Part shown: one piece after another, positions 1 to 64,000 of the stretch
Layout: each line of letters opens with the position of its first letter
Position numbering within the stretch: position 1 is the stretch's first letter
From: Buxus sempervirens
Taxonomy: Eukaryota > Streptophyta > Magnoliopsida > Buxales > Buxaceae
Direction: 5' to 3'
DNA: 64,000 nucleotides
Assembly (NCBI GenBank): GCA_947561395.2
Contig: OX387190.1
Coordinates: 11,588,858 to 11,652,857, forward strand
Program-made: the position numbers and the translations under genes
Notes under the pieces: generated by a model
Told to the model about the DNA's origin: nothing
What the model saw: the letters and a program-made list of their open reading frames with translations, nothing else
Databases searched by the model: none

Positions 1-150
1 TCCTCACGTGCTTCCATATGCCTTTAGCGGCGGTAAGTACCGCCGCAAATAATTTGTATAAGTAAAATACGATTCAGCTTTAAGCGGCGGTAATTATCGC
101 CGCTTAAAACTTTTGGCTTTTAGCGGCGATAATTACCACCGCTAAAAGCC
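1..150. repeat. Left subterminal repeats of the CACTA element
   Basis: Several copies of TTTAGCGGCGGTAA / TTACCGCCGCTAAA occur in both orientations (about 23-50, 78-108 and 118-148). They match the array at the right end of the element. In CACTA elements such subterminal repeats bind the accessory DNA-binding protein; that role here is inferred from the family. Confidence 0.85.
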
Positions 151-514
151 TTTACTTGCATATACAAAAATTATAATTAGTGCCATAAAAATCCTGTAAA
201 ATACCTCATTTCGTAGCAAATTTTATAACAAATAGAGCAAAAGAATTACAAAAAAGAAAGTGAATTAAAAGAGATTCTAATAAAATTAAAGTACTCCAAA
301 CATTCATGTCATATAAATTAAACTAAATAACAGTAAATTGATGGTTTCCATCAACAAGTGATATTGCAACTCGTATCAATTTAATAGCCCTGCATGAAAA
401 TAGCAATGAATCATACGTCAATAAAATTATAAGTAGACAAATCAATTTAGCCATATATATATATAGAACCGAAGCTATCTTGTGTTACTCACCTCAAATA
501 ATAAGAATGCATGT

Positions 515-2368
515 CTAGCTAAAATCCCAAGGAGGACTATCATTAGCAGAAGTTTCGCCAGGAGACTATAAATTGTAACAAAGATCATTAAGTGTGGTAT
601 TTAAATATATAAAGATGATATGAATTTGTGCTATATGTATTTTGTAAGGCATTTATATAATACCTGTGTTTGATGGTTACTCATCATTAAGTTTCTAAAT
701 TCTGCAAATTCTCTGGCATGCTGTGCAACAGTTGCTTCAATTGTTTGTCGTTGTCGCATCTCTTCTTCTAGCCGCTCTTCTGTACATTGCAATTGTTCTT
801 GCATCCTATTAAACTCATCCATATCGACATACCGAGATGACGTACTCGAGGATGTACTACCCCACAGCCTAGTGGGCGTGTGGCCAAACCCACAACACTG
901 CACCCTGCCATGTGTGTCATGCCCCATGACTTGAGTATATACATCATCTCGGGCTGTCGAATCTGGCGTGCCTTGTTCCATGATAGTTCGCATTTGATCC
1001 TGAAAAAAATATTTATGCAATCATTGAGTTATCAAAGTAGATGCTAATAAAATTAATCGTATGCTACAATTATACCTACAAGAAGAGGAAATAACTTACT
1101 ATCTTCTCAGCTGCTTCATCATTGATTGGCGTGCCATCTTTTCGAGTATGCGTTCTTATAAAAGTCTCAGCACGGCCCGCCAATCCCTAATGAAAAAATA
1201 TGGTGTTAATTCATCATAAATCATTTAAACATCCACAAGCATAAATTAATACAATTGACCCGATTAAAAAGATGAAGAAATATAAAAACAAAGAACACAT
1301 GCAGAGATAAATAAAGAAAAAATAATAAAAATTTCGACAGCATCTCCCCTAAAAATAGACGTTTGTCCAGACCAAATTGGTCTAAAATAAATCCATTCAA
1401 CTTGAAAAACAAAAAAGAATGCAAAACGTAGCATTCATATACAATCCTCATTCATATACAATCCTCATTCACATAAATATTTAATCTTATCATACAAGAA
1501 AATAGAAAAGCTACTATACAACTTAGAAGAGATAAGAAAGCAATAAAATAAGATTGTACACTATGAAAACCGATCATCAAGTTGATGAGGTGACTAAATT
1601 TATAATAGTATATCAAGACATTCATAAGTGGCCATTTGTTATACCTGTTTGTTTCTGACCCTGGAAAAGCTCTTTGTCCCAGCCGTATGATTAAGGGTCT
1701 GGTTGGCACGATTAGTTTTATTCCTTGTTGACGCGTTCTGCAACATATAATCATACAAAGTCAATAAACAAAGATGCAGTAGCTTTAGAAGACATATTAA
1801 CTAATTAACAAATTACTTGGGCGCTTTGGGAGTTCCAGTACTCTACTATAATTGCCCATTGCTCCTCTACCACATCTGGTGGGCGATGATTTATACGTTC
1901 AGCATTTGTTTCGTATGGATCGTAATGGTTCTGCTTCAAATCGGACTTATAGTCCCTCCATTTTTTATTAATTGATTGCATGATAACATCACGTAACCTC
2001 TCTTCAACCTCAAACTTTTCCTACGGTGCATAACAAATTGAAATTTAAAAGTTAATACCAATTAGCTAAATATGTGGATATTTTGAGCAATGAACTACAT
2101 TAAAATTTAGATTATTTACCTTTACAAGCGACCACACTCGATCCTTCTCCCTATCTGTGACTTCTTGCCATCCAAAGCGATTCAGGGGTATAACACGTCC
2201 ATCCCGTGCCAGTGTCCCACAAAAACTAGCCAATTTGGAGGCATTTGGTCCAATTGGCTGCCCTAATTCATCTACATCGATGTTGAACTTTTCTCCAGGT
2301 CGAAGTTTTAGTATATTAAGGCATCTAGTAGGGCCTCTACCCCTCCTAGCTGGCCCACCCTTTGCCAT
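515..2368 (-). CDS. CACTA accessory protein, Transposase_24 (Ptta/En/Spm) family, six exons
   Basis: I read six exons with GT-AG junctions and matching phase: 2368-2120, 2020-1817, 1737-1645, 1186-1100, 999-664 and 565-515. They give about 339 codons with no internal stop. The start MAKGGPARRGRGPT is basic. Exon 2 holds the RDVIMQSINKKWRDYKSDLK region typical of the Transposase_24 family, followed by an acidic tryptophan-containing stretch. Exon 4 carries the family signature HTRKDGTPINDEAAEKI, and exon 5 ends in a coiled-coil-like Glu/Arg/Gln-rich segment. In En/Spm elements the second gene encodes a DNA-binding protein acting with the transposase; I infer a similar role. It lies downstream of the transposase gene on the same strand. 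It is the only clearly intact element gene in the window. Exon boundaries are my reading and need transcript support. Confidence 0.8.
1290..1470. repeat. Direct repeat shared with 6930-7085 inside the CACTA element
   Basis: About 150 bp containing TTTCGACAGCATCTCCCCTA, then AATAGACGTTTGTCCAGACC, then AAATTGGTCTAAAATAA, recurs at 6930-7085 in the same orientation with only scattered changes. The two copies flank the transposase gene: one sits in an intron of the accessory gene, the other upstream of the transposase. This suggests an internal duplication within the element. Confidence 0.8.
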
Positions 2369-2535
2369 CTAATAAAATACACTATATGCTGTAGAAAATG
2401 AAATCATACAAGTCAATAACAATCTGATTCATCATAAAGGCCTATTGTTTGTTAGTTAGTTTAATGGAAGAAAATAGTGTGTCGTATTCAAGACAAAAAT
2501 GAGAATGAACAGGATCACTACAATTCAAATACAAT

Positions 2536-5500
2536 TCATTCATGGTCATCATCAGAATCCGATCCCTGTTCGTCTTGAACAGGATCACTAGAAGATGCGA
2601 GCTGTTCTCTACTCGTATGAGAATGAGCATCAACTGTTGTGCCAGGTACGTCTTCCCTTGCCCAACTCAACCCATCAACCTCTTCTTCATTATTTGTTAC
2701 AAGTTGGGTAGTATATGGCTCGCAATCAATGGGTTGATCATCATTCGTGATCAATTCAAACAAGTCCCTTGGCTTAGTCTTCACAACAACATTCCACTCT
2801 TCATCGATTGGATCCACCACAAAGAAAACTTGTTCAGCTTGAGATGTGAACACAAATGGATCATCCATGACATGTTGACCAGTATATAATAACCGTTTGA
2901 AGTTCACAAGTGTAAATCCTAACTCATCTGTCTTAATGCCTCTTCCTTGTGTCATGATATCAACCCAATCACACTTAAACAGTACATGTCTAAGCCGCTC
3001 TGAATATGCCAATTCGACCACATCAGTCAGACGCCCGTAAAAAGACATATAACTTGTTATTGGATTTTTATCTTTCGTACTAGCGTAGCTAGTAGTGCTT
3101 GCTTTTACCACAACACCGCTATTCTGACTCTTTGAGGATTTCTCTTTCTCCATCGTGCAAAAATGATATCCATTACTTATGTATCCCTTGAATTTTTTTG
3201 CCATTGATTTTGGCCCTTGTGACAACAACATAATGTCCTCGGAGACGACACTATTTGATGCTTTTAGTGTCTCGGCCTATAAATAAGGGGCCAAGTAGGT
3301 TAAGAAATGCAATATTAAACAACACATGTGGAGCTAAAACTCTATAAATGAAATAAGGTTTCTTACATGTTCTTTAAACCACTGCATGAATTCATTATTA
3401 TATTTCTTTTGTATGTCATGTTCCCTTGCCCTTGGAGTTAACATCTTAAGAAGGCTTAGATGGCGCCTGTAATGTAAAATACAATGATTAATTCAAAGAA
3501 TATGAAAATATTGTAATATAGAAACAAATGGATGAGGTAAGCAAGTAACTTCTTACATTCGAAAACTTGCAATCCTATCGTCATTGAAAAACACATAACG
3601 ATGCGCTTGTGCCCACTCAATATTGGATAGTTTATATGGTTGGGTACTTCCAATTGCAGTTTCATCATAGTTTCTTTGCGGCCGATTAGTTTTTGATTCT
3701 ACGTTAGGTAAGTATCGGGAACAGAATATCATACATTCTTCCGCAATATACCCTTCTGCAATTGACCCCTCCGGTTGTGCTCGATTGCGCACATATCACT
3801 TTAGGGTGTACAAGTACCTATTATGAAAAACAAAAAATCTTGATAATCAAGATGATTCTACGGCGAAATACAAGGAAACACATTTAATAAGACTGTTGTA
3901 ATACGTACCTTTCAATTGGATACATCCAACGATATTGGACAGGCCCCCCTTCCATAGCTTCATTTGCTAAGTGAATTGGTAAATGCACCATAATATCAAA
4001 GAACGATGGGGGGAAAATCCTCTCCATTTGGCATAATACTTGTGCAATACTATCTTGAACGTGCTTCAAGTCATCAACTTCACAAACTTTGGAGCAAAAT
4101 TGATGAAAAAAGTTGCTCAACTCTATCAATACAAATGCTACATTCTTCGGTAACACTTTCCGAATAGCAAGAGGCAATAGTTGATGCAGCAACACATGGA
4201 AATCATGACTTTTAAGACCAAATGTCTTCCGTTCTTTACTACTCACCCGTTTAGCAATGTTGGACGAATAACCATCTGGAACCTTTATACTTTTCAGCAC
4301 TTTGCAAAATATATCTTGTTCCTGTTTGTCTAGTGAGAAGCATGCAGCCGGCAAACATGCTTTCTTTCTATCTGTTAACATCTGTGGATGAAGTGCGTGT
4401 CTAATACCCATGTCAACCAAATCCAAGCGCGCCTTAAAGTTGTCCTTCGTTTTTCCATCAATATTTAACAATGTACCAAGTATACTATCACAAACATTCT
4501 TCTCAATATGCATCACGTCCAAATTATGTTTCAACATAATATCCCTCCAATATGGCAATTCAAAAAATATGCTCTTTTTCTTCCAATTAAAGGGCATCGC
4601 TCCTTTACCAGTGTTTTTAGAGTACTTCTTACTGGTATGCTTCCCGAATACATGTAAATTGTCCCTTAAGTGATCAACAATATCCCACCCGATTAATCCT
4701 ATTGGAGCTTCCCTTATCTCTGTGGTACCATCGAAGGATTGTTTCTGCTTTCGAAACTTATGATCAAGAGGTAGGAATCGATGATGACCCATATAACAGT
4801 GCTTCCGGCTATGACGCAAATACTTAGAACACGTGTCTTTATGACAAGAAGGGCATGCAAGTTTCCCTTTAGTGCTCCAACCCGAAAACATAGCATACCC
4901 AGGGAAATCACTAATCGTCCAAATTAACCCTGCACGCAAAGTAAAGACATCCTTTCTTGACGCATCATATGTTTCAACCCCAGAACCCCATAGGTCTTTT
5001 AACTCTTCTTTAAGAGGGCGCAAGTACACATCAATATCATTTCCCGGCCCCTTCGGCCCTGGTATGAGTAAAGAAAGGATCATGTTTGGTTGTTTCATGC
5101 ACAACCATGGTGGCAAGTTATATGGAATCAAAATGACTAGCCACGTGCTGTGGGTGATACTCATTGATCTAAATGGATTGAAGCCGTCAGATGCTAAGCC
5201 CAATCTAACATTACGAGGATCAGAACTGAACTCGCTATTCATAACATCAAAATATTTCCAAGTTATAGAATTCGCAGGATGCCTTAACTTATCATCATCA
5301 GTACGACCATCCACATGCCATCTCATATCATTGGCAATCTTGGAAGACATATACAATCTTTGAAGACGCGGCTTCAAAGAAAGTGCCTTAATATCTTTGC
5401 TGCCTTTTTCTTTCCTTTTTTATTGGAATGACTGTCTTCGGATTTCCATCTAGAAGTACCGCAAATATCATACTTTTGTTTTTCACTAGTTTCATTCCAA

Positions 5501-6167
5501 TATAGCATACAGTCATTTGGGCATGCATCTATTTTGTTATAGTTAAGACCCAGGTCCAATATCATCGTCTTGACCTATGAACTTGTTTCTGGCAATTTTG
5601 ACATAAACGGAAATGTCTCTCTCAACAACTCAAGCGTCAAAGTCAATGACTTATTGCTCCATCCACTTAGGCACTTTATATGAAATAGTTTAACAATTAA
5701 CGACAATTTTGTGTGGCTTTTACACCCCGGGTATAACTCTTCTCCAGCATCATGGAACAATTTCTCAAACTGTGGATTATCCTCTTTTGGGGTATCATCT
5801 GATGGCCTATGTGAAGAACTCGCAGATACGTCCATTTCATCCTGCACCCCATAAGCTTCTTTAACCATGAGTCTAACTTCATCACCCACAAATTGTGCAT
5901 CATCTACTATGGGATTAACACCGGGGGGGGGGGGGGTTTGTGAATCGAGAATATCCTCCCCATGATAGTACCATTTTGTGTAGTTTTGATCAAATCCATT
6001 GCAAATCATGTGTTCGTATGCGACTTCTTGACGTTGATACAACACATTATTACATTTTGGACAAGGACACTTCAACAACCCATTAATAGTTGCCCCGCGA
6101 GAACATGCGAATTTGATGAAACCCAAGACTCCATCTTGATAATCTTGACTAACCCTATTCCATCCAT
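2536..6167 (-). pseudogene. TNP2-type CACTA transposase, broken by two stops and a frameshift
   Basis: Domain order follows the CACTA transposase family. It has an N-terminal transposase-associated zinc-binding region (CPCPKCNN near 6065), the TNP2 domain (about 5370-4300, with LACPSCHKDTCSKYLRHSRK and the LKHNLDVMHIEKN motif), a DUF4218-like segment (about 4150-3910) and a DUF4216-like segment in the last exon (about 3060-2760). Likely exons are 6167-3909, 3817-3557, 3466-3367 and 3276-2536. Damage seen: an in-frame TAG at 5575-5577, a one-base frameshift near 5375-5382, and an in-frame TGA at 3796-3798. The initiating ATG (6165-6167) is itself one base out of frame with the conserved body. 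A run of 13 G at about 5923-5935 encodes a proline stretch and could hide a length error. I infer the encoded transposase is inactive. Confidence 0.88.
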
Positions 6168-6492
6168 AGTAAACATAACCTATTTAGTTAATAAATATAG
6201 ATACAAACCCTTCATCAAAACATTAAGAAATTAACATAATAAATACCTAGATCTTCTCATCCACCTTCAATCCATCTATTAGTATGTTGTGAAAGAATTT
6301 ACCCGTCACTTTTGAATAGGATTACTTTCTGCAAAAACATACTCTATAAATGAATCTAGCTAATAGCAAATGGTATTTATGTTAGTTTTAAAATTTATGC
6401 TTGGTTTTACCCATTTAGGAATACCAAGTACATTACTTGTTTGTCATAAGATTCATATATTTCTCCATGAATTTCGGCAGCATCTCTGCGCA

Positions 6493-6552
6493 GTTCTTCA
6501 AATACGTAAAGTTTTCTGACGTAAAGTCAATAAAACTACGTATTTGAAGAAC
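6493..6552. repeat. Short hairpin upstream of the transposase gene
   Basis: GTTCTTCAAATACGT at 6493 is mirrored by ACGTATTTGAAGAAC ending at 6552. The stem is about 21 bp with one bulge around a 16-base loop. It lies just upstream of the transposase reading frame within the CACTA element. No function is evident. Confidence 0.7.
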
Positions 6553-7670
6553 AAAGAGATGAAACCAAAATTATAATTAGAGATATATATAAATCACATG
6601 TCAACAAGTAACATACTTGATATCCCCAAATTGTCAATCTGACAATCCAAGATGTTACATGTGCAAATCTATGCCTTCATATTTAAATACTAAGAGTTAT
6701 TGCAAACTTATTGCAAAGATGCAATATCTTCAAAGTACACAAAATAGGATGGGCATAGTTACACATGTAACCTCTAAGACGGGTATTTGAATTGTTCCTA
6801 CTTTTTTTATGAGATAAATAAATATAAAAACAATAACCAGGTTAACCCAAAAATAGAATAAAGAACTGCTAATCATAATATCAATGCTATTAAACAGCAT
6901 TAGAACAGAAATATCAAAACAAGAAACTTAAAGAGATAAATAAGGAAAAAAAATACAAATTTCGGCAGCATCTCCCCTAAAAATAGACGTTTGTCCAGAC
7001 CAAATTGGTCTAAAATAATAATGATTTAACCTGGAAAGAAAAGAAGAGTCGAAATATTGCATTCATATACAATCCAAAAAGAGCATCCACATCCATATCC
7101 ACCACGATATTTATCATAAGAAAATGATCAAATAAATGGCTTAGATACTTCATTGCCAACATTTGGAACAGACATGGCCTAGCTAGCTATTATGGCTCAT
7201 AAATTGTGCAATTTACATTTAAAAATTATATGGCCATTACAATTGCATGTTACAAGCACAAGATGAAATCATACATATTTATAGTGCATCAATAAGATTA
7301 ACGTCTAATGGTTATTGATACACTTGACAAAACCTAGTAATTGAGATCCTAATGACTAGCTGGCAAAAAAGAATTAGAATTTTATGAAAATTTAAATTTT
7401 TCCTAAAATATTTGTTTGTTGTTTTTTTCCATACGGCTCAATCCAAATAAAAAGTAGAGAACAAAGTCATCATTAAGATATATCACATTGGCCATCATCT
7501 AGGTGACTTGGTCTGTCTATTTACAAACATTATTACTTGGGACTTTGAGGTTAGAGATTAGTGCCAAAGACTTTCATTTCCTTCTAAAAAAAGCCCTTTC
7601 AGCAGATAGCGACAGATTAAGCTTCAAAAAATTAAAGAGAGTATCTAAGTCGATATAAAGACAAATAAAC

Positions 7671-8382
7671 AAGAAATATGGTCCCATCATGTTGTTGCAC
7701 TTTGGTTCTGTACCTACCCTTTTGGTTTCTTCCATTGAAATGGCAAAAGAAGTCTTGAAAACACAAGATCTTAATTGTTGTAGTCGTCCTCGCCGTGTTG
7801 GATCTAAAAGGCTTTTCTACAATTTCTTAGACATTTCTTTCTCGCCATACAGTGAAAATTGGAGGGAGTTGCGCAAGATCTACGTTCTAGAGCTGTTTAG
7901 TGCCAAAAGGGTGGAGTCATTCAGATCATTGAGGGAAAAAGAGCTTGATTCTTTCATAAATTCTATCTCTCAAGCTTCATCAAGTACAGTTAACATGAGA
8001 GAGAAGTTGTTCTCTTTGGTAGAAAGCATAGTCTGTAAGACTGATTTTGGCAAGAGTATTCAAGGAAGAGAATTTCATATTACTAGAATCCTGGAGGCTG
8101 CACAATCATCCTTGGGCATCTTGGGTGGTTCCTCAGTAGCTGATCTTTTTGGACCAGTAGGGTGGATGTGGGACAAATTCAGTGGGTACCATGCAAGGAT
8201 GGAGAAAAGTTTCCATGAATTGGATGCTTTGTGGCAACATGTCATTGATTACCACCTTGATCCAAATAGGCCACAACCTGAACATGAAGATTTCATAGAT
8301 TTCATGCTTAAACTACAAAGAGATGAATCCAGTGGAATTCAGATCACAAAGGAGCATATCAAGGGAGTAGTCATGGTATCTC

Positions 8383-8433
<51 letters not shown>

Positions 8434-9116
8434 CTTCTATGGCTGTGAAGACAGTTATGAAAGTTTTGTCTGATTGTTTAATTATGTCTATTATTGTGAT
8501 GTAGAACCTCTTTCTTGGTGGAACCACAAGTGCTCTTGTGATACTGGAGTGGGAAATGGCTGAGCTTATGATTAACCCAAGAGTGATGAGGAAAGCACAA
8601 GAGGAAATTTGAAGTTACATTGGAAGGAAAGGGAAGGTCTGTGAAAGTGACCTTAATCAACTTCAATACCTTCAAATGGTGGTAAAAGAGACTCTAAGAT
8701 TACATGCACCAGGATCATTGTTAGTTCCGCGAGAAACCATGCGTCATTTCAAGATCAATGGATATGACATTCATCCCCAAACTATAGTCTTTGTGAATGC
8801 ATGGTCTCTAGGGAGAGATCCCAAATATTGGGACAACCCACATGAATTCTGGCCAGAGAGGTTTGAAAACAAGTCTACTGATTTCAGAGGTCATGATTTT
8901 GAGTTCTTGCCATTTGGAGCTGGTAGAAGGGTTTGCCCTGCAATATCTATGGGAACTCTAATGGTGGAGCTTGCACTGGCAAATCTTCTACATGGTTTTG
9001 ATTGGGAATTGCCCCATGGGATGATGAAAGAAGATTTCAACATGGATGATGCAGTTACTGGTGTTTCAGTTCACAAGAAAACACCACTTAAGCTTGTGCC
9101 CATAATTTCTAATTAA
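7671..9116 (+). pseudogene. Cytochrome P450 fragment (CYP71 clan) captured inside the CACTA element
   Basis: The translation matches plant A-type P450s from the KKYGPIMLLHFG region after the membrane anchor through to the C-terminus. The anchor and proline-rich hinge are missing. Exon 1 is 7671-8375, followed by a 129-bp GT-AG intron (8376-8504) containing a (TC)n microsatellite, and exon 2 is 8505-9116. Visible motifs are the I-helix region FLGGTTSA, the K-helix KETLRLH (ExxR), PERF, and the heme-binding FLPFGAGRRVCPA with its cysteine ligand. An in-frame TGA at 8610-8612 interrupts exon 2 between EEI and SYIGRKGK. A polyadenylation-like AATAAA follows near 9199. The retained intron shows capture from genomic DNA rather than from a cDNA. 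The fragment lies between the transposase gene and the right subterminal repeats, in the opposite orientation. Family level (CYP71/CYP83-like) is my judgement; no substrate can be inferred. Confidence 0.88.
8387..8430 (+). repeat. (TC)n microsatellite in the P450 intron
   Basis: About 22 tandem TC dinucleotides lie just inside the 5' end of the P450 intron. Confidence 0.95.
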
Positions 9117-9394
9117 TCTTGCAACCTAGATAGAGGGGACTAATGTTTTTTTACAAGCAATGAAGCCATATTTAGCTATAATATTACGCCGTTGTTATGA
9201 ATAAATTTTCTTTTTATATGAACTATGGATTTGTATTCTTCATGCATGACAAAAGTGACCATCACTTGGTGTTATATAGTAAAATCCTAGAACTACTAAC
9301 ATGAGACGAAGTAGAACTACTTTGTACAAAATTTCAAAGGTTGAGAACAGAACTCTTTCCACGGCCGTGCCCATTCAACTTGGCGAGAACATAC

Positions 9395-9615
9395 CTGCAA
9401 ATGGCGAGTTGACCACGAAGAAAGGCAGCTTGACCACGGAGAACGGCAATTGGCGACGGAGAACGGTGATGAGGGCGATTGGAGACGGAGAACGGTGATT
9501 GGCGACTGGCGCGTGACTTGACCACGGAGAACGGCGCCGGCGGCTTGACCACAGAGAACGGCGACGTTCAACGGCGCCGGCGGCTTGACCACGGCGAACG
9601 GCGACGGTAGTTGGC
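9395..9615. repeat. GC-rich degenerate tandem repeat
   Basis: Short units built from TTGACCACGGAGAACGGCG and GGCGACGGAGAACGGTGAT recur irregularly. GC content is far above the surroundings. The block sits between the captured P450 and the right subterminal array. It may be the 5' leader or promoter region of the minus-strand transposase gene, but nothing in the sequence proves this. Confidence 0.7.
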
Positions 9616-9711
9616 GACGGCGACGAGCGAACAAAACCTCGGCCGTTGAACAAAACCCAGCAACAGTAAACTTTCGCACAGAGAAGACAACCCCAATCGC
9701 GCAAATTGGGG

Positions 9712-10307
9712 ATTTATAGCCTTTTAGCGGCGGTAATTAGTTACCGCCGCTAAAAACCCATTTCACGCCAAAAACCCATTTCGCGCGAGGGGAATATAAC
9801 CTTTTAGTGGCGATAATTCGTTACCGCCGCGAAAAACCCATTTTGCGCGAGGGGAGTATAACCTTTTAGCGGCGGTAATTAGTTACCATCGCGAAAAACC
9901 CATTTCGCGTGAGGGAAGTATAACCTTTTAGCGGCGGTAACTTATTACTGCCGCTACAAACCCATTTCGCGCGATCGAAAATATAACCTTTTGCGGCGGT
10001 AATAAGTTCTCGCAGCAAAAATATATATTTTAATTTAAGAAAACACAACAAATATTTTTTTATGTGGCGGTAGTTGGCATTATTACCGGCGACACTACCG
10101 CCAGTAAAAACACGCGCCAAATCTTCGCGCGGAAATTGCTGTTCGCGCCATACTTTTTACCGGTGGTAAAAATTTACCGCCGCTAATGACTTTTTTCAAC
10201 GGCGATACACTTTCTCCAGCCGCGTAAATGTATTTACGGGCTTTTAGTGGCGGTAATTGGCTACCGCCACAAAAAACCCGCCGCTAAAGCCCTGCTTTTT
10301 TGTAGTG
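9712..10307. repeat. Right subterminal repeat array and terminus of the CACTA element
   Basis: At least eight units of CCTTTTAGCGGCGGTAATTA, often paired with TTACCGCCGCTAAAAACCCA, alternate in orientation. Each pair can fold into a hairpin. The array ends at the CACTA terminus at 10307. Confidence 0.92.
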
Positions 10308-13263
10308 ATAAATCCGAATTCACTCATCTATGAACACTACCAATCATCTGATACCAACAGATAATCAATGCTCACCAAATATATCAGAGTGCAACAAATA
10401 AAAAAAAATGATAAAGCGGAAGACTTAATACAATATCTATCTCGAAATCATAATCTCAGAATGTAAAATCACAGAAATGAAATACAATTAAATACAATGA
10501 ACAAAATGATAACTGCTATACCTTTAACTCTGGATCTACCCGAAACCAACTGCCAACACTTTGGAATCTGCACAATTTATATATAATAAACTAAATGAGA
10601 TCGGAGATTCCAGCAAGTCATCATATGATAAATTAAATACACATGCGGATATATCTGAAATCATAATACATCACAAGTAATCGAGTGCAAGTGAGACAAC
10701 CCCATATCCCACTAAATAATATGAATTCACAACAAGGTTCAAAAGGATTACAATAATAATCAATTGTAATATATAAATCAATTTATAACTTAGAACTAAT
10801 CCAATTCGATTAATACGATAAACCATTCATATTATATCACAAGACTAATCAATGTAATGTCCAGCCGGAACTATAGACTCGGCCAGGACTACAACTATAG
10901 TATTCAGACTGGGATGTACAGTCCTTAGATCACAAGATCACCACACACAACACATTTTGGGTAAATCCCCTTCTACCGGGAAGTACCAATCACATCGCTT
11001 ACACTGCCAGGAGGAATCAAACGTCTTGACTGGCCCTGTCAGGAGGAATCACATCTTGACTGACTCACATCACAAAATAAATAAAAACATGCTGGGAGAA
11101 ATCCTCAACTCAACCAGCTTCGTCGCTCCAATCAGTACAACTCCTTCTACTCCCATACTGATGAGCCCTCACACACTCAAATTTTAATTATCTTTTTATG
11201 CATCCACATAATAACTCCATATTCAAAACATAATAAGGATCTCATTGAGATCAAATAGTGAAATTCATTTTTCTACCTTACATACCGGTAAAGTGCTAAC
11301 CTGCTATTGATAAGCTAAACTTATCGCAGGGTAAAACAAATTTAATTAGGGTGCAATATACACAAATCAAAACTATGAATACTCATGTGTGTGTCAACTT
11401 ATTCAAATATGCATATTTTTCTCAAAATAATAATATTATAATATAAATGCAATTTAAGAATCATGCTAGTGGAATTCACATGAAATATTTAATAATAAGG
11501 ATAAACATCATTGTTTGAAACTTACTATACATATATAATCGATGAAATCCAATTTAGGATCCTCTGATGCAAATAAATAAATCAAACAATCACACAACCA
11601 TTCACGTACAAATCCCCTACTTTTAATTAAATAGACCAAAATTCTCTTTCATGCAATATATTAAATTTCACCTAAATTACAATTTTTCTCTTTACTTTTA
11701 AATTACAATTTTTCTCTTTACTTTTATTAAATTGACCTTATCCCATTTTTAAATTAATTTATAAATCTTAAAAATCACTTTTAAACACTTTTTGATTTTC
11801 CTTGTGACTAAAATGTAATTATTTATTGGGGTTTGAACTTATTTGTTGAATTTAACTAAATATGAACTAAAACTTAATTCTTTAAGTTCTGTACACTAAT
11901 TTATTAATAAAGTTCTCATTTATAACTGTTTTCAGATTACTCTATAAATTTTGTACTGAAACTTAAACACTTTTCAAATTCAACGACATGCACTGTTACT
12001 TCATTTTTTTTTGATCAATTGTGCTACTTTGACGATTTTTGTAGATCAACCCAGGATGCCTCTGAACCTAAAATCAGTTCCTACGTGTTCTATACCTAGC
12101 AAACTAATTTTGAAACTATTAATCTGAGATTTATAATACTTATGCATAGATTTGAAGACATGCATCTAAATACCTCCCAAAAACCATCTGCAACTGTCAT
12201 GGAAAACCAAAACAGAACATCCGTATGTGATTCCAAAACTTCAACAAAACCTCTAATAATCAACTAAAACCAAATGAGTACAATACTTAGACATTCAACA
12301 ACCAAATTACCTACTTCAAAACAAATTAACTGATGACTTACGGTTTGTGCAGATTCCGAAACTGTTACTGAAACTACTACTATAATTCACCTTCTACAGC
12401 AACTCTCCCTTATCCTCCAAGTTACTCCTACTACCATTGACTCCACACTTTGAAAAAGAAAATAAGAATGAAGGAGGATAGGAATGGAGAAGAAAGAGGA
12501 GGGAAAGGCAGATGGATGGAGTCGTTTCTGATTTCGCACCACGTATCAGGTGCGTGTCATTCACCATCTGCCCTTCTATAGAATTCGACAACACTCAAGC
12601 AGGATTAGCTCAAACATCATGATCCGGTGCTAGGTCGCCCATCTAATCCCATGTACAACACCCTTATAACCTGACCCCTGATCCTATGTCTTGCCAAACA
12701 CAAACACCCTACACCTCAAGGATAGAAAGACACGAGAGAAAGACGGTTGTTTTGTCTTTTTATAAGAAGGCACTAAGGTCCTACTCCCCAACACCTCTCA
12801 CAAATACTCCACCAATCCCTAAGAAGACCCCTAAATTGCACATGCTTAATTATAAGACCAACAATTATAATTTTTATATCAATAATTAGTACATTAATAG
12901 CACAAAATAACTTAATACTTTTCATCCAATAAAATATCAATTTAGTCCTTAAATTAGCAACCATACGTATAATTGCATAAATTAAGGAAGAAAACCTTGA
13001 ATTCAAATTAACCCTAATAAATCGTCAAATAAATACATGATAATTATTATAAAATCACTACAAAACAAGTATAATTAATCTCACGTTTAAAACAGGCGAG
13101 ATAAATTACAAATACGCCAATTAATCTAATTAATAAATATATTCTATTGCAATTAAATAATTAATTCAATAAATTCCTAGATAATTAACAGAAAATTCCA
13201 AAATAATTTCAAGTCATCGTAAACATAGCAAAACACAAGAATCTCCGGAAATGGGATGTTACA
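10308..13263 (-). mobile_element. Possible LTR-type sequence adjoining the CACTA insertion
   Basis: No coding gene is visible in this AT-rich stretch. Read on the minus strand it begins TGTAACATCCCATTTCCGG at 13263, resembling the 5' end of LTRs of Tekay/Del-type Ty3/gypsy elements. A TATA-like TTATAAAAAG lies on the minus strand near 12762. The left edge begins TGATAAATCC immediately inside the CACTA boundary, so an LTR ending in CA there is possible. No target duplication could be matched, so this stays tentative. Confidence 0.3.
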
Positions 13264-14171
13264 TTTTTTTTCCTTTTGTGAATTTCCTTTATTAATTTAT
13301 TAGATTTTTATTATTTAATTTGTGTTTAGTTGATCTATCCTAAGCCAAAACAAACCGAAATTATGGTTGGGTTTGGGTTGGTTTGGATTTAGAAGTTTTC
13401 CTACCCAAGTCTACTCTCAGTTTTGACTTGGGGAGGCCCATTTTTAATTTGGTTTGCTTTTGTTTTGGTTTTACTCTCAAAAGCCTTGGTTTTATTCTAA
13501 GCTGACTAGGGAATTAAATTGTCTGCTGCCTTTTACTGCAGTTGTTCCTTCGTGTAATTTGATTGAGATTCTGTCATATGGAGCATCTCACGGTCAGGGT
13601 TTTTTCAACAAGAAAAACCCTTTTACATTTTCAAAAGTCGAGTACTTTGATTGAGATGTTGTCACGTGGAGCATCTCAAAGTCGGGGTATTTTCAACAAG
13701 AAAAACCGTTTTACGTTTTCAAAGCAAAAACTCTTTAGCCTTCTGATGCTACACATATGGTAACATCGATCTAAAATAAAATGCAGGTGCAGTAGCAGTA
13801 AAACGTGGCAGACTGTTTCAAGACTATTCTTCAACTGCCCCATCCATGTTTCCTTTTCATCTAGAACTGTACCAAACTGGAACCACCATTTCGCATTTAT
13901 TAAAGGCAAAATCTAAGATATCGAGCTTACTTAATTACATATAGGGATCCTAATACCAGATTCTATAACTTGTTGAGCCGTTTTCAAAATGGTTGTTACC
14001 TACCATTTGATGGTTCCGTTTAAGCGATTAGATGATTGATCTCACTTCGTCTGGTGTAAAAATATTTGAAAGTTAATTCAAAAGTCAGAAAATTTAATAT
14101 ACCATTTGATGGTTTCGTTTAGTACCACCAGCCATTGTATAACAGTAATAGTAATAATAATAATTTCAACC

Positions 14172-14240
<69 letters not shown>

Positions 14241-14592
14241 TATACTTTTTATTTTTATATTTCAACCAAACTTGTAGATCTAACAACCACTCTTTCATTT
14301 CAACCAAACTTGCAGATCTCCTGTCTTCATCAAATGTCCAATCCTCTTTTCTTCATCTCTAAGAGTCAAAAAATTGAAAACCAAACCCATCAATACCTTT
14401 ACTCCTCTTCTTCAAGTTACCCCATATCTGTTTTCTCAACTTCTGCCCTCTGAATCCAAAGCTCAAATCCCACCTTTTATTCTTCACAAGACATCAAATT
14501 TCCTCAGCCACATCTCCAGCTTCTCTTATCCCTTCAATGTGCAAAATCCTGCTTTCTTGAGATCCAAGGGCATTTCAAACGTTTTAGCAAAC
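13264..14592 (+). other. Region upstream of the methyltransferase gene, with two simple repeats
   Basis: No gene was recognised. A roughly 90-bp direct duplication occupies about 13558-13730: TTTGATTGAGAT and AACAAGAAAAACC(C/G)TTTTAC recur in both copies. A short direct repeat, TACCATTTGATGGTT, occurs near 14000 and 14100. An (AAT)n microsatellite follows. The methyltransferase promoter should lie in the last few hundred bases, but I could not single out a convincing TATA box. Confidence 0.6.
14171..14240 (+). repeat. (AAT)n microsatellite
   Basis: About 22 uninterrupted AAT/ATA trinucleotides lie roughly 350 bp upstream of the methyltransferase gene. Smaller (TAA)n runs occur just before it. 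Confidence 0.95.
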
Positions 14593-15481
14593 ATGAGATC
14601 CAAAGCTAAGTACCCCCATTGATCTTAAGCTCCTCGTACTTGGTTTCTTCATAGCTTGCCTTCTTCTCTTGATCTTGAGATCAAACTTCTCATCTTCCCA
14701 AAAATACCCACTGTCTGTATCACCAACCCAATCATCAACAGAAGCAAATCCAGCAGAATCACTTCAACAGACAATTTGCCCACCTCCTTCTACCACACCC
14801 ACTTGTACAAAGATCCCATCTTCATTAGTCCAAGTTATCCTTCATTATTCGACCTCGAATATCACCCCTCAACAAACACTCAAGGAGATCTCAGTAACCT
14901 CCCAAATCCTAAAGAAGAAATCCCCATGCAACTTTCTGGTGTTTGGCCTAGGCCATGACAGCCTCATGTGGAGTGCTCTCAACCATGGTGGACGTACAGT
15001 TTTTCTTGAAGAAGATAAGGTATGGATCGAGCAAATAACGCAGAAATTCCCGATGTTAGAATCATATCATGTTGTTTATAGTAGCAAGGTTCGCGAAGCC
15101 GATGATCTTATGAGGCTAGGAATGGATGATGAATGTAAGAAAGTGAGTGACCCTAGATTGTCAAATTGTGTGCTTGCACTAAAGGGTCTACCAAAGGAGA
15201 TTTATGAGATAGAATGGGATTTGATTATGGTCGATGCGCCTACTGGGTACTTTGAGGATGCACCGGGGAGGATGAGCGCCATCTACACGGCAGGACTGAT
15301 GGCAAGGAACAGAGAGGAGGGAGACACTGATGTTTTTGTGCATGATGTGAATAGGGTGGTGGAGGACAAGTTCTCAATGACATTTCTTTGTGAAGGATAT
15401 ATGAAGAAACAAGAGGGAAGGATAAGGCATTTCAGAATTCCAAGTCATAGGAACAGCCTTGGTAGGACCTTCTGTCCTTAG
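14593..15481 (+). CDS. GXM: Glucuronoxylan 4-O-methyltransferase (DUF579), single exon, one-base frameshift near the start
   Basis: The protein matches the GXM branch of DUF579, Golgi enzymes that transfer a methyl group from S-adenosylmethionine to O-4 of glucuronic acid side chains on xylan in secondary walls. Visible family features in order are a short basic start, a hydrophobic signal anchor (LLVLGFFIACLLLLIL, about residues 12-27), a variable Ser/Thr/Pro stem, then the catalytic domain with FLVFGLGHDSLMW, NHGGRTVFLEEDK, WDLIMVDAPTGYF, APGRMSAIYTAG and DVFVHDVNR, ending near GRTFCP. Length, about 295 residues, fits the family. The ATG at 14593 opens with MRSKAKYP, but five C residues at 14613-14617 push this frame to a stop at 14620-14622. 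With four C residues the start would join the anchor and catalytic domain in one frame. This is either a sequencing or assembly error or a recent null allele. It is the only ordinary host gene seen here. Confidence 0.88.
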
Positions 15482-16613
15482 GCTTTCATTGTTGATCTGA
15501 ACAAACATAAGACCTCTAGCAATGATGAAAATGGGAAGAGGAGAAGAAGCTGTCGGAGCAACTTTTACTACTTTTTTTTGTTAGTTTCTTTTATTTTGAG
15601 TTGTTAAAGGTTTTTCTTACACTCCACAAATAAATGGCAATCACCATCGTCACCACCACCACCATCAAACCAAATCTTTCCACCCCCAACAACCTCCCCC
15701 CCCCCCCAAAAAAAAAACAATAACTCCTTTTTTTTTTTCTTTTTTTCCCCTTTCCCTCTTTTCTTTTTCTTTTTTTTTTTTTGTCAGAGCAACTTTTACC
15801 ACTATTTTTTTGTTAGTTTCTTTTATTTTGAGTTGTTAAAGGTTTTTCTTACACTCCACAAATAAATGGCAATCACCATCGTCCGCCCCCCACCCCCCAA
15901 AAAAAAAACAAAAACTCATTTTTTCTTTTTTTTCCTCTTTCCCTCTTTTTTTTTTTTTTTTGGTTTTTTCTTTTCTTTTGGGGTATACGATCTCTTATAT
16001 TAGTTGGGGCCTGTATGATATAAAATGGGTAGATCATGTTTAAGCTTGAGCTGGTTTGTTATGGACAGGGCTCAATTCACATTCATTCTTTTTTTTTTTT
16101 TTGGTGAAACAATTTACATTCAATCCATTCCCATGTTTTGAAGCATGACATGGCCAGGTAACGATCGTTACAAAAAAAAAAAAAACTCAGCCCATCATAG
16201 CTGTGGCCTCGACATAACCCAGGACATGCATTGTAGGTCTCAAACCATGCTGGGCCTCTTGTAATGCGATATTGGCCCAAAATTTGTGTAACACAATGGG
16301 CTTACGTGTGATGGGCCATTGGAGGACCAACTTATATCCTAAGGGATTTGTGTCCCTTGTATGGCAAGAATGAACTCTCAGAAGTAGGAATTGCATTTGA
16401 GGATTAGACTTTTTTTTTTGGGTACGTAGAAGCATTTGAGGAGCAAAGTGTATCTAAGACATGGAGTATTGATTTAGTGCGCGCATCATGACACAAGCTT
16501 AGTCTTACTGGGCCATGTGGGTTGCAAGGTTTTGCATGGACCCTCTTAGATTAGTCGGTTGAGCATAAGCGGACCCGGATACTATGGTAATGGAAGTGGT
16601 ATTATTATTATTA
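15482..16613. other. Downstream region of the methyltransferase gene with a tandem duplication
   Basis: A 231-bp unit is duplicated in tandem. TGTC(G/A)GAGCAACTTTTAC starts at 15551 and again at 15782, and both copies continue through TTTTGAGTTGTTAAAGG and ACACTCCACAAATAAATGGC, then C-, A- and T-rich low-complexity runs. The first copy begins in the probable 3' untranslated region of the methyltransferase gene. No other gene is recognisable up to 16613. Confidence 0.8.
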
Positions 16614-17144
16614 GAGCTTTTTGCATTCATACCCTTATATTATGATATATTTGCATTTATATCCTCTTGTTTTAATATTTATATTTATATCCCTCCATTC
16701 AACATAATTGTTGTAGAAATGTCAAATTCATTTAACTTTTGTTGTTTGTTTTTATTAAATGACTAAATTAACCATCTATAAGATGAAAAAAATATATTAA
16801 ATAGCCAAATGACAATGGGTCTAGGTGGAATCCCAATGAAAAATTACTAATCGAGCAAATTAATATCAATGATCACTTAAAGTATATATGTAATACATAT
16901 AATAATATAAGGACGTAAATGAGTTTATAAGATAATATAGGATGATAAATACAAAATATTTTTATTTTGTAGAAGGTTACTTTAGTCATTTAATAAAAAT
17001 AAACAACAAAAGCTAATGTACATTAACGTCAGGGGTATGGTTATAACGATCATACAAAACGGAGGGATATAAATACAAATATTAAAAATAAGAGGATATG
17101 GATGCAAATATAGTATAGTGTAAGGACATGGATGCAAAAAGCCC
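16614..17144. mobile_element. 531-bp Mutator-type MITE with long inverted repeats and 9-bp target duplication
   Basis: The ends are imperfect inverted repeats of about 170 bp, starting GAGCTTTTTGCATTCATA on the left and (reverse complement) GGGCTTTTTGCATCCATG on the right. Both run inwards through TATATCCCTCC and TTTATTAAATGACTAAA. Perfect 9-bp direct repeats TTATTATTA flank the element at 16605-16613 and 17145-17153. Nine-base target duplications and long inverted repeats are diagnostic of the Mutator superfamily. No protein is encoded. The TSD sits in a simple repeat, so some ambiguity of 3 bp remains. Confidence 0.85.
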
Positions 17145-17153
17145 TTATTATTA

Positions 17154-18141
17154 TAGGTGATTGACATATTATAAAAGATTTAAATCATCTATGGACGACC
17201 CCGTAAAGGTGTTCGTCCATATCATATAGGTGGTTGCCACGTCATCAATCACATGCAATAAATGAATGAGTTAAATCATTCTATAGGTGATTACTAATGT
17301 GACAATCACCTTTATGACATGGACCGGTATATTTTACAAGCTCATCCATAGATGATTTAAATCATGGTGGTGGTATACCACAATCACATATGATGGTCAT
17401 GACGGTATAGTCACAAGGTATTGGTGCTTTCATTGCCAAAGTGGTGTCAATGAGCAGAACAATAGATCAATGTTGTTATAGGTAACAGTCTTGCCATAAC
17501 ATGTGTTATGCGACCATAAATGCTAGTAATGGTGGTTTGACCACCAAAGATAGTAGAGTTGATATCAAGAATGATTCTCCAAGACCCATTGCTTCTCCCT
17601 AAGTAAGGATCCAAAGCAAGAACTTCTTGAGACTTAGTCTACTAGCATTGTTATGAATATCATATGAAGATCAAATACAAATTTAAAATCATCTATAACC
17701 AGTGCGCGCTAGTCGGCCCAGGTGCGTGGATGTGTTTGTGAGTCAACATTATCTAATTTTTCCTAAAAGGATGGCGCAGACAAACACATAAGCGCATCTG
17801 GTTTGATTTAGGAAATTCAGGCTCAATGACCCGATTATGATTCAGGTGCGCATTTGTCTCTTGCAGAACCAGTACATGGTGGGGTTATGACTACTCGCTT
17901 TTGATGATGGTGGTTTCGGTCTGAGGATTTAATTAACTTAGCCAGTCCTTTTTTAAATTTTATGGAGCCACCACAATACATTGAGTTTAGGATTTGAATA
18001 ATTACAAAAAAAATGTCTGGTTTACCCAGATTCTGGTTAAATGACTTGATAGAAGTCTGTACACAATCTGAATCATGCGTTCGGTAATAGGTTCTTATTA
18101 ATTTCAGGTTAGATCGGATTAGTTGATTCTTAAAATTTGCC
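17154..18141. other. Intergenic region between the MITE and the giant MULE
   Basis: No gene is visible. A small inverted repeat is present: GATTTAAATCATCTATGG near 17180 is mirrored by CCATAGATGATTTAAATC near 17346. Copies of TATAGGTGATT lie near 17153 and 17282. This may be a decayed MITE, but no target duplication was found. Confidence 0.4.
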
Positions 18142-18150
18142 TATGCTTGC
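18142..18150. other. Left target-site duplication of the giant MULE
   Basis: TATGCTTGC, identical to 38362-38370. Confidence 0.95.
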
Positions 18151-18340
18151 GCGCTCGGATCCTCTATGAAGCGCATCCTCTGTGAAGCAACGCATCGTCT
18201 GTGAAGCGCAATCCAACGGACCAGAATAAGCGAAGGGTAGTAGCGTAATTTTGGACGAAACGTTTAAAAAACTATTAAAATTCTCCTCGGCTTTGTCCTC
18301 GGCAATCTCCTCGTCTCGATGAAAACGTGCGAAACATATT
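18151..18340 (+). repeat. Left terminal inverted repeat of the giant MULE
   Basis: It matches the reverse complement of 38361 to about 38185. It opens with three near-tandem copies of a roughly 18-21 bp unit, ATCCTCTGTGAAGCGC (about 18159-18209), which are also present in the other end. Repeated units at a MULE terminus are plausible transposase binding sites; this is inference. Weaker similarity extends to about 18570, including GGGACCACCAC. Confidence 0.93.
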
Positions 18341-18418
18341 ATTTAATTTGGGATCCTCTCCACGTCCGCAACGTGCGAAACATAATATTATTTAATTTAG
18401 GATTCTCTCCACGTCCGC
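18321..18418 (+). repeat. 49-bp tandem duplication inside the left end
   Basis: ACGTGCGAAACAT, then TATTTAATTT, then CTCTCCACGTCCGCA occur twice in a row. The right terminus has a single copy of this segment, so the duplication arose in the left end only. Confidence 0.85.
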
Positions 18419-18669
18419 ACCTTACCCGACATTTCTGGACCTTCTTCGTCTTCGTCATCCTCATCGCATACAAAAGGGACAGGATCATACTCCATTTGCT
18501 TCACAGAGGTTTCCCTTTCTTACAAACGCGCGCGCCCACTTGACGAAAGAAAGGGACCACCACCATCACAAGAACTTCGTAAGCGAGGGACCACCACGAC
18601 AGCCACCAGCCTCATTGAAAGACGACTGTAAGCCCTGATTTAATTTTATAATATAATGACCAAATGTAT

Positions 18670-19640
18670 ACATAAGGAGCCATGGGTACCAGGCGAAATA
18701 AGCCAAAGGTACTGCTCCAAATAACGATGGGTACTTGCCGAGTTAAGCTTTAGGTACTCCCGAAGAGCTCCCAAAAAACATTTTCGTAGTCAACAAATAA
18801 ACCTATGGTACCCTCCAAATAAGCATTAGCTAAATCCCCATTTAATTCACAGGCACCCCCAAATAAAGTGTAGGTACCCCCAGTCAAATAACCCATACGT
18901 ACGCCCCACAAATCAGATTAAGGTATCCCACTCTAAGCCCAAGGTATCGCATATAAGCCTAAGGTACCTCCCATATAAACCTAAGGTACCCCATGGTAAG
19001 CCAAACCCACTCACCGAAATTAGCCTAAGGTATCCCCTAAACCTACAGTACCCACAATATAAGCCCAAGGTATCCCCAATATAGGGCTAAGGTACTTCCT
19101 GAAATCGTGATTCGGCGATTTGTCCTAAGACCTAATCGCTACGAAACAGAGACAATGTTTCACTGCTTACAGTTAATCGCAAATCCGCGATTAGTCGTCT
19201 GATTAATCGCCACACCTAATCGCCAGGTGACGATTAATCCTGTACTTAATCGTGATGAAAATCTTGGGAAGTAAGGCTTAGATTCCTCTCCCCTCCCCAA
19301 TTAATTCATAATTGGTGGGTTACCCAAGGCTTATGGGGCTGGTACCTAAGGCTCACTTGTTTGTACCAAAGCATTTTTGGGGTGTACCTAGAACATTTTT
19401 TGGGGGTTGGGGGGGGGGGGGATATTTGGGGATACCCAAGGCTTATTTGTGGGGTACGAAAGCCTTATTTTGTTGGGGGTACCTAAGGCTTAATTGGGTT
19501 TTGGTAAGCCAATTTGTAGGTGTAGGTAAACCAATTTAGGGGGCCTATTTGTGGGTACCCAATTCTTATTTGTGGGGTACAAAATGCATATTTGTGGGGT
19601 ACGTAAGGCGTATTTCAATTTACATTTTGATTTTATAGAT
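18670..19640. repeat. MULE repeat cassette 1: GGTACC units around a CGATTAATCG-type core
   Basis: At 18670-19090 there are more than ten units of the type AAGCCTAAGGTACCCC. At 19100-19260 there is a cluster of CGATTAATCG-like sequences (GCGATTTG, TAATCGC, CGATTAGTC, GATTAATCGCC). At 19310-19640 the GGTACC unit returns in the opposite orientation (GGTACCTAAGGCTTATTTGG). The cassette lies between the left terminus and the protease gene. Confidence 0.88.
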
Positions 19641-19704
19641 GGCACATATAAATAGTCACATTGAAAAGTTTTTTTTTTATCAATTTGTGTATTTATTTGT
19701 AGAT

Positions 19705-22700
19705 AAATGGCACCAAGCGGGGAAGGAGTTCGCAATAGATGTAGTCCTCAATGACTGCTAAAAATTATCGAAAGGTTGAACGAGTCCCAGAGGCTAGCTG
19801 TTAGAGAAATTGGGCTGGGAAGCCTTCTTGATATGACGATTAAACACTGTTATAAGGGCAACATTGTGTCCTTATTGGCTTCATTTGATCCCGATAAATG
19901 TTGCCTTGAAGTAAGCGGAAGGACGTTTGATATATCACCTCCTGATGTTAGCGGATATTGGGGGTGACCTCTGCCGGGGAGACTATAGAAATCGATGAGG
20001 TGGAAAATGACCTCACAGAATTAAAGAAAATGTATTGTGATGATAAGGGTAAGATACCTTTAGGAGAGCTGGAGAGAAGACTGCAAGAGAAGGAGACGGC
20101 GGATGAAGATTTTTTGAGGCTTTTTGTATTGTTTGCATTGGGCTCATTTTTATGCCCTCAAGCTAAGCCGGAGGCCAGCACAAAGTTCTTAAATCTCATA
20201 ATGGATATGGAGGGACTCTGTACCCTCAACTGGTCGAAGTTGGTTCTTGATTGGCTCATTGCCGCAATCCGCCGATACAAGGAGAAGCATCAAATATATG
20301 TCGGTGGTTGTTTGGTTTTTCTAAAGGTAAATTATTGTTATACACACATCTCATATATTTGGTATGCTTAAATTGTAATGGAAGAAATGTTTACTCAATC
20401 GCAGATGTTCTATTATGAATGTTTACGCATTGATGGGAGCGCGATAGAGTTTGATGCAACAGCTCCTCTCATCACCATGTGGAATGATGAGGATGTGTTG
20501 GAGAGGGAGAAAGAAGGAAAAGAAAAGGACATGAAAACTCCGGAACATATTGAATATGAAAATGTTCCGGAGTCCGATAAATCAAAGGGGAGGAAGAAGG
20601 TATATTATATTATATTGTATTTATATTTTCGAATAGGGGGTACTCAATATCAATATTCATTATACGTACATGGACATAAATTTTACTTGATTGTGTGTTT
20701 TAGCAGGATAAATTGAGGGCAGCGATAAAGAAGCTAACGAAGGTAGTTGCTGCCCTTCAGCGTGAGGTAGCCTAATCCCCGAGACTGAAGGCTTTGGAGA
20801 AGGAGGTAATGGAAATCGGTTTTTGTCATTATTCATTATAAGTTCCAGATCTTATAGAAATGCAAATGTTTGTGGCTTGATTTGTTTAGGTGGAGAAATT
20901 GAAGTTGATGATAAGCAATCTTGAAGTAGGGCAAGCTGAATTAAGAGAGATGGTTCTCGAGCTTTTTGGATATGCTCGTGACTACCGAAGCTACTCTGCC
21001 CCTGAATGTCCACGTGAACCATTTGAGGTTCTAATGAACGTTGCTTCTGCACCGGAGGGCCCTTGCCCAGTGTAACCAATGGAAGATATTGAACCTAGGG
21101 TGGAATGTATCCCGGATCCAACAGCGGGAGAATATGAAGGGTCAATCGTTCCATTTCAACCCGTTGAAGCTCCGAGATTGGAACGAATAAAGATGCCCGG
21201 CAAGGCAAAAAGGAGTCCTTTTACAACCATCACCGGGGAAAAAAAGAAGAGGGCCAGAAAGAGTAAGCAACCGCTCGATGCCGAGAGGCCAACGCAAACG
21301 GTAAGTAATATATAATTGGATGTCTAATTGCATGTCAACCATTCATGTAAAACTTTACTATAGTAGATTGAAGAGCAAAATTGTCGATGTAATGATCGTG
21401 TGACCTACATGAAATATATTTCAGGTACCATCTCACGATGATGAACCTGCGGAGGCTAGGATGTTGCTGGATCTGAACATTGCAAATCCGGCCATACAGC
21501 CATTGGTATGTTTGTTCTCAGTTTTTCTAAAGGAATTGTTTTTTGTTTTTCGGTTAGAATTAGGTTGATAGCCATATATTCATTTTTTGGAATTTTTAAT
21601 AAACTTGTAGGCAAGCGAACCACTGGAGGCATCTTCTAGTAGGATTCCGGTGGATGCTGGATGTGCGGTCTGCAACTATGCATTCCGTGAGGACCTCGAT
21701 CTAGAGTACGTACTTTCGCATATTTATGTTTGACGCGTTGTTTCTTTGTAAATTGTTGCGTATGGTTTGACTGTTTCTTTTGTGTGATATATATGTAGCG
21801 AGGTTTTGGTGAGATTCTTCGATATCTTCATTGCCCGCAGTGAGTTCTAGTGTTTGAAGCCTAAGAAATGGGTTACCAACTGGGTAGGAGTCTAACAACC
21901 TAAGTATCTTGTCAGATCGCATAAATATTTGGATTCTTAGATTTTATTTTTTTCTATGTAGATCTTGGATTGCTACATGCGGATGCTGAATTTCCAGGAA
22001 CAGCAGGTTGGAGGCCCATGTTACTTCTTCCTGTCAGATTTTGGGGTAATTATTACGACATTCTTCAAAATCATTTGACACTGTCTGTAATACTCCTGTT
22101 GAACTTATATTATAACTTTTCAGAATTTTTGCGCGGCAGAAGAAAACCGAGAACTTACCAGACTTAATGATCAATTTGATCCATCGTACCTACTGAATAT
22201 AGTGAACTACAAAATGGTAAGCTTAACTCACCATTGTTGCTGGGATCTTTTAATAGGGTAGGGCTAATAAATATGTTTGTATGCAGTTGTTTTTCCCTAT
22301 ATTGGAGCAAGAACATTGGTACATGTGTGTTGTTGACATGAATAAGAAGAAAGTATTTTTTTTGAACTCGATGAAGGTGTGGAGAACCCGCGAAGTTCTC
22401 ACTGGAGTGGTAAGTGATCAGCGTAATAATTTCTTGTGTCACTAATGTTGTTATTAAGTATCAATTTTTATATTTAAGCTAAAAGCAGTAGATATTATAT
22501 GCACCTGGCAATGGGAAAAGGAAGTTTTAGTAAGCAAATTTCCAAGGACGAAAGCAGAGACTCTTAAGCTTACTCGGCAAGACAACCCGTATGTTTTCCA
22601 CCAATACTATCTTTTCTATCCTTACTACGATATGATATTAATAGCATTAACTTTTAATCACATCTTTTGTAGCCATGACTGTGGAATCTTCGCCATGAAG

Positions 22701-22932
22701 TTCGCCGCTTACTGGAGAGGAGAACTTTCTCCTCGATTCACGCAGGTATGCTACAACTCCTAACCTATCCAGTTGTGTTTTCAAAAGCTCCAAATGATCA
22801 CATGATTAATATAGTTTTGTTATTTTTGAATAGAATGATATTCCGAGCTTCAGAAGAAGCATTGTGAGTGAGATGATCCTCCACGAAGAAAACACGGTGA
22901 AGGATGATATTGTGAAGAAGAGTTCTACCTAG
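19705..22932 (+). pseudogene. Ulp1-like (C48 family) cysteine protease gene of the MULE, multi-exon, broken
   Basis: About eleven exons with plausible GT-AG borders run from MAPSGEGVRNRC (ATG at 19705) to a TAG at 22930-22932. The N-terminal part (LGVTSAGETIEIDEVEN to KEKHQIYVGGCLVFLK, 19960-20326) is typical of transposon-linked Ulp1 proteins. The protease domain is at the C-terminus: QEHWYMCVVDMNKKK carries the catalytic His, followed at the expected spacing by LNSM, where families usually have Asp. Further on, TRQDNP then HDCGIFAMKF carry the oxyanion Gln and catalytic Cys six residues apart. Ulp1 enzymes cleave SUMO or ubiquitin-like tags. Damage: TGA early in exon 1 (about 19750), a one-base frameshift near 19950, TAA at 20773-20775, TAA at 21073-21075 and a TAG near 21848. 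The Asp-to-Asn change may or may not abolish activity. Confidence 0.85.
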
Positions 22933-24241
22933 GGGGAGGGTTCGATGTATTAACATTTTTATATTATACATGCGTCAAACTAAAATTTAATTTTTGGGGA
23001 ATCTGTATGTATTTATTTGAGAACAAGGATGTTCCTGTAATGAATGCTGTAGCTGAATCAAGCATTCACTTGGATTTTACTTTTATGGCATGTTTAGTTT
23101 TTTATGATGTTTCACGATCAGATTTTTGTAAAGTATTGTGTACATAGGACATTGTATCCATTGAATAAAAGCTTGGTTATTTTGATTCCATAAGTTCTGC
23201 CACAGATTCGTCAAACTCATTGATCGTCAATTACGCCAAATTTTAAAACAAGTTACTATACATTAGGTACTCCCCCCCAAAACAAAATGAAGGTACGGTT
23301 CGTGTGAAGGGTAAGGTAACCCCCTAACCAGCACAATGTACCACCCCCACCCCATATAAGCTTAGGTGTCACCTAGTAAGAGTTGAGTACACGCCGAAAT
23401 AAGGCCAAGGCCCCCACGAAATAAGCCTAATTTACATCAGCAAATAAGCCTAATTTATTTCGCATCATACCGAAAAGTATGATGCGAAATAATGGAAGGG
23501 TACCCCTAAGTAATACCCAGGTACCCCCAAAATTAATATTAAGGTAACCCATAAGTAAGCCGGAGGTACCCCCAAGTAGGAATTGATAATGAATAAAACG
23601 CACGGACGTTAATCATTAACGCCTGCGCGTTGCAGCTTTAAAGTGCACAGTACGCGCGAGCGTTACTAGGAAACATTCGCGCGTTGAATGTGCTCCCACT
23701 ATTTCGTACGTGTGGGTACCTTCGGTTTTCTTGTGGGGTACCTTAAATTTACCTTTGGGGTACCTAAGTGTTACTTGGAGGTACTCTCCCCTTAATTTGG
23801 AGAATTTTTTGTGGATAAATTAAGGCTCGTGTAGGGGGTACCCTGGGCTGATTTGGGGGATACGTAGGCACATTTGGAAGGGTATCTCAAGATTAATACG
23901 TAATATAAGCTGACTTTTTTTGCATTCCCCGTCTTCCCACAGCCTTCGTTGCAGATTTTAATCATTTCGTATAATACCTTAGTCTTATAGGTGGAAGTTC
24001 ATTACCATAGGCTAATATAACCAGCACCTTGGACTGGTTGTTTTGCATGTACACGCATTACGACGTGATAGACCCAATGTGTGTGTATTGGGGAGATAGA
24101 GGAATATGACAAATGAAAGCTAAGACCTAACAATATTTTCTTTGCATGCACTTATCGCAACGTTTTACAGGCACATAAGTAAAAAAAGATGGTCAAATGA
24201 GATGCATTCGATACTCAAATGACATGAAAAGAGGTTCAAGA
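22933..24241. repeat. MULE repeat cassette 2 between the protease and the first transposon-protein gene
   Basis: After about 300 bp of unique DNA, 23260-23590 holds units with GGTACCCCC preceded by AAGCC or TAAGG. At 23600-23690 lies an AACG...CG-rich core (CGCACGGACGTTAATC, ACGCCTGCGCGTT, CATTCGCGCGTTGAA). At 23700-23900 the GGTACC units are in the opposite orientation. About 23900-24240 shows no feature. Confidence 0.85.
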
Positions 24242-25968
24242 CTATGGGGCAGGCCCTGCTGGATCAGGAACTTTGTGTGCAGGCTCAAGGGATTCAAGCA
24301 ACAAATGTTCATCTCGAATGTACTCCGCATCACTTGGAGGAATATGCTCTCCAACGACACCTTGAGAAGCTGCATCGACAACTGTCCTCTGTTCTCTCCT
24401 GTCCCTATTCAGCATGTGAAGCTCCTGATTTTCCAATTCAAAGTGCTTCATGGCCCGGCTGTAGTCTTGTTGCATCTCCAAATATATCTCGTTCAGCCTG
24501 GTCTGCTTCTCATGCACTGCTTTTAGTGTGTCATCAGCATTCCATACTGTTGTCCTCACCCAATTCAACTTGGTGTTAATTTGTGCAAACTTCGGCTTAA
24601 TCAGTTCTCGTACGTCCTTTTTCGTAGAGTAGGTGTCACCTTCTATGTTCTGAAGAAGATGTTCCATCTTAGCAACGTGGCGATCAGTTTCATGCTTGTA
24701 TGCAAGCTGACCATCGTACAATTGTTTTATCTGCTGCTTCATCGTCTCCTGGTTCTTAAGAAGTAGCTTGGTTTGATTCATCAACTCACATTGCATGCCC
24801 ATAACCTGTGAAAGGATTGATGCGAGTCCACAAGGAAATTGGGAAGAAGTTGTTTGGTCTATAGGAGCAGCAGCAGGAGCAGGCGTCGATGAGGATGGAA
24901 TATCAGGTTCCATAGGTTGATCATGTGTAGCAGACTCCAGGAGAGGAAGATCATGCTCATGTCCTATAGAAACATTGGGGGGAGGAGATGGAGGAGCAGG
25001 AGCATCTTCACCAGCAGGGGGAGGAGATGGAGGAGCAGGAACATCTTCACCAGCAGGGGGAGGAGATGGAGGAGAAGGCGCATGGACCCCTGGAACAGGG
25101 GGAGGGGTGGAGGAGGAGGATGAGACTTGTTGTATTGCCCTTTGGACTTATTATATGTTGCAGTACTGATAGGAGGAAGGGGAGCAAGTAACTCATACTC
25201 GGGGAAGTCAATTTGATGCATCTTGACTATCTTTGCAATGGCACACCCGAGAGGAAGTCCACACCTATGTTTGGTATCGAGAAAACAGTCAAGTATAGAC
25301 GAAATCATGATGGTGGGAACATCAAATGAATGCCTCTTGACCAATGCATAAAGCCAGAGTGCTCTCATAGGAGGCACAGTTGATCTGTGACTCACCGGCG
25401 CAAGGTTAGAGCATTGGATTTTGTATATGAATGAGGTGTCAAATGTAAACTTGGAGGAATCCAGAGCTTTGCCCTCATAGTCCCCCTCCCGCTCAGTGGT
25501 CAGTAAGCAAGCAGCCACTTCATTGAGCAAATGTGGTAAGGGAGCATCAACATACGGGAATTCAGGATTTTCAACTCTCGGAATACCTAGGGCCCCAGCG
25601 ATGGTATCAGAATCTACATGGATGGGCTGCCTTCTGAGAGAGGTATCGAAGGATGCGGGACCGTCTGCGATGTTGTGGATGTTTGAATAGAATTCATATA
25701 CTAGGTGTTGGGATGGGAGCAGGAAGTTGGTGAAGAGGTTATCCCATCCTCTCCCGGTAAATGCTGCACGAATAGACTCGGGGAAGTCTTCTAGAATAAC
25801 CCCTCTTTCAAGCAAGATTTGTCTGTGGCTAATATTATTCTCATACAGCTTCTTGGCCTTCCGATTGATGAAGATTGAATTATCAAATGAATGAGTCCTG
25901 GGTTTCTTATTGGCTTTCCTGGAGGATGTCTTAGGTTTAGAAGATGAGGCTCTGGTCTTAGGGGCCAT
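24242..25968 (-). pseudogene. Plant transposon protein A, coiled-coil C-terminus, one frameshift
   Basis: The reading frame starts MAPKTRASSSKPKT with a basic, Ser/Lys-rich tail. A conserved globular region follows (about residues 30-275), with ESIRAAFTGRGW, TIAGALGIPRVENPEFPY and VPPMRALWLYALVKRH. It resembles the 'putative plant transposon protein' domain found in many plant elements. Next come a proline-rich linker made of three roughly 42-bp repeats (24975-25080, encoding PAPPSPPPAGED in one frame) and a coiled coil rich in Gln, Glu and Lys (24242-24850). The N-terminal frame and the linker/coiled-coil frame differ by one base near 25090-25110, in a C-rich run. Read across that point the protein is about 575 residues. 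The function of this family is unknown. The gene lies on the strand opposite to the protease. Confidence 0.75.
24975..25085. repeat. Three 42-bp tandem repeats encoding a proline-rich linker
   Basis: GGAGGAGATGGAGGAGCAGG, then AACATCTTCACCAGCAGGG, occurs three times with small changes. Confidence 0.9.
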
Positions 25969-26868
25969 CTAAGAGTTCAGAAGAAGAGAGGAAGAAAAAT
26001 AAATATGCACAAAACAACACAGAGCAAACGATAATGTTAGACACAGAAAAGATGAGTGCTACCGAATGCAAATAATATAGAATGTGAATAATATGAATAA
26101 TTGTGTGGAAAAAAACCCACTCCCTATATACATAAAAAAAACCCCAACACTTGAGGAAAAAGTGCAGGCGTTATTCACGCGTTAGGGAGATAACAATAGG
26201 GATGTGTACTTGTCAAAGGCTTATAGGAAAAGTGAATAGTAACTTGATTACAACCGATAATATAAACCATTCCGACAAAGATAAAGCAAAATGTACCTCT
26301 TCAAGACATTAGAATAAACACATAGATCGGAAACCCTAAATGAAAAAATTAATACCCTAATCGTAACATATAAAATCAAAGCAGTAAAGTTCGTAAAGCA
26401 TCTTGTACGTCCTTCGAACCAGAAATATAGGCTTTGGAACTCTTTGAGAAGAGAATGAAGTGGTACCCATCCTGAGAAGACTTTATCGAAATGAAGATGA
26501 AGCGCTTCGGATGGCTTTGATTCGCATGGACGAAATAACGCGCTAGACCTGTTTCTTTGGACATATAGGCAAACGCCCGGACGCACGTGCCCAGAACGTG
26601 CGCGCGTTGATATTAAATATGTGTACAAACATAGGGAATTTTTCAAAGGGTACCTTCCGTTTATGTTTGGGGTACCTCAGGAAAAATGTGGGGATACCTC
26701 ATGTAAAAAAGCGGGGGTACCCAAGCCCAAAGCGAACGTCCGAGCGTTCACGAGAACGTGCGCACGTTGATATTAAATATGTGTCGTATCTAGGGCCTCT
26801 TTAACTTTTTTAAAGGGTCTCAACGGGTTTTTAAAGGGTCCCTTCGGTTTTTTAAAGGGAACCTTCGG
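25969..26868. repeat. Spacer with early cassette elements of the MULE
   Basis: No gene is recognised. Two near copies of AGAACGTGCGCGCGTTGATA, then TTAAATATGTGT, occur at about 26590 and 26754. GGTACC units lie at 26640-26725. Short TTTAAAGGG units run at 26800-26865. A small open frame at 26248-26646 (minus) has no recognisable domain. Confidence 0.6.
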
Positions 26869-26869
26869 T

Positions 26870-27392
26870 TTATGTTGTGCACACATGTATGTACATTTGT
26901 ATATGTGTGTACACATGATTGTACACATGTGTGTACATGTGTACACATGTACATGTATATATGTGTACACATGTACATGTATAAATGTGTACACACGTAT
27001 ATGTTCTTGTACGTGAACATGTACATATATGTGTACAGATGTACACACAAAATGTACATCTGTACACAGATGTACATGTACTTGTGTGTGTACAAATGTA
27101 CACACATGTACTTGTGTACACATATCGACATGTGTACTTGTGTACACATATATACATGTACATGTGTACACATGAACATGTACCTGTGTACACACATGTA
27201 AATGTGTACATGTGTGCACATATACACATGTGTACATGTGTACATGTGTACACAGATGACAATGTGCATGTGTACACATGTACACACATGTGTACACATA
27301 TATACATGTACATGTGTACACACACGTGCAGATGGAAAGGTTCACGTACACATGTTAGTGCACCTGTACATGTGTACACGTGTACATGGATC
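26870..27392. repeat. ACATGT/TGTACA alternating repeat array 1
   Basis: About 520 bp of almost unbroken alternation of ACATGT, TGTACA and TGTGTACAC, largely purine-pyrimidine and self-complementary. It opens in all frames only because the repeat lacks stop codons. Confidence 0.95.
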
Positions 27393-27840
27393 AGGTACCC
27401 AAAGAATTTAGACCAAGGGCACCTCTCAAATAATTCTAAGGTACATCAGCAAATAAGCCAAAGGTGCCCCAAAATGATAACTTACGGTAGCCACAATTAG
27501 GAAGCCAAGTATGTAATAGGTACCCCAAATAACATGTGGGTACCCAAACAATAGTCTGAAGGTAACCCAAACGTAAGGCGAAGGTACCCAATATAAGGAG
27601 TTACTAAGAAACGTTAACGCACGGACGTTAAGGTTCAACGCGCGAACGTTAAAGCCATTAAAGCGCGCGCGTCAGTTGTTTTCTTCAGCTGGAACGTTCG
27701 CGCGTTAGAGATCAACGTCCGCGCGTTGAAGTCGCTTTGCCTTTCCTTCTCTCGGGTACCTTCGCCTTAAAAGCGGGGTACCTTCGTATTATATCCTGGG
27801 GTACCTTAGTTTTAATTGGGGTACCTATTGCCTGTCTTAA
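27393..27840. repeat. MULE repeat cassette 3 (GGTACC units, AACGCGCG core, GGTACC units reversed)
   Basis: 27393-27600 carries GGTACCC units in one orientation. 27610-27745 holds palindrome-like AACGCACGGACGTTAAGG, CAACGCGCGAACGTTAAAG, GAACGTTCGCGCGTTAGA and AACGTCCGCGCGTTGAA. 27755-27835 carries GGGGTACCTT units in the opposite orientation. Confidence 0.92.
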
Positions 27841-27841
27841 T

Positions 27842-28212
27842 ATATGCGTTTGTACATGTACATACATGTGTACACATATATACAAGTAAGCCAGTACACA
27901 TCAAAAAATGTACTTACATGTGTGTAAACAAGTACACACATGTATACGCAGGTATACATGTGTGTGCGTGCGTACATGCACATGTACACACGTATATGTT
28001 CTTTTACGTGTACATGTACACACATGTGTACATATACACACATGTTTACATCTGTTCAAATGCATGTAAATGTACATGTATGTGCACAAATGTACACATA
28101 TGTACATGTGTGCACATATCGACATGTGTACTTGTGTACACATGTACACACATGGGCACATGTGTACATAGATGACAATGTGTATGTGTACACATGTACA
28201 CATATGTACACA
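27842..28212. repeat. ACATGT/TGTACA alternating repeat array 2
   Basis: Same composition as array 1. Its left half (27842-28015) is the inverted copy of part of array 3. Confidence 0.95.
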
Positions 28213-28580
28213 TCAGCAAATAAGCCAGAGGTGCCCCCAAATGATAACTTACGGTAGCCACAATTAGGAAGCCAAGTATGTAATAGGTACCCTAAATAAC
28301 ACGTGGGTACCCAAACAATAGTCTGAAGGTACCCCAAACGTAAGGCAAAAGTACCCAATATAAGGAGTTTCAAAGAAACGTTAACGCGCGGACGTTAAGG
28401 TTCAACGCGCGAACGTTAAAGCCATAAAAGCGCGCGCGTCAGTTGTGGGGTACCCATACAGTACCTGGCTTCATAATTGTGGCTACCATAAGGCATCATT
28501 GGGGGGCACCTTTGGCTTATTTGCTTATGTACCTTAGAATTATTTGAGGGGTGCCCTGGTCATATTTCTTGGGTACCTGA
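28205..28580. repeat. MULE repeat cassette 4
   Basis: GGTACCC units run at 28215-28360, the core AACGCGCGGACGTTAAGG plus AACGCGCGAACGTTAAAG at 28378-28440, and reversed units at 28445-28575. The left part is a direct copy of 27440-27680. The right part is a direct copy of 30955-31090. Confidence 0.9.
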
Positions 28581-28582
28581 GC

Positions 28583-29160
28583 CATGTACATGTGTACACA
28601 TGTATATACGCGTACACACACATGTACATGTACATTTGTTTACACATGTACACATGTGTATATGTGTAAACATGTACATGTATATATGCATAGACATGTA
28701 CACATGTGCACACATTTAAACATGTGTATATGTGCACACATGTACACGTGTGTAAACATGTGCCCATGTGTGTACATGTGTAAACATGTACATGTGTGTA
28801 CACAGGTACATGTGTGTACAGATGTATATGTACATACATGTTTACACATGTACACATGTGTACATGTGCACACACGCATAGATGTGTACACATGTGCACA
28901 TGTGTGTACATTTGTACACACACGTGTACATTTACATCTGTGTACAGATATAGACATGTGTGTACATGTGTACACATGTATGTACATGTACATGTACAAG
29001 AACATATAATTGTGTACATGTGCATATACGCACGCACACACATGTATACCTGCGTATACATGTGTGTACTTGTGTACACACATGTAAGTACATTTTTTAT
29101 GTGTACTGGCTTACTTGTATATATGTGTACACATGTATGTACATGTACAAACGCATATAT
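28583..29160. repeat. ACATGT/TGTACA alternating repeat array 3
   Basis: The longest array, about 580 bp, of the same hexamers with scattered substitutions. The last 170 bp mirror array 2. Confidence 0.95.
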
Positions 29161-29164
29161 TAAG

Positions 29165-29570
29165 ACAGGCAACAGGTACCCCAATTAAAACTAAGGTACC
29201 CCAGGATATAATACGAAGGTACCCTGCTATTAAGGCGAAGGTACCCGGGAGAAGGAAAGGCGAAGAGACTTCAACGCGCGGACGTTGATCTCTAACGCGC
29301 GAACGTTCCGACTGAAGAAGACAACTGACGTGTGCGCTTTTATGGCTTTAACGTTCATGCGTTGAACCTTAACGTCCGCGCGTTAACGTTTCTTAGTAAC
29401 TCCTTATATTGGGTACCTTCACCTTACGTATGGGGTACCTTCAGATTATTGTTTGGGTACCCACGTGTTATTTGGGGTACCTATTACATACTTGGCTTCC
29501 TAATTGTGGCTACCGTAAGTTATCATTTGGGGGCACCTCTGGCTTATTTGCTGATATGTACATGTGTGTA
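29165..29570. repeat. MULE repeat cassette 5
   Basis: GGTACCCC units at 29175-29255, core with AACGCGCGGACGTTGAT, AACGCGCGAACGTT and AACGTCCGCGCGTTAACG at 29270-29395, reversed units at 29410-29550. It is the inverted counterpart of cassette 3. Confidence 0.92.
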
Positions 29571-29820
29571 CATGTGTACACATGCACATTGTCATCTGTG
29601 TACACATGTGTGTATATGTTCACACATGTACGTGTGTGTACACATGTGCCCATGTGTGTACATGTGTACACAAGTACACATGTACATATGTGTAAATTTG
29701 TGCACATACGTGTACATTTACATGCATTTGAACAGATGTAGACATGTGTGTACATGTGCACACATGTGTTTACATGTACACGTAAAAGAACATATACGCG
29801 TGTACATCCACAGACGCATA
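29555..29820. repeat. ACATGT/TGTACA alternating repeat array 4
   Basis: About 265 bp of the same alternating hexamers, with a TGTGTGTACATGTGTACAC period. Confidence 0.93.
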
Positions 29821-29829
29821 TATTAGGGT

Positions 29830-30180
29830 AGGCAACAGGTACCCCAATTAAAACTAAGGTACCCCAGGATATAATACGAAGGTACCACGCTGTTAAGGCG
29901 AAGGTACCCGGGAGAAGGAAAGGCAAACAGACGTCAACGCGCGGACGTTGATCTCTAACGCGCGAATGTTCCAGATGAAGAAGACAACTGATGCGCGCGC
30001 TTTCAAAAGAACCGTTCGCGCGTTGAAGTTTGTTAATAATTGTTACCTGAGCTACCTTCGGTATAAGGGTGTGTACCTGAATGTTTTATTGTGGGGTACC
30101 TATGTTCTACATGCGGTACAGGGGTACCTGTACCATTTTTTTGGGCAAAATTTTTTTTTATGGAGTTCCTTAATCTTTCA
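29830..30180. repeat. MULE repeat cassette 6
   Basis: 29835-29915 is a direct copy of 29170-29260. The core AACGCGCGGACGTTGAT and AACGCGCGAATGTT is at 29936-29970, with CCGTTCGCGCGTTGAAG at about 30010-30030. Reversed GGTACC units occupy 30040-30135. Confidence 0.9.
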
Positions 30181-30219
30181 TTTGTGTGTGTGTGTGTGGT
30201 TACATACGCACACTATGTA

Positions 30220-30545
30220 TCTGAGCCATGTACGCGTGTACACATGTACATGCATATGTACTCATATTTATTCATGTACACGTGAACATGTACAAGTACA
30301 CACGTATATGTTGTTGTACGTGTACATGTACATACCTTTGCACACAAGTACACACATGTGTACATGTGTACATGTGTACACATATACAAATGTACATACA
30401 TGTGATGAGAAGTACACACATGTACCCGTACATGTGCAGATGTGAAGGTTCATGTACATGTGTTCATGCACACGAACACATGAGTACACATGCACACATG
30501 TACCTTTACATGTGCACACGCGTACGTAGTTGTACGTACATCTTA
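30220..30545. repeat. ACATGT/TGTACA alternating repeat array 5
   Basis: About 320 bp of the same repeats, more diverged. It is preceded by a short (TG)n run at 30183-30198. Confidence 0.92.
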
Positions 30546-30574
30546 TGGGTTATGTAACAAATATTTGTATATAT

Positions 30575-31630
30575 AAGGCAGGGTACCATCTTTTAAGCCG
30601 GTGGGGTATCCTCCAGATCAGCCCATTGTACCCCCCATGCAAGCCTTTAGTTCTCCCCAAAAAAATAAGTCATAAAATCAAATATGGGTACCCCCTATAA
30701 AAATCAGGTACTCCCCATGGAAGATTGGGGTACATCGCATTATACCGAAGGTACCTCAGTAACTGCTCTGCGTAGAGAACTTCGACGCGCGGACGTTCTT
30801 CTAAACGCTCGCGCGTTATCTTCTTTTATAGCTTAAACGTTCGCGCGTTGAACTCTAACGTCCGCGCGTTCTCGTTTCAGGGTAATTCCTTTTAATGGGG
30901 TACCTTCGCCTCTCGTATGGGGTACCTTCATATTATTTCTGGGGTACCTACGTGTTATGTGGGGTACCCATACAGTACCTGGCTTTATAATTGTGGCTAC
31001 CGTAAGGCATCATTGGGGGGCACCTTTGGCTTATTTGCTGATGTACCTTAGAATTATTTGAGGGGTGCCCTAGTCGTATTTCTTGGGTTACCTTGCTACA
31101 ACTCTGTGCTATTGGTGCTCTCTTCATGGGGTCACGTTTCGGAAAACTTTGCACAGTACCTTGGGCTTAAGTCTGGGGTAGCTTGGCCTTATTTAGGGGG
31201 GTACTCAGATTTGTATGTATTGAAGCTTCAAAAATACGTGCACATATCTTACACGAGTCACATTCATAACGTGACATGAATGTTATAAACTCTCACATCA
31301 TTCAATCCCTTTCCCATGATTTGTAGACACATTATTATATCATAATAATATAATATTTTCATACAGCAAGTCGCTGTTTCATCAGGGTTAGGTCCCATGC
31401 GTAATCGGAACATGGCGATTAAGCATGCGATTAATCTACTGATTTTTACGACTAATCTTGCGGCCGTATGTATTATTTGTATGCACGCAAGTGAGGGTTT
31501 ATGTTTGAGTGTATAAATAGAGGGTTTCGCTCCACTTCGTACTCACGATTAATCTAGGGTTTCCTACGCATGGGTCCCCTTATTCCACTGTTCTCCTGCT
31601 GCCTCTCGCCTCCAAAGCACGATTAATCTA
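30575..31630. repeat. MULE repeat cassette 7 and a CGATTAATCG cluster
   Basis: GGTACC units in one orientation at 30580-30755, core GACGCGCGGACGTTC, AACGTTCGCGCGTTGAAC and AACGTCCGCGCGTTC at 30783-30870, reversed units at 30895-31215. At 31380-31630 lies a cluster of GCGATTAAGC, GCGATTAATC and ACGATTAATC sequences leading up to the next gene. Confidence 0.88.
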
Positions 31631-31788
31631 TGGTATCTTATACGCACTTCCTGTTTCTTCCAGGGTTCTCCAAGTCTGTAAACTCTCCAACTCAAGGCCA
31701 AATATACGGGGTTTACTGTTTGGCTCCACCAAGTTTCCACTGTGAGTTGTGTCGAACATTGTTTTTTTCTCTGTCATTTTTTAAAATC

Positions 31789-33084
31789 ATGCCTCGAACA
31801 AAGAATTCTAGCATGCGCCATAAGAGGAGAAGGGATAGGACTCCTGCACCTGCAAGTCCCTCATTATCTTTCGGCTCTCATTACAGCCCTTCTGAGACAG
31901 AGGAACCCAATCCCTCTCAATCTACCATCCACAGGGAGCCTTATTCTCCTGATAATTCATTGTCTGCACCTTCTGAAGCCGAGTAGATTCGGCAGCGACC
32001 CTTGATTGTTGAGAAACCGGTTGTTAAATCATGTTTAGCACCATATGGTATTGTACAGATTCTGGAAGCTGTTGGTTGGTCCGGCATTCTAGATTGGGGG
32101 GATGCTGCCAACTCCTCGACTATTGCTCAACTTTACGCCGGATCCCGTAACTTGTCCACCCCTCCTTTTCGTGAGCTTGCATTTGAGATCAAAGTGGCAG
32201 ACTCTACCTATATTGTCACACCTGACTTGATAAGTGATCTAATGGGTATACCTAGATCAGAGGTCCGTTTCCTGAACCCACCAACGCAAGAGGAACTTGC
32301 TGAGGCCACTCAATGGCTATGTGGGATTGATGCACCATGGAAAAAGACTATGCTTCAAGCTAATCAGCTCTTCCCTACGTATAGAATACTCCATCTCATT
32401 TTCACATTCAATGTCTATCCTAGGTGCGGTAATAAGTTCGAGCTGACCAAGGCCATGGTCTTCCTTCTCTACCGTCTCATTACTCGGACGCGCCTTTGTC
32501 TGCCCACATTCATTTGTAGACATATATGTCAAGTTGTCCATTCATCTGGTCACAGAGCCCTTCCGTTTGCCTATCTTATGACCAGGATTGGGATGAGGTT
32601 TGGTTTACGTGGACCTCCTGATTCCATGGTTATTTCAAGACAATTTTCACAGATGAATCTAAATCAAATGCAACTTGCACCTTTGCACCACCACTGTCAC
32701 GCGGCTCAGAGATCCGGAGAATCAATGGCGCACCAACAGCAGCCACAACAAAGAGAGGAAGCAGAGCCAGCACAACCTTCGTCATCACATCCTCGTCCAC
32801 CCACTTCTCAACCCAGCTCTTTCAAGACATATTCACGATGTGGACCGTCGTCAGAAGCCTTTCGTAGGCTTAGCCAAGACGTTGGAGAGATTCGAGAGGA
32901 TTTAGGCAGTCTACGACGTGATTTTGGAATGTTTCAGGAATCTATCACTCATGGAGTTGGTGGGCTAAAGAAGCTGGTCAAGAAAGCCGTGAAGATAGTG
33001 ACTCATCTCTTCACTTCCTCCAGTCAGCAGACTCCATCCCTCCCACCACTTCCCGGGTCTGATGACGATGACATTGCACCGTAG
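31789..33084 (+). pseudogene. Plant transposon protein B, one in-frame TAG
   Basis: One frame runs from ATG 31789 (MPRTKNSSMRHKRRRDRTP) to a TAG at 33082-33084, broken only by TAG at 31984-31986 after LSAPSEAE. The length is 432 codons. The N-terminus is basic then Ser/Pro/Glu-rich. The central domain (about residues 75-300; ELAFEIKVADSTYIVTPDLI, LMGIPRSEVRFLNPPTQEE) resembles the same plant-transposon-protein family as protein A but is clearly diverged. The C-terminus has a Gln/Pro-rich linker and a coiled-coil stretch (RRLSQDVGEIREDLGSLRRD) ending in an acidic tail, GSDDDDIAP. Shared architecture with protein A (globular domain, Pro-rich linker, coiled coil) suggests an old duplication or parallel acquisition. 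Function is unknown. A single stop could be a recent mutation. Confidence 0.75.
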
Positions 33085-34225
33085 TGTGCTGATTTTAGAC
33101 GTACTTCTATGTTTTGGATATAAATGTATTTATCTCAACGCAACTCAGATGTATAGAATGTATTCATTTCACATAGTAAAAGTATTCGTAATTACAGCAT
33201 CATAATCCTCTGTTGTTTCCATTTGATATAACTTTGTCCATCAATCTACTCCGAATCAGTTCCTTCTTTGAAAATATGATTGGCGTTGTACCATAGGCCT
33301 CATTTGGGGGCTACCTAAGGCATCATTAGGGGGATTCCTTGAGGACAAGGGCATAATTACAGGGAACAAAGTGGTATGTTAGGAAGTAGGAAGAATTTCC
33401 TTCTAACGCGCGGACGTTACGAAGCAACGTTCGCGCATTGAAATCTCAATCACCAATTCGTACTGAAACGTTCGGGCGTTGATATCCCAGGTACGCGCGT
33501 CATGCTATTTGTGCAGAGGGTACCTTGGGCTTATTTGTGGGGTACCTATAGCATGATTGTGGGTACCTAATGCTTAATCTACGGTACCTTAGGTCCAGAT
33601 GGGTGGGTTCTTATTGTTGTTTGAGGGGATACCTTAACTCTTCAGTTGGGGTGTACAAAATATATATATTGGGGGGTTTTGGGAGCCATTATGGGTGGTG
33701 CCTAAGGTAGATAGGGGGTACCTAAGGGTTGATTTTGGATGTACCTGTGTTATTAATGGGGGAACCTTATTTTGATTTGGGATGTACTTGCAAGAGGAAC
33801 AGTAAGAAGCTCTGAAAATATTAACCAATTAACGGAACTAAATAATTAACTCAAAATTGCGATTCTCATTCCACTGGAAGTATACATTTGGTACATACAC
33901 ATCCTTGTACAATTAGAAAAAATGAACACTTACATTGCACTACAAAAACAATATAATTACAGGACTAACACTGTCAACACATTCAATACACACAATTCAC
34001 TCCCCCTTTTTTGTCGTACCAATATACAAAAGAATCACAAATCTCCAGGGAAATGACCTAAATCTCCTTCTTGACGATATAAGCTCCCATCTCGACTATA
34101 AACTCCTGGAGATCTCCCTACAGTAGAGTTTGAATAGGAGCCAAATTGATTCTGGCCAACAGTATTGCTTCAGTTGGATTCTTGGAATATGTTTGGACTC
34201 ATTGATTCCTGTTATTAATGGAATG
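33085..34225. repeat. Spacer with MULE repeat cassette 8
   Basis: 33290-33370 holds GGGGGCTACCTAAGG-type units. 33400-33510 holds the core TAACGCGCGGACGTTACG, AACGTTCGCGCATTGAA and AACGTTCGGGCGTTGAT. 33520-33790 holds GGTACCTTAGG-type units. 33800-34225 shows no feature. Confidence 0.8.
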
Positions 34226-36770
34226 TCATTGCAAAGCATTGAAATTCTTCACAAAGTATTGAAGAGTAGGATCTTCTAGAAAATATACCCGCAATAGCTG
34301 TGTGTAAGTACCAGGTTGTTGGAATGGAGACAAAATTGCATATTCAGCCATAGGATATGTTCTCGATTGCATTCCCGTCACCACTCCATCTGTTCGAAAC
34401 TGATGAGAGGCCTGTGGAATAGATAAAATTCATAAAAAATCAGAAAATCCCCCATAAAACCCTAAACATGATATGATAAAACAAATACATTAGTATGAGG
34501 TAAGTATTATACCATTGTCTCACTCCATCCAGAGCTTTGACTTGCATATTGTGTTTGTGGTGGAGTTTGAGTCTGAATTGTATTTGCTGTTTGAGTTGGT
34601 ATGTCATGGTTCCTCTTCCTCTTTGGAGCCCTTTCTGAAAAATGTTTTGGTCGACGTCCACTATGACCTCGACCCGGCTTCCTCTTCAATCCAGAACGGT
34701 GATTTGAATATTTTCAAATAAATTCTCTCCTTCATTCCCATCCACTGTGTTCGGAGGTTTGTTCTTCAGCACATTTCCAACTTCGGTCATTAAAATGGCC
34801 AGGCCATTCGCAGCACATTCATATGCCTCGAAAGTTTCGGCAGCAATTGCTGATAATTTAACGGCATTATGGCAAAGTTCTCTGTACCGTTTAACCATGG
34901 ACAGCTTTGCCACTTCCTCATCTGACATACGACTATAACTTGGGCTAAAACCCTTTTCATCCTTTGTCCACCGCTTTAATATGTATTGACTTGGGATCCT
35001 CTTAATATTTCGCATGTCAAGTACTTTGAGTGCATGGCTACACAAAATCCCAACAAATTCAAACTTACGGCAACTGCATTTCAACATATCATCATCAGTG
35101 TTAACTGTAACAACATGCCCTCGAGGATTATCAAATAAGCTAACTTTATAGATTTTGGATATCTCAGTATGTGAAGTCTCATTAACAACAAGATTCTGAG
35201 CTTTTGCATATTCCGATTGAAAAATCTCAAACAGCTTCGGTGTGTATACCTCCCTTGCATGCTTTAATATGATGATTTCCGCCATCATTCTTGGAATACG
35301 CTGGCTCATATTATAATTGTCTTCCTGTTCCTTGTAACGGATATCATCCAAAAGCCTTGAAAAATGCTGGAAAAAACACGAGACGTCCATGTTGTATTTC
35401 GTGTATTTCTTTAACCGGCTGTTGAAGCTTTCACTCAGTTGGGTGCTCTTCATGTCAGCACAAAATGTAGTTCTTCCATATACAAGGGCCCATTTCTCCT
35501 TTATCTTAAATATGCCCTTCAGCCACTCATTGTCTTGGAGATCGTATTTTTGAATCATTGCATCCCACGCTTTCAAGAACTCAGCCTCTTCCTCGTAATC
35601 ATATATACACCGATTGAAATCAGATGAAAAGGAGGTTCTCGTTTGGAATACGTGACCGAGATGCTTCAATGAATTTTGGTGCAAATGCCATACACACAAC
35701 CGATGATAGGTGTTCGGCAAAACAAAAGCAATTGCAGCTGACATAGCTGCATCTTGGTCTGTCAAGATGGTAACTGGCCTTTTCCCATTCATTGCCTTTA
35801 TAAATGTTTCAAACAACCAAACAAAGGATGCCTTCGTCTCATCATAAAGCATTGCGGCTCCGAACACTACCATTCGTCTGTGATGGTTGACTCCAACCAA
35901 TGGTGCAAATGGCCTTTGAGCTTCATTTGTCCTATAAGTTGTATCAAAACAAACGACATCTTCAAAATTATTGTAGTCTTCTTGCATCTTCCGATCAGCC
36001 CAGAAAAAGTTTGTTATTTCATTGTTCTCATCAACTTGTACAGCATAAAAGAAAGACGGATCGTCAATCAGTTGTCCTTCAAAATAAATTAATAACCTTG
36101 ATCCGTCTCCTACTTTCATTGCTCTCCATTTGTCACGCATCTAGTTCTTATGGTCAATAGGTAGGAAGCCCAAATTCTCTCTTCCGCCGGCTTCTCTACC
36201 CATGAACTCAAAAGCATGCTTTGGTCGTATGCCACTGCTTTCTGCTAATACAATTTCTGCTAATTGCACCTCTGTAACTTTCCTCTGTGAAGGTAGCATG
36301 TGGGCCTTACTTGGGGTAACAACCTCATGATTATGCTCGTCCTCAAAGCTTGCTACAAAATACATGCCATTGTCTTGAGCTTTCACAGTCATGTGTGCCA
36401 AACAACCCGTACGTGTTTCCTTTCTGGGGTTCTTCACATCTTTATCCCGTTTGTCTGTTCCCTTCTTCCCTTCTTTATAGCAACAAAACTTCCTACACAA
36501 CTCCTTACCATCTTTCCGACTTTTCCATCTCGTACTCTTTCGAATACTGAAGCCCTTCTGTGCTGCATAAGCATTGTAAAATCTATACGCTTCATCGGTA
36601 GATGGGAACTCCATTCCCACGGATGGCCTAAAATTTTGAGTATGCCCTTCGCCGTCATCGAACCTTAGTGCTCTTACAACTCTAGGCACTGTATTTATAT
36701 CCGCTATATCATCACTGACCTCATCTCCACTTAATTGCTCACTTCCACTTGTAGAAATGACTTGCTCCAT
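34226..36770 (-). pseudogene. FAR1/MURA-type Mutator transposase, one in-frame TAG and a late frameshift
   Basis: The protein begins MEQVISTSGSEQ (36770). It has a FAR1-type DNA-binding region (about residues 45-145) with a zinc-ligand pattern ending FEDEHNHEV. The MULE transposase domain has its acidic residues in VVCFDTTYRTN, ILTDQDAAM and the STQLSESFNSRLK segment. A SWIM zinc finger (CSCRKFEFVGILCSHALK) follows, then a basic tail KRKPGRGHSGRRPKHFSE. Exon 1 spans 36770-34513; exon 2 is 34411-34226, ending in TGA. TAG at 36141-36143 interrupts the frame between residues 209 and 211 (DHKN then MRDKWRAMK). A one-base shift near 34690-34705 moves the basic tail to another frame. Transcription runs from the right end inwards, as usual for a mudrA gene near its terminus. 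Without these two changes it would be of family length. Confidence 0.9.
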
Positions 36771-37990
36771 TTGTCCCTACAACATAAAACGGATATTTGA
36801 CTTAGAATATCATACTAATAACAATATATAGTACCCATGAACATCACAAGGTAACCATTCTCTTCAACCATGTGCCAAGTTGGTGTATTTTGAGGGCTTA
36901 TTACAAAACTTGAGTACGTCGGAATAATTTCTTAGTACCTAGACACATGGTACCTACAAATTATTTTTACGGTACGCCAACGGTACGAAGGTGGTACATA
37001 AGTTTTAGACCTTCTTCATTTCCATAGGTTTGGTTAAAATAAGATAGAATATACTGGCAAAAAATAAAGTAAAAAAAAAGACAAAACATGTCTGCGCGAT
37101 TAGCCCAGAGATTAATCGTGAGATCCGCGATTAGAATTTTAAGACACGGATTTTCCACGATTAGTATCCACGACTAATCGCCCAGTCGAGATTATGTCTC
37201 GCGATTAATCTCAAGATTAATCGCGACCTTCCCGATTAACTTTCCAGAGAACATGAAGTCTCTCATCACGATTAAATCCCAGGATTAATTGGCGCCAGGC
37301 GATTTGGGATACCTACAAAAATTTCTTGGGTACCTATGCCTTATTTTGGGGATACCTAACGATTAATTGGGGGTACCTAGGGCATTATTGGAGGTTTTTT
37401 GGTTGGTACCTAAGGCTTGTTCGGGGGTGGTAATGGCTTATTTGACAGCTGTTTATTTCTGGGCGTACCTAAGGTTATTTTGGGGGTGCTTCATTGTTCA
37501 TTTCGGGGGTACCAAATTCTTATTTGACTAGCCTTTTTGTGTGGGTAATGAGTGCTTAATGGGGTTACCCAAGGCTTATTTGGGAGCGTTTTTTTTATAG
37601 GTACCTAAGGGTTGTCCTTGGGTGTACTTATGGCTAAATATGCGTGTACCTGAAGATTAACGTGTACCTTAGGCTTAATTGGGGCTACCTACGACTTAAG
37701 TACACCCAACATGCGGCTTACTTCGGTAGGTACCTATTACTTAATTGGTTGAATCGTAATTACAAATTTATTATCTCCCTTTACTTCTGATTTTTTTTTA
37801 GTACCCCAGGTGTATCATTGAGGATACCACATAGTACCCTGTCGATGTGTGGCGGCGCGGCATTGTTCGCCCGACCATCATTTGAATTTATTTAAGGTTC
37901 CACCATCTTCGGGGGTTGACATTAATGGAAAAAGCCAAAAATCTGTTTATGTACCTGGTTTAGATTGGTTGTTGGAGTCTTAAATAGAAA
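36771..37990. repeat. MULE repeat cassette 9 next to the right terminus
   Basis: 36900-36990 carries GGTACGCCAACGG-like units. 37090-37300 is a dense cluster of CGATTAATCG-type sequences (GCGATTAGCCC, ATTAATCGTG, CGCGATTAATCTC, TCACGATTAAATC). 37310-37740 holds GGTACCTAAGGCTTATTTGG-type units. This mirrors cassette 1 at the other end in content. Confidence 0.85.
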
Positions 37991-38184
37991 CAAATAATGG
38001 TGGAGTGAGTGGTGGTCCCTTCTTCTTTAACACTTGGAAGTGGAACTGTGGTAGCTGCCTTCCTTTTCTTCGAACAGAGAGTAAAGACAGCACCTTTCCC
38101 GCCAATGTCGGAGTAAACATAGAAATGTCTGAGTAAGAACAGAGAAAGTTCGGACGTGGACAAGATTATAAGTTAAATAATATA

Positions 38185-38361
38185 AATGTTTCGCGTGTTT
38201 TCGTCTTGCCGAGGAGACAGCCGAGTAGAATTTTAATACTTTTTTAAGTATTGCGCTCAAAATTACTATTATAACCTTCGCTTATTCTGGTCCATTGGAT
38301 TGCGCTTCACAAACGATGTTTTTGCTTCACAGAGGATGCGCTTCACAGAGGATCCGAGCGC
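38185..38361 (-). repeat. Right terminal inverted repeat of the giant MULE
   Basis: It is the reverse complement of 18151 to about 18340, roughly 80 percent identical by eye. The same tandem motif (GCTTCACAGAGGAT) sits at its outer end. Confidence 0.93.
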
Positions 38362-38370
38362 TATGCTTGC
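38362..38370. other. Right target-site duplication of the giant MULE
   Basis: TATGCTTGC, identical to 18142-18150. Confidence 0.95.
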
Positions 38371-39728
38371 ATGCTTGAATTGATTCCATTGGGTTTGGCC
38401 CAATTTCATTTTATCTTTTATTTCACCCGGTGATGTGTGTATGATTCGGTTGGAAGGCCACCGGTCCAGTTTCAACTTTTGCGAAAGGCCAAGTCCATTT
38501 GGAAGTTCGGTTTAGCCCGAGCCTTCCTTTGATTAATTCGGATTCTTTTCAACAGATCATGCCGGCAGGGGTTTGCTTTTTATATGTTTCGAAGCCAACC
38601 ATCTTCCCAGGCTGGCCGCATTGGTTTTTCTTTCTGCAGCCTGGAAGGCCTGATTTTTTTTTTTTTTTTATTTCTGTGGAACCTTTGGGTCTCTCATTAG
38701 TGAGTAGGATTTTACCAATTAGTTCCAAACCTTGACACTGAAACTCCTTGAGCTCCTTAATAGCGACTTTTGGAGCTTCTTTTCAAATGTTCCAAGTAGG
38801 GAAGGGCTAGTATTGTGGGGCTTCTTGATATCCAATGAAAGTTAGATTAGGTTAAATGAGCTTTGAATCATGGAAGTCGAAGAAACATTAATGGGGAGAG
38901 AATCTATGCGATCTCATGATTAATGGCCACATATTATAGATTAATAATCTCCAGTCAAAAAATCAGAAACTATGGTTCATGAAGACTGATGGTGGAACTC
39001 GCGATTAATCATCAGATTAATTATGAATTTCTCGATTAATTGCCAAACTAATCCTGAGAAAACCTTCAAAAGTGAGGTCGTCGGTTTTATCGCCACACCT
39101 TGATCTAATCACGATTAATCGTGAAATACAGTTTGCATAGTTCACAAACTCTGTCACTTAGCACTATACACTAACACCATTATTTATATACTTTGCACTA
39201 TACACTAACACCATTATTTATATGAAAGATATTTTAGTAAATGTTCATTTACTTAAGTCTTTACATGAAAATAAGATTTATCCCCCCATTTTAATTTCTT
39301 CGGGACCTAATTACTTCACAACAAAAAGTCAAATTTATAATGTGATATCTGATGTGTCTCCACAATTATCTTTCCCATGGCTGCTCTTTTCAACTGTACA
39401 TTTCACCTTAAAATTGAGCAAAATGTAACCTGTAAGCATATACATCAAGAGTGAGACACCCTCTCTTGCTGAAGCTTTTCATCTATGGGATCAGATGGCA
39501 GTTCTTTTGTAACTTTAGTAGCATTTACATTCTCTTTGCTCACTTTTGCCACAAGTTTTTTAGGTATGTTTGTGCGCACGTTAGGACGCACACGATAGGG
39601 TCACGGCAGCATCGGGGTTTGTAGTCACCACTACTTGAAAGGGTGCAAGTAGATGCTTGGTTTAATTTGGCTTGGTCTGTTATCAGAGATTTAGGTAAAA
39701 AAAAACACGATTGTGAACCTGGAAAGTC
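38371..39728. other. Region between the MULE and the retrotransposon
   Basis: No convincing gene. A cluster of CGATTAATC-type sequences at 38925-39130 (GCGATTAATCATC, CTCGATTAATTGCC, CACGATTAATCGTG) resembles the cores inside the MULE although it lies outside its boundary. A 33-bp tandem duplication, GCACTATACACTAACACC then ATTATTTATA, sits at about 39158-39222. Confidence 0.6.
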
Positions 39729-42218
39729 TGTAGACACCCTAGTTTACCTCATCTTAAGAAGGATTCCCTAGTCATCCGGTCTAGACTGGGTTCAACTCGG
39801 CTCACTTTTAACTTACTCCAGCATGCTTTATTTTATACCATTTTGGGGGCTTCAATGGGTTTAGTCCCTTTTATTTATTTTTAGAAACTTAAGAATCCTA
39901 CAAAATAGAAGCAACCTAAGCAAAATAAAATATTCATGAGTTAAATCATGGAAAACTAACTAATAAGAGAAACATGGTATTAGCAAAATAAGTAAAGGCA
40001 TACATTAAAACAAGCATCGTAATAGACATAATATTCACACATAAAACAAACAAAATTTCATGGAATAAAGAATGATATTAACAAAGTAAGCAAACTAATA
40101 AAAGAAACATGGAACAATAAAAGTAGAAGCAACATAACTAAAACAATACTAAATCATAAAATAAAGAGAACCTAAACTATTCATGAGCTAAAGCTTGACA
40201 AGCTGATAATAAAATAAAAATCTAAAAAAAAGAACTTACCAATATTGCACGAAATAATAAAATAAAGTTAAGCTTGAAATGAAAAGAAACTAGAACATGC
40301 AAAAGCTACATTACAATGTAAAATAAAAAATAAAAAATAAAAAATCCTCAAATGCACATAAAGTCACAGACCTAAAATCTTAATGAAATAATGGCCCTAA
40401 AAAAAACTGAAACAAGACATGCTGTGAGACATGGGAAAAAATCAATTCATTGACTGACTGATCATCACGCGGGATTGGTTAAAAACATAGAGTCGCCACC
40501 ATTCTGTTTAGGTGTAAATGGGCACCAAAATATCAAATAAGCTCAAAAAGGCAAATTTAGGGTAAAAATAACCCTCCTAAAAAAACAACCAGAGATGGGT
40601 AAGGGGATTAGGTTATGAACAGGGGAAGGTGTTAGGCACTTCTATTAATCCACACAAGGTGGTTGCCATGCATTGTTCATGTTAAAATAAAGGAAAAAGG
40701 CTTGATATAAAAATCATGAAAAATCACAAAAAAAGACAAAAATGTATGGTTTTTTCATACGAATAGCCTGATTGATCTAGAACTTTCAAATATGATCATA
40801 CCATTCCTAGGGTTTCATTATTAAAACAAAATTGAGATAAAATCAATTTAAAGTGAAAACTTCAAAATCTGGTTTCAAGTTAAATTCTAGAAATCTAGAA
40901 AAATATGATTTTTATAAAATATTGCAAAATTGAACTCGAACATTCCAGGACATAGATATAGCCCAAATTTCACATTAAATTAAAAAATCAAAACCAAAAA
41001 TACCCACATTGATGAAGAACATCAAAAGGGGGGAACTTAGACCGTAGGGTCTTCTCTCAATAATGAAAAACGATTTAAAATTCATATCATGAAACCCTAG
41101 AAGTTATTTTCAGGCTTCTGGATCCAGATCTACCATATTGATCATGATAGATCTAGGATCTTAGCATAATATCACAAAAATCACGAAAACAGTGCTGTAA
41201 ATGCAAAAGTGATGAAAATCTCAATTTTTGGAGAAAAAGAGGATTTCATGCTATAAACATCATAATCATCATAGATTCATTCATATTCAACATAAAAACC
41301 ATTAAACATGATCAGGATATCCAAAGCAGCCATATCTCACAAATTAGAGCACATGGGGGTCTACCCTACGGATCCACCTGTTCTCTTTTCCCCTAGCTCT
41401 CTCTTCACGTTTTACGGCTATAGAGGATTCTTGAGGTACTTGGAGATAGGTTTGGTGATACAAACACAATCAGAGGCCTTATTCTAGAAAAAAGGAGAAA
41501 ACAGATATGGGGTTCTATTCTAGGGATCCACCTGTTCCCCTTTCCCCTAGCTCTCTCTTCACGTTTTATGGCTAGAGAGACTCTTGAGGTACTTAGAGAC
41601 AAGTTTAGGAATACAGGTACAAAAGATGGCCTTATTCTACAGCAATAGAGAAGATCCTATTACTTCTAGAATTGAAGACAGAAAATAAAAAGGGAAAAGG
41701 ACTTACTTGGATTGAGCAAGCAGAGTAGCAGAGATTCCTTTCTTCTCTTGGAGCTCCTTGGACTTCAAATTTTCGTGGCCTTTTGCTTGAGGAAAAGCCC
41801 TCTATTTATAGGCAAACACAGGGGTATGGTTGGTCCAAGGTTTGGCAAGATAGAGTTTCAGTTTGAGTTAAACACAAAATCATGCCAATCCTTTATCCAC
41901 AAAGATATTTCGAACGAATAAAAGATATAATTCGCTCATTTAAAGGGATATTGGACTAAAGATAAGGCTCAGAAATCGAGAGACGAATAAAACTCGCACA
42001 AATCTAATGTGCCCGTAAATGATTTACGGTCCAATGGTGTCCGTATATGTATTACAGGTGCGGCATGCCCGTATATAAAATTCGGGGGCGCTTAGCCCGT
42101 AGATACAATACGGGCAAGGCTTAAATTATTGATTTTCATGCATTTTTGGCCTGTTTTAAATTCCAATTACATGTGTTCATAATTTTCTCATTTTGTAGTG
42201 CAATTTGGGGTGTCTACA
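39729..42218 (-). repeat. 3' LTR of the Tat-lineage element, about 2.49 kb
   Basis: The ends are short inverted repeats: TGTAGACACCC at 39729 and, on the other strand, TGTAGACACCCC at 42218. The polypurine tract adjoins the 42218 end. A TATA box (CCTATAAATAG on the minus strand) lies at about 41801-41812, followed by a probable leader. Conserved LTR words GAGTCGCCACC (40489) and GGGGAAGGTGTTAGGCAC (about 40621) are shared in modified form with the nested LTRs. Two near copies of a segment with CCCCTAGCTCTCTCTTCACG occur at about 41390 and 41548. The flanking 5 bp AAGTC (39724-39728) should recur at the far end of the element. Confidence 0.75.
42005..42118. repeat. CCCGTA...TACGGG palindrome array upstream of the LTR TATA box
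   Basis: Units such as GCCCGTAAATGATTTACGG, GTCCGTATATGTATTACAGG and GCCCGTAGATACAATACGGG follow one another. On the minus strand they lie about 190-310 bp upstream of the TATA box. Confidence 0.8.
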
Positions 42219-42236
42219 ACTGCCCCCTCTTTGCTG
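42219..42236 (-). promoter_or_regulatory. Polypurine tract of the retrotransposon
   Basis: Read on the minus strand, AGCAAAGAGGGGGCAGT abuts the LTR start TGTAGACACC. This is the expected primer for plus-strand DNA synthesis in LTR elements and fixes element orientation. Confidence 0.85.
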
Positions 42237-44009
42237 GTAATTGGAACCAATTACAAGCAGAGAGCAAAAAGACCCACCAATTGCACTTTTTGAGATCTTT
42301 GTCTAACTAATTGCATTTTGCAAGGATTAAATGGATGATTTTGGAAAGAGAATTTCATTGCGGAAGATTTGCTAAAAAGTCCCTAAGCTTAAGGGGCAAA
42401 TCCTCCTCTCTCCTCTCACTGAGGACTCGTGGCTATGAAGTGAGATTTGAGACAAAATTTTTAAACAAAAGTGGGTAAGGTGGCAATTCTTGCAACTTAC
42501 AACTAATATAGACATTGATCTCCTGAAAAGTGTGGAGAAAATAATAAAATATGCAATTTTCTGCTTCGCCCATATTTATATTACGGACAGATGTTGCCCG
42601 TAATTTGAACACGGGCGAAGTGGACCATATTACCTTCACGGGCGGCTCATGGCCCGTATTTCATTTATGGATTTTGCCTTTCTTCTTAACCGTGGCCGCG
42701 ACCTCTTCTTCATTTCTGCTCGTATTTCTGCCCTATTTTCTCTACGCCTGTATTCTTTCTTACTGTCTTCTTCTCAATCTCCACAGTGCTTCCCATCTTC
42801 TTCTTCCAATCTCCGACGACCACTGTTCTCCGGCAACCATTGTTCTCCGACAACTTCATTGTTGGCAATCGACCCTTCAACTTCTCCAGCGACGTCTTGT
42901 TTCTCCGATGATCACTCGCAACAGTAATCGACCGTGGACGACTTCTGTGAGTGACTTGATCTCTTGTTCTGAAAATTCGGGTGAGACCAAGCCTCAATTT
43001 TTCTTGCAAAGTTTCCATTCAGATAATCAGGTATGCCTTTATCTTTTGCTCTTGATCAAGCCAAGTCTCCAAATTGTTGGATCCTTCATCTGTAATGTGC
43101 ATTGTTTGTTTGTGAAAACTCCCAAATGTTCATGGTACATTGCTTGAATGTCCCATTTGGTAGCTACGATTTCTTCTGAATGCTTGAATTCTACTGCATT
43201 TGTCTTATTTTGATTCTTTTGCTTTGGCCGAAATTGATGTCATATGATTTTTCTATTTGGCCTAAGCTTGTTCATTCCTCTTGTCCCAAATGTTTTTCCT
43301 GTTTTGCCCAATGAAATGCTGACTTTGGATTGCTGTATCTGATCATTAGCTGGTATCGAACCCTTTATTTTGAGCATATGACTTATGATGATCTGATTTG
43401 TGACAGCTCCAATTTGCTCTTAAATTTTCTGTTTGCCTGTATAAACCTTGATTCTATTCTGCCTTTGCATACTATGCCATCTAACCTTCATGCTTTGCCT
43501 ATTTTCTCTATTTTGAACACATTAGTTCGAGTAGAACCTTTGCTGATGTTGAACACTTCACCCTAAATTTCCAATGTTACATTTCTCCTGCCACCCTAGT
43601 ATCCACACAAGTAGGCATGACCTTCCATCCTGAAACCAAATAAATTTAAATGGTTAGGTCTTTTTAGAAAATCCAAAAGAGAAAATTTAGATCAATTCTT
43701 AACACATATTATTATTATTATTATTATTTTTTCATATAAAAGGAATATACAGGAAGCCTAAACTTCCTATATATAAATTTTATATATTTTTCTTTTGATT
43801 AAAGCAAAGACAAGTAATTAAAACAATAAAATTTCTCAAAAATAAACTCCTCAGTTGACTTCTGATTTTGGTCGGGAGTTTCTGAAGCATTTTATTCTAT
43901 TTTCCATCTTTCTTTTTCCTGTAAATCAATTAAACTTGGTTAAAATGGAAATTAAGCAAATAAAAATTTTTAAATGAATAATTAACCATCTCCCTGATTT
44001 GAACCGTAG
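42237..44009. other. Spacer and putative promoter/leader of antisense gene 1
   Basis: 42560-42670 contains a CCCGTA-type palindrome array (GCCCGTAATTTGAACACGGGC) followed by TTTATGGATTTTGCC. A closely similar array and follow-up word precede antisense gene 2 at 52070-52215. No coding domain was recognised between 42670 and 44009; AT-rich runs and an (ATT)n tract at about 43709-43728 are present. Confidence 0.55.
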
Positions 44010-44635
44010 ATGGCCCGCCTTCGATCAGCTTCCAGGGATCCTGTAGATGAGCCTTCCTCCTCGAGGGTTAGGCGGGATCATGCTGATGTGGCCTTGTCTT
44101 CGAGGGCCGAGAGGGATTCTGATTCTGATATCCCAGATCTCCCTTATGGGAATTCGCGTGAGGCGACCCCAGAGGTATACTCTAACCTTTCTGAAATTTC
44201 ACATTCCTTCACAAAGTGCATCACCCTGATTCTTTCTTCTCTCCAATTGTTTCTTTAGCCGGCAGTTGAGGCTTCAGGCTGAGATAGGAGCCGTAGAGGG
44301 CGCCGCAGCGGAGGCAGAGATGGAGGCCATGATGAGGGCCGTAGAGGAGGCCGTGGCCGAGATGAGGCCAGGACCAGGGTTGAGGTCCTTGAGGAGGTGG
44401 CTGCCCAGATTAGGGATACTTATCTTTTGCATGGCTTGAGGACTCATCCCTCAGCGTGTATTAGAGTAGATATCCCTTTGGAGTATCCCATGTCTCATTA
44501 TCGTGGGAGCTGGGCTAGCTTTATTAGATTTATTGGAGATTGCAGTTCGACCTACCGTCAGGAGCTAGGCTTGTATGGCTTTGGCCTCTTCATCACCATT
44601 CCGGATGTACGCTTGGATCGGGCCCTTATTGCAGC

Positions 44636-47227
44636 TGTACGCACCTAAAATCGGTCACATGACGAGGCGCACATGGTGATGCGTGTGCCTCGGGACTATT
44701 TTGGAGTCGCCACTGCCTGAGAGGTGCAGGCAGACACAAGGGGTGCCTATACAGGTCTATTTTTACTGATCTGCGGCTTTTTAGAGATTCAAGGTAAGTT
44801 CTCGGTTACGTCCAGGGAAGTCCAAAGACACCTTGGCCCGCCCCGTCGATTTGACAGGTCCCTCGAGTCTCCCTGGTTTTTGAGTCAGTTTCACCCTTCC
44901 TAGGCCAGCATGCCACTTGGTTTGGTCTGGCGGGACCCTCTGGAGGTGTGGATCCCTTTCTATTTTATTTTATCTTCTTATTTAGGCGAAGTGGGTCGGA
45001 GGCGGGTCCCGTTGGAAGACTCATGGATTGCCAAGGTTGGGCTTGAGCCCAGCAGGGTTATTGGGTAACCCATTTTGGTTATTTATCTAATTAAATTAAA
45101 CATGCTAAGGGCTTGGATTTGGCCCATTAACCAAGGGTCAGATGCCTTGGGCCCATTTGTTAAAAACGGGCCTGGTTTGGGCTGGTCAAAGGTGGGCCCT
45201 ATAGGTGGGCCCATCTAGGCCCATGGTCCAAAAGTGGACTTAAAACAGTCCAAATTACTCATAGGGTCGGGTCAAAACCAATTCGGGTCGGATTTGGATC
45301 CAACCGGGTCAAAAAGAATAATTTTTGGTTGTTTATCGAATTGACCGCATTTACTATGCGGTCTGGTCTAAACCGTAGATGCAGTGCGGTTTAGACCAGA
45401 CCGCATACCAAGTGCGGTCAAGTCCAGACTGCCCTGAGTATGCGGTTTTTGCCCGAATTTGCTGTTTTGCTCCGATTTTGGCCGGGATCGCTTCGTTTGC
45501 TTTTCAGGGAGGTCCAGCGACGTCCGTCGGGATTTTTAGCATCTTCACAGCAACACACAAGCTCCTTTCTTAGTCATATTTTTCTTCTTTTCTTCTTCCT
45601 TCTTCCTTTGCTCTTCATGTAGTCATTCTTTGCATGGGAATCAAGAGAGGCACCAGAGATTCTTTTACCATCTTGCTATGATCATAACCACGTATTCACC
45701 TTTGCTCCCGAAGATAGAAAGTTGGCAAGAGGATGATTTGTCTCTTTTTATTTTGCAAGGACTAATGACATCTTATCTTAGATGACTTTTGCTCATTGTA
45801 TCCTTGACAGAATTCTCTCCTTTCACCCTTTAATTGGATCTTGTTTTCAACATGAGATGCTCAATATCGTACACATTAGAAGCAAATGGAGGTGAGAAAT
45901 AAGTAATAAAACAAGTAATAAATCAAGCTTAAAAAGAAAAGAAACTTGATATGTATTGAATGAAACAACCTACTGTTTACTGTTACCTTCTTGTTTTTGA
46001 CAGGTGATGGTTCTCCGATGATTTCGGCAGCGCTTCCGCACCCTCGTAGAATTCCAAGAATGGATTTGAAAAGGGATTCCCCACTTCTGGGTTGAAAGGA
46101 ATGAAATGGAGGAATGAAATGGAAAGGGGGATGGTGCACTCCAAGGGTATTTTGGGTTTTGGTTTTGAGTGGGGCAGAGTTTGGGCAGGGGTTGGACGTA
46201 GAGAAAAAAAAGGACAAAGCTAAAGGGAGGCCAGCCTCTCTTGATTGGAAATCAAGGAGGGAGAGAGAAGGGAGGGGGGTAAGTGAAGGAGAGAGCAAAA
46301 GGGAGAGAGGAGAAGGGGTTTGATGCTTGGAATGGAATGGGGGGTGGCCCCCCTTTTATAGTTGAAAATTTGTCCTAAAATTGAATTTTAATCACTTTTT
46401 TTGACTGAATTTTAATTTCTTGTTTGACATAACCAAAACGTAAATATTTTTTATTCTTATCTCTCCCCATCATCTTATTCTACGAATGTGGTTAGTATTT
46501 TTTCCTTATTTTTTATTTATTTTAATCTTAAGATTCTTTAAGTTTTAATATTATTTTATTCTTTAAGATTGGTTTGTTAGAAGACACATGTTTTTTCTAT
46601 TTTCTATTTTATTTTTGATTTAGTTTAATTGTTAGATATTTACAAAATATTATTATTTTATTCTTAGATTTTTATTTTTTGTCCTTTCTTCAATCTTGCC
46701 ACGTGTGCAGATTTTCCGAGATTTTTGACTGCTCATAACTTTCTCATTTGACATCCGATTTCAGCAAACTTGGTGGCGTTGGAATCAGGTTGAGATTCCC
46801 TATCCACTAAGCTAAAGGTTGGCAGCAAACTCAGGCTTTTTAGCAAAAGTGCAAACTCGCGTCCTGGAGCCAGTTTTGCTCATATCTCCTTATTCGGGAC
46901 TCTGATTCCAGCAAACTCAGTTGCGTTGGAGTCGTGTCGATGTGCCCTTTATGCTGATATCCAATTAAGCAGCTAATTCAGAGTTCTGCAGAAAGCCAAT
47001 TTCTGCTATTTCCAGATTTGACCAGCCCATAACTTCTTCATCCGGACTCCGATTTGAGCAAACTTAGTGGCGTTAGAACCGTATCGGAATCCTCTTTCCA
47101 ATGGTATTAAGTTTGGTGTTCAATTTGCACACGATCAAAAATTCAACTTTTTGAGCCCTTCAGGTTTGACTTTTTCAATTAGGGTTTATTCTTTCATTTT
47201 TGGGGGTGCAAAAATGAGGTGCTGACA
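44636..47227 (-). mobile_element. Solo LTR A (2592 bp) inside an exon of antisense gene 1
   Basis: It begins TGTACGCACC and ends GGTGCTGACA, flanked by the perfect 5-bp duplication GCAGC (44631-44635, 47228-47232). Interior words GAGTCGCCACTGCCTGAGAG and TGCAGGCAGACAC match LTR copies B and C. Removing the LTR and one duplication would leave the exon frame continuous, so insertion followed LTR-LTR recombination. A diverged palindrome array of GACCGCATTTACTATGCGGTC type lies at 45340-45440. A TATA-like CTATAAAAGG lies on the minus strand near 46350. Confidence 0.92.
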
Positions 47228-48137
47228 GCAGCGCTACTCAAGAGGTTCTTCCCCGAGACATTGAGCTTCCATTTTCCAGATGTCGAGATTGGGATCCGGC
47301 CGTCTGATTTTACACTTATCACCGAGATTAGGATGATTGGTGATGTTATTCCCGAGATGGTGATGCCGGATGCTGAGGAGATCGCCTCTTATCTTGGCTA
47401 TATCGTGCTGCCTTCGGAGGCCTGGGATAGAGGGAGAGCGAGATTGTCTCTGACTTGGTTGAGAGAGACCTTCCGGGGGAGGCAGCTTGGCCAGCTTGCC
47501 GCCGGTGATCCAGCTTTTCCGTTTGCCTTCCGATTCATTTTTCTATACATGATGGGCTCCTGCTTCTTCCCAGAGGACACGACTTCTGTCAGTCCTCATT
47601 TTTTGAGCTTATTGGGAGATCTTTAGCGGGCGAGGAGGTATGCATGGGGCCTGCTCATTTTTGGTACCATTTTGGCCGGCCTGCACTGATTAGTGAGCGG
47701 CCTCTCTACTTCCAGAGGAGCTGGAGTTGGGTGCAGATTCTTCTGGCTCTTCCTGCAGGTGAAATATCTATTTCTCTTCTCTTTCTTTCTCTTTCTCTCT
47801 CTTTCTTTCTTTTTCTATTCTTCTGACCCTTTTTTCTTCTTTTTGCAGTTTTTTGCTAGGGTTTATATCCCTTATTTCCGCCCTACCTCTACGATGCAAG
47901 AGGAGACATATCCCATGGCTCGTATATGGTGTCATGTGGAGCACGACTTTGAAAAGAGTCGTCCTAGGTCTGCCCGGGCCCACCTGGATAGGCTATATCG
48001 GTCCGAGGTAAGCTACTTTAATTCCTCTTCTCTTTCTCTCCTTTTTTTTCTTCTTCTGGATCACATGTCTAATATCCCCTTCTGTTTTCCAGCTGTTTGT
48101 TCCCAGGATGGAGGACATTCACGAGGTGCTGGCCCTG

Positions 48138-50570
48138 TGTGCGCACCCCATTTCGGGCCGCACGACGAGGTGCATGCGAAGTGATGCTCGCCTCGGGACT
48201 GTTTTGGAGTCGCCACTGCCTGAGAGGTGCAGGCAGACACAAAAAGGCACCTATCCGGGCCTAATTTTCTGGTCTGCGGCTTTATTAGAGATCTGAGCAA
48301 GTTCTCGGTTGCGTCTAGGGAAGCCCGAAGACACCCTAGCCCGCCCCGTCGATTGATAGGTCCCTTGGGTCTCCTTGGTCCTGAGTCAACTTAGTTTTCA
48401 CCCAATTCCTAAGCCAGCATGCACACTTATTTGGTCTGGTGGGGACCGTTGATGGTGTGGGTCCCCATTTTATTTGATTTTATCTTTTTATTAAGTTATA
48501 AAGTGGGTCTGGTATGGGCCCCGTTGGAAGGCCCAGTGGAATCCAAGTTGGGCTAAAGTCAGGCCCAAGGCCCAATTTGGGTTATTGGGTAACCCTTATT
48601 GGATTTTGGCTATTTGGTTTAAAGATTTATCGAATATTCACAAAGTTAGTGGGTTGAAGCTTTTTTAGGGCCCGTTGGGCTTGGATTTGGCCCAAGGGCA
48701 GTTAACCAAGTGGCCTTTAACCCATTTATCGAAATGGGCTTTGGTTGGGCCAGATGGGATGTGGGCCCCATTGGAGGGCCCATGAAGCCTTGGTGGGCCC
48801 ACTTAAGGCCCACAGTCTCAAAATGGGCTTGGAAAAGTCCAAGAAGCCCAATGGTTCAGATTACACAAAAATGGGTTGGATTAGGTCCAACCGGGTCAAA
48901 GAAATAGATTTTAAAGATATTTACAGGTTTGACCGTATTTCAATCACGGTCTGGGCTGAACCGTAATTTTAATACGGTTCCGGCCAAACCGTAGGTTAAC
49001 TACGGGCACGCCTGGACCGCTCTGAGTATACAGTTTTTGTTCAACTTCACCGTTTTGCTCCGACTTCGATTGAGATCACTCCGGTAGGTCTCCTGGGATG
49101 CTCTGGCGACTTCGGTGGTGATTCACAGTACCTCTGTTATGGTACATTTACTCCATTTGAACTTGAAGCCCTTCTTCCTTTCTTTTAAGTTCATAAATGC
49201 ATATTGCTTTTGTAACCATCCATGACCATTGCCAAGAAGGAAGGGGGAGGGAAATTACAGGGAATTAGAGGCATTTACATGTTTCCAAAACTCTTTCCAT
49301 GACTGCAAACGAAATAGATTAATTAACTTGCTTAAAAGCGTCCTTGGTAATCCATCATCGTTCTTTTTTTCTTAACCATGGAGATGATCACTTGGGAGCG
49401 GATTTCTCGTGATGTACAGCAATCAAAGAAGATGTTAGAAATGACATAATAAAAACAAAACAGATAAGAATTTTGGGAGATAGCCAAAAGTAGTTGAAAT
49501 TTACTTAAAACTGTAGAGATGCTTACAGTGCAACCTTTGGGCTATTCTTGATGTGTGTTAGTTCTTCCGAATGATTTCGGCAGCGCTTCCGCACCTCCGT
49601 TGGATTTCACGGATTGGTTTGAACAGGGGTTCACTGGGTTTCCTATGCTAAAATGGTGAAAAAGCCAGATTTAGGCAAGTTTTGGGCAGCACAGGGGCAT
49701 TTTGGTCATTGGGATAGATGCTGACAGAGTGGAGGCAGGGCTTGGGCGTAAAAATTCCAAGGAAGGAGAGGGGGAGCAGCTAAGGGGGCTGGCTTGTTCA
49801 AATGAGGGGGGTGGCCTCTCTATTTATAGGCAAAAGTTTCATGCCCGTAATTTAAGTACGGGCGAAAAACGCACATTTTCAAATCTCGCAAAATCGGCCG
49901 TACGGGACGCGTGTCCCGCCGTACAGCGACACGTGTCCCCTTCTAGAAGCTTGCCCGTATTTGAAATACGGGCATGCCTCGCCCGTACTTCAAATACGGT
50001 CCAGCACGTTTTTAAAATGTTGGATTTCAAATGCTTTATTAAATTTGATTTATTTAAAGATTTTTATTCGATTTTTTGATTATTATATTATAAAACGAGA
50101 TTCTTTTATTAAAATATTATTAAAAAATAAAGATATGATTTTTTTTATTTATTTAATTCATTTATTCTGCTTTTTGCTGCTGTTTTGCCACATGGGCAGC
50201 TTTCTTGAAACTTCAACTACCCATAACTTTTCCGTCTGATGTCCGATTTCAGCAAATTTGGTGTCGTTGGAATCGGCTTGGAACCCACTATCCGCTGGGA
50301 TCAAATTGGGCAGTTGAATCGGGGTCAAGTTAAAAGTCAATTTTCGCTTCCCCAAAAGTTTGACAGGCTCATAACTTCCTTATCCGGACTCCGATTCTGG
50401 CAAACTCAGTTGCGTTAGAACCGTGTCGAAATGCTCTTTTCAGTGAGACGAAGTTTGATGGCCAATTATCCTTTGAATCAAAAAGTCAAATTTTGGCCCC
50501 CTCAGGGTTTGACTTTTTAATTAAAATTTCATTTTTTGCATTTTTGGGGTGCAAAAATCAGGTGCTAACA
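48138..50570 (-). mobile_element. Solo LTR B (2433 bp) inside another exon of antisense gene 1
   Basis: It begins TGTGCGCACC and ends GGTGCTAACA, flanked by the perfect duplication CCCTG (48133-48137, 50571-50575). It aligns with LTR C along its length, including GAGTCGCCACTGCCTGAGAG near 48210 and the TATA box CCTATAAATAG (minus strand, 49820-49830). Palindrome arrays of CCCGTATTTGAAATACGGG type lie at 49842-50007, just upstream of the TATA box, and variant units lie at 48925-49010. The distinct duplications show A and B are separate insertions. Confidence 0.93.
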
Positions 50571-51858
50571 CCCTGCATGCGGCCAGAGATGATGCTTTTG
50601 CCCCTGACCAGAGACGTCAAAGATAACAGTTCTTTATTGGTCAGATGGGCAGCATCTGGTATTGCGGCGAGCGCTTCTTCTATCTGCATGTTGGAGAGCC
50701 TAGGATTCCTGCCATCCCTCCGGATACTACCCCCTCCTTTCCTCCTATGCCTGTTGATCCTGTCCAGTTCCTAGATTGGATTAAGGCAGAGACTTTATTG
50801 GAGGAGGTGACTATGATGCCTATTTCAGGCAAGCTTCAGTCGGGTGCCTTATGCCACCTATGCCTGTCCGTGGCGGAGTCACAGAGATAGGAGGGGTAGT
50901 GATCAGGGCCTACGACACGACGGTATGTCTTCTCCCTTTTCATCTTCCGTTCTTATACTTTATTTGAACTTGGCATTTTTTTCTTACACCTTTTCTATTT
51001 CAGGAGGCTCAGTTGGCAGAGATCCGGTCTCGGTATGCTGATTTAGAGCGCCAACGAGATGCTGCTATTGCCGAGCGGGACGCCCTCTATATTACTATTT
51101 CTGAACTCCGGGGACAGCTTGCCAGGGCACAGGGCCAGGCGGGCCCTTCTGGTGCACAAGACCAGGCGGGTCCATCTCATACCCAGGTTAATTCTTTCAC
51201 CTCTATCCATCCTGTTTTTATATCTGTTTATCCTCTTCTGATTAAAATTTCCTTTCTTATTTTCAGGATGACACAGCCGGCCCTTATTCATCTGCTTCAC
51301 CTATGCCTATGCATCTTCGTAGGGGAGGTATTCTCTGTGGCACGGGTGGAGTTTGTGACTTCTCCCAGATCGGTAGAGGCACCTGCAGCAGAGCCTGAGA
51401 TCGAGGCTGATGTTGATCCTACTGCTGTGGATGTGCCAGATTCTGCTCCAGCACCTAAGACCGCTCCTGATGCGTCTACAGATATGAATATGGAGCCGGC
51501 CAGGGATGCCGCTGTGGTGGAGCCTACCGAGGAGGCTGTGGTTATAGAGGAGGCTTCTGTTGATCCTGTGGAGCCTGTTCATGATGCTGATATTGATGCT
51601 ACTGATTCTCAGCCTGTCTATATGGATTCTGATACCGAGTCTACGGGATATGTAGATACTTCGGGGTACGTTCTTCCTGATCATCCCACTGCTGGCCTTG
51701 TGCCTTTATATATGTGGCATGATATTCAGTCTGTTTTGAGCAGGATGACCCGTAGTACAGCCCGTAACATCGTACGACATGTTTTTGAGCCCCGGCGATC
51801 TTCAGGTCGTAGTCGAGGCAGAGGACATGTCCGTGGCCGTAGGGGTGGTCCTATGTAG

Positions 51859-52326
51859 ACAGTAGATTATGATTATTTATGTACATGTATTTTGACAAAC
51901 TGATGTATCCCTTCATATATATAAAAGAAATTTGATTCATTTTTATTCATTTGTGCTCTCTTTTTCTTTTATTTCTAGCTTTTCTTGCATGATATATGTT
52001 AAAGCAGGGACAGGTGACACTTAGGAGACCAATGAAATTAAAATTTCCCACTTTTTAGCATTTTCTCGAAGGAACCGTAATTAGGTTACGAGCAAGCCGT
52101 GCCTGTAATATTAATACGGGTGCACTCTGCCCGTAAATTTTCCACGGTCACAGTGTGTCCGTATTCTTTATACGGGCACGCCATGCTCGTATTATAATTA
52201 TGGATTTTATTGCCTTTTCGAATTTTCTATATAAACTCAAGGGGGACGTCATTGTGACACTTTTAAAAGTTTGAAAACTCCCTGAGCCTTCCGTTTTCTG
52301 CTTTCCTTGTCTTCTTTGGTGCTTTC
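51859..52326 (+). promoter_or_regulatory. Promoter region of antisense gene 2 with CCCGTA palindromes and TATA box
   Basis: 52070-52205 holds four or more units such as GCCTGTAATATTAATACGGG, GCCCGTAAATTTTCCACGG and GTCCGTATTCTTTATACGGG. A TATA box CTATATAAAC follows at 52228-52237, about 95 bp before the ATG at 52327. The same palindrome type occurs upstream of TATA boxes in the LTRs. Confidence 0.7.
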
Positions 52327-54071
52327 ATGGCTTCGCTCGCCCCTTTCTCTTCTGTCGATGGATCTTCTCTTGCAAGACAACTTGTTAGATCAAAACCTCC
52401 TAATCTCACCAGGTACAATGTTGTGGATTCCTTTTATGATAGGTGGGTTAACTCCATGACCCTTGATGAGGAAATTCGCTGGGATTCCATCCACTTAGGC
52501 CATATCCTACACATCCCTAAAATTCCCTTTAAGTGGGAAATCATTGAAGCTTTGATTGGACACTGGGTTCCTGAATTGAATCTCTTCCACTTTGATGACA
52601 AAGAGATGACTCCTAACATAGAAGAAATTGAAACCATCCTTGGCCTAAGGTTTTCTGAAAAAGTTGTGAACCCTCCCCTAAAGCCTAGCTACAAAAAGGA
52701 GGCCTCCACATTCTTGGGTATAGGGAAGAAGGACTTAGGAAATTCTGATACCCTATCGACCTTGTCCAAGACCTTTTTGACTGAAAAACTTCTAAGGAGT
52801 GGGGACAAGGATGCCAGGTTTAATGCTTTGACTCTGATAGTGGTCAACCAGTTGCTCTTTCCACGGGGTGACGACCAGGTTGACTTGGCTCTCATCTCAG
52901 TTATCTGCCAGGTTAGCGAACGTGAGAGATTGGCTCCTATAATCTTGGCAGAGATATACCAGGCCTTGACTGACTGCTATTTCAGAAAGAAGAAACGCTT
53001 CATTGCCTGCGCCCCTATCCTACAGGTAAAAAAGAAATAATTTTTTTTCTTTTTTCTTTCTTGTTTTTTTCTTTTTTCTTCTTCTTTTTCTTTTCCTTCT
53101 TTTTTTTTTCTTCTTCTTTTTTTTTCTTTTCTCTTCCCTTTTTTTTTCTCTTTTTTTTCTTTTGAAATAAATTGAAATTCTCCTCTTTTCTGCAGCTTTG
53201 GTTGCTCGACCACCTGAGTCAAGTTGAAGAGATAACTCGCCGCTTCTTTCCAAGATTGAAAGTTCCTGTTCTGATGAGCCACAGGGGGTGTCCTAACATC
53301 CAAGGCGGCAAGTAGGGATGGTTCACTTTCTTGGGTACTCTTCAGGATGATCAAGTGAGATGGCCTGGCACTTATCAGCCTAATCCAGAGATAGTGATCA
53401 GCTTCAAAGATAGGAACTTTTTGGTCTTGACAGGCTTGAAATTTGTTGTTCTCTATCTTCCTTTGAGGGTTCTTCGGCAGTTTGGAGTGACCCAGGGAAT
53501 TATGATCCCAACTGGCTATGAGAGCCTTGTAGGGCCACTTACATTAGCCACCATGGGGCTAAATGCTCAATTAATGAATGAGTGGTCCTATGTTCGCTTT
53601 CTGCGGCGTCCAGTCTTTTCTGAGTCCCATGTGAAGAACTATCATTTCTGAATCAAAGAGTAGGTGCAGAGTCATGCCCCAGTACCAGAGGATCCTCCTG
53701 CAGTTCTTCCCCCTACTTATGAGGACATTCTGGAGTCTGAAAGGGTGACCCACAAGCGGCTTCAACAAATTTGGGTACGAGAAGCACAAGAGCTCAGGAT
53801 AAGGGGTATTGATTTGGAGAGGCAACTTGAAGAGCAAAGGTCTTGCCGCATTGCCATGGAGAAGAAACTTGAAGAACAAAGGCAGGCTCGTCGCTTTGAA
53901 GTCCGAGCGATGCGGAAGAAATATCAGGATTCCTTGGCTGACCTTAGGGTGTTGAAGATCAAGCATTATCTTTCAGATGAGATCAACTCCTTTTTGAGCG
54001 ATCCTGATGCAGAGGGAGCTTCTGGAATTATTGCAACTCAGGCAGCTCGGATTAGGGAGCTTGAGGAGTAG
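52327..54071 (+). pseudogene. Antisense gene 2 of the Tat element: DUF7745-like protein, two exons, three in-frame stops
   Basis: Exon 1 (52327-53025) begins MASLAPFSSVDGSSLARQ and continues through FYDRWVNSMTLDEEIRWD, IEETIETILGLRF-like and LTLIVVNQLLFPRGD segments. It resembles the DUF7745 family, often seen next to Ty3/gypsy elements in plants. A polypyrimidine-rich intron (53026-53195) follows. Exon 2 (53196-54071) holds LWLLDHLSQVEEITRRF, LGTLQDDQVRWPGTYQPNP and a C-terminal coiled coil (RLQQIWVREAQELR, EKKLEEQRQARRFE). In-frame stops in exon 2 are TAG 53313-53315, TGA 53649-53651 and TAG 53661-53663. The family function is unknown. Its placement downstream of integrase on the opposite strand fits the extra antisense genes described for Tat elements. 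Confidence 0.72.
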
Positions 54072-55024
54072 TTGGGGAGTAGGGATTAGATTCTTTTATC
54101 TCTTTTTTTTTCCTTTTTTCATACTTTTATACAAAAGCAAACTCCATTAGTGAAAAGACAATAGATTTAATTCAAAAATAGGGTTTATATTATTGGCCTT
54201 AGAATTCTCAGATTCTTGTAAAAACAGAAGTTTTATGAAAAAGTATTTGATTTCTCATCACTGGCCAAAGTATAGTTTTTTTTTTTTTTGAAACTGATCC
54301 AAAACACTTAATCACATATAATCAAAGGAATTAAAATCAGGTTGAATAATGAAAAGGGTAATCCAAGCAATAGGGAGGGACCAAATCTGTCTACCCTGTG
54401 GCCTTTAGAATCATCCCCTAATGGCTTTTTCTTCATGACTGATCCTGCTAATCTGCTCAGTTTCCAGTACTCATGCTGACTTCAAACTTGGACCACATGA
54501 TTAACTCAACCTTTGATTCCTTTTTTTTTCTTTTCTCTTTTTTTTCTTTTCTCTTTTTTTTTCTTTTGTCCCTATTGCCCTTAGCGCCAATTACGGTTTT
54601 CACTAGGGCCGGCTTCTACATTCCGTCATCACCAATCTTACTCTGAAAGTTGAATGAACATACTAAAATCACCGAGGGCTTAATAATAGGACGAAACAAA
54701 GGCTAAGCTCGGTTAATGAAAGAAAAGGCATTAAAGGCTCAAAATTTTCTAAGTGTGAAAATGGGTCAACCAAACTTACAGTCATAATGAATTCAATCCC
54801 ATTCCCCTTCTTTTGTATTTGGTTTTCATTTGCCCCTATTTTTTCTCTTTTTCTTTTTTCCTTTTTTCCTCTTTTTGCCCCTATTGGCCCTGTCTCAGTA
54901 TAAGACTGTAAGTCTGATTTAGGTTTATCAAAGAAGACGAACAGGCTCAAATTGGCTTGACTAGGGATGAAAATTTTGGGAAATATAGAAATATGGCCCC
55001 AGATCATTTCCTAGTAATATTCAT
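54072..55024. other. Spacer between antisense gene 2 and the integrase end
   Basis: No gene is visible. It contains several T/C-rich runs (54090-54120, 54520-54565, 54838-54875), seen as purine runs on the minus strand. The pol and antisense transcripts would converge here, so their 3' ends should lie in this stretch. Confidence 0.6.
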
Positions 55025-56854
55025 TCAAGGAAAATATCTCTTTACTGGATCAGAGTTAATTGGCTCAAGAAAATCTTTCCCATCCATTTCTGTTAAGATG
55101 AGAGCACCCCTTGACAGGACCTTTTTGACAACATAAGGCTCTTCCCAATTTGGTTTGAATTTTCCACGAGGGTCTTCCAAAAAGGGTAAAATTTTCTTCA
55201 ATATTAAATTTCCTTCTTGGAAAGTTCTGGGCTTTACCTTCTTATTGTAAGCCCTGGCCATTCTCTTCTGATACAATTGGCCATGACAAAGCGCCTTCAA
55301 ATGCTTTTCCTCTATTAAATTGAGTTGATCATGTCTTGACTATATCCATTCAGCTTCTTCTAATTTAGCTTCCATCAGCACTCTTAATGAAGGTATTTCT
55401 ACTTCCACTGGTAAAACCGCTTCCATCCCATATACTAAAGAATACGGGGTTGCCCCTGTAGAAGTCCGAATTGAGGTTCTGTAAGTATGTAGAGCAAGTG
55501 GCAACATTTCATGCCAATCTTTGAAACTCACTACCATCTTCTGAATGATCTTCTTTATGTTCTTATTTGCTGCTTCCACTGCCCCATTCATCTTTGGTCT
55601 GTACGGAGCTGACTTGTGGTGGGTGATCTGAAACTGTTCACACAACTTCCTCATGTCCTTGTTCTTAAGGTTTGAAGCATTGTCTGATACTATGGCACTT
55701 GGCAAACCGTAGCGACAAATGATGTTGTGCTTCAAGAATTTCAGAACGTGGCTACTTGTAATGTTTGCATAAGAAGCTGCTTCTACCCACTTGGTGAAAT
55801 AATCAATTGCTAAAAGTATAAACCTGTGTCCATTTGATGCCTTTGGAGAGATCATTCCAATGACGTCTATACCCCACATGGAGAAGGGCCATGGAGATGT
55901 CATGTTGTGCAATTCACTTGGGGGTGCATTTTTGTTATTAGCATACACTTGGCATAAATGATACCTTTCGACATGTATATAGCAATCGTGCTCCATTGTT
56001 GACCAGTAATATCCCAATCGCAGAATCTTCTTGGCAAGCATGTGCCCGTTCATATGGGGTCCACAAACTCCTCCATGTACAGTTTCAACTAACCTTTCTG
56101 ACTCAGTCTTGGCAACACATCTAAGTAGGATATCGTTGTGTGATCTTTTGTACAACTGCCCACCACTTAGTAAGAACTGTCCTGCCAACCTCTGTATTGT
56201 TCTTTTCTCTGTAGAAGTGACATTTTCTGGCAAACTCCGATCATTTAGGAAGTTCTTAATATCTTGAAACCATGGTACTTCTTTTTCTGGGGTTTCTTCT
56301 AGAACAAGGTAATAAGCTGGTTCATCTCTGACTTCAATTTCCAGTGGTCTAATATCAACACCTTCTGGCATACTGACCATTGAAGCCAATGTTGCTAGAG
56401 CATCCGCAAACTGATTTTTGGCCCTTGGCATATAATTAAAGGAAATTCGAGTGAATTTGGTGCTTATTTCTTCCAAATACTGGTGATAGGGGATCAATTT
56501 GTGATCCTTGGTTTTCCATTCACCAGTTATTTGGAAGATGATAAGACTCGAATCCCCATATACGTCAAGTTCCTCCACTTCATGGTCTAAGGCAGCTTGC
56601 AACCCAATTATGCATGCTTCATACTCTGCAATATTGTTTGTACATTGGAACCTTAACTTCACTGCGATTGGGATGTGTGCTCTATCTGGCTTGATTAAAA
56701 TAGCCCCTATTCCATTTCCATTCATATTGGCGGCCCCATCAAAGAACATTTGCCAAGAGCTTTCACCTTCTTCTTCTTCTTCAGTAAACAAGATTGCCTC
56801 ATCAGGGAAATTAGTCTTCAAAGGTAGGTATTCTGGTAAAGGGTGTGTAGCCAA
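55022..56854 (-). pseudogene. Second RNase H and integrase of the Tat element
   Basis: The N-terminal part is an archaeal-type RNase H with its acidic residues in MFFDGAANMNGNG, NIAEYEACI, VYGDSSLI and KNQFADALATLA. The integrase follows. Its zinc-binding region (VHGGVCGPHMNGH ... VERYHLCQVY) appears to have lost the first Cys of its CxxC pair (Tyr in place). The DDE catalytic residues are visible in GIDVIGM, VSDNASN and GAVEAANKN. A TAG at 55340-55342 separates this from the C-terminal DNA-binding segment (NLILKKILPFLEDPRGKFK ... GALILTEMDG), ending at 55022-55025. No chromodomain is seen, consistent with Tat. The integrase would insert the cDNA into the genome; this copy is disabled. Confidence 0.88.
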
Positions 56855-56950
56855 GTGATCAGCAATGGCTTGACCCTTAATGGCTTTCTGTGTGATATAG
56901 GTGCGGTCAAATTCAGAGAGTAACAGCTGCCACTTTGCCGTTTTGCCAAT

Positions 56951-58258
56951 TCAAGCTGGTTTCTCAAATAGATACTTCAAAGGGTCCATTCGGGATATCA
57001 GTAAGGTGGAATGACTAAGGAAATAATGCCTTAGTCTTTGAATTGCCCACACTAAAGTACAACAAGTCTTTTCCAAAGGAGAGTACTTTGCTTCATATTC
57101 TGCAAATTTCTTGCTTAGGTAGTAAATCGCCCTTTCCTTTCTGCCTGTATCGTCATGCTGCCCCAAGACACACCCCATTGACGTCTCCAAAACTGACAAG
57201 TATAAAATTAATGGTCTTCCTGGAGTTGGTGGTACTAGCACAGGTGGGTTCAATAAATATTCCTTTATTGTGTCAAAGGCTTCTTGGCAATCGTCATTCC
57301 AGACCATCGGGTTATTCTTTCTTAGAAGCTTGAAAATTGGTTTACAGATAGTGGTGAGCTGTGCTATGAATCGGCTTATGTACTGAATCCTTCCAAGAAA
57401 ACCACGAACTTCCTTTTCCGTTCTAGGTGATGGCATTTCAATGATTGCTTTAGCTTTAGCTGGGTCAATCTCAATTCCCTTCCTACTTACTATAAAGCCC
57501 AATAATTTTCCTGATGTAGCCCCAAAGACACATTTTGCAGGGTTAAGCCTTGGACTGTATTTCAGGAGCCGGTCAAACACCTTATTCAAGTTGATCAGGT
57601 GGTCTTTTTCTTCACATGATTTGGCTATCATATCATCCACATAGACCTCCATCTCCTTATGGATCATATCATGGAATAAGGCTGTCATGGCCCGTTGGTA
57701 GGTTGCCCCGGCGTTTTTAAGCCCAAATGGCATGACAGTATAGTGGAAGGTACCCCAAGGTGTAATGAAGGCTGTTTTTTCTTGGTCCTCCTTAGCCATC
57801 TTAATTTGATTGTACCTAGAAAACCCGTCCATGAATGAGAACAGGCTATGTACAACAGTGTTGTCCACCAATATGTCGATGTGTGGAAGTGGAAAATCAT
57901 CCTATGGGCTTGCCTTATTCAAGTCTCTGTAGTCCACGCACATTCTGACCTTTCCATCCTTCTTTGGTACTGGTACTATATTTGCAAGCCATTCAGGGTA
58001 CGTAGAGACCGCCAAGAATCCAGCTTGAAATTGCTTAACCACTTCATCTTTGACCCTCAATGTCCATTAAGGTTTCAACCTTCTCAATTTCTGCTTAACT
58101 GGCTTAATATCTGGTAGAATTGGTAGCCTGTGCACAACCATGTCCGTGTCTAACCCTGGCATATCCCAATACGACCATGCAAATACATCTTCATAATCAG
58201 CCAAGAATCGTATCATTTCATCACGTTGTACCTCAGATAGACACACCCCAATCTTCAC
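56951..58258 (-). pseudogene. Reverse transcriptase and RNase H of the Tat element
   Basis: It opens with a conserved region upstream of RT (MKIGVCLSEVQRDEMIRFLA). The RT core has VPVPKKDGKVRMCVDYRDLN, FITPWGTFHYTVMPFGLKNA and the catalytic box VYVDDMIAKS, followed by LGFIVSRKGIEIDP and the RNase H region ending FLSHSTLLISRMDPLKYLF. In-frame stops occur at 58067-58069, about 57902 and 56951-56953. After the last stop the same frame continues into the second RNase H. This encodes the enzyme that copies element RNA into DNA. Confidence 0.9.
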
Positions 58259-58291
58259 TATTTTTGGGTCATCTTCGGTCCTTAGGTTTAT

Positions 58292-59345
58292 TCATATGGT
58301 CTCTTCAATATTGGGTTGGACCCCTTTTCCATGACGCTCCAATTGATATGTGATTTCTTTTGGAGGGTCGTCTTCTTCATCCTCGGTCTCTTCTTCAACC
58401 CCCATTAGGTCAAAGTCGAGCTCGAGGTCGAAGTCATACTCAACCTGATTCAATTCCGTTTGCTTATATGGTTCATAAGTGGTTTGGACCTTTTTGAAAA
58501 ATTTATCTTTTCTATAAAAAAATGAAAAATCTTTTTGTGTTTTTTGAGAGTCTTCTACAAAATCTTCCCCTGAAGATGAAGGCTCATTAAAACCTTCAGG
58601 AAAAGGACATTCCACTAATGGAGTTTTTTTTGGAAGCCATGTCTGTTTGCCAAACAAACGCGGCTTCAAAAGTAAGGGGAGTTTCCTCGCAATTGTTCAG
58701 AATAAAAGAATCTAGGGCAGGGATACAAGCCTGCTCCTCAAGCTCAGGGTCCGCATCCAAAATCACTAGTACTGGGTGAGTTGCATCGCCTGCTTCTTCT
58801 GTAGGGCTGGTCACAAATGGAACTTCTACCGCAGCCCAATCAATGAAAGGTAGCTCCTCTGCTCTTTCTTCTTGGTTGCCTTCATTCATGGCAAAAAAGG
58901 CTCCAACGTCCTCAGAGAAATCATGCTCCTGTTCTGCCTGTGGCCCAGGCCCACCCAATGCTTGTGAAGGTGGGGGTGGAACATATGGTTGCACGGTTGA
59001 GGACTTAGGTTTCTGGAATGGGTTGATGTTATAGTATGGGGGTTTGGACTGATCCTGGGGAGGAGACAGCTGAATCATGTGAGAAAGCTTTGGAAAAGTT
59101 TCCCTGATGTGAGGGAATTTCATGTCTTCCATTTCCTTTTGTCTTCTCCAGTTCCTTGGCTTGGACCCCAATCCTGCTCTGTGGACTATCTTCTTAACCT
59201 TTACCGGTTCTATCCTTCTTTGCAGGTTAACCCCCAAACCTTTTCCAGGGCGAAAATTGTACTTTCCCAGTATATTCTTGACCATTTTCTCAGCACAGGT
59301 CAACTTTCCTTCCTTTTCTTGATACCCCCCAGGTATAAAATTCAC
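58292..59345 (-). pseudogene. Linker between protease and RT, with a G-patch-like segment
   Basis: 59345-58596 contains KYNFRPGKGLGVNLQRR, which resembles the G-patch-like motif common in Tat-type polyproteins, then a Pro-rich and acidic region. It is in a different frame from the flanking protease and RT parts. 58669-58292 returns to the RT frame. At least two frameshifts therefore bound this segment. Confidence 0.7.
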
Positions 59346-59398
59346 AGTTTCAAATTAGAAAGGGTGAAATGCCATCTTGTCAGTAGTCATTTCCATGT

Positions 59399-59986
59399 TT
59401 ATGTAGGGTACATCAGGGAACCACATGGGAGGAACCAAGTTTTAGCTAGGACAGTAATCCCTTTTTGCTCTCTAATATATTTGACTCTTTGGTGGAGGGT
59501 AGATGGTATAGCCCTAGCTGTATGAATCCACGGTCTTCCTAGGAATAGGTTGAAGGCTGCAGATATATCCATCACTTCAAATGTGATGTTAAAAATATAC
59601 GGTCCAATAGTGACCGGCAGTTCAACCTCCCCTAGGGAGTGTGTTTTAGAGCTATCAAATGCTCTTATGATTCTTCCATTTTGTTTTATTTTATTTTGCT
59701 CCAGACCGAGCTTGACAAAGGTTATTAATGGGCAGACATTCAGAGCCGACCCATTATCAATTAAAACCCAGGCTACCATGCAACCCTTACTGAGCATAGC
59801 TATGTGCAAAGGGTCAACATGATGGTACCCTGCTGGGCTGATCTCTATTTCAGAAAAAGTTATGACATTATGGGATAAAATCTGCCCAACCATCTTGCCT
59901 AGTTGGTCTCGTTCAATATTTTTAGGCACATGTGCCCCCTGAAGTATCCTTAACAAGGAGTCCCTATGTTTTTCAGAATTTAACAA
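59399..59986 (-). pseudogene. Retroviral-type aspartic protease of the Tat element
   Basis: The active-site box is VLIDNGSALNVCP, which has Asp-Asn-Gly-Ser where many families have Asp-Thr/Ser-Gly. It is followed by the conserved LGRPWIHTARAIPSTLHQ. The protease would process the gag-pol polyprotein. The frame ends in a stop at 59399-59401. Confidence 0.82.
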
Positions 59987-60004
59987 TAATCCCAGAATTG
60001 AGAT

Positions 60005-61970
60005 CTAGGCAGGGACTTTGTTCAACTGCTCGACAACATTGAACTCACTCTTTTTAATTAACTTAATGAGGTCAGCAGCCTCACTGTTAGTTACCTGAGG
60101 GGCATCTTCCCCTACCTCGGCCTTTCCTTTATTTTTCTCTTCTTCCTTTTCCTTCTCTGTCTCCTTTTGTTTTTCTTCCACCCCTACACCTTTTCCTGAC
60201 CTCATCATGAGGTTCACTTCTTTCTTGCTTTCAGCCTCAGCTGCAGGGAATGTAGTGGTGTAGCCTTCACTGTAGTTCCATGGTACAACCGATTCAGAGT
60301 AGGAAAGCTTAGGGACATTTATCACAAAGGGAGGAAGTTTGGACTTATATGATGAAGTCTGAGTAAGAGGAACGTCCACAACCAATGGTGGGCACTGTTT
60401 TGGTTGAGGGGTTACAGAAGTGACTGATGCATTAAGGTGGTCACAATTTATAACCAATGATGGTTTTGACTGAATGGGTGAAGTAAAGGAGGATGGACTA
60501 CAATTGATAACCAAAAGCGGCTTGGCTATATTCATTTGGACCATGAGAGATGAGACCCGGTCCATAGAAGAGCTAATGCTCTCAGCAGCACGATCATTCC
60601 CTTTTGAAATCACATTTATTTCTTTACCCTCATTTCTTCTGTCAAAATACACTTTGATCGTTGTCCCTATAGGAGCAATTAACTGGGATGGGTCAAAGGT
60701 TATTTTATCAGAAGAGATGACCCCTATGACATTAGATGGGCCTGCCCCATGATGTTGAGGCAGAGGTTCTATCCAATATCTGTTCTGGGAGGATTAGGAG
60801 CCCCTGTATTAAAAGACAGGGTATTCTGGTTAAGCATATCCTGAATGGCATGTTTCAACGGCCAACACTTGTCAGTAGAGTGCCCAGGTGCACCCATGTG
60901 GAAATCACAAGTGGTGGAGGGGTCATAATTTCTCCCCTTTGATGCATTCGGATTGGGTTCTCTTAAAGTAATATACCCTGCTTTTAATAAAGTGGGTAGC
61001 AACTGAGAAGGAGTCATTGGAATAGGGGTGAAAACCCTATTTCTCCTTGCTGCGAAATAGGCATCCTTTTCTTCTTTAGTAAAAGCCCTCTTTTGGTCTG
61101 AGGGTACTGCTGGAACATTAACCCTCATGGGGGCTTGGGTAGATGGAGCAGATGGAATAGGAAAATAAGCAGGTATGTTGATTTGTATGGGCTTGTTAGG
61201 GCCCGATGGTGGCTGCACCATGTTCACCTCCCATTCTTTCTTGTTCCCATTCTTCTTTATCCAGCCTCCTTTCTTCAGATTGGGGTCCTGTTGACTGATC
61301 ATAACAGAGTGGTCAATTATTTTACCCGACCTGATTCCGTCCTCAATTCGGTCCGCCACTTGTACCAAAGCCGCAAAATTAGTGGTGGTCTAACCCACCA
61401 GGTGGCTGTAGAATGGTTGACCCAGTGTACTGATGAAAGTGGAAATCATTTCCTGCTCTAGCATGGGTGGCCTGACCTGAGAGGCAGTCTCCCTCCATCT
61501 CTTGGCATACTGTCTCACGGATTCATCCCTTCCCTTACTCATCCTCATTACATCGTACCTGTCTGGCACGATTTCTGAATTAAACCGGTACTAAGCTAGG
61601 AAGGCATCTGCTAGGTCTTTCTATCTTTTGATCTTTCCGTGGTCTAAAGTGGCGAACCATCTCAACGCAGTTCCAGTTAGGCTCCTTTGAAAGAGCTGAA
61701 TCAAGACGCCCTCATCCCTCTCGAACTGGCATAGGGCACCGCAGTACAACTTCAGATGGCTCATAGGGCAGCCCGTGCCATCATACTTGTCTAGATCTGG
61801 GCATTTGAACTTAGCTGGCAGGTTAACGTTGGGGTATAGGCACAAGTCTTCAAAATTGGTGCCCCCAAAGTTGTTCACGCCTTTAACCTCCCTCAGTTCG
61901 TCTTGGATCATTTCCAGTCTGTGCATGAACTTCCTTTCAACTTCTTCCTTCATCCTTTCCTTTTCCTGGG
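60005..61970 (-). pseudogene. Gag of the Tat element, 5' part cut off by LTR C
   Basis: The conserved gag core (LPAKFKCPDLDKYDGTGCPM, RSLTGTALRWFATLDHGKI, RMSKGRDESVRQYAKRWRE) runs from about 61840 to 61480. In-frame TAG stops occur at 61621-61623, about 61590 and about 61390. Further on is a variant zinc knuckle (CDFHMGAPGHSTDKCWPLKH, about 60870). After a frameshift near 60770 the frame continues to 60005 as a Ser/Pro/Val-rich linker with a Lys/Glu-rich run. Gag forms the virus-like particle. The N-terminal part is missing because LTR C starts at 61971. Confidence 0.85.
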
Positions 61971-64000
61971 TGTGCGCACCTAAAACCTGGATCCTAGATC
62001 GCACACCGGGCGCACTTTTCGTGCGTGCCTCGGGACATTCGGAGTCGCCACTGCCTGAGAGGTGCAGGCAGACATGGTGTTTGCCCTATCCGGGTCTAAG
62101 TCTGGTCTGCGGCTTATTAGAGATCTAGCTAAGTCCTCGGTTACGTCCGGGGAAGCCCTAAGACACCCCAGCCCGCCCCGTCGGTTTGACGGGTCCCTCG
62201 GGTCTCCCTGGTTTTTGAGTCAGTCTCACCCTTCCTAGACCAACATGCTGTCCATTGGGTCTGGCGGGGCCCTCTGAAGGTGTGGGTCCCCTTTAGCTTG
62301 ATTTTATCTTTTTATTTAGTGAAGTGGGTCGGATTCGGGTCCCATTGGAAGACCCGTGGGTTGCCATGATTGGGCCTTGGGCCCAATTGGGTTATTGGAT
62401 AACCCATTTGGTTATTTATTGAAGCTTTATTTATTTACAATTCATTTGGGCTTAAAGGGCTTGGAATGGGCCCATTAGCCAAGGGTCAAGGGGCCTGGGC
62501 CTGTTTATTGAAAACAGGCCTGGTTTGGGCTGGTCTAAGGTGGACCACTCATGTGGGCCAAAAGGGGGTCTTGGTGGGCCCATTTGGGCCCACGGTCCAA
62601 TGATGGGCTTAAGATAGCCCAAACAGTTTAAGGAATTGGTTCGGGCCAGTTCGGGTCGGAATAGATCCAACCGGGCCGAAAAATTACATTTTTTATGTTA
62701 CTTTACATGTGCCCGTATTTTCTATACGGTCCACCCTTGCCCGTGAATGGAATCCGGTTTGGGCTTGCCCGTGAAGCAAACATGGTCCAGACTGGACCGT
62801 TCTGAGTTTACGGGCGCCTCCAGTTTTGCATATTTGGTGCCGGCTCTTCCTGGGATCAGTTCCGTGGCCTCTTTGGAACTTTCTGCAACTTCAGTGGTAG
62901 TTCTGGTGCCTTCAATCACAGCACATTTGCTTCATTTGCCTCTTCGAGTCTTCTTTTGGTCCTTAATATCTTGTAATGAAACAAAGTTCCCTTCTTCATT
63001 TTTGCTGATTCATCTTTTAGTTACTTTCAATGAAAAGGGAGGGTGAGATGAAGATTACATGGGATAAGTTTGTGGGGACATATTCCCCTTTATATTGGCA
63101 AGTGAAACCAAATGAAATATGTTGGTTTCCATATTCTTTGGTTCGATTCACTTCTCTATTCTCCTTCTTTTTCATAAAGAAACTTTCATTCATATAAAAG
63201 AACTTCAACAAAAGTGAAGCAAATGGGTTAGTAGCAAAGTAATGAGAAAAATTGTTTAAAGGAGACAATTCACATGTATATATATTGAAAAAGAAGATGT
63301 TAAAAGGGTTACCACAATGTTACTCCTTTAATTTGATGATGTAGTGGTTCTCGGAAGATTCCGGCAGCGCTTCCGCGTCCTTCAAATTTTGTTAGGACGA
63401 AATGGGAAGAGGTGGGGAAGGTAGTTTATGCATGGAGGTAGGAAATGAAGAGTTTTAAGCATACAAGGGCATTTTGGGTACTAAAGGAGGCTTGGGTATT
63501 GGGATGGCAGTAATTTGGCAGGGGTTAGCCGTGGTTAACATACAGACAGAGAGGGGAGAGGCCAAGGAGAAGGCTTGTCTCAAATGGGGGGGAGGCCTCT
63601 CTATTTATAGGCAAAAAGGGGCGTGCCCGTATTTGAAGTACGGGCGTGCCTTGCCCGTTCTTCAAGTACGGGCGTGCCTTGCCCGTAATTCAAATACGGG
63701 CGAAAAACGCACATTTGCAAATCTCGCAGAATCAGCCGTACGGGATGCGTGTCTCGCCGTACAGCAACGCGTGTCTTCTTCCAGAAGCTTGCCCGTATTT
63801 GAAATACGGGCATGCCGTGCCCGTAATTGAAATACGGTCCAGCACGTTTTTAAAATGTTCGGATTTCAAACCTTTATTCAATTTGGTTTTTTTGCAAGAT
63901 TTCGTCCGATTTCTTTGATTATTTTATTGAAAAGCGAGATTCCTTTTATTAAAATATTATTAAACACATTTATCTTATTTATTTTATTGGTTTATTGCAT
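61971..64000 (-). mobile_element. LTR copy C of the A/B family, inserted in gag and running off the window
   Basis: It begins TGTGCGCACC at 61971 and follows LTR B closely: GAGTCGCCACTGCCTGAGAG at 62043, GGCAGCGCTTCCGC near 63361, TATA box CCTATAAATAG (minus) at about 63600-63611, and CCCGTA palindromes at 63622-63840. Its outer end is not in the window. It could be a solo LTR or the 3' LTR of a complete element to the right. The adjoining CTGGG (61966-61970) is the expected target duplication. Confidence 0.88.
63622..63840. repeat. CCCGTA...TACGGG palindrome array in LTR C
   Basis: GCCCGTATTTGAAGTACGGGC, GCCCGTTCTTCAAGTACGGG, GCCCGTAATTCAAATACGGG and GCCCGTATTTGAAATACGGG follow one another immediately upstream (minus strand) of the TATA box. 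Confidence 0.9.

What the first reader, a model, noticed from the sequence alone, without database searches (positions are those of the whole stretch)
18142..38370. A structurally complete 20.2-kb Mutator-like element with four genes
The sequence shows matching inverted ends (GCGCTCGGATCCTCT on both), about 190 bp of clear inverted-repeat similarity, and a perfect 9-bp duplication TATGCTTGC on both sides. Inside are a FAR1/MURA transposase, a Ulp1-like protease and two different plant-transposon-protein genes. Mutator 9-bp duplications and Ulp1-carrying MULEs (Kaonashi, CUMULE) are established. The size, the four-gene cargo and the internal cassette design look unusual and may define a new lineage (inference).
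Basis: partly seen in the sequence, partly recalled or inferred. Interest (0 to 1): 0.9.

Follow-up and report, generated by a model that had tools for sequence, protein, structure and literature searches.

The report
Giant four-gene Mutator transposon family
This is one decayed copy of a large plant jumping-gene family whose non-coding stretches are packed with evenly spaced repeated sites, which probably let the element's own proteins find it and keep it from being silenced; that use of the sites is inferred, not shown.

Summary
In detail: a 20,211-bp Mutator-like element at 18151-38361 with ~220-bp inverted ends and a perfect 9-bp target duplication. It is no one-off. The same genome holds at least 40 close matches to each end and to the transposase gene; 22 same-strand end pairs were found, 11 of them 15-25 kb apart; of 14 pairs checked, 9 have a perfect 9-bp duplication and 3 match at 8 of 9. 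Two other copies read end to end carry all four genes. The transposase is FAR1/Jittery-type, not MuDR/VANDAL-type; the others are an Ulp1-like gene and two very different PF20167 genes. This copy is decayed; open frames exist elsewhere for three of the four genes.

The 'cassette design' is a grammar: 131 units of a ~22-bp GGTACC motif, and 14-bp palindromes paired 21 bp apart, almost only between genes and inside the ends. The core array is rearranged between copies while the genes stay collinear. I read it as a VANC-like docking system for element-encoded regulatory or anti-silencing proteins. Binding is untested; divergence between copies gives no support for constraint on the motifs; and one copy lacks most of two modules. 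Large MULEs and Ulp1-MULEs are published; this combination looks like a new variant.

The parts
18142..18150 (.). target site duplication TATGCTTGC, left
18151..18368 (+). left terminal inverted repeat, beginning with three 16-bp tandem units; half-boxes AACGTGCG at 18324 and 18370
18670..19618 (.). left subterminal module: 22-bp units pointing to the TIR, a CGATTA/TAATCG cluster (19133-19252), then units pointing inward
19707..22932 (+). Ulp1-like gene, spliced; N part weakly PMD/DUF1985-like (below cut-offs), C part Peptidase_C48 with Asn for the catalytic Asp; stops and a frameshift in this copy
23260..23900 (.). module M2 between two convergent genes: array (-), tetrad of 14-bp boxes (23597, 23618, 23651, 23672), array (+); fold-back palindrome
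24242..25968 (-). PF20167 gene A; one frame shift in this copy; open over 575-578 aa in three other copies
26572..26880 (.). region upstream of gene A with 14-bp boxes and 22-bp units
26876..31200 (.). core: five related modules (M3-M7) of arrays and boxes in both orientations, separated by alternating purine-pyrimidine (ACATGTGTACAC) tracts; rearranged between copies
31402..31625 (.). CGATTA/TAATCG boxes upstream of gene B
31789..33087 (+). PF20167 gene B; one in-frame stop in this copy; open over 431 aa in copy C14
33286..33781 (.). module M8 between two convergent genes: boxes 33405, 33426, 33467 and 22-bp units
34686..36770 (-). transposase gene: FAR1 domain, MULE domain, SWIM finger, DDE residues; in-frame stop at 36141-36143 and a 1-bp length difference from the other copies
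36948..37749 (.). right subterminal module: CGATTA/TAATCG cluster (37097-37274) and 22-bp units pointing to the TIR
38151..38361 (-). right terminal inverted repeat
38362..38370 (.). target site duplication TATGCTTGC, right

Best explanation
A decayed copy of a large family of autonomous-type Mutator-like elements of the FAR1/Jittery kind. Shown: ends, duplications, gene set, copies, motif grammar and its turnover. Inferred: the transposase acts at the ~220-bp TIRs with a 9-bp staggered insertion; the repeated sites are docking sites for element-encoded DNA-binding proteins. The 14-bp AACGYNCGNRCGTT boxes, paired two helical turns apart, are most simply sites for the transposase's own FAR1 domain, bound as dimers. 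The ~22-bp GGTACC arrays are sites for another element protein, either the Ulp1-like gene product or a PF20167 protein. Bound factors would counter DNA methylation and drive the four genes, as VANC does in VANDAL elements, and expansion and contraction of the core array would retune that recognition.
For: Family. Grammar: GGTACC 66 inside and 5 outside (shuffles mean 7.9, largest 18 of 200); 131 units inside, 6 outside; 74 of 101 same-orientation neighbours 20-24 bp apart; 14-bp boxes (up to 2 mismatches) 33 inside, 0 outside, with 21 bp the commonest spacing and again in 7 of 8 other copies read, the eighth having no boxes; 636 exact box pairs in the genome, reversed control 0; units almost absent from coding sequence (1 in 7,241 bp). 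Turnover: core rearranged in the copies whose core was read, while the genes are collinear. Analogy: VANC proteins, which have DUF1985, bind short motifs in same-orientation non-coding tandem repeats that gain and lose units (PMC5735166, PMC10398659, passages); Ulp1-bearing VANC genes are said to act likewise (PMC13317346, passage). FAR1-domain proteins bind CACGCGC and dimerise (PMC6000157, passages); AACGCGC occurs 20 times inside and 0 outside, and half-boxes lie at the inner edge of the left TIR.
Against: No binding, methylation or expression data. Between copies the GGTACC core is no more conserved than spacer (p 0.65) and boxes diverge more (0.065 against 0.031), though equally at non-CpG sites; only the unit tail is slightly less divergent (p 0.02). 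Copy C1a, which has open transposase and gene A frames, lacks window positions about 23234-23846 (most of M2) and 33421-33882 (most of M8), so those two modules are dispensable or that copy is a dead end. The exact CACGCGC site does not occur in the element. The Ulp1 gene's DUF1985 and PMD matches are below Pfam's cut-offs. dN/dS is only mildly below 1 for gene B (0.76) and the C part of gene A (0.91). The arrays also occur once without the four genes.
Confidence: 0.45

Rival explanations
1. The arrays serve transposition: the transposase or an accessory protein binds subterminal and internal sites to bring the ends of a very long element together, with no anti-silencing role (as recalled for subterminal arrays of CACTA/Spm elements).
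For: Both subterminal regions carry units pointing to the nearer TIR plus CGATTA clusters; half-boxes in the left TIR; FAR1 domain on the transposase.
Against: By position about two thirds of the units listed lie deep inside the element, around genes and in the core, where synapsis sites are not needed.
Confidence: 0.2
2. The arrays are neutral: tandem and fold-back duplication of a once functional or arbitrary sequence in a large element, with period and symmetry left by slippage and palindrome formation.
For: No constraint on core motif or boxes between copies; M2, M3 and M5 are fold-back palindromes; the core is a product of duplication and inversion; C1a lacks most of M2 and M8.
Against: Two unrelated palindromic motifs with nearly the same spacing (21 and ~22 bp), near-exclusion from coding sequence, and the same combination with a different unit tail at another locus are not expected of slippage alone.
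Confidence: 0.2
3. The modules are mainly gene ends and promoters, or sources of hairpin RNA that feed host silencing, so they are what the host uses against the element rather than what the element uses.
For: M2 and M8 lie between convergent genes; M2 folds as RNA with z -12; noncoding regions of VANDALs are RdDM targets (PMC10398659, passages); box CpGs decay faster, as in methylated DNA.
Against: Does not explain box pairs at 21 bp; M7 and M8 show no palindrome by BLAST.
Confidence: 0.1
4. A composite: a smaller MULE with later insertions of other transposons that brought the PF20167 genes.
For: PF20167 is reported in an Athila retrotransposon frame (PMC11728184, one passage); genes A and B are only 19% identical.
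Against: All four genes in the same order in both other copies read end to end, and as far as read in C15 and C21; the direct-repeat families displayed are array or module duplicates, with no LTR-like pair around A or B; both genes sit inside the shared grammar.
Confidence: 0.05

Closest known systems
Jittery (maize) and the Jittery group of MULEs (PMC9569675, PMC6446971; passages)
   Same: FAR1 domain + MULE + SWIM transposase with DDE; long TIRs; 9-bp TSD
   Different: The group's table lists one ORF; this element is 20 kb with four genes and large arrays. Tree placement not tested
Grapevine Jitvine-1/2, Mutavine-1 and Mutavine-18 (PMC2528002, section 8)
   Same: Large plant MULEs (11.9, 14.4, 17.7, 16.2 kb); Jitvine is Jittery-like, Mutavine-18 has an Ulp1 region
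VANDAL21/VANDAL6 with VANC (PMC5735166, PMC10398659; passages)
   Same: Short motifs at high density in non-coding repeats that turn over fast, absent from coding regions; VANC has DUF1985, for which the Ulp1 gene here has a sub-threshold match
   Different: VANDALs lack TIRs or have short degenerate ones; here long TIRs and a FAR1-type transposase; function untested
Kaonashi (KI) MULE / KIU genes (PMC2528002, PMC13317346; passages)
   Same: Ulp1-like gene on the strand opposite to the transposase
   Different: KI-MULEs are non-TIR; here TIRs, plus two PF20167 genes
Athila retrotransposon ORF with PF20167 (PMC11728184; one passage)
   Same: Same Pfam domain as genes A and B
   Different: Athila is an LTR retrotransposon; the only database protein found related to gene A was a 225-aa Cephalotus protein, 24% identical

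Membership tests
Mutator-like element (superfamily) | MULE-type DDE transposase | tested here: met
   PF10551 E 7.5e-28; D, D, E invariant in 12 aligned proteins
Mutator-like element (superfamily) | 9-bp target duplication | tested here: met
   window copy perfect; of 14 pairs checked 9 perfect, 3 at 8 of 9, 2 none
Jittery group | N-terminal FAR1 domain with MULE and SWIM | tested here: met
   PF03101 E 7e-27, PF10551, PF04434
Jittery group | TIRs of 39-292 bp in the table, or none (PMC6446971) | tested here: met
   218 and 211 bp aligned
Jittery group | one ORF, as listed for group 36 | tested here: not met
   four genes; Jitvine gene content could not be checked
Jittery group | position in a transposase tree | not tested
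   reference sequences not available
VANDAL (VANC system) | no TIRs, or short degenerate ones | tested here: not met
   ~220-bp TIRs at 79%
VANDAL (VANC system) | VANC protein with DUF1985 | tested here: inconclusive
   DUF1985 23.0 bits, cut-off 35.1; PMD 27.0, cut-off 34.9
VANDAL (VANC system) | same-orientation, dense short motifs in non-coding repeats that expand and contract | tested here: met
VANDAL (VANC system) | binding and sequence-specific loss of methylation | not testable with these tools
   needs EMSA, DAP-seq or bisulfite data
Kaonashi (KI) MULE | non-TIR | tested here: not met
Kaonashi (KI) MULE | Ulp1 domain gene reverse to the transposase | tested here: met
   Ulp1 gene +, transposase -
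Pack-MULE | carries captured host gene fragments, moved by transposase in trans | tested here: not met
   own transposase; other genes bear domains known from transposons and are shared by the family copies read

The most novel reading that the evidence does not exclude
The three-part grammar (22-bp GGTACC arrays, 14-bp AACG palindromes paired at 21 bp, CGATTA boxes) is a self-contained anti-silencing or insulator code that coevolves with its binders and is shared between different plant transposons: at C1:1.70 Mb it stands without the four genes, with the unit core kept but the unit tail replaced throughout the array. It would be read by a FAR1-type transposase together with a VANC-like Ulp1 or PF20167 protein, a second origin or an ancient branch of sequence-specific anti-silencing outside VANDAL elements.
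Probability: 0.15. Interest if true: 0.8.

Novelty: new variant of a known kind. Interest (0 to 1): 0.6.

Why it matters
Sequence-specific anti-silencing by transposons has been shown for VANDAL elements of Arabidopsis (PMC5735166, PMC10398659). A young, abundant family with a different type of transposase and the same kind of fast-turnover arrays, but with two well-defined motifs at fixed helical spacing, would show whether the strategy arose more than once and gives motifs precise enough for direct binding tests. It also offers a link between the FAR1 domain of plant light-signalling factors and the sites that FAR1-type transposases bind in their own elements.

Tried and rejected
Structure of the gene A protein: AlphaFold2 on a 3-row alignment gave mean pLDDT 40 and pTM 0.23; useless, so no fold search was run. 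Protein search for gene B: 0 at E <= 1e-3 among 2327 candidates; for gene A: 1 of 7991 scored. IMG/VR scan for gene A: 5 pattern matches, none a relative. Rfam at gathering threshold: no match in the window. PDB by sequence: FAR1 part none; transposase one weak match to a Mutator family transposase, E 0.0076.

Constraint on the motifs between copies: looked for and not found for the GGTACC core or the boxes. I read the box excess as CpG decay in silenced copies, because it vanishes at non-CpG sites. 'Composite' and 'Pack-MULE' rejected because the gene set is the same in the copies read. Kaonashi membership rejected on the TIRs. 'Size defines a lineage' rejected on published sizes. Not done: transposase tree, calibrated dating, a copy count beyond the 40 scored per search (first-look candidates 440, 385 and 345), a second accession. 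Own-genome searches with gene A DNA, gene B DNA, the PF20167 family and the C1:1.70 Mb sequences were tried but did not complete.
Full report
WHAT IS THERE. Between them lie, left to right: TIR; a subterminal module; an Ulp1-like gene (+); module M2; PF20167 gene A (-); a 4.3-kb core; PF20167 gene B (+); module M8; the FAR1/MULE/SWIM transposase (-); a second subterminal module; TIR. The layout is a rough mirror image: two convergent gene pairs around a divergent core. The window lies in a 676.5-Mb genome.

A FAMILY. Pairing the 40 left and 40 right matches on the same strand within 100 kb gives 22 pairs, 11 of them 15-25 kb apart, 9 longer and 2 shorter, against 1 opposite-strand pair. I checked the flanks of 14 of the 22: 8 show a perfect 9-bp duplication by script (in C1a it lies 2 nt outside the left end), one more (C6) is perfect once its shorter right tip is read by eye, three match at 8 of 9 (C4b, C8b, C19b; read by eye), and two show none (C14, C3). 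The perfect duplications all differ, as expected of independent insertions. Eight other copies were read in full or part: C1a and C14 end to end, with all four genes; C15 and C21 with three genes and part of the transposase; C1m and C19m over the left half; C8m over the Ulp1-like gene and part of gene A; C12b over the leftmost 2.7 kb. Outside the core most long stretches are collinear at about 95% identity, with some indels. The core (about 26.9-31.2 kb of the window) is duplicated, inverted and expanded differently in the copies where it was read.

STATE OF THE GENES. The transposase has the FAR1, MULE and SWIM domains and the D, D and E residues invariant in a 12-protein alignment. In the window copy it has one in-frame stop and is 1 bp shorter than the family sequence, 2091 against 2092 in nearly all listed matches. 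Copy C1a has a 680-aa open transposase frame; gene A is open over 575-578 aa in C1a, C21 and C14; gene B over 431 aa in C14. I did not establish an open Ulp1-like gene. Of the seven window lesions shown (against 2 to 8 other copies each), six are private and one, the first Ulp1 stop, is shared with C12b only. Three of the five stops are C-to-T changes, as in decay of methylated DNA; the other two are not. Pooled pairwise dN/dS: transposase 0.49 (3 copies), Ulp1 C48 part 0.60 (8), gene A N part 0.64 (7), Ulp1 N part 0.65 (9), gene B 0.76 (5), gene A C part 0.91 (8): compatible with past purifying selection diluted by decay, weak for the last two.

THE ULP1-LIKE GENE. Its spliced C part matches Peptidase_C48 (E 3e-15) and SENP2 over 207 residues (E 5e-14). 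The alignment keeps the His, Gln and Cys but has Asn for the catalytic Asp (which residues are catalytic is recalled). It is Asn in all 8 sequences compared, window included: a family feature, meaning either a dead protease or one that works with Asn. The N part gives only sub-threshold PMD (27.0 bits, cut-off 34.9) and DUF1985 (23.0, cut-off 35.1) matches.

THE NON-CODING GRAMMAR. GGTACC occurs 66 times in the 20.2 kb and 5 times in the other 43.8 kb (shuffles of the element: mean 7.9, largest 18 of 200). A 22-bp profile, trained on the element and so biased to it, finds 131 units inside and 6 outside at score 9, against a mean of 4.7 in 10 shuffles. Of 101 same-orientation neighbours within 80 bp, 74 are 20-24 bp apart (mean 21.8). 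Orientations form 22 runs against 65 in shuffles (smallest of 2000: 47). One unit falls in the 7,241 bp of coding intervals listed, which leave out the later Ulp1 exons. A 14-bp palindrome AACGYNCGNRCGTT, a consensus I drew from the element, occurs 33 times inside and 0 outside at up to 2 mismatches (shuffles: mean 1.65, largest 4 of 20); at up to 3 it is 48 and 20. Box pairs are most often 21 bp apart, in several modules as tetrads of about 21/32-33/21. In 7 of the 8 other copies 21 bp is again the commonest adjacent spacing (C1a 16 of 26; C12b has no boxes), while the spacing between pairs varies. The exact box pair occurs 636 times in the genome and its reversed control 0 times. Only the first places were listed, all on one contig: of these 50 pairs, 32 lie within 40 kb of listed family matches, 17 more lie in two clusters that proved to be family copies, and 1 does not. 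CGATTA/TAATCG occurs 24 times inside, clustered near both ends and upstream of gene B, and 17 times outside. 21-22 bp is about two turns of DNA (recalled), so I infer binding on one face.

PALINDROMES. M2, M3 and M5 are fold-back palindromes of about 310 bp at 68-69% identity; M6 has a shorter one; M7 and M8 show none by BLAST. In four of the five modules tested each unit matches its mirror partner better than any other assignment (rank 1 of 24; M7 rank 4); M3, M5 and M6 are related duplicates, so these are not independent. M2 as RNA folds with z -12 (20 shuffles).

MECHANISM. From print: VANC proteins (with DUF1985) bind short motifs in non-coding tandem repeats of VANDALs and remove methylation; the repeats turn over fast (PMC5735166, PMC10398659; passages). 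A 2026 review says Ulp1-bearing VANC genes act likewise (PMC13317346; passage). FHY3 and FAR1 bind CACGCGC through the FAR1 domain and dimerise (PMC6000157; passages). Here AACGCGC occurs 20 times inside and 0 outside, but exact CACGCGC does not occur inside. I propose two docking systems: boxes for the FAR1-type transposase, and 22-bp arrays for the Ulp1-like or a PF20167 protein.

AGAINST IT. Between-copy divergence gives no support for constraint (core against spacer p 0.65; boxes more divergent, equal at non-CpG sites; unit tail slightly less divergent, p 0.02); that comparison may be dominated by decay after insertion, so it weakens but does not refute. Copy C1a, with open transposase and gene A frames, lacks about 23234-23846 and 33421-33882 of the window, that is most of M2 and M8, while its core is expanded. 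No binding was tested.

A SECOND LOCUS. At C1:1.70 Mb (L062-L064), 27 units with the same GGGTACCTTAG core but mostly another tail, boxes spaced 32/21/32/21, and CGATTA boxes stand together; tblastn with the element's proteins finds none of the four genes in the 21 kb read. It hints that the grammar is older or wider than this family.

NOVELTY. Ulp1-carrying MULEs, Jittery-type MULEs and MULEs of 14-18 kb are published (PMC2528002, section 8; PMC6446971, passages). My ten paper searches listed none that I recognised, from titles, abstracts or passages, as describing a FAR1-type MULE with an Ulp1-like gene plus two PF20167 genes, or these arrays. Many plant papers are not in the library, and Repbase could not be checked.

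Noticed in passing
L062 (G000:C1:1699500-1702500), with L063 and L064: Same three motif classes (22-bp GGTACC array with a different tail, 14-bp boxes spaced 32/21/32/21, CGATTA boxes) without the four MULE genes in the 21 kb read; nearest long frame has a sub-threshold BED zinc finger match (E 0.009).
   Followed up: partly
L001-L006 and L007: The exact box-pair pattern also occurs in 6 contigs from Tannerella and Prevotellaceae MAGs and in one IMG/VR contig; in L005 and L007, the two looked at, as tandem 14-bp AACG palindromes every 21 bp. Probably unrelated, but the same spacing is odd.
   Followed up: partly
22287-22409: The Ulp1-like domain has Asn where SENP2 has the catalytic Asp, in all 8 sequences compared.
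   Followed up: partly
26876-30500: Long alternating purine-pyrimidine tracts (ACATGTGTACAC type) alternate with the core modules; self-complementary, possibly Z-DNA or cruciform forming.
   Followed up: no
23234-23846 and 33421-33882: Copy C1a lacks just these two stretches, each covering most of the module between a convergent gene pair, with almost no sequence in their place: possible deletion of palindromic modules.
   Followed up: no
38320-38361: The number of 16-bp tandem units at the TIR tip varies: copies C6 and C19b have a shorter right tip, C6 still with a perfect TSD and C19b with 8 of 9.
   Followed up: no
G000:C4:351041-354247 and G000:C10:8110129-8119331: End pairs only 3.2 and 9.2 kb apart, likely internally deleted derivatives; their interiors were not read.
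   Followed up: no
3887-6183, 7659-9113, 14597-15478: Left flank: CACTA-type transposase frames, a cytochrome P450 in two pieces, and an IRX15/GXM-like gene about 2.7 kb from the insertion.
   Followed up: no
47183-47623, 52267-53037, 55343-57901: Right flank: plant-mobile-domain frames (one also DUF7745) and reverse transcriptase and integrase frames of a retrotransposon.
   Followed up: no
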